The position numbers and the translations under genes are program-made. From NCBI GenBank assembly GCA_012845835.1, contig JABAKD010000024.1, positions 8,087,103 to 8,151,102 of the forward strand: a stretch of 64,000 nucleotides of DNA, in the 5' to 3' direction. The first letter of the stretch is position 1, and each line of letters opens with the position of its first letter. Source of the DNA: Undaria pinnatifida (Eukaryota; Sar; Phaeophyceae; Laminariales; Alariaceae). Below, piece by piece: positions 1-64,000 of this stretch. The notes under the pieces are model-generated. The model worked only from the letters and a program-made list of their open reading frames with translations, had not been told where the DNA came from and did no database searches.

Positions 1-1904
1 GCCAGAATATATGTCGCCAGAGCATCGTCCGCAACCCAGTATTTTGCCTCGTGAGCCTCCTGGTCAGGCCATGGCGGTATCGCGTGGCTCTTGCCGTGAG
101 CGAGCCCTACGGCGTCCACATACGCTACACCCCGTGAGTCCTACGTCATCCCATGTGCACTCATACCCTTGTGGCCTCAACCCTGGGTAGAACCACTTTC
201 AGCACCAATCAGTTGCCGTAAATCTCGCTCGAAGTGGGCCGTTCGGTTTTTACTGAACAAGATTGACCGCTTTGGGACATATTCTTCCTCTTACGAAATT
301 TACGGTCAAGGTGGGAACACCAGGAATCTATTCGATTTGATAACCAATTAACAAGAAAAATTACTTGTTCCAGGTTCCAAGCGTTCCAATGCTTTTTGGG
401 GGGAGTTGGCGTCGGCCTTAGCAGGAAAATTTCAACAGGAGCATGTTGCACCGCGTTTTTTTGCCGCGAAAAAATCCAAGGTGATTCCAAAAATGCTGAA
501 TTATTCCATAGCGTAGTTTTTTTTTTGTTTATATCTTACTTAAGTAGAGTGAACAGTTCGAGTAGCCCGCTAGCTGTGACATACGATAATTTGCTTTTTC
601 GGCAAGCAAGCGCCGCAGGAGACAGCAGCAGCAGACAGCACACACAACTAGGGCAGTCATCTCACCCTCAGATGAAACTCAGCAGCGTATTGCGTCTGGT
701 ACTCATCATACTTCGCCGCCGCAGCAAGCGGGTAGAGCTCGTTTTGTCCTGTGTGTGGTTTTCGAGCGAACTCTGTTGTTCTGAAAGGGCTGATTCATGC
801 TCCTGGGATCTGCTGTGCTTCGCTGTAGAATCAGGTTTCTTTCTGAGATATTACCCCACCACGCCGTTCACGACTGTGGTAGATACCGGGCCCGCCACGG
901 GTTAATACAAGCAGCATCGTATTTCTACTGGTCATGTTGTTGCTCCACCCCCCTGATAAGGGTTATGTTGTTGTGTGTGGTTTTTAAGTCATCTTGGTTC
1001 TGAAAACTGATTCGATAACTAAAAACTTTGGTGGCGTTGGGTGGAACACGAATACGTGTAGTAAAGGTCGCTTCTTGTGGAGGCCACCTCGCGTCGATCG
1101 AGATGACGGAACCTATTGCCCCCCTCACCGCCAAAAACTAGCAGCATCGTTCTTGCACTACTAATGCCGCTGCCGCACCAAGCGGGTAGGGATAGTATTG
1201 CTCTGTGTGTGGTGCTCTAGACAGCTTGGTGATTTGAAACCCATAGTTTGGTACGAGTGAATCCTCGTGCTCTCGCCTCTCGCCTGCGGCTTGCTTGCTA
1301 CCTAGTACCTTCGGTACAATGTTTTGTTATTTTTCGAACAACCCGCATGAGTGGGGTAAAGAGAAAAAAAAACAGAAGGAAGACACCAGATTTTTTCCAA
1401 AAGTATTTTCCTGTTAAATATACGTAGAAACCCTATATTATTCGGCTCTCGAACCGACGCTTGACGCTTGGTCTCGTCGGAGGGCTTGGCTGTATCTGCA
1501 TGTCTAACCACATGTCACGTTGGTTTATTGCTGCCATCGACCCCCTCATCTCAGCGGCTACCATCGACATACCAGGTAGTAGATAGCCATTTCGTGCCCG
1601 CAGTGGTGTGCAGGGGAAAAAAAATGTTCGGATATAGCACTTTCACCCCATGAGCGACAACATTTCCCTCCATTTGCCTTGACGGAGGATACACCACTAC
1701 CTGGTAGATTTTAGCGTGGAACGCTCGGCCCCACCAGGTACAGCCTTGAGGGGTACACGTGTTCCCTTGACAGTCATGTGTCCTGATTGTTTGCAAGGGA
1801 AGGTATGATGCTGTTATCAACCATTTCACAACGAGATTCCGACCATGCTAGTCTGTGGACAGTTCCAAGGCAACCGATTGTCGTGCGTGTGTCTCCTTTC
1901 TTAC
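1..1904. other. Region without assignable exons (3' side of the CARNMT-like gene)
   Basis: The methyltransferase gene transcribed leftward still needs its C-terminal third after 1905, but I could not find those exons here, so they are probably beyond the left edge. A minus-strand frame is open from about position 147 to the edge (about 49 codons, containing PPWPDQEAHEAKYW); I do not recognise it. Positions about 640-785, 908-1005 and 1140-1240 are three diverged copies of one sequence, each beginning with an AGCAGCA-like stretch and containing TCTGTGTGTGG followed by TCTGAAA or TTTGAAA. Nothing else was recognised. Confidence 0.4.
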
Positions 1905-4900
1905 CTGATCTTGGTAGCAAGCCAGCCATTCACCAGCGGCCATGGAAAAATCGCAACCGTCCCCAGCCTTTTCCAGCAGTGTACATGAGCAAACATCAGG
2001 AACGCTTATGGTCCTGCGACTCAATCATTATCATTCCATCACGACGCAGTGTCAGAGCTATTATTTATAGCGGGGAAAGAAAGCACTTCGGACACATCAT
2101 CTATCCCCACTTGATGATCTAGATCTTTCAGAGACGATCTGCATGGTGTAGCTCATGTTACGGGGTGGGAGCAATACGATCTGCGCGATCTACCACATGT
2201 TTCCTCGGTTGGATCTGTTCCCGGTATGAACAGATCCTGCACAGCATCTCTTGACGGCAAGTACACGATCTACTGTAAACGATCTATATGATGTAGATGG
2301 TCTAGATCGTGATCTGCCCGAGGTGTGATCATTCCATCACGACGCAGTGTCAGAGCTTTTATGTATAGCGGGAAAAAGAAGCACCGAGGGTGATCTTATC
2401 AACCTTCTGGGAAGAGTGTGCAGCAGTGCAGCACCACCATTAGAACCACGGTACGCGTGCGTCGTGTAGATCCTTACGTAGTCCGGGCACATCCTCTACG
2501 CCAGCATCCTGGTCTGCTCTTGTGTGGCCGATCATGTACCGTCAGCTTTTTTCCAACAATGTTTCCGTCTCAAGTCCCAAAGGGATTAGTAGCGCCATTC
2601 ATTTTGGGGGGACAACCATGTGAACAACGCACCCCATCCCAAACACACAATCTAACGCATCGTATTTGAGTCCATGCAATCACCTCATCTTACTATGGTA
2701 GCTTGGCATGTGTATTACTGCATACAGTCTGGGGTCCTCCAGCTTTGAGTAAAGAGCTGAATCTGTTGACAAAGTTCCATCAGGCGAGTATTGCGATATG
2801 AACTGTTGCTTTACATGCAATATAAAAGGCAAGTAAAGGAAATGTAGACAGTCTGCCACGGGCGCTAAGCAGTGTAAAATCGCGCGTCATTCCTCGACTC
2901 ACCTGAGCATGTCGTCGATCTTGAACGTGTTACATCGGTTGTCGATGAATGGACTCAGATTGAATTCGCCCGCCTGCGAAGATACCAGGTAGCTCCTCGT
3001 GGTCAGCGAGGGTAAGCCTTCCGATACTGTTGTATATTACTGCTGTAGTGGGACGAACGCGTGCAAACCGTTCATGCTTACGTATCACACTCGTGGTACC
3101 AATACTATATACTTTTGACAGCAGGCTACCAGATACCTGGTAAGCTGTCATGTGATCGACGTGGACAACTAGAGTCACCATGTCTATTCAAGTTACATGA
3201 GCCAAACATACATCGACTGCCCGAAGAGACCACGTCCCAGCTAGCACCAGGAGCACTGTTCCAATTAGACGAACGCGTGAGAAAAATGTGTTTCTAGGTA
3301 GACCGCACGCGTGGCGGCTGTATCTGGCAGGCGTATGATATACTTGTATGAATACGGCAGCACGACCTATCTATCACCTCGCTTCCAACGTGGCCCTCTC
3401 GACCTACCAATACGTACACACATTGATACCAGTATTACGTACGCATGGTGTACACATATAGCCCTCACCAAGAAAGCCCTCACCTTCTCAACCCCGTTCA
3501 GAATAAAATTGGAGACTATCAGCATGAAATAGCTGAATTCGTTTCCTGGACGGAGGAATTCAGGGGGGTATGATCCATACCAAGGATTAGTAACCTTGCT
3601 CGCATTTTTTGTAGCTAATATTTTGAGGAAAAACGGCGTTTACCTATCATAGGACCACGCAAAACCTCATACCGTATGTCCTTGCTACCCTACAGCGGCG
3701 GTATGGCCTTGTATGGCATCGTATGGCATTGTATGGCATTGCATTGTAGGGGAAGGATGTTATCCATGGCCATGTCACCCAAAGAGCATCGGATGTTAAT
3801 GTTTTCCGAAGGATAGGCGTGAGAGAGTACTGCCATAAGACGGACGTCAACTGAGTCGCCATCCGGTTAAAGAGCATTCCAACGAAACAATACAAAGTAC
3901 AGAGCACACACTGATGTGCCATGTGCCGGGTATATTTCGGTACGTACCAGCGCAGCCGTAGCCCCTAGCCACAATCTCTAGCATCAAGCGTCCCAAGCCA
4001 GCGCCGGGCACCAGGACCGTTTGAGTTCCTTTGAGGTCAGGATTAAGTGGACAAAGTCTCTCTAGCTCTTCGATCACAGGTGAGTAAGACTGGCGCCGCT
4101 CCTCCTCCCCCTCTTGGCTCCAGTCTCGCATGCATTGGTGTAGCGTGGTGTTAAGTTTATCAACTTGTCTTGCTGATGTCCTCGACGGGCCTGCGCCCGG
4201 AGCGCCCACGGGCCCGTCTTGGTCGATCGGAAATGGGCTGTTTCTGTCTTGAAACTCGATAACCGCGTCCAAGAAGACCTGATTCCTAGCGATGGCCTCT
4301 TTCATACCGACCAGCTTCCTGTTGTGTTTTTGTGGCGCATTCGGGTATGTCCAATTTGGAAGAATTAATATCCGACCGCGGAGTTACAATTAGGTGTAAC
4401 GCACGAGTAACGGGGACGTACAAAGTTGCAGCCGTGGTCGAATAACAGTATAGGATGTATGTACGACACACGACAATAGTAACCTACAAGGTTATGCGGC
4501 TGACGCCGCGCGCTCAATGGAGCGGATCCAAGACCTTGACAGCGCGATAGTGGCTGATAGGAAGACACGGAAAATAGCAACGTTTTGCATTAATCCGGTA
4601 GGTCACCGGCACTAGGGATAGTGGCCGATAACCGCAAAGAGCCGACTTTGAATCAGCGCGAGGGTGGCCGATAGAACCACACGAAAAATAGCAATGTTTC
4701 TCACGAAGGTAGTTCACCAGCACTAATAGCAATAGTGGCCGACAGGACCACACATACAAGAAATACAATTTTGATATCAAGACGGCAGTTCCTTTCGGTG
4801 CGGTTGACAACCGCGAAAAACGACCTTTAAGAAATTCGCCAAGAAACACAACACTCCTCTGAATCTGAACATATTACGGGTCGAAGCCACGAAAAGAAAA

Positions 4901-7900
4901 ATATATCTGCACTATATTCTACACACCAGGAGGTGCATATACCTCTACTATTATTTGGAGAGAATAAAGACATGCCTCCAAGAGCGCACGCAAACCAACA
5001 CTGCCCAAAGTATCCCCAGCGAAGGCAAAACCGCCCGAACGCAACTCAATACTACATCCCCGGCTCCGGGAACAGAACGAGCTGTGCGATGAGTAAAGCT
5101 TAAAGGTAATATCGGCCAGGGTCGTTCTACTGTTAGGACTAGCGATGGATTCGTTCTTGACGTAGAAACAGGCAAGTAAATGTCCCATGCTCGATCCCTG
5201 GGGAAAAAATATTTAGAAAATCAACCAATCCGAACAGGGCAAATTGCCCCAAAAAACTATTCAGTGATGCTGCCTTTCAAACAAAAAAGACAAAAGATGT
5301 GCCGTGTTATGATCGACGTAGCAGCAGGGCGGCGTACAAGCACCAGCCGCAGATTTTGTAAAAAACAAAAAAGTTGAACAAGCGCCGAGGAAGTGTTGCT
5401 CGGCACCACTCAGAGTAGCAGCGTTCCACAGGGGTGAGTTAGCATCGGCGGAGCACATAATTGTCTCGCGCAAGCTCCTGCGCGATGGCCGACAGAAGGC
5501 CAGTGGATCCCTTGCTGGGCACGCTTGAAGCCAGGGGTAGTCACCCCGCTGCTGCTGCTGCCTTGCGGGCAAACCTGGATGGTGCAGCCGGCGATGGCGC
5601 TGCCGCTGCTGCCTTTCTTGGCACGATCGAAGCCGGGGCTGAGGAACCCGCTGCTGCTGCTGCTGCTGCTGCACAGGATACTACCATCTATGCGTATCGC
5701 ATCGGCTGCGTGTTGCACATCTTGCACCTCGCTCGTGTTCCCAGTACGCGCTAGGTATGCTTGCTTGGTTCGCTTTGTATATACTCTTTTTCCCCTCTTT
5801 TTTGGGTCTAGTCCCGTGCTGTGTTTTCGAGTTGCCGATGAGCATTTTTTTTCAACAAAATGTATGTCGTGCTATCCGAAGAATCACTCAAGTGGGATTG
5901 AATGACTCAAGTGGGACAACTTTTGTTGCAGATTTCTTGGCGGCTAATTGATGGATTCAAGCGCGGGTGGCTTTGTGTGCGCACGGTCCTAGCGAAGGAT
6001 AGGGCATGCTTAGATTAAGGTGTTATGTCATAGACTGCTTCCCCAAGACAGAAATATACGAATTGAACATCAAGATCGAGTTTTCCCGCACATTTCCAAT
6101 CGGATACACGGAAAAAAACACTGCAGAAAAATGAGTAATACGTATTCCCCTCGGTCTTCATTGATTACGTGCGTCTGTCGAATGACAGCATCCAATTCGT
6201 TTCCAGTGTGGAGAAAAATGGTATTTTACTGCAACCGTTATTGCAGTCTAACCTCAAGTAAGCAGGGTTGTGGCAGACAATTTTCCAAAAAAAAATCCCG
6301 ATGTTTTGAACGATTTGTCGAGTAGACTGGACATTTTTCTACGTCTAAAACGAATCCATTGTCACCGCTAACTGTATACAATTAAATGCGGTGCAAAAGT
6401 CTCATTTGCGTATTTGACCATAAGGGGCACGTGATTGAATGTGGTGCAGTAGTAGTGTCGCAGCAGTGTTTTTATTTTTAGAGACGATACGGGAAATTAA
6501 TGGAACGAGAGACATGCCTTGCGCAGCAACGAATAGAACGATTAATAGTTCAACGTGAAATCAACGACATACATCAGATGTATTTCGCGCAGCATGAACA
6601 GAACAAAAAAGAGGTTGTACATCAGGAGACCGAAAATAACGCACTACGCCTAATTGTGTTGTACAAGGGCTCCACTCCGCGGGCGGTTGACGCCGCCCGC
6701 TACGCTCGCGTAAGGAAGAACAAAACTAAACGTGAAGGAGGCATAAAGAAGAGACCCATGATTTGATGCAACTAGCGATTTGACAGTGCCAAGAGCTACT
6801 TGTGCAGAGTTGATTGTCATGTGCTGTGATGTGTTCTTGTTGGCGATTTCACGTTATAATCAGCAGTACGGGCGTAATTTGCGAAAAAATATATAAAGAA
6901 GACCGATAGGGGAGAACCAAACGAAAAAACCAAAAGACGAGTACACACGTACATACATACTGGTACCTGGCTGGCACCTACTTCGCATGATACGTGGTAC
7001 TGTATGTTCGAAAGAAAGCACAGCGCAGCATGGCACAGCACCTCATCGCAGGGCAAGGCACGGCACCAAACGGCACCAAACGGCACCGCGCTACGCCGCT
7101 GAGCTATAGCTGGGCTGAACTGAACTGGGAATGCATTTTTTGTGATTCAGCAGTGATGTAGTACGTACAAACCTGGTGTAGTAGTATCGGTACCTGGTGT
7201 GGTGATTCGAACGATACCTGGCATGTACGAAAGAGTATGTACAGCAAAACACGCAGCACGGCACAGCACGGCACAGCACCGCGCCGCATGGCAGGGCACA
7301 GCATATCACGGCACCGCACGGCGCTGCGCTGCTGAGCTAGCGCTGCGGTGCGCCGCTGAGCTGAGCTGATGAGCCAAACCGACTGAGCTCAGCTAAGACC
7401 TGGTATGATGATACCTCGTGCAACTAAACACAAAAAGGTGAAGGAAGAAACCAAAGAAAAGCTGGACAGCTCCGCAAGTAATGGAACGAGGCGGTGTTTC
7501 GGTAGGTCTTGATAGGTCAGGGAGGTACCAACGGAGCTCGCTCAGGGAAAATACGAAAACAAGTAAGTGTATGCTGACATTTTGACACCACTCCTGTGCT
7601 GATATTACAGGGGACGAGTCGGCAATGGAAGGCACAAGTGAGTGGGGTGAGTGCAGACTGGCAACAACAATAGAGCAGCCGTGAGCACAAGAAGTGCCAC
7701 GATCAGTTCGCTGTCAGAAAAAACATCACAAGGCTAAAACGTCCAAAAAATAAGGATAACAACATAATCGAAAACAACAACGGTAAAAACAATAGACATG
7801 CCTTGCGCAGCAGTAAATATAACAATGAAACAAGCAATCAATGTGAATTCAACCATAAATCAACTAAAATACCCAGCATCAACAATAACGTATGCTGACA

Positions 7901-10900
7901 TTAGGACACCGCTCTCATTTCTCTGCTGCTGGGATAACCGGGGACGGGAGTGCATTGAAGAGTCGAATCAAGCATGGAATACGTGCAGGTAGATATAGGA
8001 TTATACGGTCATATTGTGCGTGCAGGTACAGGAGGCGCGTGTACGGTCTCCCAAGGCATCGAGAGAGAGGTGAAAGGAGCCGACATATCATACATCGAAA
8101 AACGCTTCCACCGAAGGTATCGAGAGAGGGGGTAAAACGAGCCCACGTACGTACGCCGAAAAAAGTCGCAGCGTTATATCGTCATTTTCTCACCTCGGAT
8201 AAGGTAACACTTAACGTTCGACACCCATGTTACGATTCAGCGGGATTTTTTTGTAACATTACGTTACTACGTTATCCGTTTTTTGCTCCACATTAAATAA
8301 TGTTACTAGGTTTCGATATCGGCAGTAGATCACTCAAAAGCATGTTAAGAGTGCCACGTTGCATCAGAATTGGCAGCAGCGTTATGATCGGCAGTCGTGG
8401 TGTGTAACGTAATGTTACGGTGTTAGCGGAATTCTTAGTTACTGTATTAACACACCTTAGATGGATAACGTAGATGACCAATATGACGCTAACATTGTGT
8501 CTCTGTGTTATCTTCTAAGATGGTATACCCTGGAAGGATACGATATCATCCCACCCAAAAAAACGACTTCCAAATGTGGAAACCCAAAACAGGGGACAAA
8601 AATGAACTTTCCCGGAAGTACAACGCCTCCGACATTTTGGGAAGCCCCTCCATCCGGTTCACGCATCATATCCCTGGGGGGGATATCCATGGTGGTCTCT
8701 TCGGAATCAAGAAGAGGGTAACACAATGGTACCCCGCGATGTCGCGTTTAGTGTAACACTAGTAACATATGTTAGGTCCCTAAGAGACTGAAAACAATAG
8801 CATTGTAACATTATGTTCCAACCGTAACACAGTGCCATACTGTTATGTCCGACATTCATTTTAGGTAACACAGTAACGAGACGTTACAGAAAGCTCTTTA
8901 ATGCGAGTAAGAACGGTGATAATGGAAACTCGATAGTTTAACCAAAAACGTTCCAAACTTTTTTTTAATTGTATGCAGAAAAATTCCCGGTAAGGAAAAA
9001 ACAACAAAAAAATAAAACATTTTTCTGGCTCTTTTTTGCCAAGCGGCCCAGTTGGTCAATGTCCATCAAGCCTCAATAAAAATTGTCCACCAACCACGAT
9101 CGACCTTCGATCTCGAGATGAAGACCACAGCACAATCACTTCTCTTCGTTCCGGACATGGTCACATGAGTGTAGGTGACAGCGCTGAAGAGTTAATATGG
9201 ATCCATGCCGTAGGGCGTGAGAGGTTGCTTGTGTTGTCCTGTGGTCTTTGTCAAATCCGCTCAAAACTCCATGTTTGCCCGTTGGGAGACGATCGAGAGT
9301 TTTGTCTCTGTTTTCCACACACCAGTCGCCTAATGTATTCTTAACAGACGCCTGGTCAGCGCCTGTCACACATCACCGGCCGTAGTGTGAGCACTGTACA
9401 CCAAGGGTGGGTCGGAGCCCCTAAGGAGCTTGCCACTTTCATACTTCACGACGCTGTCGTTGGTTTCGTCGAACAAAGTGTGTGGACGACACGAAATCAC
9501 GTTGCGTCTAGTCCAAGATCTGCTTGACAATTTCTCAGGTCAATGTTGGCCAAAATCGCCGCCAGAAGTTCATTTTTTCAAGAAAATTGGAAAGTTCCAA
9601 AAACAAAATTTAAGAATGGGGCCCATAGGCGACCGTCCAGGCAACGATTGGCCGGGAGCTTCGGAAATTAAACTTTTTCCCTAGACATCCTTTTTTCATT
9701 AGCACCGGTCTAACATGGAAACATTACGTTAGAGGTCCCTCGACATTTAGCTAATATCCTAACAGAGTGTTACTTCGCGACCAGTCCATACTGTAACTTA
9801 GCTAAGTACGGTAAGTGTTATGTTATACGATCCTAAGAAAGAATCTGGGAGGGTTGAATAACATTCGAGTGCCACCATATGTTAGTATTATGGAAAACAA
9901 GACAATCTCCGCTAATCCTATGTTATGGTGTTACGTCCAGATCTTCCTATTAACTAAAATTATCTTAGCATGTTAGCGAACTAGCGAGTCGAGGGAAAGT
10001 GATCTTGTGCATGTTGTGTTGATAACGTGCAAGTCTGGGCGAATCCTAACATTGTGTTACGATGTACACGCCCGATCACGGCTTAACACTATGTGACTGC
10101 ACCAAAGCCGACGAGATTCAGAAGAACCACAACGGTACTGCGTTATAATGTCCTTGTGTACACATTAACACTATTAACATGTATGTTACCGTGTTAAGTT
10201 GTTGCTCCTCAAGTGCTAACTCTATGGTAGGACGTTGCGAAGCCGCCGTGTAAGGCCCTACCAGGTACCTGGTATAACGTAGCTACCGGCAAGTGCTATC
10301 GGAGTGTTACGTTGTCCGAGGCTCGGTAATTATAAACAAATCGAAACATGAAACAAGCCGATAGCAAGCCATAAGCGTAGCATGCATTGTTGTGTGCTGC
10401 GCGTGCACACCAGTGCACGCTATTATGAAGACCACAATTTATCTCTACCCTTTTTTTCCATGCCTGTACGCACATGGGTCTCAAAAGACTCCTGCTCATG
10501 ATATAATAACGAGGCACGAGAATCGCGCAGCGCGAGCCCTATTTCTTGGTTTTCCGAAAAAAAAAAAAGTTTTCATATCGGACCGCATACGAGGGTAGGG
10601 TGCCTTGAATTAGTTTGTATTGGTGTTTGTGTTTGTGTTTGTGATTGTGCTCGTGTTTGTGCTTGTGCTTGTGCTTTGTAGACACGCCTGGGTCAGGTAG
10701 GGTCTATTGACCAGATGTTGTCCCCCCTTGGCCTAAGGGGCTGGTCACAGCTGCTGTTTCGATCCGTACCGAAAAAGTCCCTGACTAACTTCAGTGCGTT
10801 CAACCAGAGTTATCGATAACCATAGACACGCCTGGGTCAGGCAGGGTTTATTGACCAGATATTGTCCGCCCTTGGCCTAAGGGGGGTTGGTCTACGCCAT

Positions 10901-11843
10901 TTAGGTGCTTGTAAGAGAGATAAGTTGTTGTGTTTTAGATTCAAACACGACAACACAAGCTATCTTAAAATTCATCCCTGGATCCCTATACCAGCATCCA
11001 GAAGATAAATAGAGACCCCTGTCGTCTTCAGATCCAGTCAACGCTCACATCAGATCCTCAACAGTCAATCACCAAGAAGATTAGCTATCATATCTTATCA
11101 CCAACACTACACACTCTCTGGCGCTCCACTGTCCACAGTTTGTGCCTTTGCTTGTGCTTGTGCTTGTGTTGGTGTTGGTGTTGGTGTTGGTGTTGGTGTT
11201 TGTGCTTGTGTTTGTGTTCGTGTTTGTGTTTGTGGGTTGGGCTTCGTGTGCCGTGCTGCTATTACTACCGCTGCCACACCTTCTGCTTCTGCAGGCTGCT
11301 GCTGACTCTAATGCCGCTCCTACTACGAGTACAGCACCAGTCGTACGAGTACCGACTTTTTTTTCACTGAAAACAGAACGTAAAAATATCAAACAGCGTA
11401 GATGTTCGTTCGCGTTGGTTTGTTCAGTTCGCATCTTCTAATCTGTCTACCAAATGACCAGGTATGCTGTTTGTGCTGTTATTTCGATTGCTGGTCTTCC
11501 CTGTGTTTTTGGTAAGCACCCAGCATCGCATATTGGACTACTGCAGGTATAGAGGCCACGCCTCATTATTTACCAATTACTAGTACGCAAAACACGAACA
11601 CCACAACACAACACACAACACACCCCTTGTTGAAGAGATTCAAATGAGAAGAAGACGCTCGTACCTGGTGATCATAGGCGTAGACAGCATCTTCGCTTGC
11701 GATGGGGGCAGCTTGTCATAGTGATCCTGAACTCTCTGGACCTCTTGTTGCATGTACGCCGAGTACTCGACGAAGGCGTACCGGACCTCCATGTAGTGCT
11801 CTCTTTCCAAGTCACTGCTTTTGTCTTCGTTGCGCGACTCCAT
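1905..11843 (-). CDS. CARNMT1: Carnosine N-methyltransferase-like (N2227 family) SAM-dependent methyltransferase, 3' incomplete
   Basis: Five exons with matching phases: 11665-11843, 3948-4318, 3484-3545, 2903-2973, 1905-2004. The product resembles CARNMT1/N2227 enzymes, which transfer methyl from S-adenosylmethionine to carnosine in animals; the substrate in an alga is unknown. Visible family signatures are an N-terminal helical part (EREHYMEVRYAFVEYSAYM), then CMRDWSQEGEEER, the SAM-binding VLVPGAGLGRLMLEI (about residues 161-175), NEFSYFMLIVSNFILN, SPFIDNRCNTF, PDVCS and DFSMAAGEW. About 261 residues are present, against roughly 400 in the family; the post-FSMAAG part was not found. The start is uncertain: ATG 11843 lies 12 bases inside a possible acceptor (exon from 11855), so another 5' exon may exist. 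Intron 1 is about 7.3 kb and repeat-filled. Family assignment is strong; the full gene model is not. Confidence 0.83.
2028..2386. repeat. 58-bp direct repeat pair and GATCT-rich tract
   Basis: Positions 2028-2085 and 2328-2386 are near-identical (both start ATCATTCCATCACGACGCAG) and lie 300 bases apart. Between them is an AT-rich tract dense in GATCTA/GATCTG words. A related GATCTATATGATCTA tract occurs at 25745-25800, so this is a dispersed sequence. It sits just upstream, in transcription terms, of CARNMT-like exon 1905-2004. Confidence 0.6.
6662..6732 (+). repeat. Dispersed hairpin repeat, copy 1
   Basis: A strong stem-loop, GCGGGCGG-loop-CCGCCCGC, is embedded in a longer conserved sequence starting TACAAGGGCTCC and ending in a GTAAGGAAG-like stretch. 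The same sequence occurs in the opposite orientation at 21575-21640, and a weaker relative lies at 4483-4515. Conservation beyond the stem suggests a mobile or recombining hairpin rather than a simple palindrome. Confidence 0.6.
6955..7370. repeat. Duplicated GGCAC-rich segment
   Basis: Two copies of about 160-190 bases (6955-7110, 7185-7370) share the order GGTACCTGG, CGAAAGA, GCACAGC/GGCACAGCACGGCAC tracts, GCTGAGCTA. The GGCACNGCA runs give long but meaningless open frames on the minus strand. Both copies begin at the dispersed ACCTGGTA-type motif. Confidence 0.6.
8190..10320. repeat. GTTAC/TAACA-rich intronic domain
   Basis: Short words GTTAC, GTAAC, TAACA and TGTTA recur every few tens of bases over 2 kb (for example around 8200-8290, 8400-8450, 8750-8890, 9720-9800, 10140-10200), broken by a plain stretch at about 8950-9700. 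The spacing is irregular, so it is not a simple satellite. The same vocabulary forms a regular tandem array at 20960-21510. Confidence 0.55.
10680..10890 (+). repeat. 65-bp direct repeat pair
   Basis: AGACACGCCTGGGTCAGG begins both 10680-10745 and 10825-10890; the copies stay about 90% identical through CTTGGCCTAAGGGG. They lie between two GTGTTT-type hexamer arrays in CARNMT-like intron 1. Confidence 0.7.
11137..11235 (+). repeat. Hexamer microsatellite (GTGCTT/GTGTTG/GTGTTT)n
   Basis: About sixteen tandem six-base units of GTGNTK type; a shorter sister array is at 10617-10677. They produce spurious Leu/Val/Cys or Asn/Thr repeat open frames, which I do not treat as genes. Confidence 0.85.
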
Positions 11844-11855
11844 ATTGTACTCGTA

Positions 11856-12214
11856 CTGCACTTAGATAGTACGTACTGGGTACGAAAAATCCCTAGATAC
11901 TTACAGTCTCGACTACGTCCGCAAGTAGCAATGTAGCCTTGCAAATCAAAAAGGGCCCAACAGCCTGATTCCGCCGGCAACTATCCGCCACTACTTCCTG
12001 GCTGGGACCCACCTGCCCTGCACTCGTACTGCTGGAAACACCAGCTTAACACTGGAACAAGATCCGCCGCACCGTATTCCCTAGTCCCTCTCCATAAACG
12101 CTTCGAATTGACGTACAAATCCTCCGCTCAAACGCAGTGAAGGCAGAAGAATCAAGTTGGTGTACCTACGGCCTACGGCACAAGTTTGACGAGAAACCTC
12201 GAGCTCCGTGATGC
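11856..12214. promoter_or_regulatory. Putative bidirectional promoter interval
   Basis: The CARNMT-like gene reads left from 11843 and the DysF gene reads right from about 12215, so both 5' ends fall in about 370 bases. No core-promoter motif was recognised. A minus-strand frame at 12081-12263 ends at a GT and could be a 5' exon of the methyltransferase, which would make the two transcripts overlap. The arrangement is observed; promoter function is inferred. Confidence 0.35.
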
Positions 12215-15200
12215 GTGATGAGAGCGTACGAATCATCTCAGTTCTTCTCCTCTCTCGTTGCATTACTATCCCCTCTAGCTGCTGGCGTCGAGTACAGTAC
12301 AGCGCCCAACACAGAGGGTTTTGCTGCCGAACCAGCGACTGGTGTTTTCTTTGCCGATGACATCACACAGCAGCCTCGGTCGCGAGCTCTCGAGGAGGTC
12401 CACGCAGGACCCGATCCTTTCTTCGCTGACCTGGTTGATCGAACACCGCATGCTGACACAGATGTGGACGACGATGGCAAATCCGTGTCGGATAAAGAAC
12501 CCCCGCCAACGTATTACGTGGAGGTGTACGAGAATGACTATAGAGGTTTGGGCAGGAGATGGCGAGAGGTCAGGCAAGGACGCTCTCTCGCCAACGTGCG
12601 CTGGAGTTACAAGGTGTGTGTTGCAGCAGGAGCGGTGCTACTCGTACCGTCGTTCTGTGGTGTTGTATTACCCAGTACAGCATGCGTAGCTGTACTCTAG
12701 CTCCCTAGGTTTAGCTACCTAGGGTACTGCATATTATTCTACGTTTGATGTCTGCCCACATCCACCTTCCACGTGGAAAGATAAACAACCCATACATGCT
12801 CGCACGTAGAATCTGGTAATCGTAACCGTTTTTTTTGCCCGAAGGATCGAGCGATGGATGAAACCAAACGGTCCGTCGCGCGCCAATGCGGCTGTGCTGC
12901 TTGCTGCACTTGTGACCTATCTGCTGTCTGCGTGTGGAGGTGTTCTACGGTACAGGACACGCAATAAGAAGTAGACATACTGACCAAGGCTGGGTTGCTC
13001 ATTTCGGACGGGGTGCGTTCTGCACTAAAAGACTACAAGGTACTGTTTGTAAAACCCCGATGTAGGCCATAGATCTTGATCAACACAAGATTCGCCTGCA
13101 AGTAAGATATGCGTACACTGCATATGGAGACGAATGTTGGTTCTGACAATTTCCAAGATCGGAAAATCCACCGAAAAGGGGTATTTCTTCCCGATCTCAG
13201 GCCATTGTTTATGGCACCCCGATCCAGGTCACAGATGTTCCTGACATTCGCTTCGCCGCCTAAAGATCAGGATACCGACGTAAGATTTCCAAACCGTGTG
13301 TATGGTAATAACGAGTCCAGAGATGCAGAAGATAATAGCAATATTCAATATATTCGTTGGCATTTTTCAGAGGGGTGGTTGTACGATTTCGAAAAGCCGA
13401 AACACACACGCGCCGCAGCGCCACAACACGCTACAGACCATGGCGATCGAGGTGCGCGAGGGTCAAGCGGCAGCTACTCGGCAAATGTCCCAGGGGGTTG
13501 CCGCATCTTCGCGAATTGCTGCTATTCTGTGCGTGGGTGCGCGCGGGGGGCAAATTTGCGGCCTAACCTCGAGACAACATCTGGAGAAGAAATACCTTGT
13601 CCCGATCTCAGCCTGAGATCGGGACGAAACACCCCTTTTCGTGGATTTTCCGAACTTGGAAGTTGTCAGAACCAACATTCGTCTCCACACGCAGTGTACA
13701 CAGATTTTACTGTAAGCGAATCTTGTATAGATCAAGATCTATGGCCTACATCGGGGTACCATAAACAGTGGCCTCAGGCTGAGATCGGGACCTCAGGCTG
13801 AGATCGGGACAAGGTATTTCTTCTCCAGATGTTGTCTCGAGGTTAGGCCACAAATTTGCCCCCGCGCGCACACACGCGCAGAACAGCAGTAATTCGCGAA
13901 GATGCGGCAACCCCCTGGGCCATTTGCCGAGCAGCTGCCGCTTGACCCTCGCGCACCTCGATCGCCATGGTCTGTGGCGTGTTGTGGCGCTGCGGCGCGT
14001 TTGTGTGTGTTTCGGCTTTTCGAAATCGTACGGCCACACCTCTGAAAAAATTCAACGAATATATTGAACTGTGCTGTTAGCTTCTGCATCTAGACTCGTT
14101 ATTACCATACAGTGTTTGGAAATCTTACGTCGATATCCTGTTCTTTAGGCGGCGAAACGAATGTCAGGAACATCTGTGACCTGGATCGGGGTACCATAAA
14201 CAATGGCCTAACTCAGCATAACAACCCCGAGATTCTTGTATCCTTGTCAGTGACAACCTGCGGTTCTTATTACACCGTTTCTTATTACAAAAACCTGGTC
14301 TCCTGCGTTTTGAAAAAATGAAAAATACACTTCAGTTGTGAGATCGACCAAAAAGGATTATTTTATCAATACTCAGCGTTGCCAATCGTGTGTTACGGGG
14401 TGTGTATACCCTCTGGTCTCCTGTATTAAAAAAATGAATACAGTTCAGCTGTGAGATCGACCAAAAAGTTTTTTTGATCAAAACTCAGCTTTGCAAGCTG
14501 CGTGTGCGTGTGATACTTCGATCGCGTGTGTTGCGGGATGTGTATACCCTCGTGAAGGGTACAGGTCGATGACTCCCCTGCTAATGCCAGGGTCAACAGG
14601 ACTAAGACGTTCAACCTTGTTCTGCGCACGGAAACTGTATAACCCGCATTGAGGGGGACAAAACTAGACATCTGTGGAATTCAGTATGCATGAAAAAGTA
14701 AGTGTTATAGTGTGAGTTAACTTTTGGAGTGCACGCAAGCTCCTGCGTACTCCCTGTATATGTGGCAGGCCAGCGGAGGTCCAGTCCAGGCCTGATGCTC
14801 GGGTTGTTAGTGCTGTCGAGTCATGATGGAACATGCGGTGGACGTCAATCGCTTCTGTTCCGAAGTGATTTCTCTTCCGCTCTTGATGTAATGCAAAGGC
14901 ACACTCGCACAGCTGAATTGGTCGAATGAAGGCCGACGAGTGAGATCTGGCGTTCTGCATCAGGCGTCGGGCGGTGCACACTTGATCCTAAAGCTCTTCG
15001 AACGCCCATCTCACACACTACCAAGGAATACAGACTCTATTGTATCACATGCACACGGTTAGACGACCCTCGCTAAAGACCGAACGCGTTGTGAATGGTG
15101 TGACAGGATGGTTCTGCTGCGCTCCCGCCGGTGGAAGTTCTTCCCCCGGATGACTGGGAGTGGGTGTCTGAATGGAAAATTGATGGATCAGGAGGGAGAG

Positions 15201-18200
15201 ATACAGGGGGCTGGGAGTACACTAAAGAGATTGGGAAGTTCGACGCATCTCGTGGTGAGTATTCTGACCGCTCGTCCGGTTCTGACCGTTGCCTTGACCC
15301 CTTTTGGGGTTTACTGCTGCTGTACGCTCTCCCTAGACGCTTGACAAGATCGCAAGTATCGTTTCTTTGAACGCTGTACATGGGCCCCAACAAGGTCAAG
15401 GCGTGCTCCTTCGATGAGCACAAAACAATGTTTACACCCGTAGAGCTACGCATCGCTACAGTGCTATGCCGCACATCTATGTATAGGCTCTATGCTGCAC
15501 GTATGGTCGCGTTCAACGGTGCTATGTTTTTGTGTTTTTTGTTCCCGCCATGCCCACGCCAGTGCCCAGGGGGAAGAAGCGATCAGACCGATTCCGCCGT
15601 CGGCGGTGGGTTCGGTCGATGCGGCCCCAGTTGGAAAAGCAACGGCAGGTAAGGAGGCTTGCTCAAGAGCAGGGCGGATCGTATGATACAATGAAGGTTG
15701 ATTGTAGCATGTTACGCCCATATACATGTTGCTTGTGAGCACTCAAGAGTCGTCGCGGAACTGCGCTGTAGCTATGCAGGGTGAATGCATACGAGTTATT
15801 AAGCGTCCTGGAACTGTCTCTCGTCCGACAATGTGAGACATTTTTGCTAGACAGATCGAGAGCCTGAAGCCAAGTCTAGAGTCTGACACCCAATGCAGCC
15901 GCAACGTAACGTGTCCTTTTATAGCAACGTCGCCCATGAACTCCTCACTCGATTCCAGGACTTAAATGAGGCTGGCCTTCAACTTGAAAGCCTCTCAGAG
16001 GCCATGGGGATGGGGGCGCCGGCTCTGCACGTGCACGCCTACGAGTACGAACCTGAAGATTTTCGATTGGACCTAGGAAGAGACCTCGACGTTGACCTAT
16101 TTCCTGCACCCGATCTGCATGAGCTTCAGCACGGAACTGGCCGAATATCACCCAACTTGCCTACGTTCGGGCCTGCTGTGAAAGCGTTCAAGGGTTGGTG
16201 GACCGAAGAGTTCACTTTTAGGGGGTTCGGCATCGGGTTCGTCAAGCCGTTATTTCGCGGAATGCTGCTGCGACCAGACATAGGAGTCGGCATAAGGTAC
16301 ACACTGGAGCGAGCATAAGGTACACGCAGTAGTAGGCATAAGGTACATCGAACTTCCCGAGAGCGGACTGTTGCCTCCATCCGACTCACCCCCCACGACC
16401 TAACCAACCCATATCTATATCCGACACCAGTGCCCGTAGCAACTGATACGCCATGTCTCCACTATCTCGCCAAACAAACGCTCGACAGCGTGTGCAATCT
16501 TCGTTCGAGTTTTCGAACATAAAGTTACAAGCGACAGTCGAGTTATGACACTCTGTAAATAGCAGTGTCCCGAGGATGAACCTGTCGCCTATGCTGCTCT
16601 CGAGCGAAAATTGTTACATTTGAATTTTTTTCTCCGCTCATGATTTTGCCGCAGGCTCCCTCTTACTCTGCATTTCCGTTCTTGGGAGAGGCAAGAGGCT
16701 CTTCCGTCCGTATCAGCTTCATTCTTCGTGCTGTGGCCACCAGCCGTGCAAGTATCGCAGGCAGTGTCTTATCCGGCAGAGCTGCTGCAAGAATGGGCGG
16801 CCACCGCCGCGCGGAAAATTGCGGTGCCTTCCAAGGAAGCTCTGCAGGTATTGTTACTGCGGTAACAAGAATTTGCGTCTTACAACGTTTGTACTGTCTG
16901 ACCCCCCCACATGTACTCGCGTTGTGTCTTGGGGCTTATGGTCTGGAGGCGACCCGTCGCAAGATCCGTATCCATCAACCCGGGGATGTAATCAGGATGT
17001 CCCCTTATGATCACAGGCTCTAGAGTAAACCATCGAACAACAGGCTGAATACGAAAGCATGCTTTCCCAACTCTAGACTCTAAGCAGATTTCTAATTGGT
17101 TGTTCCGATGGGTTGAGCCAATTCTGCATGTGTAAAACTGGCAAACCAAATAATGCCATATTTCTGCCCTGCAATCCAATTTCTTATACACAGAGTATGA
17201 TATGAACCAACACGCTTCATTCTCTCTAACGAACAAACTACGGACTATTCTTGGTTCGGTTCCCGATACTCAATGGTCGTCTCCTTTCTAACTCTGACTG
17301 AACCTCGTATCACATTATCGCGAACGATTGATCTTATGAGAGACCAGCAACCCAGTCGAGTTGCATCACCAAGAACAATGATGCCCCGTATCACAACACA
17401 AAAAACAGTTTTCAGCACATCTGTATCAAGCAGCCGAATACCACGAACATGATTTAGTATGACGTTCTTGCTCGGGTAACAGGCTAGAGAGCGCAAAGAA
17501 TCCGTTCAACGACTTGGGGTCAGCGCTGGAGTCCGGTACAGCGCCACGTATGGATTCCAGTGGTGGTTGGCTCCGTACTTCTTCCTGCTCCCCGGAGTCC
17601 GAGTGATGTGGCACCTCTACCAGTCTATGATGACAATGATTTTGTCGAGCCTGGCTCTCATGCAGAGGTGGGTGACATTTACTTTTTGCTGGTGATTTTC
17701 CCCCTCGGCGAAATGGCATTTGTATCGAAGTTGTTGGTAAAGATGGCAAAATTGTCGCTTGGTACTTTCGCAGCAGGATACTTGATATTTGTAACTGTCG
17801 TAAACTTGTGTGAGTTGGTCGCGGCGGCAGTCGTATAAACCGTCTACAAATCGAGAAAAGGGTCCCTATTTTTTGGTCGAGGCATATCTACGTAGACGCT
17901 CGCGTTCGCTCAGAAATACGTATATAGACGCGACAAAACAAGCTCGTCAACGCCGCCTTTTGGTCGTTGCATGAAATACGAGGATTAAGCCCTTTGGAAG
18001 CGAGATATTGCTAAAAAAAATGCATTGTGTAGTCTTATCAATCTCCCTTTGCGGTGTGGGCGTGCCGTACAAGTAGTGTCATGCAGCGCGTGTCGTGCGA
18101 CTTTGCGTTGACGTTTGGATACCCTATACCCTATACCCAATATGAAAGCCCGGGTTGCTTGGTGTGACCGACGCTGTAAAATTCACACATTTCTTCGACA

Positions 18201-18860
18201 ACATACGTATCGCGTAGTCTTACCAACCTCCCTTTGCGGTGTGGGCGTGCCGTACAAGTATTGTCATGCAGCGCGTGCCGTGCGACTCTGCGTTGACGTT
18301 TGGATACCCTATAACCTATACCCTTAATGAATAGCCCGGGTTGCTTCGTATGACCGACGCTATGAAGTTCTCACATTTCTTTGACCCGTTACCCCCTTCA
18401 AGTCCGAAATGGTTAACGCGCGCGGTGTCTGCCCTTACGCGTCGAATGCAGGTCTGACATTCGCGAATCTTGGGAGGGCAAGAACGGGAAGGATGAGACG
18501 CAGCAGGCGTTATGGCTTTTGGCACTGCGGTCTTGGGCAGCTGCCAAAACATCAGGGCTGGGGTATTCTCTCAATTATTCCGGCAGTCGTTTAGGGGGGG
18601 CAGTTATGGTCAACTTCATGCCTTTCTTCCTTCCGGCGTTTTCTATGAAGCAGCTCACGTCTGACGCTGATGAGAGCGCTGCTGTTGAGGAAGGAATTGT
18701 CGAAAACGAAGTGTTAGAGGCTGCCACGGCGAGCGAAGGCGACGATAGATTCCCCATAGAAGATGTAGCAGGCGAAAGTGTGACGGATGTTGTAGCGGAG
18801 CCCGATGCAAAAGGCGCTGGACAGGGCGGCGGTGCCGCAATGCAAGCGTGTGCTGCTTAG
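12215..18860 (+). CDS. DysF (peroxin/ferlin) domain protein with unrecognised C-terminal region
   Basis: Seven exons with consistent phases: 12215-12613, 15107-15254, 15563-15648, 15899-16296, 16655-16847, 17483-17667, 18452-18860, giving about 605 residues. The DysF domain spans exons 1-3: its N part is VEVYENDYRGLGRRW and its C part has DDWEWVSEWKID, GGWEYTKEIGKF and RFRRRRWVR. DysF domains occur in Pex30-type peroxisome/ER proteins, TECPR1 and ferlins and act at membranes. After it come about 430 residues I do not recognise, with aromatic-rich segments (GFQWWLAPYFFLLPGV, VNFMPFFLPAF) that may be membrane-associated, and an acidic, Ala/Glu-rich tail. An N-terminal hydrophobic segment (FFSSLVALLSPLAAG) could be a signal peptide, but a possible acceptor inside it makes the start uncertain. 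The 2.5-kb intron 1 holds a fold-back element. Exon 15899-16296 and the stop region have downstream partial copies. Confidence 0.72.
13055..14209. mobile_element. Fold-back element with nested inverted repeats
   Basis: Two modules are present in inverted pairs. Module A lies at 13055-13199 and inverted at 13617-13758; module B at 13190-13612 and inverted at 13797-14209, giving the order A-B-A'-B'. Junctions carry CCCGATCTCAG / CTGAGATCGGG palindromes, and B has TTTATGG next to CCCGATCCAGG. Both B copies contain the same open-frame segment (ISKSRNTH, LTSRQHLEKKYLVPISA), with a frameshift between them at a CA run. It sits in intron 1 of the DysF gene. This looks like a decayed or non-autonomous fold-back transposon; no transposase was seen. 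Confidence 0.7.
14336..14610 (+). repeat. Dispersed repeat family C, two adjacent copies
   Basis: Copies at 14336-14420 and 14450-14610 share GTGAGATCGACC, then AACTCAGC, TTGCAAGCTG, CGATCG and TGTGTATACCCT, then a terminal CCAGGGTCAACAGG. Further copies are at 23665-23815, 26505-26590, 30945-31015 and, inverted, 32235-32283. No ORF and no clear terminal repeats. Confidence 0.6.
18029..18398 (+). repeat. 185-bp tandem duplication
   Basis: Unit 1 starts at 18029 and unit 2 at 18214; both run from GTAGTCTTA through CTCCCTTTGCGGTGTGGGCG to TTGGATACCCTATA and CCCGGGTTGCTT. The end of each unit matches dispersed family B. It lies in the last intron of the DysF gene. Confidence 0.75.
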
Positions 18861-19139
18861 TCTGCAGTGAGAGCGTGCAACAGACGCTGGGCTTGGCGAC
18901 GGTGCCGTATTATTGCAACCTTGTGCAGCTTAGTTTGCTAACCATGTGTTGCTTAGTCTGCCAACCATGTGCTGCTTAGTCTGCCCCAAACCATCTGCTG
19001 CTTAGTTTGCAGTGAGATTGGTTTTCCCGACAAAGTAAATGGCGGGGCAGCTGCTGTAAAACTGCCGTGATTTGTGCAAAACAACGCTATATGCGATTTG
19101 CCCTAAAAAATGGGTTTCATCAACGTCCTTGAAAAGGCG
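18861..19139. other. Convergent 3' intergenic interval with stop-region copies
   Basis: The DysF gene and DIS3 end 279 bases apart, facing each other. The interval holds at least four degraded copies of the DysF gene's last bases (core TGTGCTGCTTAGTCTGC, at about 18925-18950, 18945-18968, 18965-18990 and 18990-19015). No polyadenylation signal was recognised with confidence. Confidence 0.6.
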
Positions 19140-22100
19140 CTATTTCTTCATTTTCTCCCCAGTTTTTCGTCTGCGCTTCTCTGGAGGGGGGGGGTCGCTC
19201 TGTGCGCCGCGCGGAGCAGCCGCAGCCTGGCCGTCTTCTGGTCCCACGCCCATGATTGGTGATAAGAGAGTCATCCTGGCTCCTTGGCGTGATGCATTGT
19301 TCACCACGTCCACGTAGACACGAACTGCGGAAAAGGCACGTTCGAGTGTGTGGGTGTATGGTTGGTCAGAGGCGATTCGATGCGCAAAATGAGACCGTTC
19401 TTGGGTACTAACCTAGCGGTTCAGAGTGGTTTCGCGAGCATTGTTGCGCTTGTTCCCAGCGCCTACCACAATGCTTTGGCGTCGCCCGATTGTGAAATAC
19501 CAGGTACGGTTTAAATGTGTTATAAGCAAAGAGCATGGCTATCGCCACTAGGGTTGCCGGTGCCAGTCCAAACGCGTTATCTAAAACAAACAATATACCA
19601 TGTATAAAGCATTTGACACTAGCACTATTTTATTGCCGACGAGTCACATTGTCTCCTAAATAAACGGCTTCACTAGAGCAAACATGTATGTATTGTAGTC
19701 ATAATCGATCATGTTTCAAAGGCACATCCTGGGTCTTATCAGGGGTGGTAGTTTGCTCGGGAAAAAATAGAAAACTTCAGATGAAGTGTGCGGTGTACGG
19801 AATAGCCCACATCATTTTTAATGCAGATCTAAAGCAACCCAGGGCCATATCGACGGGTGCAGGAGACTATTCTATCCTCATGGAGTACGAGTAGCACAAA
19901 CAACGATACATTGGTTTCATAAAAAACTGACACTTTTGTAGGTTTGATTTGTTTCTCACCCTTCTCCATGATTTGGATGGTGGCACGCTTAGCCTTTTCA
20001 TCGGAGGCAGGGGGCACGTACTCGATCTTGAGCGCTTGTTGGTCGTAGTTAAACTCGCCACGCCCCGGATCCAAGTCGATCTGAAACAGTTACAGCAGCG
20101 GTGAACAATTCAAGCAATAACATTACCCTTTTTATATAGATATATCGGCGTGGCAACAATACGAGACAGGTCAGGCACAAATCACCATAGCAGTACCTTA
20201 CCACGTACTTGTACTGATAGGTATTTTAACAGACCAAGAAACCGATTTCAACCTTAGAAATAATTTATGGGGAGCAGGACGGAAATGCATACCGTTGGCG
20301 CTAAAATACAGTACATGATGTTTTGGAAGGCGACACATCCCTCAACGAGCCGGAACCCGGGGGAGAAAGAAAGGATGCATGATAAGTAAGGCGCGTTTAA
20401 AGCACTTGCACCACCAAAAACAAAACTCTTGTCACAGCAGATTCAGTGCTTGATCCACATGGAGGGCATCCGACGAGGCTGCCACCTGGTGCGCGATGTC
20501 ATGGTGTTTTTTCAGCTGCGAAACCACCAGCAGTCCATGATTTTGACTTTGTACATGGCGCAACTTTAAAAGCCACAACATCAGAAGATGTCACGCAAGA
20601 TTTTGCGACAGCCGGACTTCGGGAGCATGACGTGAATATTTTGGGACAGCAAGACTTTCAGAGTGCATGTTGTGACAGCAAGAGCTCGAGTGCATTGCCA
20701 ACGAAATTTTGTGGTAGCAAAATTTCGGGTGCAGACCCACAACCGACATATTTGCTCTCTCACCGTTCCTTCGATGCCGAAACGCGGCACGATGACCGAT
20801 AGCTTGGTCTTGGTGACGGAGAGCACGAAGGCGTCTTCCTCCGTCGGGTTATTCGCGAAGTACATCTCCGTGTGAAGACCCACAGACGCCCGCCCTACGC
20901 ATAGGCGGAAGGGCACCAGAAAATTGTCTCAAAACCGCAACCAACATGTGTGGGTTATGATAGCTACTAGGAGTTCCGCTAACACCGTAACATTACGCTA
21001 CGCGCTACTGGCTGCCGACCCTACTGTAGTGTCCCGGCTGAACGTGATGTGTTACAATTAACTTGCCGTATGAGTACAGCCTAGCACAGCAACAGAGTTA
21101 GTAATATACCAGGTATTGGGCATGTACGTTATCTGCCTAACGTTCGTTACCATAGCAACCAGGATTTTTGCTGACACCGTAACAGCATGTTACGCGCTAC
21201 CGGCTGCCGACCCTACTACACGTTAACGTAGTACCTGCATGTTACAACTCAATTGGCGTACAAGCTAACACAGCAACATGATGTTATCGTTATATAGGGC
21301 ATGTACGTTATCCGTGTAACGTGTCTAGATAGACCCTAGGAATTCCGCTAACGCCGATCCTTGCGTTACGCGCTACGGGCTGCCGACCCCATTACACGTT
21401 AACTTAGTATGCCACAACTACAGTACTGTGCATTGGCGTGTGACCTAACACAGTAACGTAATGTTAGCGTTGTATTAGGCATGTACGTTATTTCCGTCGA
21501 ACGTGAGTTTTTTTAAGTCGCCCATTGCACCAAATCGTGAACGTCATCTGCCCTTTGTCTGCCTTACACTTTGCTCTATCTGCTTCCTTGAGCGAGCGCA
21601 GCGGGCGGCGTATAGCCGCCCGCGGAGCGCAGCCTTGTACATACATACCTGCAAGCTGAGCCGAGCGGTGCCGCCGGTTCATGTTCTCCGTCAGGTCGTG
21701 TAGAAGGGCCTGCAACAGGAGAATGGAAGAAGTAATATTATCAGCATAGCTAGATACGAAATATGTAGGGTACCGGTGATATAGTAGGTGTCAGTTGTTG
21801 TTCTCGCCACATCTCTTGGCCAGTATTTAGTTCGTGAATCACCGGACAGGCTCCAATCAATCACTCTGGAGTGGAAGAATACCTCAGGCTAGATAAAACA
21901 AATAAAATACACTGAACCGAGCTCAATCGTACGCTTTAGACAAGAAATAGTCTCATGCTGTTTCGCGCCTCGAGGAGGGGGGATTGCTCTTACCTTGTCC
22001 ATGAGGAAAGTCGGCAACGGTGACACTCCGATCGCGGCGCCCAGTAGTCGGTGTACACAGACGTCAGCATACCGCCGAATCGGACTTGTGAAGTGGGTGT

Positions 22101-25100
22101 AGATGGGCGCCGCAAGGCCGTAGTGGTGCCACTCTTCCTGGGCCTGCTCTCCTGAGCAGAAGTACTGCGCCGGCATCATGCACCTGTTATTCTTGCCCAA
22201 CGGTTCAATTTGCGGTTGGCGAGCGTGCTCTATAAATGGTTGCATGCGTTGGGCAAAAGCATCATGTTCGTCCCGGCTGGGCAGAAGAGGGTGGCAAGCA
22301 AGTATGCCAGGAGGCGGCAAGTTTAAGAGGCATCAGTCACACAATTAAGAGTTCCCCCATTAAAAGTAGTACATTCAGTCTAGACCGTCGTCCACCACAG
22401 GCCTAAACTGCTGTCTCTAGACATCTTTGATGGCCAAGGGATGTTCGCATGCGGACGCTCCGGAGACATCTACGTAGAGGCAAGGAGAAACAGCAAAGCT
22501 TGTCTTACTTTGTAGCCTGTATTTTACAGCTGGACGGCGATAAGAACCAACTGATTGCCATAGGCTATACCGCGTGTCACCCGAGGTCTCGGTAGCGAGT
22601 AAATAATGGAGTGTAACTAAACAATGAAGTGCATCTTTGTATCGACGGATGCGTCCTACCCACTTGCTATATATGTCGTAGTTTGTGACCATAGAGCTTG
22701 TATCTTCCTATTGAATATTCTTATTGATTGGTTGACGAACCGGCACGGACACTGGATATGCCGGATGTCGATGGGTACAACGAACGGTTGAACACGAGCA
22801 ACACACACGAACAAGCGCGCACACACACCTGGTGCTGAGGATGCGGAGGAGCTTGTTGAAGTATGGGTCATCCTCTCTTATGGCACTGTCCAAAGATGCC
22901 GCCAGCTTCTTGGAGTTGTCGACTTCCAGCACTATCCCTACCGCCTCCGCGATGGCGAGAAGGCCGTCGAACTGCTGCCGGGACGGCGAAGGGTGCCGCC
23001 GGAGAACCGAAAGGGTGGGAAAATGCCTGCAGAGTGTGCACCGGGCAGGAATACACGTAATGGTGAGACACATAATAGGAAATTGAAAATCATGAATGAC
23101 GCCGACGTCGCGAATCAAGTCTGGGCTACGTAGTACTGACTTAAGGGTAGGGAAACGCCTGCAGAGTGCTTTGGGCAGGCACACAATGAGGACGCTCGTC
23201 CATAGAAAACTGCAAATCACGAATGCCCCCGTAGTCAGGATTGAAGTCTCGTCTACGCAGTAGCGACTATTAGTTACAGTGTCCATAAACGTTCAAAAAG
23301 AAAAAATGAAGAATCCAAAGTAGCTCTGAAAGCTGGTTCCTTGGTGATCACAGTAATCTTTTCGACGGGAAGCACAACCATTATTTCGATTATCATCAAC
23401 GTGGTTTCGATGCGAAGCACAACCATGGCTTCTTACTGGCGGCATGGGCAAGAGGTAATCTACCGGCCAGTCTTTCTTCAGGCCATTACGTGGTGTCAAT
23501 GTACGTGTGCGACAAGTAATGGCCTCATACTGTATTCAGACAAGTGAAGTAGGTAATACGTCTGAATTTCTGCGTCGATCATCAATTCCAACGAGATCAC
23601 GTCACAGGAAAGGAAACTTCAAAATTCGACATGAAAATTATTATAAATAATCAAAATACACCCCAGCTGTGAGATCGAAGACTTCGTCGAAACTCATCTT
23701 TGCAAGCTGTGTGATACTCCGATCGCGCGTATTACCGGGTGTGTCCTCATTAAGGATACAGGTCGGCCACTCCCCGTTAACTAGCTTGTACCAGGGTCAA
23801 CAGGGTGATGTTAATCAATCTGTGAAAGGAAACTAAAATTATCTCGCATAAGCGTTTCCCTCAAATCTAGCCTGTGTGGTAAGAGAACAGGCGAAAAAGC
23901 AACCCGATGGAAGCAAGCAGCCCTCTCTGCCGCGAAAACAACAGCTCGTCAAATTCGGGCAAAATCGAACAAAATTGAACATGTTCCTTGATCCCTTTAG
24001 AACCGCACCGACGTTTTTGGGAACAAACCACCTGAAAATAGTGTGGGAATACTTTAGCGGTTGTTCAAGGGTTTCCATATCTCACCTCAGGATTTTCTTG
24101 CCGACGGTGATGTTGGCCAGAAGCATGAACTCTTCCACCAAAGCGTTAGTTTCCTTGAGGGCGTACATCTGCACGTCTGTGGGGTTTTGGCTCTCGCTGT
24201 CCAGCACAAACCGTACCTGTTCAGATAGAATACGTTACTGTCAGATCCTACCCGTACAATTGTTCGTATGATCGTAGGATAATATCATGATAATATCATA
24301 CCTGAAACATGCCCCTGGTGATAGCGGCACCTGTTGAGATATAATAAGATAGGCTATCAGAAGCTATCCGTAAGAATCTTCGTACGAAAAATATTCTACG
24401 AATACCCTACGACGTACGATGAACCTCAAGCACACCCGCGACAAAGCATACCCCTGACCATGGACGACTGCTAACTGTGTCATGCTAGGTCGCCAAAATC
24501 AATCATGACAGAGCTTGTATCCGAGCGCAGGCAGCACCGTGCGACCCCCGGAAGCACCAAGGTTGTAGATTGTAATGCCTTACCACTATTAATAGTATGC
24601 TGTGCTGCAATGCACGGAAACGGTATCATACCTCTGGTTTACACACGGCACCATGCATCGAGTTGCACAAGGTACCGTAAAAGCATACCTCTGGTGATGC
24701 GAGCGTGAGGGCTCCAGCGTCCATGCGCCTTTTGCGAAAAATCTTAGCAAGGCGATTGAGCTGCCTGACGCCTTCTGCCTTGACGTCGTGGATGTTCGGG
24801 TCATCCAGCATCAATTGCGCTTCGTTGTACGTCAAGCCAGCCACGCTGTGGATGATAGACTTGAAGAAGTCCACTTGGACGATCTCGCCCGCAGGAGTCA
24901 TCTCCCAAATCACGCTGAACGCGAATCTAGCGTACATCAGGGAGGCGCACGTGCAGGTACGATTGACGAGACCAGAGCAACGTGAGCGTAGTACCTTTAC
25001 GAAAAATATGCTGGACGTCCTTTAACACTCTTGATACGCTGCACAATTGCAGCACGGCTTTCGCAAATAAGCTGTTCGAGGACAAACACCGAGAACAGTA

Positions 25101-28100
25101 CGTAAAGCGTCTGGAGGCGTAGCTTTCTAGACGTTGCAGGCACAGGTCTGCGTAGCTAGCAGAAGGCTGCGGAGCTTCCCCCTATGGGGCATGTGGTGTA
25201 TTCAAGAAGGCGATCAATTTGTCTTCCACAAATATCCCACGATCGACAACACCAGAGCAACGTGAGCGTGACCCATATGACGTACTCGAGAAAACGATCA
25301 ATTGGGCTTCTACAAGTGTTCCAAACGGATTGATGTGGAAGGGACGGGGAATCATAGCATGGGTGAATTAATAACATGGTGCATACATGGCATGGTTCAT
25401 TGCCAGCACGGTGTGGCGAATCTATGCACGAAGCCTTCCTTTAACCCCCTTAGAAGTGCACCCACGTTTCAGGGACAAACTACTTGCAATTAGAGTCAAA
25501 CTATTTTCGAAGTTCGAAAAGGTTAATGGTACAACAGCAATGATTCACACGTCTGACAGATCAGATCCCTATTAATTATCTGTTGATGATCTGTGTATTT
25601 TAGGGCGGACAGATCCCCGGTCTAAATGACCTGCAAGACTTATAGAACATGCTACCGGGTGAGGGTCGGAGTATCATAATTATCTGGCCCATTTTTCCTG
25701 GGTTGGACGTGCACTACACAGATGCTGCACATCATACGGATACAAGATCCATATGATCTATATGATCTATATGATCTAAACGATCTAGGTCGTGATATGT
25801 CCAATGTGTGCAATGATTAATTGGGGCCATCACATCACCTGTCAACGTTCGGCTTGAGCGAGCATAACGTCTCCGTGAGTATGCCCGGCAACATATCCAA
25901 CCGCTTATCCACGAGGTAAGTGGAAGTGCTCCGTGAAGCAGCTTCCTCGTCGAGAGCGGAGCCTGCCGCCACGAAGTGCGTGACATCTGCAATGTGGACA
26001 CCAACCTGAAAAATCGGGAAACGACGGCATGTCAAGAGAATGCGGTCAGTTGCTAATCGGTACATGCACCGACGAAGCGCGGTACATATGCAATGTGCAC
26101 GCCAACCTGAAAATAACTCAAGGATACGCGGGTATAAAAGGAAACTACGCCCATTTGCCAATCGGCTCCAAGGAAACGGTCTACTGGCCGCCATCGTTTG
26201 CTGATACCAACAAGAGTACTCGTACATTTCCTCGGCAACATTATCCCCCTACCATCGTACGGGTGCTACGATGCGGATGGCGCAGCATCCTTTCGACAAA
26301 CTGTTCTGGCTGACGGGGCTCTCCCACTGGAACTGAACATATATCTACTACCCGTTATCAGTGAAACCTCGTTAACCTTTCCAATGTGTAGTTCAATATA
26401 TAGCTCAATATATAGTTTAATACCTAGCTCATGATATTGTTCATCGGAGGGCACTTTCATCTTTCATCAAATACAGCGGCACTTTGGTATATAAAACAAA
26501 AAAGTTCACCTGTGAGATCGAGGATTTCGGTTTTGCAAGCGGCGTGTGGCAGTTTGATCGCAGCTGGGTTCGGGAGAGAGAGGTAGAGAGCTCCTCACGA
26601 AAAGTATTTTCATATTATACCTGGTACATTTTAGGTGCTACGATACGCCCATGGTAGCAGGCGTGAGGTTGATCTTGTCATACCATGCTCCGACAGCGCA
26701 TTGAGACAGGCTTACCTCAAGGTTGCCGTTTGGAAGAGGCCGTGCGTGTAGCGCGTCATCGATGTCCTTGCAGCCTGGCGGGTCGATGCTAAGCACCGGC
26801 AGATGGCGGAGGTCCTTCCTTCCCAAAGAGTTTTCCGCGGTTATGGTCCAGTCTTCTGGCGGCAAGCAGGCGAGTACCTTGCCCGAGAAGTTTTCGTGGG
26901 GGATCTCGTGCTCTAGAAGAATAACCTGGCGGAATACGAAGTATGGCGGTCAACGCGGAAACCACCGTCGCTCGTGTGTCGCATCCCTAAAAGGTCGTGT
27001 TGTAGATTGGCGCCGTTAAGCAAAGTCGGCACAACCCGTTGCTACAGCGTAGACAGTATTGGCTGCGCATTGTGTTATGGTGGAAGGGTTCGATGGCATG
27101 GCATATATAGAGTATAGCAGCCAGGGCGGTGAGCACAGTCGTTGAGGGCCCATCCCTAAACAGACACATCATCAGGAACGAATGCGAATTTTATTTTATC
27201 GGCGTCATAAAGAAAGGGACATTTTGGCTTCGATCGCCTAGCAGCTTCACAACATCGACCAACGTACACAAGCTGACGGCAGTTCCAACTATCCTGCTAC
27301 GCAAGTGCTAACGACAGCTACACTGTCATAGCGTGACGCCGTAACGAAAAGTCGGCATTCGGCAAATCAGTTGCTGCAAGCAGCAGACAGCATCTGCTCG
27401 TCTTTGAATACTGACACTGACGTTTTGGAACCTGCAATACCAAGGTTTCGAAATCTGAAAAATCGATTGGCAGATTTCAACAGGAATATATGGCTGACAG
27501 GAATAAACGGTCACCCGTGAGAGGACTGACTGGTTTTCTTAGTACGCAGGAATGGCTGGCAAAATTTTAGAGGTATGAACGGCCTCCTTTCGAAGGAATG
27601 AATGACATGCCTTCAGAATACAGGAATTAAATGAGTGGCCTCCTCAAACAGAAAAGACTGAGTGGCCTGGTCTGCTGTGCACTGACCTCCGTTTCCGTGG
27701 TCTTAACGCCCTTCTCTCCCAAGGTCTTGACGTAGTGCCCAAGAGGATACCTGCACCACGCTGGCCAGGAGTCCATTGCCACCAGGATCCGCTTGCTGCT
27801 GAGGACATCTCGCTGACGTGTCTGGATGCGTACCCACGGGATCTACAAAACCAATAAACCAACACAACCATTACAAGCAATACAGGCAACACAAGCGGTA
27901 CAAGCAACGAAAGCGACGGAAGGAGAAGGTCAATAGCTCGTCAGACGATTACACGATACCTGGTACCAGGTATATATCGATACCTGGTACCAAGTATATA
28001 TATATATATATATATATTCTGAATTAACGGTTGTTGTCTGCGGCTGTTGTTGTTGTCGTCGTCGTCGTGGCGGTCGTCGTCGTCGTCGTCGGCGTCGTCG

Positions 28101-31100
28101 CAAAGTTGGAGACTTGGGTACTTGGATACCTGGATTAGTGTGGGCTAAAAACATGATATTATGTATTTCGACTGTAGTACAACTGCTGTAACAGACATTT
28201 TCTTGTTCGCAAAAATAAACAAACCGGCCGCACAATGAACAGCGGTCCGGCGAAGGATGACCATACTTGCGGGATTCGCCACACAACAAAAACTCCGCTA
28301 GCGCAGCTCGTGTCGTACGGATTGAATTTACTGCTGCACCTTTCTGTCGACTTTGCTGCTGTACCTTTCTCTCGACTGTGCAAGCTATACATTTCTGTCG
28401 AATTTACTGCTGTACCTTTCTGTTGAGTTTACTGCTGTACCGTTCTGTTTACTGGTGTACCTCTCTGTAGAAATTTACTGTTGGCTTTATGTACACCTTC
28501 CTACTGTACCTTTACGACGACTTTACTGCTGCACCTTACTGCCGGCTATACTGATGTACAGTTCTGCCGAATATACTGCTGTACGTTTCTGTCGACTTTA
28601 ATGCCGTATCATACCTTTCTATCGACTGGAACAAAAAGAGCGCTGGTTGTTTGGCCTTTGCCGCTGGTGACTGCTCGATCTCCTTCAATCCGTAGGGATC
28701 CGCAGTACTGCTTCTCCCGCCAGTGCCGTCGGATGATGCCCACAACCCGGCCGCATGGCTGCTTTGCGCCTGCTCCCTTGAGCTTCCTTGTGTTCTCCTC
28801 ATCCTCTATGGCTGGTTGTGCGGTCGGCTCCGGCACCAGATTCTCCGCGGGTCTGTTGTCTTCAGCGTCACCCTCACCACTTGCAGCGTCGCCCTGAAAC
28901 ATCGATAAGAACCAAACAAAACAATACCTGGTACGATCATGCACCCCTCGCCAGAAAAGGAAATCAACCGCCCTTGACTCTTTAAGGGTCCAGGTTTACA
29001 AAAGACACAAACAACACAAACAACACAAACAACACAAACAACACAAACAACACACAATAGAAGTGAGGGCCATGCCAACCTTTTGCATCTAATCCAGTAA
29101 GAGCGCGTACCAGTATCAGTAGTGTCGTACAACTCCAAGCACGGCGGCTCCAATACTAAACACTACACTTGCCACTACCCCATCCAGCAGCCCGCGTTAC
29201 CTTCATGTGGCCGATGTTGTAATCGTCATTTTTATTCGAGACTTTGTCCCTCTCAAGTCCCAAAGGGGTTTCATTTCATGCCAAGCACTTCACTGAATGA
29301 AGACCACTCGATTGGGCGATGTATCCATGTTGTTACGGTAGCAGTCACCGCCACCCCCCTCAACAGCAGCCCGAAACAGCGCCTCAACTGCCGCCACTCT
29401 GGGCCGAATTTTCATGAGAGAAAGCAACGGCACGTTTGCTCACGAAATAACCAAGGCCTACAGCAAACCAATAAACAAAAGAGAACGGGTTGCAAAGCAA
29501 AAATTGTGCGGGAAAACATAACAAATGACTACTGATAAACCACACACAATATTATCCCGAGGGCACACGACAACAAGACAAAGCAACGCCACAATCCTGA
29601 AAAGAATGGAAACAAACCAGTGGGGAAAGATTTCTGTACGACCTAAAAATAAAATAAAAACTCAAGTTATATTAATAATTTATTTTTATTTGGCTTTTAG
29701 GACGACCCTTCCCTGTCCGGACCACGGGGGGGAAAAACTGTCGTTTAAAAACAAAAAAATCGTGTACCTTCGACCATAATGGCCTTTTTCATGTCGGCAC
29801 GCCCGTTTCGCCATTTTGAGAGCACCATTGGTCTTCTGACAGAAGCACACGCCATAGTGATCAAATCATACACCACACTGATCAAACCATAGACCACACT
29901 GACCAAACCATACACCACACTGATAAAAAAATACATTGCACTGATCAAACCATACGCCGTATTGACCTTTTTCTCTGTCGGCACATCTGTTTCGCCATCC
30001 TGAGAGTACCACTCGTCTTCTGGGAGAAGCTCGAACGCTACAATGTCGCCGTCCACCCCCCGGTTGATGCATTGCGCGCCACGGATGTAGACCGCGATGC
30101 GTTCGTCGTCCTGCAGGGGTCGAATAGCAAATACCAAAAACGCGTGTAGCGGGGAACGGCGGGAACACCAACAAACAGCATCAACAAACAGGACCAACAG
30201 ACAGTACCAACCGCGTTTGATGCGCTGATGGCGGGATATCATCGTGTCGCCCATTTTTGCAAGTGTCGAACTATAACTTGCACATTTGACAATTGTCACA
30301 GGATGCTATCGTGTCGGCCATGGTCACACGCGCAGTCGACACGCTATCAGTTATTGGTGCATCTCAAGGGACAAGTGTTCTTCCGGAGAAACCAGCTTAG
30401 AAAATCGTCCAAGGGAGCGTGCTATAATACCAGTAATAGCGTGTTGTACGGTACACCTGACCGAGGGCCTACGAGCCCATGCAAAGAAAACGGGCGGCAG
30501 GGAATAAGTCCCCTATTAAACATCAGGGTCGCAGTCCTTGCACCAACCACGGCACCGAGCACAAGCATGAGTCAAGAAAGCGCACTCCAGCATATGAGCC
30601 ATTGGCTGTGCATTCTATATGACACAACAGAGTACAATACGTCGGGGGACCGCAATTTACGTATGTGACGGACGGCCCTCTAGACGAAATGTACTATTTG
30701 TAGTGCGGGAGCTCCTGAGTGCGACTGACGGCGCTCGCAAGTGTTGTATTCTCGCAAATTTGCATGTTAAGTACTCGCACTGTACCTGCATGCCCTGCGC
30801 GACGACATAACACCGATTCGAGCTGCTCCGCTCCGCTCTTAGGGCCCCCTGGAAGTACCTGCGAAAGCCAAGACAACGAAATGACAGCAATCCAAAGAGA
30901 CATGTCTCGGTAGCGTCAACATCCACAATCACAATCAAAAATATCCGTGAGCTGGGAGTTCTTTCGATAGGCCGTTGCTCAGCTTTGCAACCTGTTCGTG
31001 ATACTATACACCTGTCCCACGTTTCCTAGATTTCTCGTGACGGACATATGCCCTGGATGGTTTCATCGTCCCCGGTCGGTACGTAGGTTCTACTGTCACC

Positions 31101-32775
31101 CTTTGGCTACTGCAAAAATCAACCCACACAAATTCCAAGTAGGTTTCCCAAAAATGTGGTTGCAGTTCTACAGGGGTGAATATCGCATGCTGCGGTGTAT
31201 ATAGCGTAAACACGGCATTCACATGGTTCGCTCACCGGCCTTGTCGGATGCCTGCAGTGAGCTCAGACATCGGCTTGTGCTCTTCGAAGAGAAGAACCCG
31301 CGAGCCTCCCTTCTTGCGTTCTGATCTGTTATCGCTAGCCGCTTCACCCGCATCGTCCCGAGCAGTTGACGCTTCGGGTGCCAGCAATTCCACCAAATCC
31401 GGGTACTGCACCCGCACCGAGTCCACATAAGAATGGATCGTCATGGCTGGTATGTTGGCCTCTTTCGCAAGCGTGAGGTTGGCTCGGTCGTTGGTTAACA
31501 ATGTCACAGCTATCGACTCATCAAGCTGCTTGCTAAACCTGTGCGCAAGAGGAGGCGGCAATTTCGGAGGAGGTCAACTATGCTCCGAAAATTTTAGCAG
31601 GTACACAAACATGTAGCAAGCTAAAAAAGGTATCATATACCCTAAAAAAGGTATTATGTATTATAGAAACTCTGCTCGCCATTGACGACTGCATCCTGGA
31701 CGCGGGAATGAGGTCTGGCAACGCCGGCATCCGATACCTCCAGGAGTACGCCCAAGTTGGTGAGTCTTCCAGCCTTGCGGGCCACCTGCTGGAAAGGATC
31801 GCGGAGGTGTCCACGTTCTAGTACATCGCCTGAATATTATTATTAGGTTGAGAAGGAGGCATTGTTGGCATCTTCTCAGTGGCATGCCATCCATGCAGCA
31901 CCTCACTCACCATGACGTAGCGATGCGAATGGCTCGGTCGTTGCGGTCGTTGGGGGACTCCCCGTGGATCTCCTCCGGGAAGGTTTCGCAATGGTGCTCG
32001 TTCGCAAAGAAAATGAACACACGAGAATCGTCTTTCAGGAGCTGCTTCAGACGCCGAAACAGGCTGAGGTTGTTGTGACGAGCTTCCTGCACGACACGGG
32101 GAATAATGCAAACGGTCGTCGGTGTTGCCATCATAGGTGCGAGCGATTCCATCGCACATAGCGTACACTGTATCATGCCAAGGTAGAAGCGAATACAATT
32201 GACGTGATCACGTATACCGGTTGAACAAATAGGAACATGATTTAGTACGCAGCTTGCAAAGATGAGTATCGACTCTAAAGTCGTCACGAATTCATACGAG
32301 TATGCACTCGGGGGGATTCGAACTCACGAAACTGACCCATACCAGGCTCGAGGATAACCTGATACGCCACCGGGGCGACCGGTATATAAAATGAGCTAGC
32401 TTATCTGTGTCCGATAGTTAACACCCGGTATAAGCTCATGTAGCTCTTAGATGTCGATTGATCTACCCCGAAACGAGCTAGCTCCCAGCTAGGGTCGGCT
32501 GATCTGTCATTTGTGTATAGTTGTCCACATAATAGAATACGCCTGCAGTTCGCCAATGCAGTAGCAATGCAGCCATGATACCATACATAAATTTACCGCC
32601 ACAAGCCAACCTCTTGCACAAAGCTACAACATGCAGAAGGTACAATGCGACCATGGCAAAGCACCAAACTCCCGCTGACCTGCATGACTGTCTGCAAGAT
32701 GATGATACAAGACAAAGCCGGGGAAGGGGTGTCCAGCAAGTCCATCTGATTCAGCACCACATTCGTGTCCAGCAC
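19140..32775 (-). CDS. DIS3: Exosome ribonuclease DIS3/RRP44 (5' end uncertain)
   Basis: Processive 3'-5' exoribonuclease and endonuclease of the RNA exosome. Seventeen exons join in phase: 32680-32775, 31911-32086, 31236-31538, 30786-30858, 29967-30110, 28615-28893, 27687-27842, 26716-26925, 25839-26005, 24689-24926, 24086-24216, 22829-23026, 21994-22183, 21649-21709, 20764-20894, 19960-20080, 19140-19324, giving 952 residues (human DIS3 958). The PIN domain has [30 protein letters not shown] and LLTNDRAN. Then come the cold-shock domains, the RNB catalytic loop [45 protein letters not shown] and an S1 domain ending in a basic tail. Catalytic acidic residues look intact. The extreme N-terminus is missing; a candidate exon at about 33250-33399 fits phase but has only weak similarity. 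Many exon ends have partial copies in the flanking introns. Confidence 0.94.
20960..21510 (+). repeat. Three-unit tandem array, about 180 bp per unit
   Basis: Units start near 20965, 21160 and 21340. Each runs TTCCGCTAACRCCG, TACGCGCTACNGGCTGCCGACC, TAACACAGCAAC, then GGCATGTACGTTAT. The array sits in the DIS3 intron between exons 20764-20894 and 21649-21709 and uses the same GTTAC/TAACA vocabulary as 8190-10320. Confidence 0.75.
21575..21640 (-). repeat. Dispersed hairpin repeat, copy 2
   Basis: Inverted relative of 6662-6732: GCGGGCGGCGTATAGCCGCC stem, with flanks matching beyond the stem. It lies immediately beside DIS3 exon 21649-21709, just downstream of its donor. Confidence 0.6.
23010..23282. 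repeat. 132-bp tandem duplication across a DIS3 acceptor
   Basis: GGGTGGGAAAATGCCTGCAGAG at 23013 (the start of DIS3 exon 22829-23026 with its acceptor) recurs diverged at 23145, followed by similar intron sequence. The upstream copy keeps the acceptor AG and the reading RRFPTL next to the real RHFPTL. Confidence 0.7.
26065..26125 (-). repeat. Partial copy of DIS3 exon start with acceptor
   Basis: Upstream of exon 25839-26005, a 60-bp copy retains the acceptor CAG and reads [13 protein letters not shown] against the true [14 protein letters not shown]. The copy soon diverges and has lost the conserved RNB residues, so it cannot replace the exon. Confidence 0.75.
27957..28105. repeat. ACCTGGTA motif cluster, (TA)n and (GTC)n microsatellites
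   Basis: TACCTGGTACCAGGTA is followed by a second TACCTGGTACCAAGTA, then a TA run (about 27994-28016), then GTC/GTCGTC repeats (about 28040-28100). All lie in the DIS3 intron between exons 27687-27842 and 28615-28893. Confidence 0.8.
28320..28625 (-). repeat. Minisatellite built from a DIS3 exon end and donor
   Basis: About a dozen degenerate units of 20-30 bp containing, on the minus strand, GTCGACAGAAAG followed by GTACAGCAGTA. The first unit is the real end of exon 28615-28893 (GTCGATAGAAAG then GTATGA). The array therefore presents a series of donor-like sites directly downstream of the true donor. Confidence 0.7.
29006..29055 (+). repeat. 9-bp minisatellite (ACACAAACA)n
   Basis: Five tandem ACACAAACA units in a DIS3 intron, between exons 28615-28893 and 29967-30110. 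Confidence 0.9.
29772..29966 (-). repeat. Decayed copy of DIS3 exon end plus 21-bp array
   Basis: At 29772-29838 lies a copy of the end of exon 29967-30110 ([15 protein letters not shown] region). In the copy the donor position is GC rather than GT. Between copy and exon, 29866-29965 is a five-unit array of about 21 bp (CACCACACTGATCAAACCAT type) that begins at the exon's donor. Confidence 0.75.
32284..32382 (-). mobile_element. tRNA-derived SINE, truncated copy
   Basis: Matches the first about 100 bases of the SINEs at 47224-47535 and 54348-54650: tRNA-like head with GGTGGCGTATCAGG (A-box-like) and GTTCGAATCCC (B-box-like). It breaks off after TACTCGTATGAATTCGTGAC and is joined directly to an inverted family C repeat (32235-32283). 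It lies in a DIS3 intron. Confidence 0.8.
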
Positions 32776-33399
32776 CTATATAAAAGTGTAAACAAGGGAC
32801 GAGGGGGAAAAATTGGGCGCTCCAGTACACACCCCATGAGCGGGATGCATGCCGTGTGACATGACATCGTAACTCTGCAGTACAAGCGCGACAACGGTCT
32901 CGAGCTATGATCACAACGCATCTTTAAGAATCGTCTTCGTCTGACTTTGGGATACTGTGTACGGAGCATGGCTGAGATGGGCTGGGTGTTGAGAGCAAAC
33001 ATCGACCATTCATAACTTGAAAACAACCAACATGACCACGCAGCCGACGTTTCAGAGTCATCTTGGAACATGCCAACCATCTCACACGATATGACGCCAT
33101 TACAAACGATGCGGAACAACCTATGGCGGCACCATCAAGAAGACGTCGTTCTCTCCCGCAAAAGCGCGCTCGTGCCATAGACTACTGCTGAACGTATCAA
33201 ATAACGCAACTGCCACAACGCTATACATACAGCACTTATCCATGGTCACCGTGCAACATGCGTCGACAACGGCCAGGCCATCGCTGTGCGCCACGCATTG
33301 AACGTGATGTATGATATCATCCTCACCAGGAATCTCTTCATGACCGACTCTCGGACCAGTTGTAGAAGGTCCTCCTGGGTAGTGCAAACGAAGTGCCAA

Positions 33400-35245
33400 C
33401 GGTGAACGAACACAAGGAAGGAAACAGACACGTCTCAGTCAGTATGCTACAGTTAGGTCATCCTAGTGACAGTGATAGTCCACAGCAGTGCAAGGTACAA
33501 GGCCTATCCTAGGATCGTCGATCCGCCTGTCGCAGCGTCGCAGGATAATACGATTAGGCAACAAGATGTCGTCAACTGTAACCTGTGGAGCATGGAAGAT
33601 CACATCCAGCAAAACTTGATAACGCTGCTGTTGCTGCTGTGTCCACTCACATGAGATACTGGTTTGCCAGCAAGGGAGCCGCATCCGATATCGTCTCGCA
33701 AGTAGTGGTCCGAGACAACACGGAGTATCTTCCCCTTCCGTGTCTTCTTGAAGAAGGCACGACTTCGATGCATACTGGGACTAGACCTGTGGCCTGGAGA
33801 TGGACTGCTCTGTGCTTGGTGTGCTGTTTGTTTTTCATCTTTTATCCGGTTTTGCGGGAGTTTGTGGAGAATAAAGGCGTATATAAAGCGGGCCTAAAAA
33901 ACAATATGAACGGCACCAGCTGGCGTTGAGCTCCCTCCTCCAACCAACACGCAACCCTGACATCAGCTTGCAGTCAACAGCTGCAGGTGTCCGGCGCATT
34001 CATGAAGACGTGTATTTTGTTACATGGCTTGCTTCTTGCTGTTTCGTCGGGGCTGGGGTGTAATGCTATGGCGGGATGGCGAAGCTCGGTTGCCGTCACG
34101 TCATTTAATTCAAATCGAACGTGAGCGAACCGATCATTGTCTTTGACCTGCATTTACCGTCCACCACCTGAAGACCCGCCGGGGGTATCATAGCATAGAC
34201 CTTTGTAGCGTGTTCCAGCATGCGGCCAGGCTTTAGGCATTCGTTCGTGTTGGGGGTTTGGGCGAGTGTGATTGTTTTTTTTGGCCAACGAAACATGTGT
34301 ACTTGTATCGTAATGGTGCGTCGGTACGTTACAGAGCACCGCGGTACCTTCTCATGTTCCAGGTGTCTGGTTTCACAGCAGTAGCACAGAAACAGGAATG
34401 CTGGCTCACAGGCCGATGTTCTTACTTGTTGAGAAATGGTGCGTTGTACACCATTAATAGTAGCTTCAGTATAATAATACGTTGCTCCCGGATTTCTTAT
34501 CTCGCTGTAATTATATGTCAGCGTGGGTTTCTCATTCTATTTTTTCTTTCCACAGCAGGTGTCCAGTACGTTGCCAATATAGACGAAAACTTAAGTACTA
34601 CCTGGTAAGTACCGTTTGATATCGATATGAATAACCCAACAGTCCTCACGTTTCTGCCCATAGTTGTATTATGGTTGGTATTTGACAGCAACACCGCTTT
34701 GCTCATGTTGGCAGGTATCGGCAGGGCGAGCAGCGGCCGTTGATGGGCTTTGTATCACGCCACGCGTCACCTCCAGCCGATGGGACGCGACTAAGGTTTG
34801 ATCCCCTGCAACCGTTCTTCTACAAATGTCAAACTTACTGTCGTAGTCAGCCTGTCGACACCATACTTGTATACCACCACCACCCTCGTCTCCCTCAGAT
34901 TCCTTGAACTTGGTCATGGCACGTGTCATACGAAGCTCGACGCGCGTACTGAGGTAGTCGTAGACCTTAGGTAGCGGGATAAAGCAGTACGAGTATAGGT
35001 GCTGCTTACTGCTTTCTGTAGTCCGTGAGCTTTGCATTACATTCGTTCGGCATCGCAACTTGACTTGATGGGAGTCGCAGCTTGCCTTGATGTAATATTT
35101 TGAGCGAATGCGAGTTTCTAGATAGACCCAATTCAAGTTGCCTGAAGCGTCCGCCGACCACCAATCCACACAAGTTGACGACGGTTACAAATAATGCTGT
35201 TGCGCCAGTTCTTAGAGACAGCTTAACTATATTTTGTGTTGAAAC
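33400..35245. other. Divergent intergenic region between DIS3 and TIM22
   Basis: About 1.8 kb. It contains a dispersed family D copy (35150-35225) and an ACCTGGTA motif (34598). Open frames of 166 aa (34669-35169, minus) and 114 aa (33585-33929, plus) have no recognised signature and are within chance for this length. The missing first exon(s) of DIS3 probably lie at or just left of the left end. Confidence 0.5.
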
Positions 35246-36908
35246 ATGTTGCATGCTTTCACTGACAGGCCAGTAGCAGCTGCGGTTGCTCAATCTCCAT
35301 CGCATCTTGCAACGGGAAGGACGACATCGGGCGTGTTGGAGAACTGCATTGAGGCGTGCTTGAACACCTTGGGCTCGTTTGTGGGCGGGACCATCACTGG
35401 GTGAGAGACACGTGCTTTCTCATATGTACTCTATGAAAACTGGTTTACGGTACACCTGGTACTTGGTATACCGCTGTAGCTCTACTGCTGCGGTTATCCA
35501 TCGATTTCCTACACAAATGTCCTGCTTCGCTTTGCGAAAGTGCGTATGACCAGCACTATTACATAATGACCGATAATGATACCCTGGAAAACACGGCTGT
35601 AGCATTGACTGTTCGTGCTCACTCCGCCTCCCCACAATGCCCATTTCCATAGACGTTGAAAACGAATCGGGTCACCCACCTCACTTCGATAGCGCGCAAT
35701 TTCCTGGCCTGATATTGCGATGACGAATCTCTTAATCCTTGAGTGTAACGTCTACCCCCTCGGTCTTCCCCACCACCTGACCCGTGCACTCAGTTGTGTG
35801 ATAGGAGGATTCATGGGGGCAACGTTTGGTAGAGTACCGGATGTTGGCGTGCTGAAGAGCGTTCAGATGAAATCAGGACAGATGGGCGCAGATTGGGGAA
35901 AATTGACGGCCGCCTTCTCGGGGTTCACATCGGCGTCCACAGTCATTAGGGGAAGGTACGCTGCAGCTTCACGCGTATTGGGCCATTGGTTCATCCCGCC
36001 TTTTGTTTTGATCACAGCCTCAGACAAAGATGAACATTACCCCTGTCCCATTTTGTCCATTGTGGCTATTCATTCGAAATGTGATGAACAAAATCTAGTT
36101 TCCAATTGTGACCCCGCCATAAAATGGGGACTCCCTTTGAGTTACCTGAAGCGTACCCCGACCGCCAACGCGCACAAACTGACGACAGTCACAAATATCC
36201 TGCTGCGCGAGTTCCTAGCGGCAGCTCTACTGTCTTATAATAGCGCGGGGCTCACCTCTGGGTGCTATGATAGCTATAATATCAGTAGCAGCAGCTGTGC
36301 CAGTGGGGTTTGGACAAGAGACAAAGTGCCAGAAGGTTGATCCATGTAGCATTGCAGTCCAACTTCAATTGGCGCACATGACGCATGGTACGGTATGGAG
36401 CACGTAGTATTTATGAGGCCCCTCACTCTAGAGAGCTTAAGACGTAACTGTGAGATACATCGAGCGGGCATCCCGATGAAAATCCCAAGGCCTTGACGAG
36501 TAACGGATAGTGTTGATGTAACTGTAAAACTGTAGCGGTACTCCAACGATAGTGGCTAGTTTCTCAGTTTAGGAGGTCTATCTGGGAAAAACAACTTGGC
36601 CATAAAGTGCCACCCCTATCGTTTACAGCGCGCGTCACATGGGCTCCTATCCAAACTAACCTGGTGGATAACTTGCGTGCCGCGAATCTTTCGATGAATG
36701 CCCCACTCTTAACAGGAATGACAAGTGGGATCAAGTTGTTGGGGCGTGCGGTGCTGGGGCATTCTTGAACAGAGCCAAGGGCCCAAGCGGGATGGCGCAA
36801 GGGGCGGCGACATACGGGTTGTTCTCGCTAATATTCGCAGTTCAGAGCAAGGAAGATCCATTGGATGTTGTGGATATCCCCGTTGACGCGATTGCGCAGA
36901 AGAAGTAG
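35246..36908 (+). CDS. TIM22: TIM22-type mitochondrial inner-membrane translocase (Tim17/Tim22/Tim23 family)
   Basis: Three exons, 35246-35400, 35794-35955 and 36716-36908, with phases 2 and 2, give 169 residues, a normal length for the family. Tim22 forms the carrier translocase that inserts multi-pass proteins into the mitochondrial inner membrane. The sequence shows glycine-zipper membrane segments (SFVGGTITGCVIGGFMGATFG), a middle ASTVIRGRNDKWDQVVGACG segment, and AKGPSGMAQGAATYGLFSLIF, the typical family end with the R/K-G-P-x-x-M-x-Q-G-A-A motif. The tail is acidic and ends IAQKK. The start ATG 35246 is in frame, although a CAG at about 35268 could be an acceptor of a longer model. Members of the family also include Tim17, Tim23 and plastid PRAT proteins; Tim22 is the best fit by order of motifs. 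Confidence 0.82.
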
Positions 36909-38645
36909 TTCAATGTTTTTTTCTGTAAATGCTCAGATTTGAGTTACTACCCTTGCACGGGATTTCTGTCTGCTTTACCGTATTGTACCGCGTAATATTA
37001 TAGCGCGACAAGTTCCTCCGGATAACAATTTTGCGGGTTCGCCGGTACGTGTTCGGGCCGTAATTTGTATTTTGCGATTCGCCGGTGCGCTTTTCTGGGC
37101 AACAGCGTAAGGAAAGCAAGATATAATAGTGCTTTTCAGCAGCTTGACTAGCGCATTCTCGCTGATGTCCTTGCCTTTCGGTTGATGACGACATAGGGTG
37201 TGAAACTGGGTGTGTTTGTACTCTCGCATGCTGCTCCATCTCGTTCGCTGTGTAGTTCTAGCACCTGTTCGGGCAATGTTGCAGGCGCAGCCAGCACTCC
37301 CTGAATCGTTTATTGATGGGTACGACCTTTGTAAGACCGGCGCTGGTTCTCTGGAGAAAAACGGTGATAACATGCGTAGAGTTGCAGCGACTATTTTAGT
37401 TTTTTCGTCGTTCTACACTGAAGTATTACTCTACCTACAATATAAGATTACGAGTAACAAGTAACCCAATGACAACATGTGCAGGCTCATTGTTTCGGGG
37501 GCGCTAAGAAACTTGGATGAAGAATCAAGCTTGGCTGTGAGCGCTACATTGAATTTTTTATGTATGTTATATGTATGTGTAGTCTATGTTGTATGTAGCT
37601 GTCGCTTATGCTCAAGGTTGGCGGCACAATATGGATTCATTCTTGAAAGCCTGGGTCAGAGTACGAGTAGATGGTGTCGAACCCATGCTGTACTGCAGTA
37701 ACAGTAACAATAACGCGAGGATGGGAAAGGGCTGACGGTCAACGGACGAGCTCTTGATGCCTTCGTGATTTGACTGATTCAACGAAAGACCCCCAAAACC
37801 AGCGATTTTCTTCAACGAACGTTTCAATGCTCGAGACGAGGAAATATGGTATGATATTTGAAAAATATATCTTCACGTGTTTCTTGCTTTCGAAGGGACT
37901 ATTGAACGATGACGTCGGGGTGGCAAGGGGCACCGTATTTCAGGAGATACGGCCGGGAGCTGGTTTCAAAACCAGCGATTCCGTTCAAGAAAAGTTTGGG
38001 GGGCTACCGTAGAACGATTCATTTGAAGGTCGGGTTGGTTTCTTGCTTCGCGGAGATGCCCCCAAATTCCACGTAAACTGCGGAAATGCCTTATATATCT
38101 GTTATTGTGCCGTTGTGCATGCAGTGTCGTTGCTGCTCTTCTTCTCGTTGGCACGTTGTCATGCTGCTACACATGCGTTCCTACCAACAACCCTGACCCT
38201 TAACCAGCACACTTGGCATTGCATGGCAAAATCTCCTTACTGGTACAGTTTATCTTTGCTTTAGGATAGATTGCTGTGTCACTGCTGTGTTGGATGATGT
38301 GGACAGGTGGAAACACACCACGAAAAAGAATACCACCGGCGAGGCGCACCTAACTATTACAAAGTACAGCGTGAGGGAAAGGGAAGGCGGTCCAGTCAGT
38401 CACCCCCCTCAATGGTAACGTGAAGAGTAAGTCAAGGCGATGCGTATGCTGCGTGCTGCGCTGGTGGATGATGGACCAGGATCGGCGGATCTTTACTTCG
38501 GATATGAGGCTCAAAAGGTCCATACATAAAAACGCCTCCACAAATTATGGAACTCCCGGGACGCCAAGGACCCAAAATCATAATCACCTTCTCCGTCTTC
38601 GGCTCTCAGCTCTCGGCTCCTCAGTCTTGTTGAACTGATGGGCAG
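36909..38645. other. Intergenic region between TIM22 and the hydroxylase gene
   Basis: About 1.7 kb with no recognised gene, RNA or transposon. A short similarity (CCAGCGATT near 37800 and 37970) suggests a small local duplication. Open frames are short and featureless. Confidence 0.5.
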
Positions 38646-41247
38646 ATGAAGCTGTTACTTATGTGCTCGGCTGCAGCTTTAGCTGCTTTATCGGTGCACT
38701 CCAGTGAAGCGTTCGTACACTCGCCATGTGTCAATCACTTCCGACAGGCAAGGGCAAGGTGAGTCACAAACATGATACTCGTACTGTTTCCGACTTGTTT
38801 AGTCATCGTCGCACGATCTAAGCGCAGCCTCCAAACATCAAATTGGCCCCGGGTATACACGAAGTAGCGCCGGCAGGGCCCACCAAGCACCCTGATCCCA
38901 CGCCCAAGCACCCTGATCCCACGCGGACCAAAATCCAGGGTCGGCCGCAGCAGGTTGAGTGTCGGCCCCAGCCAGAAAAACGTCGAACAAGCTATTGTTT
39001 ATTGTTGCAGGTGAGGACTCGTATGAGTGTGGTATGTTTGGCTCATTCCGCGGACACGCCGCCGAAGGCTGTGCTTTGAGAATGGCCAACGACAGGTAGC
39101 AGTACATGAACAGGCGCTGCGGTCCTTGGCTCGTAGCCACTACAGCAGTATGGTAATCCCTAGGTTTGCTCGAAGTATGTTGGTCTTCTCGCCCTATGCG
39201 CTATGACGGGGCAATTGAGGCCCCCCTTTAGCGCCGGTTGAGTAGGGCTGGTTGCCGGCTATAGTGCCTGTGAATTCGTTTGGCACAGACGGGAGCAACA
39301 CGTACAATAGTTGAAGTATTCGGAGTAGTGTCAGTAGTTGAAGTATTCCGAGTAGTGCCGGTCGTCGCTGTAGGGCCGGTATCACCGACTGGCACCCGCA
39401 TACCGGCACTATAGAGGGAACGCTACATGTAAGGCTTTTTCTTACCGGCATAGACCATACGTCCTTCTGCTCGTGATGAGTACGAGTACGAGTAAATACA
39501 TAACCAAAGCGGTTGTGGGTAACAGCCGTGGATAGACATTTCATAGATCAATTTATTCGCGCTGACCGAGAGCGAACTGGAAACCTTGAATTTTGTATTC
39601 TGTCTCGGCCTCAGACCGGGATCCGTTGAACCTCGATCTCGTATTGTGTAGTTGCTGTATAGGTGACACCTCCTCACAGACTTGGATGTCTGTTAATGTT
39701 CCCAAGGAGCGTGTGTTACCAGGTACCTGGTATGCGTTACCGCCTGCTACATGCCCACCCATGATCTATTGCTGTTGTCCTTGCATGAACTCATCACCGC
39801 CATAATCAAGTCCGTTGTGACAGGACAGGCTCCAGTCTCTCTGGAGTGGAAGAATACGTCAGGAGAAAGTAGAACAGAAGACAAATTCAATGCGCTTATC
39901 ATAACCGATCTATGTACTTGTCTGACCACGCCGTGCTGGACCACTGCTATGACCTTGACGTGTTGCAGTCGAGGGACAGCCACGTTGGACCGGAAACGGG
40001 TGCGGATGGGGCTAGCCAATGACATGGTGCCTGCGATCCGTACGCGATACGAAGGCAAGGAGGTGGAGCGAGTCATTGGCGCATGGAATGACGGGATGGC
40101 GGGGGAAGTAACCAGGAAAGAGTGGGAGGGAAAAGGTACTCAAGTGGCGGCCTCGTACATCCAAGATCTCTACGCGGAGCCATGGCACGACGTGGACCGT
40201 TACCCGTGGATGGCAACAATCGAGGCAAACGCTTCTGCTATTCGCGACGAATTGCGCCGCGTTTGTGCCGGGGAGGCTGCTGAAAAGGGTGCTGCGTGGG
40301 TAACCGCTGACGGAGACGACATGGAAGCGTACGGCCCTGGCTGGCAGAAACTAGTTTTGCAGGATCGTAGGTGGGATGCGGACGCGTGCCGCCTCTTCCC
40401 GACGACCTGCAAGATACTCAAGAATTGCGGAGCTCCATGTGTGCACACGTTTTTTGCGAGGCAGCGATCAAAATCGGGCATTCAGCCCCACACGGACAAC
40501 TCCAACTTTTTTGTTACCGCGCATTTTGGGCTGCAAGTACCTGGCGAGGACTGCTGGATAAAGGTCGGCGATGAAAAGCGGAAGTGGGTCGAGGAAAAAG
40601 CCTTGGTTTTTGACTCGAGTTTTGTGCATGAGACCAAGAATGACGCTACGTCCGATCGCATTGTTTTGCTGGTTCGATTTTGGCATCCTCAACTCACCGA
40701 GGTGGAGAGAAGTGCGCTGGATTTTATTTTCGATGCACTGGGTGATCCGTCCGTGTTAAATCAACGGATTGAGCCGGTGTTAGATCAACCGAACGAGCCA
40801 AATATAGATAAAACGAACGACCTAGGTTTAGAGCAACCGAGCGAGGCACTTTTAGATCAAACAAACGAGTTAATTTTAGATCAACTGGAAGAGCCAGTTT
40901 TAGATCAACCAATGGGGGCACCCGTTGAGGCTTCGAAGTCCACCGCTGAAGTACTAGGACTAGAATCCAGCGAGGCTGTGTCTATAACCCTTGACAATAG
41001 TAGGCCGCAAGGGTCTACTGTGGAGGACAGGCGGCGAGGGTCTATCGCTGCGGAACCTCTAGGAGCCGAGCAAGAAGCGGAACGGCTTGACGGGTTTTTG
41101 GCGGACCTCAAGTCCCAGGGGTTGCTTCCGGGTGCTGGTGGTAAAGACGATGTCTTGGCTCAAGCGCCCAAAAATAGAGGTGGCAGAAGAAAGGCGGCAA
41201 AAGCAAGAAAAAAAGCTTCCCGCATGGGAAAAAACAAGGGACGTTGA
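38646..41247 (+). CDS. Aspartyl/asparaginyl beta-hydroxylase-type 2-oxoglutarate oxygenase, plastid-type presequence
   Basis: Two exons, 38646-38758 (phase 2) and 39969-41247, give 463 residues. This AspH-type Fe(II)/2-oxoglutarate oxygenase family hydroxylates Asp/Asn side chains; the substrate here is unknown. Visible are the N-terminal RYPWMATIEANA, the iron ligands His212 (QPHTDNSNF) and His258 (FVHETKN), and Arg268 (SDRIVLLV), which binds 2-oxoglutarate, followed by RFWHP. Residues 1-18 are hydrophobic (MKLLLMCSAAALAALSVH), then SSEAF and a basic stretch: a signal peptide with Phe after the likely cleavage site, typical of complex-plastid import. After the domain are degenerate 10-12-residue repeats (VLDQPNEP, LLDQTNEL, VLDQPMGAP) and a Lys/Arg-rich C-terminus (GGRRKAAKARKKASRMGKN). 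The large exon is open upstream to 39751, but the acceptor at 39968 matches exon 1 in phase and supplies the presequence. Confidence 0.84.
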
Positions 41248-41384
41248 CGATTGAAAGGCGGCAAAAGCAAGGGCCGTTGACCATTGGTGTAGGAATATAG
41301 GCAAAACAAGGATTGTTCACGATTGGTGAAAGAGTGTGTCAGGAGGGAATCTGGTGCTTTAATCCGTGTTTTCATCGTTTAACC

Positions 41385-41520
41385 TGTTTAGAGCTGCACC
41401 CACGTTTTTGGGGACAAAATACTTGGAGTTAGTGTGAGATATTTTTTGCAGTTCCGTGGTGTAGAATTGCACCGGCGTTTTTTTGAGCAAGCTACTTAGA
41501 GTTAGTGTAGTGTTTTTGTT
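41385..41520 (+). repeat. Dispersed short element family A, two tandem copies
   Basis: Copies at 41385-41462 and 41468-41520 share GCACCCACGTTTTTGGGG, then ACAAANTACTTGGAGTTAG and TTTTTGCAGT. Other copies are at 23990-24055, 25435-25505, 58112-58182, 58345-58430 and 63088-63155, with inverted copies at 31108-31172 and 63770-63835. They are 60-80 bp with no ORF. Confidence 0.7.
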
Positions 41521-41814
41521 CCAATCGTGTCTAGTCAGCATGAAATAGCACAATGTATTTGCTATTTTTTTATCACCGGTCGGTCCGTAACCAATGCTGT
41601 CATGCCTTATGGAGGAGGAAACTGGTATTTACATTTCATTGTTAGCGCCTCGTGTGCAGACGATCACACTTTCAAGTTGTTAGTAAGTACTATCAAACGG
41701 GGCGCTGCGCAATCTTGTCTGTGAGAATAGGTATCATACTCAGTAATGCATGCTACGCTAGGGGTGTACGTCATTTGTCTGAGGGTCCTTATTTGAGGAG
41801 CTCTCTACATGCTA

Positions 41815-41862
41815 GTTATACTACATGTTATACTACATGTTATACTACATGTTATATGTTCT
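41815..41862 (+). repeat. 12-bp minisatellite (TTATACTACATG)n
   Basis: Three to four perfect TTATACTACATG units in the intergenic region downstream of the hydroxylase gene. Confidence 0.9.
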
Positions 41863-42126
41863 AGTCTATACCGACCGACAACATCAGAGAGCGACCCGAT
41901 GAACTATCCCATGACCTAGAAGGTAATACAATACCCCACGTACATGCCAATTACAGAACGGCATCATAAAACCTACACTAAATGGTGTTTACACGATGAT
42001 ATTGGACAGTTCCTCGCTGGAATTTGAGTCTTGCCGATAACACACCTTTTAGCCAAAAAATTAGGGCTGCGTACTGGTACATAATGTACTAGTCAGTGTC
42101 TATCCGTTGATTTGAGCCTGCCAGTA

Positions 42127-42355
42127 GAGAAAGAGAAAAGGTGCCCGCAGTTTTTTGATCGGTAATGTTGAACTAGAGAGGTGGATGTCAGCAGCATCAT
42201 CCACGGTCAAGTTGGAAGTTTTGAAATTTCCCGGAAAATATGTCATCGCCCCGGATGACGTCACCGGTCGACCAGGGATTTTTCACCAATCGTAAAACCC
42301 CTTTAAAAAAAAGTTGACCAATCAGAAAACTGCAGGCAACGTTTCTGTCTCTCTC
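42127..42355. mobile_element. MITE-like unit 1
   Basis: Begins AGAGAAAGAGAAAAGGTGCC and ends with a near inverse (GAAAACTGCAGGCAACGTTT). It is about 230 bp with no ORF, and the interior carries GATGACGTCACCGGTCGACC. It is followed at once by a second, about 88% identical unit. Confidence 0.7.
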
Positions 42356-42369
42356 AGAAAACTGCGGGC

Positions 42370-42595
42370 AGAAAGAGAAAAGGTGCCCGCAGTTTTCTGC
42401 CTGGTAATGTTGACCTGGAGAGGTGGATGTCAGCAGCATCATCCACGGTCAAGTTGGAAGTTTTTGAATTCCCCGGGACATATGTCGTCGCCCTTGATGA
42501 CGTCACGGGTCGACCAGGGATTTTTCACCAATCGTAAAATTCCATTTAAAAAAGTTAACCAATTAGAAAACTGCGGGCACCTTTTGTCTCTCTCT
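42370..42595. mobile_element. MITE-like unit 2
   Basis: Starts AGAAAGAGAAAAGGTGCCCG and ends GAAAACTGCGGGCACCTTTT plus TGTCTCTCTC, so its terminal inverted repeats are about 25-30 bp. It is collinear with unit 1, and a 14-bp partial terminal repeat lies between them, suggesting insertion into a neighbour's end or unequal duplication. Confidence 0.72.
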
Positions 42596-42798
42596 GTTGC
42601 TGGTGGATCTTATATTACAGGTACGCCCAAAAAACACGCCATGTTTCATAACGGAAACCCATACAAAACGAGATCCGGGAGGAGAAAGGAGGGCTCACTT
42701 CGCTCTTCCCCAGTATAAGGCGCCTTACCAAAAGTGCTCCACCTACCGTAGCACGCCTTTTGAGAATAATCTACCAGGCATGATCTACTGGATACCCA

Positions 42799-45381
42799 TC
42801 ATGTTTGCTGGAGGTTGAAAGTGCCGACCAGTTTCCACTCCGACACCGTCCCTTTCGTGCACCAGACTTGAATGCAGTCAAGTTCGAACTCCTTGTTGAT
42901 GAGGTCGGGCTCAGTGTCCTGCCGGATGACTTCTCGGGTGGGCATCGGGAGGTCTCCGTAGAGTAGGGATACGTGCGGCATGTAATCGCTGCCGTCAGTG
43001 GGGTCTTGTCCAAACGCCACCCTGCGCAGCAGACACACGAGGATGAACCAGACACCAGAAGATGTGCATGATGGTTGATTGTTCGGCGTTCCTCATGGGG
43101 AGAAAACCGTGCGTGACGCGTGGCACGATGGGGGCGTAGGGGGTAGCACGTTTTGGCCAAAACATTTCTGATCGGCGGGGTTTCCTCGACCAACATACCA
43201 TGTACCCACTCCAGAGCGTCTGGAGCCTGTCCTGTAACCACGTACGTGATTATGTGAGTTAATGTGAGAACAACAGCATACACAACATCGTTGGAATGTC
43301 ATTGTGTTTTAGAACGTGATTCGTTTTTAACCACGAGGTTCGTTTTAAACCTCTTCGGTCATGATATGTGCACGACGGTTGGTTGTTCCGCGCCCGCATG
43401 GGTAGCAAAACGGCGAGAGGCATTTACCGCGGACACATACCACGGTAGGGGTGAATTTACATTTTTCGGAGGCTCCTCACTTTTTGAGAATCTGTAGTAT
43501 TAGTAATACTACAGTACTATAGTACTACTGTAATACCTCTACATCTCCCCACAAAACTGATTCTGATAAAAAATGAAAGCATCCCGATGAGCGATCCCAC
43601 AGCCCAGGTATCCAACGAATGGTAATGTAAAACACAAGTGGGGTGGGGTTCCAACGATGTTGGATACCGGTAGTTATTTAATCTTCAATAGTCCACTAGT
43701 CTAATAGTGTAATAGAGTAATTGGGGAGTCCCGTCAGACAGAAACAATTCAGTAAAAATATTGGACCAGGTAGGTACTGCCGCGCAACCCTATCGGAGCA
43801 TGCGTCTGTATCTCCATCGCCTCTCCATGGGTAGCATATGGCGTGGGGGTGCCATCGTTTTATCGTGCAGCGTGAGATAGCAACACGCTTGGGGACGCCT
43901 AATGCGAATATCAATGTGGCACACGGTTGAACTGTTTGGGTTAACCGTTTTATGACCCAGGTACAGCGACCTAGAAAGCGACAGTTGCGATCTTGTTAGC
44001 CTTCTAAAGCTCTCCTTCTGTTTCAGTTCAGACGCATTCCCTACTTCAGCATGCCTGGGCTGCTTCGTGTGGAAGATGCTGTAGTCGTCACTTTTGTTTT
44101 CAACACTGTTCCTCTCTGACTCGCAAAGAGATTTATCTAGACGCTGTATTTTACTGTTCTCCATCCCACACCACTCGAGGTGGGGCGCACAGGTAATACG
44201 GGTGCCAGACCTACATTGCAGTGCGAAGTAAAATGTGCAGAGTAGCACTGCCCATGCCACCCTCAAACGGTGAGGGTCTCTTTATTGATGGTGGAAATGC
44301 TGTAGCAGAGGCGCAACCTGGTGTAGAAGCATGACTATCTAATTATTAAATTGTTACATTGATAAGACATGCTAACAAAGCTGGCCCGGCAACGAACTCG
44401 TTCGCGGACAAAGTTGGCACGGCAGCGAAATCGTTTACGTAGGGGCGTCGTAACGATGTAGCAGAGGTTCAACCTGATGCACGAACATGACACTCCATAT
44501 CTTACACTGATGAGACATGTTAACAAAGCTGAACTGTTGATGAACTTGTTCGCAGAATAGGTGTGCGTACGCAGCCTGCCTTGTCTCGCACACGATTGGA
44601 GTGACACAGCAAACGAATCATGTATCTTACCTGGCGGCGTTGTGGGCATCGATAAGAGCCTTGTCTCGCGCGAGCAAGGCAAACACCTGCAAACGTTGGG
44701 GCAACACCGACAGCATAAACGAAGATTTGTGACCACAGAGCTTCTCTCTCTAGGGTGAGACATCGGCACGGACGCAGGGTGTGCTGAATGTCGATGGGTC
44801 GACACAACAAGTTCAAGTGAAGAACACTCACAAATGAATACAGACGGACATCTCGATGGAACGTGTGCTGTGTTAGTTGTGTACATGGTAGTTCCTCGGG
44901 TCATGTTTCGGATTGGGCATTGAGCGTGCATCAACCGTCATCTACGCATAGTGGACCAAGGCTGCAGTAGAGGAACCCCTTTTAGAGCCTCATCTCAGCG
45001 GCTCGGCCACTGGCAAGCGCAAGCGGCTTTTCGTACGGGGTATACATTCAGCTCAAGCGAGGAGCCTCCGAGATTTTAGGTGGACCCCCACCGTAATAAG
45101 CATGCGCCCGGTAACACGATACTCACGCTTTGGAAGTAGAGGTCTTTGCACGCGGTGCGCTCGACGCGTGCCGAGATTGCCCTCAATTCCGACGCCAAGC
45201 GCTCCGCTTTGGAGATAACCTCGGCCTCGCCCCCCTCCGGTTCCACTCCGGCAATGAGCGTCACGTGAGCCTCAAAGTTTAACGTTTTTTTCTCCGAGCT
45301 GAGACGACCGATGACACTTTGGAAGGTCGATCGTGCCGGTTCTCGAGGGACAAGCCACAAAGAGTGTCCTGCGCCGAACAA
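42799..45381 (-). CDS. 2H-family cyclic phosphodiesterase (CPDase)
   Basis: Three exons, 45127-45381, 44631-44686 and 42799-43021, join in phase to give 177 residues, close to the about 180 of plant CPDase. These enzymes open ADP-ribose 1'',2''-cyclic phosphate and nucleoside 2',3'-cyclic phosphates left by tRNA splicing. The two catalytic motifs of the 2H superfamily are present: His39-Val-Thr41 (NFEAHVTLIAG) and His120-Val-Ser122 (YMPHVSLLYGD). SLWLVPREP, the mid-region YFQSVFALLARDKALIDAHN and the C-terminal WKLVGTFNL also match the plant family. Exon 2 is only 56 bases. ATG 45381 opens the frame just before the core, and no targeting signal is evident. The intron between exons 1 and 2 is about 440 bases; the one between exons 2 and 3 is about 1.6 kb. 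Confidence 0.86.
44295..44600. repeat. 155-bp tandem duplication beside CPDase exon 2
   Basis: Two diverged units start with TGTAGCAGAGGNNCAACCTG at about 44298 and 44456 and share GAGACATGNTAACAAAGCTG and AACTTGTTCGC. They lie just downstream (in transcription) of the 56-bp exon 44631-44686. Confidence 0.65.
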
Positions 45382-46516
45382 CGACAGCCGCCAAAGAAAA
45401 CAGCTCGATCACATCACACTAAAAGGATCGACGTCAACGCCATACAGGTGCTAGGGCCGTTGTTATGTCGTTTGTCCACGCGCGTTAGTCGTAGCAATTG
45501 AAGAATAATGCATACCACAACCTGTGTGAAAGGGGTTATTATTGAGTTGGAAATGGGATATCACCCCGCTTACGAGTCATACAAATACCATCCGTATATA
45601 TAAAACGCAAATATATTGTTGTTGATAATGTTGTCGTTGTCGTTGATGTCTGCCGATTTTTTTTCACTTCGGATCAGTGTGTTGGTTTGGAAGCGCGCCG
45701 CCCTGGGCCGTTTCGGCCCCGGATGTGTACAGACAAGGATAAACCGTTGCTTTCCCGCCGCGCGGACGCGCGCTCGTCGAGGCCCGAGCGAAAGCGTCTG
45801 GGCGTGGTTGAGCCGGTGCGTTTATTTCCTTGCGGAATAACCAGACGTGCCCGAGAAAATAAAGACCGTTTGTACTTCAACATAAAGATATATCCCGGTA
45901 TTATATTTCCGGGCAGAGGGGATTTGAGCAGATCGAGAGGCTGCGAGCTGGAGGCCGGTTGCTCGGCCGCATCGGAACGAGCGCCACAGGGCACGGCTTG
46001 CATCTCTCCGCGCGGGGGACGGGGCTCACAGAGACATAAAGCGGAGAAAGCTCGAAAGATGGCGGCGAGCGCGGCAAGGATGATTGGGAGGGCAGCATGC
46101 ATGAATCTCGACCAGAACGACAACAAAAAAAACTTTCGGGCAGAGTGTTACCATGGGTAGGGTTCAAGGATATATAACATCCTTATTAGCGATGGCCAAA
46201 GTCGGATATAACCGGTGCCTTTTTGGACAAAATCGGGTACATTTCTCTTTCAGTTTCCGCCACGCCCCCAGGACGCCATCTGATAGGCCAAAACGCCGGC
46301 TGTGGGTCGGCTCGAGGTCTGTTACTATTATCGTACACACAGACACACATTGTGGGTTCATGGGGAAGGTGCTGGTGGACTTTTTTTCGGCTGTGCTGTG
46401 CTGTACTACTCCTGTACCAGGTACTACGTCCTGCTGTAGTACAGGGTGGCACCGTTATCGATCGCCCGCCGCCGCTCTTCTTAATACTATGATACCATAC
46501 GGAGAATTGTAATGCG

Positions 46517-46655
46517 CGGAAGTGGTGGAAGCTTCCATGGCGGAAGTAGTGGAACTTTCCATGAAGCAAGCTAAAAGTGAAAGCCTCCGTGAAGCTTCCA
46601 CGGTTTCCATTTAACCCATGGAAGCTTCCATGACTTTCTCCGTGGACGCTTCCGA
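46517..46655. repeat. Cluster of GGAAGCTTCC palindromes
   Basis: Repeated GGAAGCTTCCATGG and variants (about eight, both strands) alternate with TGAAGC/GCTTCC words. The region can fold into several competing stems. Any coding appearance on the minus strand (repeated HGSFH) is a by-product. Confidence 0.65.
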
Positions 46656-47223
46656 AAAACAAATAGTGTATGAGACCGTGCATACTTTCATTGCAGTGCA
46701 GCCAGTCAGCGGCTTGCCCAGCTCAAAATCGGAGTTCCCCTTACTATCTAGTCGCGCGGGTCTTTGGAGGGGTAGGCTGCTCACATTTGCGGGCTAAGAA
46801 GCACTTCCTGGTGGGATCAAGGCACGGGCGTAGATCAATCCTCATCGGTCAGCACGGTCATTTCGTAATTTCGTTAAGCACGTATACGGTAGTTTCGTCC
46901 GAGGGAATTCGAGCCCCGACCACTCCCCCCCGTCTGGCGAGGGGGCCAATATAGCCGATGAAAGAGGTTGTAGGGTAAAATATCCATCTCAATTTTTCGA
47001 TTCCGAATGCCGGTTTGTAAGCCGTTTGAAACGGATGAATCGAATGCGATGACTGGGGGGTTCCTCAGTAGTGCCGGTTGAATAGTGCCACCGCTCTCAG
47101 TAGATAGTGCCGGTGAAATCGCTTGGCACAACTGGAGCTTCTCATCTAGCACCTGATAACTCTCTATAATAGTAGACTAACCCTGTTTCCAATAGCGCCG
47201 GAAACCGGAATGGTGCCGGTGTA

Positions 47224-47535
47224 TTTTTTTTTTTTTTTTTTTTCTCACACTTTTACTTTCCAGCTTCTGGACAAGCCGTGGTCACAGGTGTCGTCCCTTC
47301 TCCCCCCCGGTTCTTGCCTTCAATTTTTATCGCGCATAGGGTTCAGCAATCCCACTGCTCGTCGATTTTTCATCGAGTGTTGCTAACTCACGCTCTCGCG
47401 CTTTCCGCAAGTCAATTTGTGCACAAGAAAAAGTCCCCACGAATATATACGAGTATGCACTCGGCGGGGCTCGAACTCACGAAACTGACCTATACCAGGC
47501 TCGAGGATAACCTGATACGCCACTGGGGCGACCGG
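47224..47535 (-). mobile_element. tRNA-derived SINE, full-length copy
   Basis: On the minus strand it starts CCGGTCGCCCCAGTGGCG, with an A-box-like GTGGCGTATCAGG and a B-box-like GAGTTCGAGCCCC, then an about 230-bp body and a 20-bp poly(A) tail. Body sequence is nearly identical to 54348-54650. The B box differs (GAGCCCC versus GAATCCC). No clear target-site duplication was found by eye. Confidence 0.88.
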
Positions 47536-48437
47536 TCCATATATCGGGCTGGCACATGCCGACACCATTTGCACATGCCGACACCATTATGCACATGCCG
47601 ACACCATTTATTTTTGAACCCCCGACACTACCACAACAGTTGAATACCAGGTGCGTAACAGATTCACAGCCCTACCCTCTACCCGGTATAACACGCAAGG
47701 TAAAGGCTAACACACCGCCTGGGATGAATGTCCGAGGCGATTTTCTCGACTTGAACGGGGGCAACAGCGAAAACGGTGGCTGTAGAAAACTATGTCAACG
47801 AGAAACCTCCACAGATAAATGCATCGCTTGGCGCTTGCACTCTCCGCGTTGTCGGCAAAATGAGCACGGGTACATAGTCGTCCGAGGAGGAGGAGCGTTT
47901 TGTTGTGCCGTGCGTGTTCGTTACCAGGTCGAGTGAACCAGGCAAATTATGTCAGGGGTCATGCCAAGCAAAGGACAACGCGAGCTGAGCCGCCAAGGGT
48001 CTACAGCAGGGCCGACTTCTTCACAACTAAACATCTACGAGTAGTGGCTAGGTGTCCGCCACGGCAAATGAAATGAAAACGGCAGTCCGCCAAGAGATGC
48101 ACGTGCTGTCTCCTGACATCTACCAGGTACCTGGCAGCACTGCTACTACTAATAGACTAGTCTAGTATACCAAGTAAATAATAGTACATGCTGCTGTTTG
48201 ACGTTGAAGTAGGTTGTGTATGTTCCGCTAGCACTCATACTGCTGTACTGCAGAGGTCAGTTATGGTGCTCACCAACGAATGAAGGGCTCGAGTACATGT
48301 CAAGACCTGGGCGTCGAAGGGCAGATCGCAGGAGAGGAAAAAGGGGTGCTTGCAAACCGCAAACAAACTACGAGGAGGGGAGGAGGGGGGGGCAAGGGAA
48401 TGCGGAGCTGCGGAGCTTTTTCTCTCGAGGGACCTGG

Positions 48438-48442
48438 GCAAA

Positions 48443-48473
<31 letters not shown>

Positions 48474-48476
48474 CGC
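48438..48476 (+). repeat. A(20) plus (CA)n microsatellite
   Basis: Homopolymer A run followed by ACACAC, just upstream of the GNAT gene. Confidence 0.95.
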
Positions 48477-48650
48477 ACACACGAAGTGACAGTCCTGCTG
48501 ACAGTCCCGCACACATGCTCCGTCTTTTAATCCTGAATCCTCAAGTCCTTGCCTATAATCAAGTCTCAAGTGCACGTGCTCTACGTGGGATCATACACTG
48601 CTATTTTGCCAGCAATAATGTACCAGGTGCCTGGTAAGCTGATGGGCAAC

Positions 48651-51600
48651 ATGAAATTCCTCGCCGTCCTCCTTTCTTGGCTGGGAGTCGCATCTGCCTT
48701 CCTTCTCTCTCAAGCACCTGGTCCTGGTATCGCAGAACATCATCGCGTTTCGCCGCGAGAGGCATCGAGTACAAGTACGAGTACACATAGCCGTGGACTC
48801 GCAACACAACATCGCTGCGTTTCGCTGGGGGCTTTGGGTACGACCACACCTAGCCGTAGTCCCCCAACGCGTTCAGCACGTTGCATTTCTTTGGCGGCAT
48901 CAGCGTCGAGTACATCTAGTAAAGCACCCCCTAGCGGAGATGAAGATGCTGTGGTGCAATTTCGCGCTGCTCTACCCGAGGAGGACGGGGCGATCCGTCG
49001 CATCCTCGCTGGAATGCTGATGAATCCCATGTCAATCGACGTCAAGAACTTCGTTTGCGCTGAAAAAGAGGGTCTGCTTGTTGGATTCGGCCAGGTATGC
49101 CTGCTTTCGCGCAGCACTCGTTTTGACGCGTCCGCGTTGTGCAGAGGTGATAGACTCATCGCCCGAACTGCTACCTAGATCCTCCCGCATGTGCATCATG
49201 TGAATGAAACGCCAAGTAAGTGCAGCCCGCAGCAGCAACAGCAGCTGCTGCAGCAGCAGTCGCAGCAGGGCTGGATTCGCTTATGCCTTGAGCAAGGCCG
49301 CCTGCCGGACGTGATTCGCGATGGTTTAACTTTATTGACAACATTATTAACAGATGCAAACCATCGCCGTGGGCATCGCACAAACTGCACTGATAGCTGT
49401 AGCGGTAGGTGCACGATACATGAGAGAATCGCTCTGTCATAGCTCTATGACACCTACCTGATGCACATAATGTTTTTACCGCACTTCACGCTCGCACCGG
49501 TATCAGCACACTTCGTGCGTGGTCTTCTAATTTGAAACCCTCGTGTTCAATGTCAACGGAAACTATATATGGAACCGTCTAACTGCCGTAGCAGCGTACG
49601 ACTATTGCTTGTACCAGGCACCTCTTACTGGTAGTAGTTTTGTACTGAGCGGGTTTGTCCCACTAACTTGTTAGTTAAATCTCAGCCTTCGTTATTTAGC
49701 CCCCGTTTTCTTGCTAGCAACAGGTGCTATTAGTAGTATCCGTGTGTGTAATATTTCACTTCAACGTTGACCACGCCGTGTTTCTTGTCTCTGGAGCCGC
49801 CTTCACCGCAATTCTGAATTATGATATAGTCTGTCCGGTTAAATTTTCCCACGATTTCCGAAAAAACCCTCCCGAATTATTGCGAGCGACTGACGTACCC
49901 CCTAGTGACATAGCTTATATCGTGTGAAAGCTCTGTTTCAGGCGGATCGATTGATCGGAGCAGATTTTTTTTTTTTTTTTGTTGCCGAGAAAATCGCGAT
50001 TCCGTCGAGATTTTGCCAGATTTTGTACAGTTTTAGTTGATGGAGTGTGAAGTCGATTTTTTTTTTTAGACCGGTTTTGAGCGTATTAGGTCGAGGAGCT
50101 CACGACGACTCAACTCAACTTTTTTTTCGCTGATATACAACGGAGAAAAGGGCGAAAAACCTCATTTCCGGCGGCCTCAGTGTACAGTTTTTTGGGGAGA
50201 AACGAACCGATAGATGTCGAAAAACTCAACGGATTCGGACGAATTGGACCTGCAGCTAGGGACGTTTTTTTTTTTTTTCCGAGAAAAAATCATTTGAAGG
50301 AGAAATGGCGCGTCAAAGTTTGGTATGCTCACACACCACATACAACCACACCACACGCCTACAACCCACCTACAGCACACCACACAGCAGTCCCATAGAC
50401 CCCTCTGAGGGACCACCCAAGCCCCCAAACATGACTGGGCGCGGGCGTCCTAAGAATAGGAAGCCTGGCAGCTCCCAAACACGAACAGCTGGCCGGTTCG
50501 GCGGGAAAAAAGAGGACCCTACACCGCCACACACTGCGGACACTCCACCAGAACATGACGACGACACATGTTACGAAGGAGACGAAGAGGAAAACGGAAC
50601 TCGGATATTCGATGCATATTTAACAGGTTAATGGAACGCTAATGCATCCATGGGTTACGGGGCAATATTCGGGATAATATGTATCGTTTCGGGCTAATAT
50701 GTGTCGGTTCGGGGTAATTTCGGGGTAATTTTCACCCAAAAACGGCCAATTTCACCGATTTTTTTTTTTGACCCCGGATTTCGATGCTTCTCGACCGTGC
50801 GGTTCTTGTCAACCTATTTTCGCGTTCCAACTCTCAAAAACAAGCGAGAAAAAGTGGGGGTCACGTTGTGGGAGAATTTAACCGGACAGACCCTACGAGA
50901 TAAGGTATGAAAATCGGGGAATTTGGTTTGGCCCCCGTGTGCTTCCAGTATTATGAGACGGAAAAAAAAAAAATGCCCAAAACACTTCTGTCTAACCCTA
51001 ACCCTAACCCCGACCCCAACCCTACCCATAGAACTTTGGCCGGGAAAAATCCAACTTTTTCTTCTGTTGAAAATTTGGTCGACCACATTAAAGCCCATAC
51101 ATAAGATATTCCCCAGTTTCTGTACTCCATCCTAGATAATAATCTAGACGTCTCGTAAACGCTACTGCTTCTCTCCAACATAACATCAAGGTGAGAGCTA
51201 TTATTGTCGGATCACAGTTCGAACTGGCAAGCCTCCATGTCGGTGACTCTTTATAGGTGTTGTACATGATCGTTATCTTGCTGGGAATGTCGACCTCCGC
51301 CGTGTTTCTCGACTCTCGACTAAGCAATGCGTACGTGCGTAACACCATCCATATATTTTTCATAAACAAAAACATCAAAGGTGAGATCAATAGGCGGATC
51401 AAAGTTCGAGCTGGCAAGCCTTCATATCGCTGAACCGCAACGTTGCCGTGGAATCGGGAGCAGCCTGGTGCGTCAACTTATCAACCAATTTGTGGAAACC
51501 CACGGGCCGGAAAAGGTATGATACACAGGGAGGCATATGCTTCATGAGAGGGGGGGGGGATAATAATTGTCGTGCATGGCCGTAGTCGTAAGACCATACA

Positions 51601-52634
51601 CCTTCGCATCCTTTCCGAGACGGAGCACCGTTCCTACTCGTAATAGAGACGCTTTCAACATTTTGGGCTGATTGCGTTTTTCCCGTGTACCTAATATTAC
51701 AAAGCAAATGTTTGTCTTAACCCCTTCCTGTTTTGAATTTTGTACCCACCATCTATCTTCTACTTATAGCGTTCATCGGGGGGGGGGGGGTGTTGTCGTC
51801 GTATCACGCGTGACCGTAGTCCGTAGAACCACAGATCGTCGCATTCCCACAATGCCGGGACGGAGCACGTCGGGTTTTACCGACCGGACAGCACAAATAT
51901 GCCTTCTGTCTGATGCAGAGTGATGTCCTCGTCGGCTGTTGTTCGTGTTCGCAAATGTCGAGCCGACCATGCATTATTCGTGAAAAGTGCAAACTGCTGT
52001 ATATCCTTATCTAGGCACGTTGTGCAGGCTAACCTCTAAGCAAACGCAACGCAGTACCAGTTGTACTCGATACCTTAAACACCCCAACCATTTATTTGGG
52101 ATAGACTACTTGGAATATGATGGGGAAAACGTAGCAGAAACAAGACTTAAGTATACCGCCCTTTCCCGCTACTGATACAAAGTGTATTCTAGCCGACTGT
52201 TGTCGTTCCTGTCTCGTGGCGTGTCTCAAACACTCGAAGGCCTCTACCTGCCCACGCTCAAGGAAACAACGATCTTCTACCAAAAGCTGGGATTCAACAA
52301 ACGACGCAGATTGATTTATTGCTCTATTCACCATCCTACAAAATGACGAAGACTTTCTTGTGTTAGTTCCAACCATAATAAATGACAAAGACATGTTTGC
52401 CGACTGTGATCGTTCTTGTCTCGTTTCGCGTCTCAACAGCTCGAAGACCTGTACCTGCTCACGCTCAAGGATACGACCAACTTCTACCAAAAATTGGGTT
52501 TCGACGTCATTCCTCCCGAGGACGCGCCGCCCGTCCTGAGAGCAGAGCGTGCGGTTGGTTCCTTCATCCAATCGTTTTTCGGCGATTCCCTCGTTTGCAT
52601 GCGTGCAAGCGTGCAACATCCGAATGGTGCATGA
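48651..52634 (+). CDS. GNAT-family N-acetyltransferase with plastid-type presequence
   Basis: Exons 48651-49094, 51405-51515 and 52440-52634 join in phase 0 to give about 249 residues. GNAT enzymes transfer acetyl from acetyl-CoA to amines; the substrate is not predictable. The start MKFLAVLLSWLGVASAF is a signal peptide with an ASA|F cleavage motif, followed by about 75 Ser/Thr/Arg-rich residues: a bipartite plastid presequence. The domain begins FRAALPEEDGAIRRIL and NPMSIDVKNFVCAE, then GFGQ, ELASLHI, the acetyl-CoA loop QRCRGIGSSLV, and LYLLTLKDTTNFYQKLGF. Between GFGQ and ELASLHI about eight residues seem to be missing relative to the family, so an unfound microexon is possible. Intron 1 carries a 1.06-kb TIR element, and exons 2 and 3 have partial copies around them. 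Confidence 0.85.
49829..50891. mobile_element. 1.06-kb terminal-inverted-repeat element
   Basis: A 24-bp terminal repeat beginning GTCTGTCCGGTTAAATTT at 49829-49852 is matched, inverted with one mismatch, at 50868-50891. The interior is rich in T runs and includes a 108-codon plus-strand frame (50305-50631) with an AT-hook-like TGRGRPKNRKPG and an acidic tail. No transposase signature and no evident target duplication. It sits in intron 1 of the GNAT gene; it is likely non-autonomous. Confidence 0.75.
50994..51029 (+). repeat. Interstitial telomere-like repeat
   Basis: CTAACCCTAACCCTAACCCC followed by degenerate CCCCAACCCTACCC. A second patch, on the other strand, is GGGGTAGGGTTAGGG at about 63694-63708. 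Both support a TTAGGG telomere type. Confidence 0.75.
51181..51248 (+). repeat. Partial copy of GNAT exon 2 start with acceptor
   Basis: About 185 bases upstream of exon 51405-51515. It keeps an acceptor-like CACAG and reads FELASLHVGD against the true FELASLHIAEP, then diverges; the acetyl-CoA loop is absent. Confidence 0.75.
51548..51880 (+). repeat. Diverged direct repeat after GNAT exon 2
   Basis: 51548-51650 and 51780-51880 both start with a G run, then TGTCGT, a GGCCGTAGTCGTAAGACCA-like stretch, TCGCAT and GACGGAGCAC. It lies in the GNAT intron between exons 2 and 3. Confidence 0.6.
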
Positions 52635-53275
52635 GCGGAATTGATATAGTGTAACTCTTTCATTTGCGTATGTGAAAGCGTGCAACACCCGGCCTATGCA
52701 TACCCGGACCTCTTTTTTTTTTCGTGATTCCCTCGTTTTCATGCGTACAAGCGTGCAGCATTCGAGTGGTGTATGAGCGGGATCGATATATTTACGATAG
52801 GGCCACTGCGACCTAAAACCCGATATAATGGCGTTGCGGACGCAGCCTACCGTGCTCTTAGACGTATGTCCCGAGGCTGCCCCGGCCGTCGTAAAAGCAG
52901 AGCGTGTGGTTGCTTACTTCGTCCAATCGTTTGTCGGCAACTCCTTAGTTTTTGCATGCGCGTAAGCGAGCAACATCCATGTGATGCACAACCGGCGTTG
53001 GTATTCGTTTTTTTCGCAATTCCCTCGTTTGCATGCCAGCAAACGTGCAACAACATCCGAGTGACGTAAGAACGGAATCGATCCGAACGACGCCTTGCCA
53101 CCTGGCTGTTGCTGTTGCTGTTGTTGTGGAGCCGTGTGGAGAGGCTCGCTGTGGCCTAGTCGTTTTTCGGCAACTCCCTTGTTTGTATGTGTGCAAGCGT
53201 GCAAAGTCCTTGTGATGTATGAGCAGAATCGTGTGCGTGCAACATCGGAGTGGTTTATGAGCGGAATCGATCTTT
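52190..53275 (+). repeat. Partial copies surrounding the last GNAT exon
   Basis: Upstream, 52190-52310 copies the exon start (EGLYLPTLKETTIFYQKLGF) but its acceptor AG is changed to AC. Downstream, 52853-52975 copies the second half (PAVVKAERVVAYFVQSFVGNS). Five further fragments repeat the exon's 3' end (core TTCCCTCGTTTGCATGCG, then GTGCAACATCCG) at about 52650-52695, 52722-52790, 53010-53085, 53155-53225 and 53230-53272. Confidence 0.8.
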
Positions 53276-54347
53276 TTTTACAACAAGGTCGACGCCGTCG
53301 GAACCCGGATAGCGTAGCGGGCACCACTCCCGTCCCCTTTCCCGATGTAGCGACGGTAGACCCCGTGAAACAAAAGGAAGGCGCCTGTGGTATAGATCAG
53401 CCTGCGCCGTTGGCTGCTAGTCCGATGCGTTTGCCTATGCGCAGTTGGCCGCGAGACCTCGATGTGTTTGGCTATCCGCAGTTGACCTGGAGCCGCCGAT
53501 GCGCCCGGCTATGCACACAACAAGGATTAGTTGTTTGAAAGGATAATCGTCATGGTCAAGATAGTATTCAGCACTACTGAAATTGACTTAGTGTCGGGCT
53601 ATACGAAGCCGGCGTGATGAAGCTAAACTATCAATTTCTGAAGTGGCATAAAGTTTGACGATTACTTAGTCAGACGCACGCCGAAATTGCCTACTGGACG
53701 GACACGCGGATTACGCGTGATCGTGCCAAAAGGCGGGTTAGCGTGGTTGGGACACAATACGGGCTGGCGTGATTGGGCAAACAGAAGGGCTAGCTGGCAG
53801 GCGGTGGTGATTAGAATGTGCAGTAGTTGGCACGTAGACCGCCACCAGCACTGCCTTCAGTCTTGCCTTAAAGCGTGAACCATTGGCGAGTATGACGAGC
53901 TGCGTGCCGATGGCGACGCCATTACGATTAGCGACCATATCTGTACATAACGTGGTACGATTTACAAGGGTCCTTTTCGGGTATGGTTGGCTTCAAAATC
54001 GCGGGGGTGTCACCAATTGGGGAAATTAAGCTTTCCTATTTTTCACCACGTACCTGGTATGTATTATATGTACTGCGCTATAGTCTGCACATGAGTTTCG
54101 ACGGTGTGTGTGTTTGATTTGTGGATTGGACCGTTGAATACGATATATTCCGGTCTACCGTAGACCATTTGTGCCCATTTTGGCTTAAACCTAGGTGTGT
54201 CCGCATACGTCATAGAGGAAATACGATGCCCCATCATGATTCAATCTTTAGCGTTTGCCGAATAGATTATAGAGTAAACGCACGTCACGTTGCCGACTAG
54301 GCTAAGAGGACACATGAGGTGACGTGATTTGATTGGATGAGGGTTAG

Positions 54348-54650
54348 CCGGTCGCCCCGGTGGCGTATCAGGTTATCCTCGAGCCTGGTATAGGTCAGTT
54401 TCGTGAGTTCGAATCCCCCCGATTGCATACTCGTATAAATTGGTGGGGACTTTTTCTTGCGCACAAATTGACTTGCGGAAAGCGCGAGAGCGTGAGTTAG
54501 CAACATTCGATGAAAAATCGACGAGCAGTGGGATTGCTGAACCCTATGCGCGATAAAAATTGAAGGCAAGAACCGGGGGGGAGAAGGGACGACACCTGTG
54601 ACCACGGCTTGTCCAGAAGCTGGAAAGTAGAAGTGTGCGAAAAAAAAAAA
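54348..54650 (+). mobile_element. tRNA-derived SINE, full-length copy
   Basis: Starts CCGGTCGCCCCGGTGGCG; A-box-like GTGGCGTATCAGG, B-box-like GAGTTCGAATCCC about 45 bases later, a body through CAGTGGGATTGCTGAACCC, and an A(11) tail. Nearly identical to 47224-47535 over the body, so the family moved recently. Confidence 0.88.
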
Positions 54651-55349
54651 GCTTCCTTAAACTTTCCCGCTGCTGCAACAATTTTCCCACCCTATTTCCA
54701 AGGAAAAAAGTGTCGCCAAAAATGCTGGTGTGGTTTAATCGCGTAGAGATGTTCGGTTTCCCGAAGCTTCGGGTTGGCGGAGTTTTGCCGCAGCACAATC
54801 GCTAGTAGTGCAGCCCACACTGGGCTTTTGGTACGGCCACAGATACCAAAGCACCCGTGTCCAGTACGTCTGGCATGACACATGGCAAAATCTCCTCAAT
54901 GCCTTTGCGATGCGGATCTCTGCCTCGCAGTTTGTGGCCACAGAGCATGTCTCTCTCCAGGATGAAGAAAACCGGTGTGTTAAGTGCGCCGGATGTCGAT
55001 GGGGTAAAAATAACGGTTTATTGCTAACGAACACACACAATAGCAACTCCATGTTTCCTGCAACGCTACATACAGCTCATGATCCCTCAAACGTGCTGTG
55101 GGCAGAACAAAAAAAAAAAAAACTCTTATGCCAGCAATAGGAAGCAATAGAGCCAAAAAGTAACACGTACGCACCCTTTTACACGTACGACACGACGTCG
55201 GGCACATCATCATTAAAATTCTCCAAAAACATCGTACTCCACTGTAACAGCAGTGTAGTCTAGACTATCAGTACAAAATTTGCGAGCGCTACGGCTAGAA
55301 AACGGCCCCGTGCCTTCAACCCTGGAAAAAAATGCCCCCCCCCGCCCCC

Positions 55350-55600
55350 CCCGCCGCGTCCCTCTGGTGACACCGAACTCTCCAAAATTGAAAGGGATCA
55401 ACACAAGCTTCTAAATACGGGATACACAATATCTCATTTCCCCTCCCTTGTGACCCCTAACTTTCGGAAATCAAGACAAGCTTTTAATACGGGATGAAAG
55501 ACGTACTCCCCCCTCCCCTTGCGACGCCGAACTCTTGGAACTCCAAAGGAAGCCAACCTTCTATGTCCGGGACACATGAACCCCCCCACCCCCCAATAGA
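55350..55600 (+). repeat. Three-unit tandem repeat, about 80-90 bp
   Basis: Units near 55355, 55445 and 55515 share a C-rich start, CTTGTGACNCC, GAACTCT, CAAGCTT and TACGGGATA-like words. They are separated by C runs. Confidence 0.6.
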
Positions 55601-55685
55601 CACAAGATACACAAGATACCTCAACCAGACGTTACCATCGAACGGCAGATGGTCTACTGACCCGCCCAATGACAGACAGCTGTGA

Positions 55686-56160
55686 CACCTGTCACGCGAC
55701 AAAAAAAATTAGACCAGGAAGCTCTGTTACGCGACTAAGGAGAGACCAGACTGCTATATTACGCAACTAAAGTAGACCAGATAGCCGTGTTACGCGACAA
55801 AAAATAGACCCAGACAGCCCAGCTGCGCGACTAAAAAATAGACCAGACAGCTCTCTGCTTTTGAGACAAGACCAAGCTAAGACGCGAATACATGGGCCTG
55901 AGCTTGGAACTGAAGGCAGGGGAACACTCTGCTACGCAACCATTGAAATAACAGGCAGCGAAAATAAACGGGCTTGGAATTGAAACTGCAAGCAATAGAT
56001 CCTCGTCGGGCAGGTCGAGTTCGCGACTATTAATAGACCAAGCAAGGACGCAAATAAACGGGCTTAAACTTGATTCCGAAAGCAAAAGGTACTCGCAGGC
56101 CGCTACTAGACCAAGCAAAAAAACACGCGGATAAATTGGCTTGAAGTTGAAAGCAACAGT
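55686..56160. repeat. Two minisatellites next to the importin 3' end
   Basis: 55686-55860 has five units of about 38 bp (GTTACGCGACTAAAAAATAG and ACCAGACAGCTCTG). 55860-56160 has three to four longer units with ACCAAGCAAGGACGCGAATA-like starts and GGGCTTGAA cores; their ends resemble the stop-codon region of importin (TCGTGGGGC then AGGTTAGCAACT). Confidence 0.6.
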
Positions 56161-56179
56161 AGGCCCTCGTGGGGCTAGG

Positions 56180-59100
56180 TTAGCAACTGGTGGCATGCTG
56201 TATGGCCGCCTTTTCTCCTTGCGACAGACCTCCCCACGCCTTCTCCATCACCGCCGGCGGCATCGAGGTCTGGAAAAGTTAAAAGGGGAAGGGATGGATA
56301 GGTTTGGTTAGGTTGCCATGTTTTATACAGGACGGCGCCCATCGGTAGGCATCGCAAAGAGAGTGCCCTGCCTGCCCAACAAGGCGTATTGGAAGGACAG
56401 ATGCGAGTTAGTTGCGATTGAAAAGTTCTGCGGGAAGATCCCTCTCGTTCAACAATCCTTCTCTTGCATCGATTTCCTTGCACAAGGCCATGGCGCACTC
56501 GTCCATTGGCGGGTCTGAAATAATATCCTATTGAGACACGCTACCGGTATTCGCAGTATCTGTCGACATCGGTTTAAGTTTTGTATCTGGCGGTAAATAA
56601 AATAATAAAAAAACAAAGACAATGTGAGTAAGCATCGAGGTTTGGTCATAATGGTCATCAAAAAGTTTACCCCTTTTGGGACTCACCTATCGCGACACAA
56701 AGAACGCGAAGCGCAGTTTTATCGTCGGTGTCTATAAACAACGTCAGCGTGCAGCGCACGACTGTCCATCCATTATTAACACTACTCCGTTTACCATCTG
56801 GCAAATGTGTAGCGCTTGTTTCAACCATACCATCTATATGAAAAGGAAACGCACAGTCCAATCATTTGGGGTTCGAGTTATTCATCATCCCCTTGCATTG
56901 AAACCTTGCATCCAAAATCAGGACCTCTTTCATTGGAGCCCGACACATAAAAGCATCATCCCTACAGGAACTCGACATGTTAAAAGCAGCACCCGCTGAT
57001 AAAGCGGCCCGCAATGTTGTTTCTTTGTGGCTGATACCGTTGTCGTAATTTCTATTCATCAACATGTGGATACCGGATCCTACCCCCTAGATGATAACGC
57101 CTCCTTATCATCCTTCAAGTGCTGCCTTCTCGGCAGGGTCTCATCCTGAAATAGGCGTTTATTTATTGAATTTCCCAAAGGGTTGTGGGGGTTTACCTGC
57201 ATGCTCTGGAGAAGGCGCCCCATGCGCTGAGCTGTGGGGGTGTCAACACTTGCCGACTCAGAATCCTTGAGGAAGGCCTCCAGGATTTTTCCTAGCACCG
57301 TTACCACCGTCGGCACCTGCCAAACCGAAACCGTTCCCAAACGAGTGGACGTCAAACTTTCCATACAGGCTACAAGTACGAAAACGAAGGACACGCCAGC
57401 TAGCGCTGGATTGCGAATGCAATTGAGTTAAATCGACACACGACGTACATGAAAATACGTGGAAGTGTGGTGAGCTTAAGCTTTATTTTTCCCCATCTGC
57501 CGGAGGATTAAAAAAAAAAAAAAATGTCAGGTTCAAATAATGCATGCAGAATAGTCTTCCTCGCCAGTTTTGCTATTGTGTGATTTTTTGCCCGTTCGCT
57601 CGAGGGAGAAAAAAAAAAAGTTTCACGTAGCAGCTGTGGGTTGCAACTTTCCCACGGTTCAAGGAAAATGAGCTTCTCGCCTTTGACGACATGGACTGCA
57701 AGCCGAAGTCGTCTCCAAGAGTGGCGGTCAAAGCTACGATAAAAGCAATATATACAGTGTGTATGTCAAGAGTACACTGTACTATTTAATAGGTATACTA
57801 CAGCACCGTTGCCACGGTGGAAACCTGCCAAACCGGAACCGTGCACAACCGCGGCGGTTAAAAAAGTTGACACGAGTTACCCGTAAGTAATCGGAGTTGT
57901 GTCATTGTTGCAGAATTCATTGCTAAAGGGTGAACTTAAGGCTACCAATGGGGTCGCCTGCCGTGGGTCGCCACCCAGCGCAGCTGGATCAAATTAGGGT
58001 TGGGAATTCGAGTTTGAGTTTGAGTTTTGGCTATTTCTGCTGTATTCAGAGGGTGAATTCAAGGGTATCGATGACGGTACCTGCCCGAGTTCGGCACCCA
58101 GCTTAAACATGCAACTCCTTTAGAACCGCACCCATGCTTTTGGGGACGAAGCACTTGGAATAAGAGTGGACTATTTTTTGCAGTGATACCATACAATTAG
58201 GGACATTTTTATGAATGGCGTTACCTGTCCTAGGTCGCCACCCAGCACCGCCGGATCTTGCTGCTCGACGAGATCGCACAGCATCCGATGCACCACCCGG
58301 GCCTCCGTCACATCCTATGCAATGGAAATCCGACAGCGACAGAGTTAAGTGTAAACTCCGGTATAACTGCACTGACCATCCCGGGGACACAATACTTGGA
58401 AATGAAAGTGGGAATATTCTTGCAGGTTCTCGGAACGTTAACCCCTTTGGCACTTAAGACGCAAAAAAAATGACGAGAAAAAATGCCGATTACAGCATCG
58501 GCCACACGAAGCAACCCGAGCTGCTGGTGTAGGAGATGTCTTCGAACTGGAAAACAGGAAGCTGTGTGAGGCAAGCGTGAGGCATGGCGATACTCGGATT
58601 GCTTGAAGCTCTTTCCTAGACGCTTGGTTAGATCGCGCTTGTCGCTTTTTGGTCTGTATGATAAATGGGTCCCCAAAGGGCGCCACCTACAACGAGAGAG
58701 GAAACATGTGTAAGATGGTTCAAGCTGTCGCTACTGCTCTAGTAACTATTTCCGTGCAGGACACATGTAACTGTGGTCTACTTGTGTGTGATGGTCAAAG
58801 GGCGCCACCTACAACGAGAGAGGAAACATGTGTAAGATGGTTCAAGCTGTCGCTACTGCTCTAGTAACTATTTCCGTGCAGGACACATGTAACTGTGGTC
58901 TACTTGTGTGTGATGGTCGTCGCACAGTATCCGATGTACCACCCGAGCCCCCGTCACATCCTGCCGAATGGAAAACCAGTAATGGCAGCATTAAGCGTCA
59001 AGCAAGCGCCACCTACAAAGAGACCGGACCCCTCATACATATATATATAACAGGCACCATTTAATAACCGACAGTATACACTTGTGACTTTATATAATAC

Positions 59101-62100
59101 TTCGAAGTATGTATGATGCAACAATGAAACGAGCTGCACGACAGACACAGCGTCATACAAACTGTACTCCTACGCGGTAGAAATATCAATAGGCGGGAAT
59201 ACCCAAAAATTATTGATTTCGTGGGGAAAGGTTTTGCGTCCCAGTAGAGCACGTCTTTGAGGGCGAGGTTGGAAAGGCAGAGAGGAAGCACTTGCGCGAT
59301 AAAACGCGAGTCCCAGCATGTATTATAGTGATAATATTAAGGGTCTCAAAAGGGTTCGTAAAAATGTTTTAATAATAAAACTGCACCTGCTTCTTCGGGC
59401 ACAACTAACTTCGAATTATACTGGGATTAGTGCTGGATCATATGTTTCGTAGCTGAAGGGTTAAGACGGTGTTAAGACAAAGGGCCAATTAAGACAGGTC
59501 AGAAAGGAAGCACTTGCGATAAGACGAAAAGCGCCATTAGAAGTAAAAGAGTTACGATTTGTCGAAAGAGCATTAAGGGTCCTAAAACGATTTAATGCAA
59601 AGGTAAGATAAAGGGTAAACCAAGACAGCGCACCTCTTTGAGGGGCAGGTTGGACAGCCAGAGAGGAAGCACGTGTGATAAGCCGAATATGCCTTCATGT
59701 CTTGTCGCAAGATAACTAAGCGTCCTCAAAGGGTTCTACAGGGTCAAGACGAAGGGCCAATCAGGACAGCGCACCTCTTTGAGCGGCAGGTTGGAGAGCC
59801 AGAGAGGAAGCAGTTGCGATCGGTCGACAGCCGCGGACAGAGCGGGAGAGACGCAGAGCGTTCCGATAGCGGCGACGGCGTTCTCCGTGACGAGCAAGCT
59901 TTCCTCATCATCAGCGTCGGAGCGGTTAATACACGCCACCAACTGCCGCACCACCTAACAAAGCCATGTACAAGAGCAAGAGCGGGACATATTCTAAGTG
60001 TCGGGGGGGGGGGGGGGGGGGGGGTCATAAATTTATACGAAGTGTTATTGTTACTACTGATTTGGCCATCGGGCCGTGTGGAGCGTTTGTTCCAAGTATA
60101 CCATCGACATACAAACGGAAATCCAACATCCAATCAGTCCAGACATAAAAGATGCCACCTGTTAAAAGGTATGATAGGGGTCATTGATTAGTTAGCGTAT
60201 TATTATCGGGATTCGGCGATGAGCAAGCCGTCCTCGTCCTCAGCGCCGGAGCGGTTGATAAACGCGACCAACTGTCGCACCGTCTGACCAAGAACAAGCA
60301 CGGGTGATATACAGATAATTCGTATACAAGTATGCTAGCGGATATTTAACTAGTTAACTCACATTATACCTGTTGACTGAAAATTCGGCAAATTTTACAT
60401 GGAGCAGCATGATTTACTTCAGCTATCCTACGTGCGTGGGACAGCATGACTAGCAAGACTTACCTCGGCTAGGTGCAGTGCAGCATGACTTACCTCAGCT
60501 ATGATATCCTACGTACATAGGGCAGCATGACTAGTTTGACTTGACTCAGCTATATATGTTATGTACATAGCAGCATGACTAGCATGACCTACCTCGTCTA
60601 GGTGGGGCATCACGAAGGCGGGCGCTTGCTTGGCGGTCTGCTGCACACCGTACACGGACGCCATCTGCAGCATTGGGCTGTCCTCCTGTAACACATATCG
60701 AGAGGTTGCACCAGGTAGTTCGCAGGGTGGGGCCGGGGTTAACCAACGTCACGGATAAGAAAGCAAGCAAACTTGGAGAGTGGAGATAGTGTCCGTCTGG
60801 CGAAAAAATCATACGAGCGACGGTGGCAGAACAGAACAACGACTCCAGCAGACACTACAGTATGTTTATTTTCTACACCGTACACCGACGCCATCCGCAG
60901 CGTCGGGTTGTCCTCTTGTACCACCTATTCATAGGTTGAACTGCGTATTACTGGCTTGTGCCAGGTAGTATGCAGGGCGGAGCCGAGGTTCAACGACATC
61001 ACGCCAACGTTGTAGGTGAAGATGGCGTTCGTAACGGTAGCAAAACAGAGCGCAGTACCTGGACTACATATACCAGAAATACATGAATACGCGTGCTCGT
61101 TCGATTGCGCCACTTCGATGTTTACGCTGATAAATGCATTGCTACTTAACTGATGTTTACATTGATGAGCACTGGATGTTTACATCAACTGCGATTTGAC
61201 GTTTATATCGATGTTTACATTGATGCTATTAATAGCATTGTTTTTACGTTCACGCTTACATGATGTTTAGATTGGTGAAGACATTGATGAAATAAGAGAT
61301 TAATGACGGCACTGATGAAGACGTTGATGGTTTATGTTGATGTTGACATTGATGAAGACATCCATTACGTCGGTGAAGGCTTTGATGAAGACAACGATGT
61401 TTGCTTTGATGTTCGTACGTGTTCAAGTCGATGTGTGTATCGATGATAACATTGACAAAGACTTCTACCGTTTATATCGATGTTTACGCCTATCTTCCTA
61501 TTGATGTTTACATCGAGGAAGGCGTAGATGAAGACACCGAAGAAGATATTGATGTTCACGACGTTGATCAAGACAACGATGATTACATTGATGAAGGCAT
61601 TGGTGTTTACCGCCGTCATGGTTAGAATGACGTTTACATCGATGAAGATAACGAAGAAGACATAGACTAATATGTGAAGAAACTGACGACGACATTAACG
61701 CTTACATTGATGTTCACACTCACGTTTTCCTTGATGCTTGCAATCATGTCTACGTTGCTGTTCATGTTGACATTGATGAAGACAGTGGCATGCATATTGA
61801 TTGGTACAATGTGTTTGCATTCATGTTCAATTGATGAAGACATCAGCACAGAGACATCGATGAAAAAACTAATCAAACACATCCATGTTTATGGTGTCAA
61901 TGATGTTGACATTGATGAGGAGATTGACATCGACGAAGATACTCATGAATACTGATGAAAATATGCATGTTTGCGTTGACGACGGCATTCATGTTTACGT
62001 TGACGAAGACCTGACGTTTTCAGTAATGAAGACCTTGATGTTTACCTTGATTACAACACTCACAAAGACATACATGAAGACATACATGAAGACCTTGATG

Positions 62101-63548
62101 TTTACTTGGTGTTAGCATTGACGACGACCTTGATTAACACTGTGGATAATAGAGTTATTGGGTTGGTGTTTATATTGATGTTCCCCATGATGAACACACC
62201 AGGTATTGACGAGGACTTACCGACGTCATGCCTTCCATGAAAGCTGGGAAGCAAGCAGGGAGGTATTTGTGGGCTCCCTCGCCGCAGTGTTCGATCACGT
62301 CGTCAAACACACAAACGGCGTTCCATCTGACACAGAAAACGGCAACAGTTTTGGACATTGCACGGGGTTTTGTATAAGAACAAGACAAACACACCGTGTG
62401 CCATGTGTCACAATGGTAGACGGCAACAGTTCGCGACCATGCATGGGCTTCCGTTCGGTGTTCGATCTGACGCGCAGAAAACGGCAGCAGTCCGTAAACC
62501 ATCAACAAGGATAGACCTGGTGGTCACCACCAATACTGTTAACACTCATCAGGAATACACAAGCGGCGGTGGCTAAACGTACTACTATAATACTTCGTAC
62601 CGTTAAGCTGTGGTTACCTACCTCAACGACGCGGGCTGTGAGCTCTCCAGCAAAGAGCCGAAGGCGGGCGCGGTGACGGTGTCGAACACATGCAGGTAAG
62701 CAGGGCCGTGCCCCTTGAGAAGATACCCCAGCGAGTCCACCAGGTGCTCCATCACCTCCTGCATGGACGGAGGCGGTACGGAGGTGGCAGGGGTGAGTTG
62801 ACTACCGAATAACTTCCAAGAAAACACACCCCATCTAACTATTTTCCAAGCTAACTTTTTCGGCCACGGGGAGAGTCCAAACGCCAAGCGACAAGCGACA
62901 CATCTACGGAAAATCTTGACGACATCTTCCGAAAGCCGCTATTTCGTGGTGTGTGCCACCCCGGGCTTGGAGGGAATCGGCCCTGATATTCGTCGGAGGG
63001 TCTGTGTGTGGTATATTGCGTGTTATCTACTCATTTTTTATTTCATTTTTCATATCCTCCGGAGATGGGGAGAAATAACGCTCAACTCCTTTAGCCCCGC
63101 AGTCCCGACACGGGGACAAAGCATTTGGAGTTAGCCTAGGAAAATTCGAGCAGTTGGAAATGGGTCAACACCACACTTTCCACGTATTTTCTACTAATCT
63201 CTTGCACCGTTTGCGGTTTTCCTCTAAGGGAAAGGGAGAGTGCGATGCACCAATATATATTGAAACCCCCTTGCTAATCCTTACCTATTGACAATCAGAC
63301 GCGTACCATCAGAATAAAATATGGTACCATGAGGAACTGGAAACTACTTGCCCGCCAGCAGTGCATCGCAGCCACACCGCCACACCTACCTCTTCGGGTG
63401 CGATTTCTTCGTCGAGGAGCTCGCTGTCCTCCTCGTCCCAAGCACCCTCCACATTAAACTGAGCCTCCTTGGCGGTACGACGCTCCAAGGAAGCCTTCAC
63501 CCGCGCTATCAGTTCTTTAGAAATGGTTGCGGCTGCCTCCAAGGGTGC
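56180..63548 (-). CDS. IPO5: Importin-5 / karyopherin beta-3, C-terminal third (5' end beyond window)
   Basis: Eight exons with matching phases: 63390-63548, 62622-62758, 62221-62326, 60593-60685, 59775-59954, 58225-58314, 57197-57316, 56180-56269, about 323 residues of a protein near 1,100 long. Importin-5 is a HEAT-repeat receptor that carries ribosomal proteins and histones into the nucleus. The segments follow the family order: the Arg/Glu-rich SLERRTAKEAQ with an acidic loop (DEEDSELLDEEIAPEE), CVFDDVIEHCGEGAHKYL, EDSPMLQMASVYGV, ENAVAAIGTLCVSP, LLPLWLSNLPLKE, VVHRMLCDLVEQQDPAVLG, PTVVTVLGKILEAF, RMGRLLQSMQ, and the C-terminal LSQGEKAAIQ. The reading frame is intact. Introns contain partial exon copies, a perfect 122-bp tandem repeat and a 1-kb minisatellite. 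RanBP6 or importin-4 are less likely from the C-terminal match. Confidence 0.91.
57940..58110 (-). repeat. Two downstream copies of an importin exon end
   Basis: After exon 58225-58314, its end (GGTGGCGACCTAGGACAG then GTAACG) recurs at about 58076-58110 with an intact GT donor and at about 57952-57996 with GC in the donor place. Both copies include some flanking intron, so tandem units of about 120-130 bp are likely. Confidence 0.72.
58675..58918 (+). repeat. Perfect 122-bp tandem duplication
   Basis: 58675-58796 is repeated without visible change at 58797-58918 (unit begins AAAGGGCGCCACCTACAACG). Perfect identity implies a very recent event or an assembly artefact. It abuts the copy of an importin exon start at 58916-59005. 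Confidence 0.92.
58916..59005 (-). repeat. Upstream copy of importin exon start
   Basis: Copies the acceptor and first half of exon 58225-58314: CAG then GATGTGACGG, reading DVTGARVVHRILCD against DVTEARVVHRMLCD. About 20 bases of intron match too. Confidence 0.78.
59250..59700 (-). repeat. Downstream copies of importin exon 59775-59954 end
   Basis: The LLPLWLSNLPLKE end plus donor recurs at about 59640-59695 and 59250-59300 (LPLCLSNLALKD), with a short fragment at 59487-59520. The surrounding GATAAGACGAA and AAGGGTCC words repeat as well, so the whole 450 bp is a degenerate tandem array. Confidence 0.72.
60003..60024 (+). repeat. G(22) homopolymer
   Basis: A run of 22 G in an importin intron, close to exon 59775-59954. 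It may form a G-quadruplex and is a likely sequencing-error site. Confidence 0.95.
60190..60290 (-). repeat. Upstream copy of importin exon 59775-59954 start
   Basis: Reads VRQLVAFINRSGAEDEDGLLIAES against the true VRQLVACINRSDADDEESLLVTEN and is then cut by a stop. The acceptor region has changed from TTAG to CAGACG-type sequence. Confidence 0.78.
60410..60925 (-). repeat. Copies flanking importin exon 60593-60685
   Basis: Upstream, 60845-60925 copies the exon start (QEDNPTLRMASVYGVE against QEDSPMLQMASVYGVQ). Downstream, three units of about 60 bp (60410-60590) repeat the exon-end donor context CAGCATGACTTACCTCAGCTA. Confidence 0.72.
61110..62190 (+). repeat. Degenerate 1.1-kb minisatellite
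   Basis: Words GATGTTTACATTGATGAAGA and variants recur about every 24-36 bases for 1.1 kb in the importin intron between exons 60593-60685 and 62221-62326. Several frames stay open for 70-90 codons and read Asp/Glu/Ile/Val repeats, but none is longer than the repeat itself. It starts and ends without sharp borders. Confidence 0.85.
63088..63155 (+). repeat. Dispersed short element family A, importin intron copy
   Basis: AACTCCTTTAGCCCCGCAGT, then GGGGACAAAGCATTTGGAGT: the family A core with a diverged left half. An inverted copy lies at 63770-63835. Confidence 0.65.
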
Positions 63549-64000
63549 CTGGGTATCATCGACGAGGATTCCAAGATCACAACGGAACTGATAGTCACGA
63601 CTACGTCGGCGATATATAAATCACGACTACCGGGACATTTATTAATAGTAGGCATCGCCGGGTGTCAGGTCTTGCGTTCTCGGATTGGGGCTAGGGGTAG
63701 GGTTAGGGCTATAGGTGGTGGTCTCTATAGCTGTAGCAGGTCCGGGTAAACCCCTTCCGAGCCCCAAAACCCGTCCCTATACTAAATCCAAGTATTTTTG
63801 TCCCCGAAAACAGGTTTCCAGTTGTAAAGGCGTTAAGGTTGCAAGGGGGGGTTGGCAACTACAAACATACGCGGTTCGAGAGCGTGGCCTTCTGGTCCGG
63901 AAGAAAGTCAGATGTACATATAAATACACACCAGGTAGTAAGCAGAACCAAACATGGTTGGAAAAAATGGGGGAACAAATAGGTTTTTGCGTTTACCGTG

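Follow-up and report, generated by a model that had tools for sequence, protein, structure and literature searches.

Exon ends repeated in the flanking introns of brown-algal genes: probable traces of tandem duplication across splice junctions

Genes in the window

The window, by which we mean the whole 64,000-nucleotide stretch of Undaria pinnatifida DNA analysed here, is brown-algal nuclear DNA from a genome assembly of 511 Mb. Gene models were built by splicing and checked for GT-AG borders and reading frame, and the junction analysis set comprised seven modelled genes with 35 introns and 70 junctions. The DIS3/RRP44 gene occupies 19140..33773 on the reverse strand and has 19 exons, namely exons 1-7 (33651-33773, 33327-33374, 32680-32775, 31911-32086, 31236-31538, 30786-30858, 29967-30110), 8-13 (28615-28893, 27687-27842, 26716-26925, 25839-26005, 24689-24926, 24086-24216) and 14-19 (22829-23026, 21994-22183, 21649-21709, 20764-20894, 19960-20080, 19140-19324). 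Its model was checked against six relatives, including five brown algae, and the protein is 82-83% identical to those of Ectocarpus and Pylaiella. One scan of viral contigs for a related DIS3 locus found none. The GNAT model was checked against six homologues, one of which (P0121) reads into the first intron. The gene at 56180..63545 on the reverse strand we take to be importin-like from recognition of its sequence; a Pfam search of that strand in three frames gave no match. The importin model covers the 3' part of the gene, the upstream start lying outside it, with exons at 63390-63545, 62622-62758, 62221-62326, 60593-60685, 59775-59954, 58225-58314, 57197-57316 and 56180-56269.

Exon ends are repeated in adjacent introns

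The initial annotation had claimed that exon ends recur in the flanking introns, and direct repeats of the described type are indeed present at the sites it named. In the seven modelled genes there are 13 local duplications that cross a splice junction: four in DIS3, seven in the importin-like gene and two in GNAT. In DIS3 (all reverse strand), the acceptor of exon 22829-23026 lies in a tandem duplication (23011..23268), in which the copy of the acceptor and exon start (23143-23268) keeps AG; the acceptor of exon 25839-26005 lies in another (25957..26165, offset 101), its copy at 26058-26165 also keeping AG. The donor of exon 28615-28893 is carried by an array of 11.5 copies of a ~25-bp unit (28324..28629), and the donor of exon 29967-30110 is duplicated (29746..30068), the copy at 29746-29882 having GC in place of GT. 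In GNAT (forward strand), duplications include the acceptors of exons 51381-51515 (51116..51433; copy 51116-51246, AG kept) and 52440-52634 (52177..52505; copy 52177-52298, AG lost). The GNAT stop-codon region is also repeated downstream (52500..53271), as a clear copy at 52858-53052 and fragments extending to 53271. The cases in the DysF gene are short arrays and weaker than the remaining ones: a 23-bp array of 2.5 copies (16290..16347, forward strand, TRF) lies over a donor (16296), an array of period 23 and 4 copies follows the stop (18916-19010, TRF), and a unit at 18861 was identified by eye.

In the importin-like gene (reverse strand), copies are present at 7 of the 14 junctions. Three copies (the acceptor copy 57802-57896 and the donor copies 58013-58102 and 59456-59568) had been missed by the initial annotation. 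The acceptor and first part of exon 57197-57316 are repeated at 57802..57896, with AG kept and a site score of 12.1 against 12.2 for the real site. Exon 58225-58314 has two donor-end copies at 57889..58102 (57889-57990, GT changed to GC; 58013-58102, GT kept; duplication 57889-58257) and an acceptor-end copy at 58911..59001 (AG kept; duplication 58259-59001) that outscores the real site, 10.7 to 7.9. Three donor-end copies of exon 59775-59954 are found at 59246-59296, 59456-59568 and 59560-59686 (duplication 59246-59830), and its acceptor-end copy, with AG kept, is at 60213..60310 (duplication 59884-60310), about 20 bp from the 60190 given by the initial annotation. Exon 60593-60685 has a donor-end copy at 60396..60488 (GT kept; duplication 60396-60615), again outscoring the real site (11.6 to 9.6), and an acceptor-end copy at 60875..61032 (duplication 60645-61032) in which AG is present with a very low site score.

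To set these similarities against chance, exon-terminal 50-mers were compared with the adjacent intron, with 200 draws per junction as the null. At 9 of 70 junctions the scores were 21-36, whereas the null maxima were 10-17; p<=0.005 was reached at 10 of 70, including one where the score, at 14, was weak. For the intron beyond the opposite end of the exon, p<=0.005 was attained at 2 of 56 junctions, where the scores were just 12, and a score of 14 or more at none of the 56. When whole internal exons were used as queries, seven matches scored 22 or above; each extends to within 2 nt of the exon end on the side of the copy and spans 29-71% of the exon. Thus, whole-exon duplication can be ruled out, since every match is partial and includes one exon end only. 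In all 13 clusters the copies keep the order and strand of the exon end plus its adjoining intron, and 13 of the 14 counted exon-copy alignments share 27-109 nt of intron, the remaining one sharing 7 nt. Because the copies carry flanking intron sequence, the duplication took place at the DNA level, and exon-specific or mRNA-mediated copying is ruled out. The copy lies within 100 bp of the original in 10 of the 13 junction clusters, two of the 13 being directly head-to-tail (a gap of 1 and an overlap of 3); in the other three it is 220-555 bp away, so that their tandem origin is presumed. Polarity, shared intron flanks and near adjacency all fit the junction-spanning tandem duplication that had been proposed, and tandem duplication across the splice junction is supported as the explanation of the copies.

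The same annotation had suggested that such duplications could be the main way in which introns grow in this genome, which the numbers do not support. Junction-crossing copies make up ~7% of intron bases (a hand sum); if the additional members of every local duplicate are counted, the share is 11.5% (3105/26988), and the duplicates as a whole cover 17-18%. Dispersed repeats cover at least 14.3%, as judged against a very small genome sample.

Random duplication or targeting to junctions

Based on these observations, we consider it quite probable that the frayed exon ends are for the most part what remains to be seen of random tandem duplications after selection has acted on them. Many short head-to-tail duplications, mostly of about 100-300 bp, would hit the non-coding DNA of this genome, presumably at random with respect to junctions. 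When a unit crosses one splice junction, splicing could ignore the inner site and keep using the outermost donor and acceptor, which would leave the mRNA unchanged, while the exon end and splice site within the inner copy would stay behind in a longer intron and decay neutrally. Units wholly within an exon would be purged by selection; units internal to an intron would survive as well, but lose similarity faster since both members drift. Survival of junction-crossing and interior units together with the purge of exon-internal ones would thus leave frayed ends as filtered random duplication.

An alternative that we regard as unlikely is a targeted process that directs duplication to splice junctions or to the edges of exons, for instance through transcription- or R-loop-linked breaks, in which case junctions would gain copies faster than intron interiors. 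The modelled genes have 13 junction clusters and eight interior ones. The latter include a 122-bp tandem duplication with 100% identity (58674..58918), a triplication of a ~190-bp unit in a DIS3 intron (20954..21509), a degenerate array in an importin intron (61122..62202) and a tandem duplication with 87.6% identity in a DysF-gene intron (18015..18385). The junction share seen is 62% (13/21) compared with an expectation, corrected for viability and detection bias, of about 37% (P=0.018-0.020), the expectation coming from a simple simulation in which rates were assumed and unit lengths were listed by hand. Targeting would also accord with copies at half of the importin junctions, with one of the eight interior clusters starting within 2 nt of a junction and with a gene on contig 26 in which both ends of one exon are copied. 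However, this is a post hoc excess that is driven by a single gene, the importin one (7:2); the remaining genes have 6:6 (P=0.27). Furthermore, interior duplications supply the three pairs of highest similarity in gene introns (100%, 90% along just 31 bp, and 87.6%), whereas junction-crossing pairs are 68-82% identical. A same-intron copy was found for 151 of 1030 intronic 50-mers (4 of 1030 in the null), without enrichment near junctions (37/280, against 114/750 in the interior), a comparison blurred by the inner members of junction duplications, which count as interior.

Samples from elsewhere in the genome also bear on this issue. The independent sample consisted of 200 kb of contig 1 and six 10-kb pieces, with exons predicted by a home-made exon finder trained on the window. 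At an exon score of at least 20, an adjacent copy was seen at 7 of 136 exon ends and an opposite one at 3 of 136, whereas 513 of 3737 non-exon 50-mers had a one-side local copy; other cut-offs gave 3 adjacent and 2 opposite of 40 (>=30), 4 and 2 of 70 (>=25), and 9 and 5 of 198 (>=16). The same method applied to the window gave 9 adjacent and 0 opposite of 64, and 53 of 903 non-exon 50-mers. The result of the independent sample runs against targeting and against generality, but we give it little weight because many of its larger predicted genes read, by eye, as retrotransposon ORFs. An RNB search yielded four anchored exons that were kept (L027, L028, L032 and L033); L029, L031 and L034 (within the window) were dropped, as was L030, whose match contains stops and whose modelled exon looked wrong, and which had an adjacent donor score of 23. 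Clear copies are found at two of the eight ends of the four kept loci, both belonging to the L032 exon, so that the pattern is seen in one of four unselected exons elsewhere; a weak low-complexity match inside the L028 exon (21) was left out of the count. In a kinase gene on contig 1, six adjacent ends scored 8-20; the best of them, where a repeat array lies close to a donor and the exon end is uncertain, was left out of the count.

Junction targeting is thus not established. That junctions are hotspots for short tandem duplication in this lineage, with introns growing edge-inward, layer on layer, seems to us rather improbable. If it were true, introns would hold stacks of defunct exon ends along with decoy splice sites that are almost functional, and the spliceosome would have to enforce actively the choice of the outermost pair.

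Neutral decay of the copies

Differences between exons and their copies amount to 12.0, 13.4 and 27.2% at the three codon positions, compared with 23.7% in duplicated intron; overall, exon parts differ by 17.5% and intron parts by 23.7%. The differences are those of one neutral lineage at constrained sites and of two at free sites, and the copies decay neutrally. Coding constraint on the copies was not found, codon positions 1-2 differing by 12.7% (55/434), about half the two-lineage intron value.

The proposal that the copies supply decoy splice sites is borne out as far as the letters go: AG or GT is intact at 12 of 15 scored copy sites, and three have a score equal to or above that of the real site. 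Inner sites scoring roughly level with the real ones or better lie at 60464, 58960, 59634 and 57824. It is tempting to see in this a function, whereby the copies are kept to control isoforms or intron retention, as decoy sites or as alternative ends of exons, but we find this very improbable. The share of sites retained is close to the 77% that, by our arithmetic, is expected under ~12% drift per copy base, codon positions 1-2 differ at the rate of one full neutral lineage, and whole-exon copies are absent among the seven whole-exon matches. Proteins of relatives likewise have no insert at DIS3 junctions 28615, 26005 and 23026 or at the GNAT junctions; DIS3 junction 29967 falls in a stretch that is variable among them.

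Chance similarity or an assembly artefact is scarcely credible, since the scores far above the null and the strict polarity oppose it and misassembly, possible for the 100% identical interior duplication, cannot produce the 18-32% differences between junction-crossing members.

Relation to known systems

Copies of exon ends are common here, yet they are probably in the main what random duplication and selection would leave. Because the exon is conserved, they act as slow clocks that can still be recognised when interior duplications have long since faded, and could be used to gauge the rate of short tandem duplication in the introns of any genome. They also provide naturally occurring decoy splice sites for tests of site choice, and some of these equal the real sites in score.

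To our knowledge, intron lengthening other than by transposons is poorly documented. In tandem exon duplication and mutually exclusive exons, exon sequence is repeated in the neighbouring intron; in contrast, the kelp copies comprise part of an exon with a single splice site, and their decay is neutral. A likeness to intronic minisatellites is seen at the donors of DIS3 exon 28615-28893 and of the DysF gene, which lie within arrays of 23-25-bp units, whereas in most kelp cases the copies number one to three and measure about 50-160 bp. In the Rogers-type model of intron gain, as presented in a review (PMC3443670) and a Drosophila study (PMC2891723), a new intron is bounded by direct repeats. 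A short tandem duplication of exon sequence with splice signals, after which the mRNA may stay unchanged, is common to that model and to our cases. Gain of this type is ruled out for all 35 modelled introns by comparison of donor and acceptor flanks, none of the 35 having matching flanks at the 99% level of 1190 mismatched pairs. Among the nearest known parallels to the duplications seen here is the potato RdRp gene, for which Ma et al. (2016, PMC4974935) describe intron gain via a tandem duplication that spans the boundary between intron and exon. In both, the duplication carries the intron 3' end, the acceptor, part of the exon and splicing signals. As described there, the copy in potato is put to use and contributes exonic sequence as well as a new intron, whereas in the kelp the inner copy is apparently unused and, instead of an intron being added, the existing one lengthens.

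Exon-end copies and their polarity

Local direct repeats are numerous when the window is compared with itself, and they include what the initial annotation had described as exon ends duplicated into flanking introns. We analysed DIS3, GNAT and genes which we take, by recognition, to be importin-like, 2H-phosphoesterase-like, TIM-like, DysF-domain and methyltransferase-like (35 introns, 26,988 bp, 70 junctions). Clustering at the gene level gave 21 clusters, 13 lying across a splice junction and 8 in intron interiors, one of the latter (24215-24387) including 2 exon bases. The junction alignments continue from exon sequence on into the intron. Their polarity is also as claimed: a copy scoring at least 21 is present in the adjacent intron, on the exon end's own side, for 9 of the 70 exon ends, whereas none of the 56 opposite introns holds an exon-end match scoring 14 or more. 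At p<=0.005 the matches are 10/70 adjacent and 2/56 opposite, both opposite scores being 12. Four more junction clusters are detectable solely through their aligned intron part. When whole internal exons were searched, all 7 matches extended to the exon end adjoining the copy. Two identical 122-bp members form a tandem duplication at 58674-58918, which ends at the edge of an old exon-end copy (58911 or 58920 in two alignments); it is a candidate polymorphism or assembly-check case.

Decay of the copies and candidate decoy sites

Over 14 exon-copy alignments, a count that leaves aside one decayed copy and two others that are array-like, sites differ at 113/647 in exon parts and 193/816 in intron parts. 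By codon position the differences are 26/217, 29/217 and 58/213 for positions 1, 2 and 3 (position 3 versus 1+2, p=9e-6). Duplicated intron pairs differ by 23.7%, and since this reflects drift in both members, one neutral lineage corresponds to ~12%. Positions 1 and 2 differ by one lineage, the copy drifting while the exon stays static, and position 3 by about two. The exon-end copies appear to be dead: such a pattern is expected when an exon is constrained and its copy drifts neutrally.

The copies supply candidate decoy splice sites, AG or GT being intact at 12 of the 15 scored. With a matrix built from just 35 introns, two copy sites (58960 and 60464) outscore the real site, 59634 equals it, 57824 comes within 0.1 of it and 11 of the 15 are weaker. 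A decayed donor copy (59456-59568), a short donor copy (60522-60552) and further array units lay outside this scoring.

Are junctions favoured?

If units are placed at random and may lie only within an intron or over a single junction, the expected junction share is 31.8%, rising to 37-37.5% once the slower visible decay of exon parts is included. The share seen, 13/21, has P=0.004 against placement alone and 0.018-0.020 with the decay correction, values that are optimistic because the finding was chosen on account of these same cases. By gene, junction clusters are 7/9 in the importin-like gene and 6/12 in all others (P=0.27). On intron sequence alone, 50-mers lying up to 100 nt from a junction show no enrichment in local copies (37/280 versus 114/750), a comparison blurred by the inner members of junction duplications. 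Outside the modelled genes, with a shorter context, 64 of 789 50-mers in the window have a local copy.

Beyond the window, both ends are copied into adjacent introns in one of four unselected RNB-gene exons (L032, contig 26; acceptor-end copy 1372-1426 with AG kept, donor-end copy 1779-1931 with GT kept), and the other three have no countable exon-end copy. Predicted exon ends in a 260-kb sample, by eye largely retrotransposon, have copies at 7/136 adjacent and 3/136 opposite; the adjacent rate is lower than the local-copy rate of non-exon DNA there. In a protein-kinase gene on contig 1 (L009, about 2200-2900), a repeat array close to an exon end includes TCAAGGTATGC units that look like donors, and is similar to the DIS3 array at 28324-28629. 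At the start of contig 1 (L001), predicted exons are spaced about 1.65 kb apart, which suggests a long-period satellite.

Contribution to intron sequence

A large part of the intron sequence in these genes comes from local duplication: any local-duplicate member covers 4844 of 26,988 bp (17.9%), extra members alone 3105 bp (11.5%), and a second tally of local direct repeats gives 16.7%. Because dispersed repeats, identified from the window plus some 276 kb of this genome, make up at least 14.3%, local duplication is not demonstrably the main source, and the proposal that it is the main way introns grow is not borne out.

One dispersed repeat (32277-32400, 47430-47553 and 54348-54453; copies 87-96% identical) looks like a tRNA-derived SINE, with A- and B-box-like stretches discernible by eye. 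The ~1 kb at 13199-14209 aligns with its reverse complement at 84% and so forms a large inverted repeat, perhaps a foldback element. An interstitial run of CTAACC-like telomere-type repeats, also noted by eye, lies at 50990-51030, upstream of the GNAT duplications.

Gene models and relatives

Exons were joined at GT-AG borders with the reading frame preserved. The DIS3 model had 983 residues in its initial form; it is 81-83% matched by the DIS3 proteins of Ectocarpus, Pylaiella and Scytosiphon, and 90% by one further protein. Comparison with relatives revised one acceptor and added two first exons; the remaining junctions agree, except for inserts of 8 and 5 residues in two relatives' proteins, at junctions that are unfrayed in the window. 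The GNAT model is matched by a Laminaria digitata protein; its N-terminus (48650-48720) has a signal-like start carrying an ASAF motif, like that of plastid-targeted proteins in algae with secondary plastids. The DysF-gene intron 16297-17523 may contain a hidden exon. The window comes from a brown alga, probably a kelp, and corresponds to C31:8087103-8151102 in a 68-contig assembly totalling 511,146,479 bases. Kelp assemblies in print are similar in size (511 Mb for Undaria, PMC7058681), and PMC11836290 gives a mean intron of 1816 bp in Saccharina japonica.

Comparison with published cases

Among the titles and abstract openings searched, with subscription papers outside the coverage, we found no report of exon-end copies lengthening introns, in general or in brown algae. 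The AGGT model is set out in PMC3443670 and PMC2891723, the latter citing many fly duplications, mostly tandem, with a median of 367 nt. The closest published case found is the potato RdRp gene (PMC4974935), in which a tandem duplication likewise spans an intron-exon boundary and the copy serves as a new intron.
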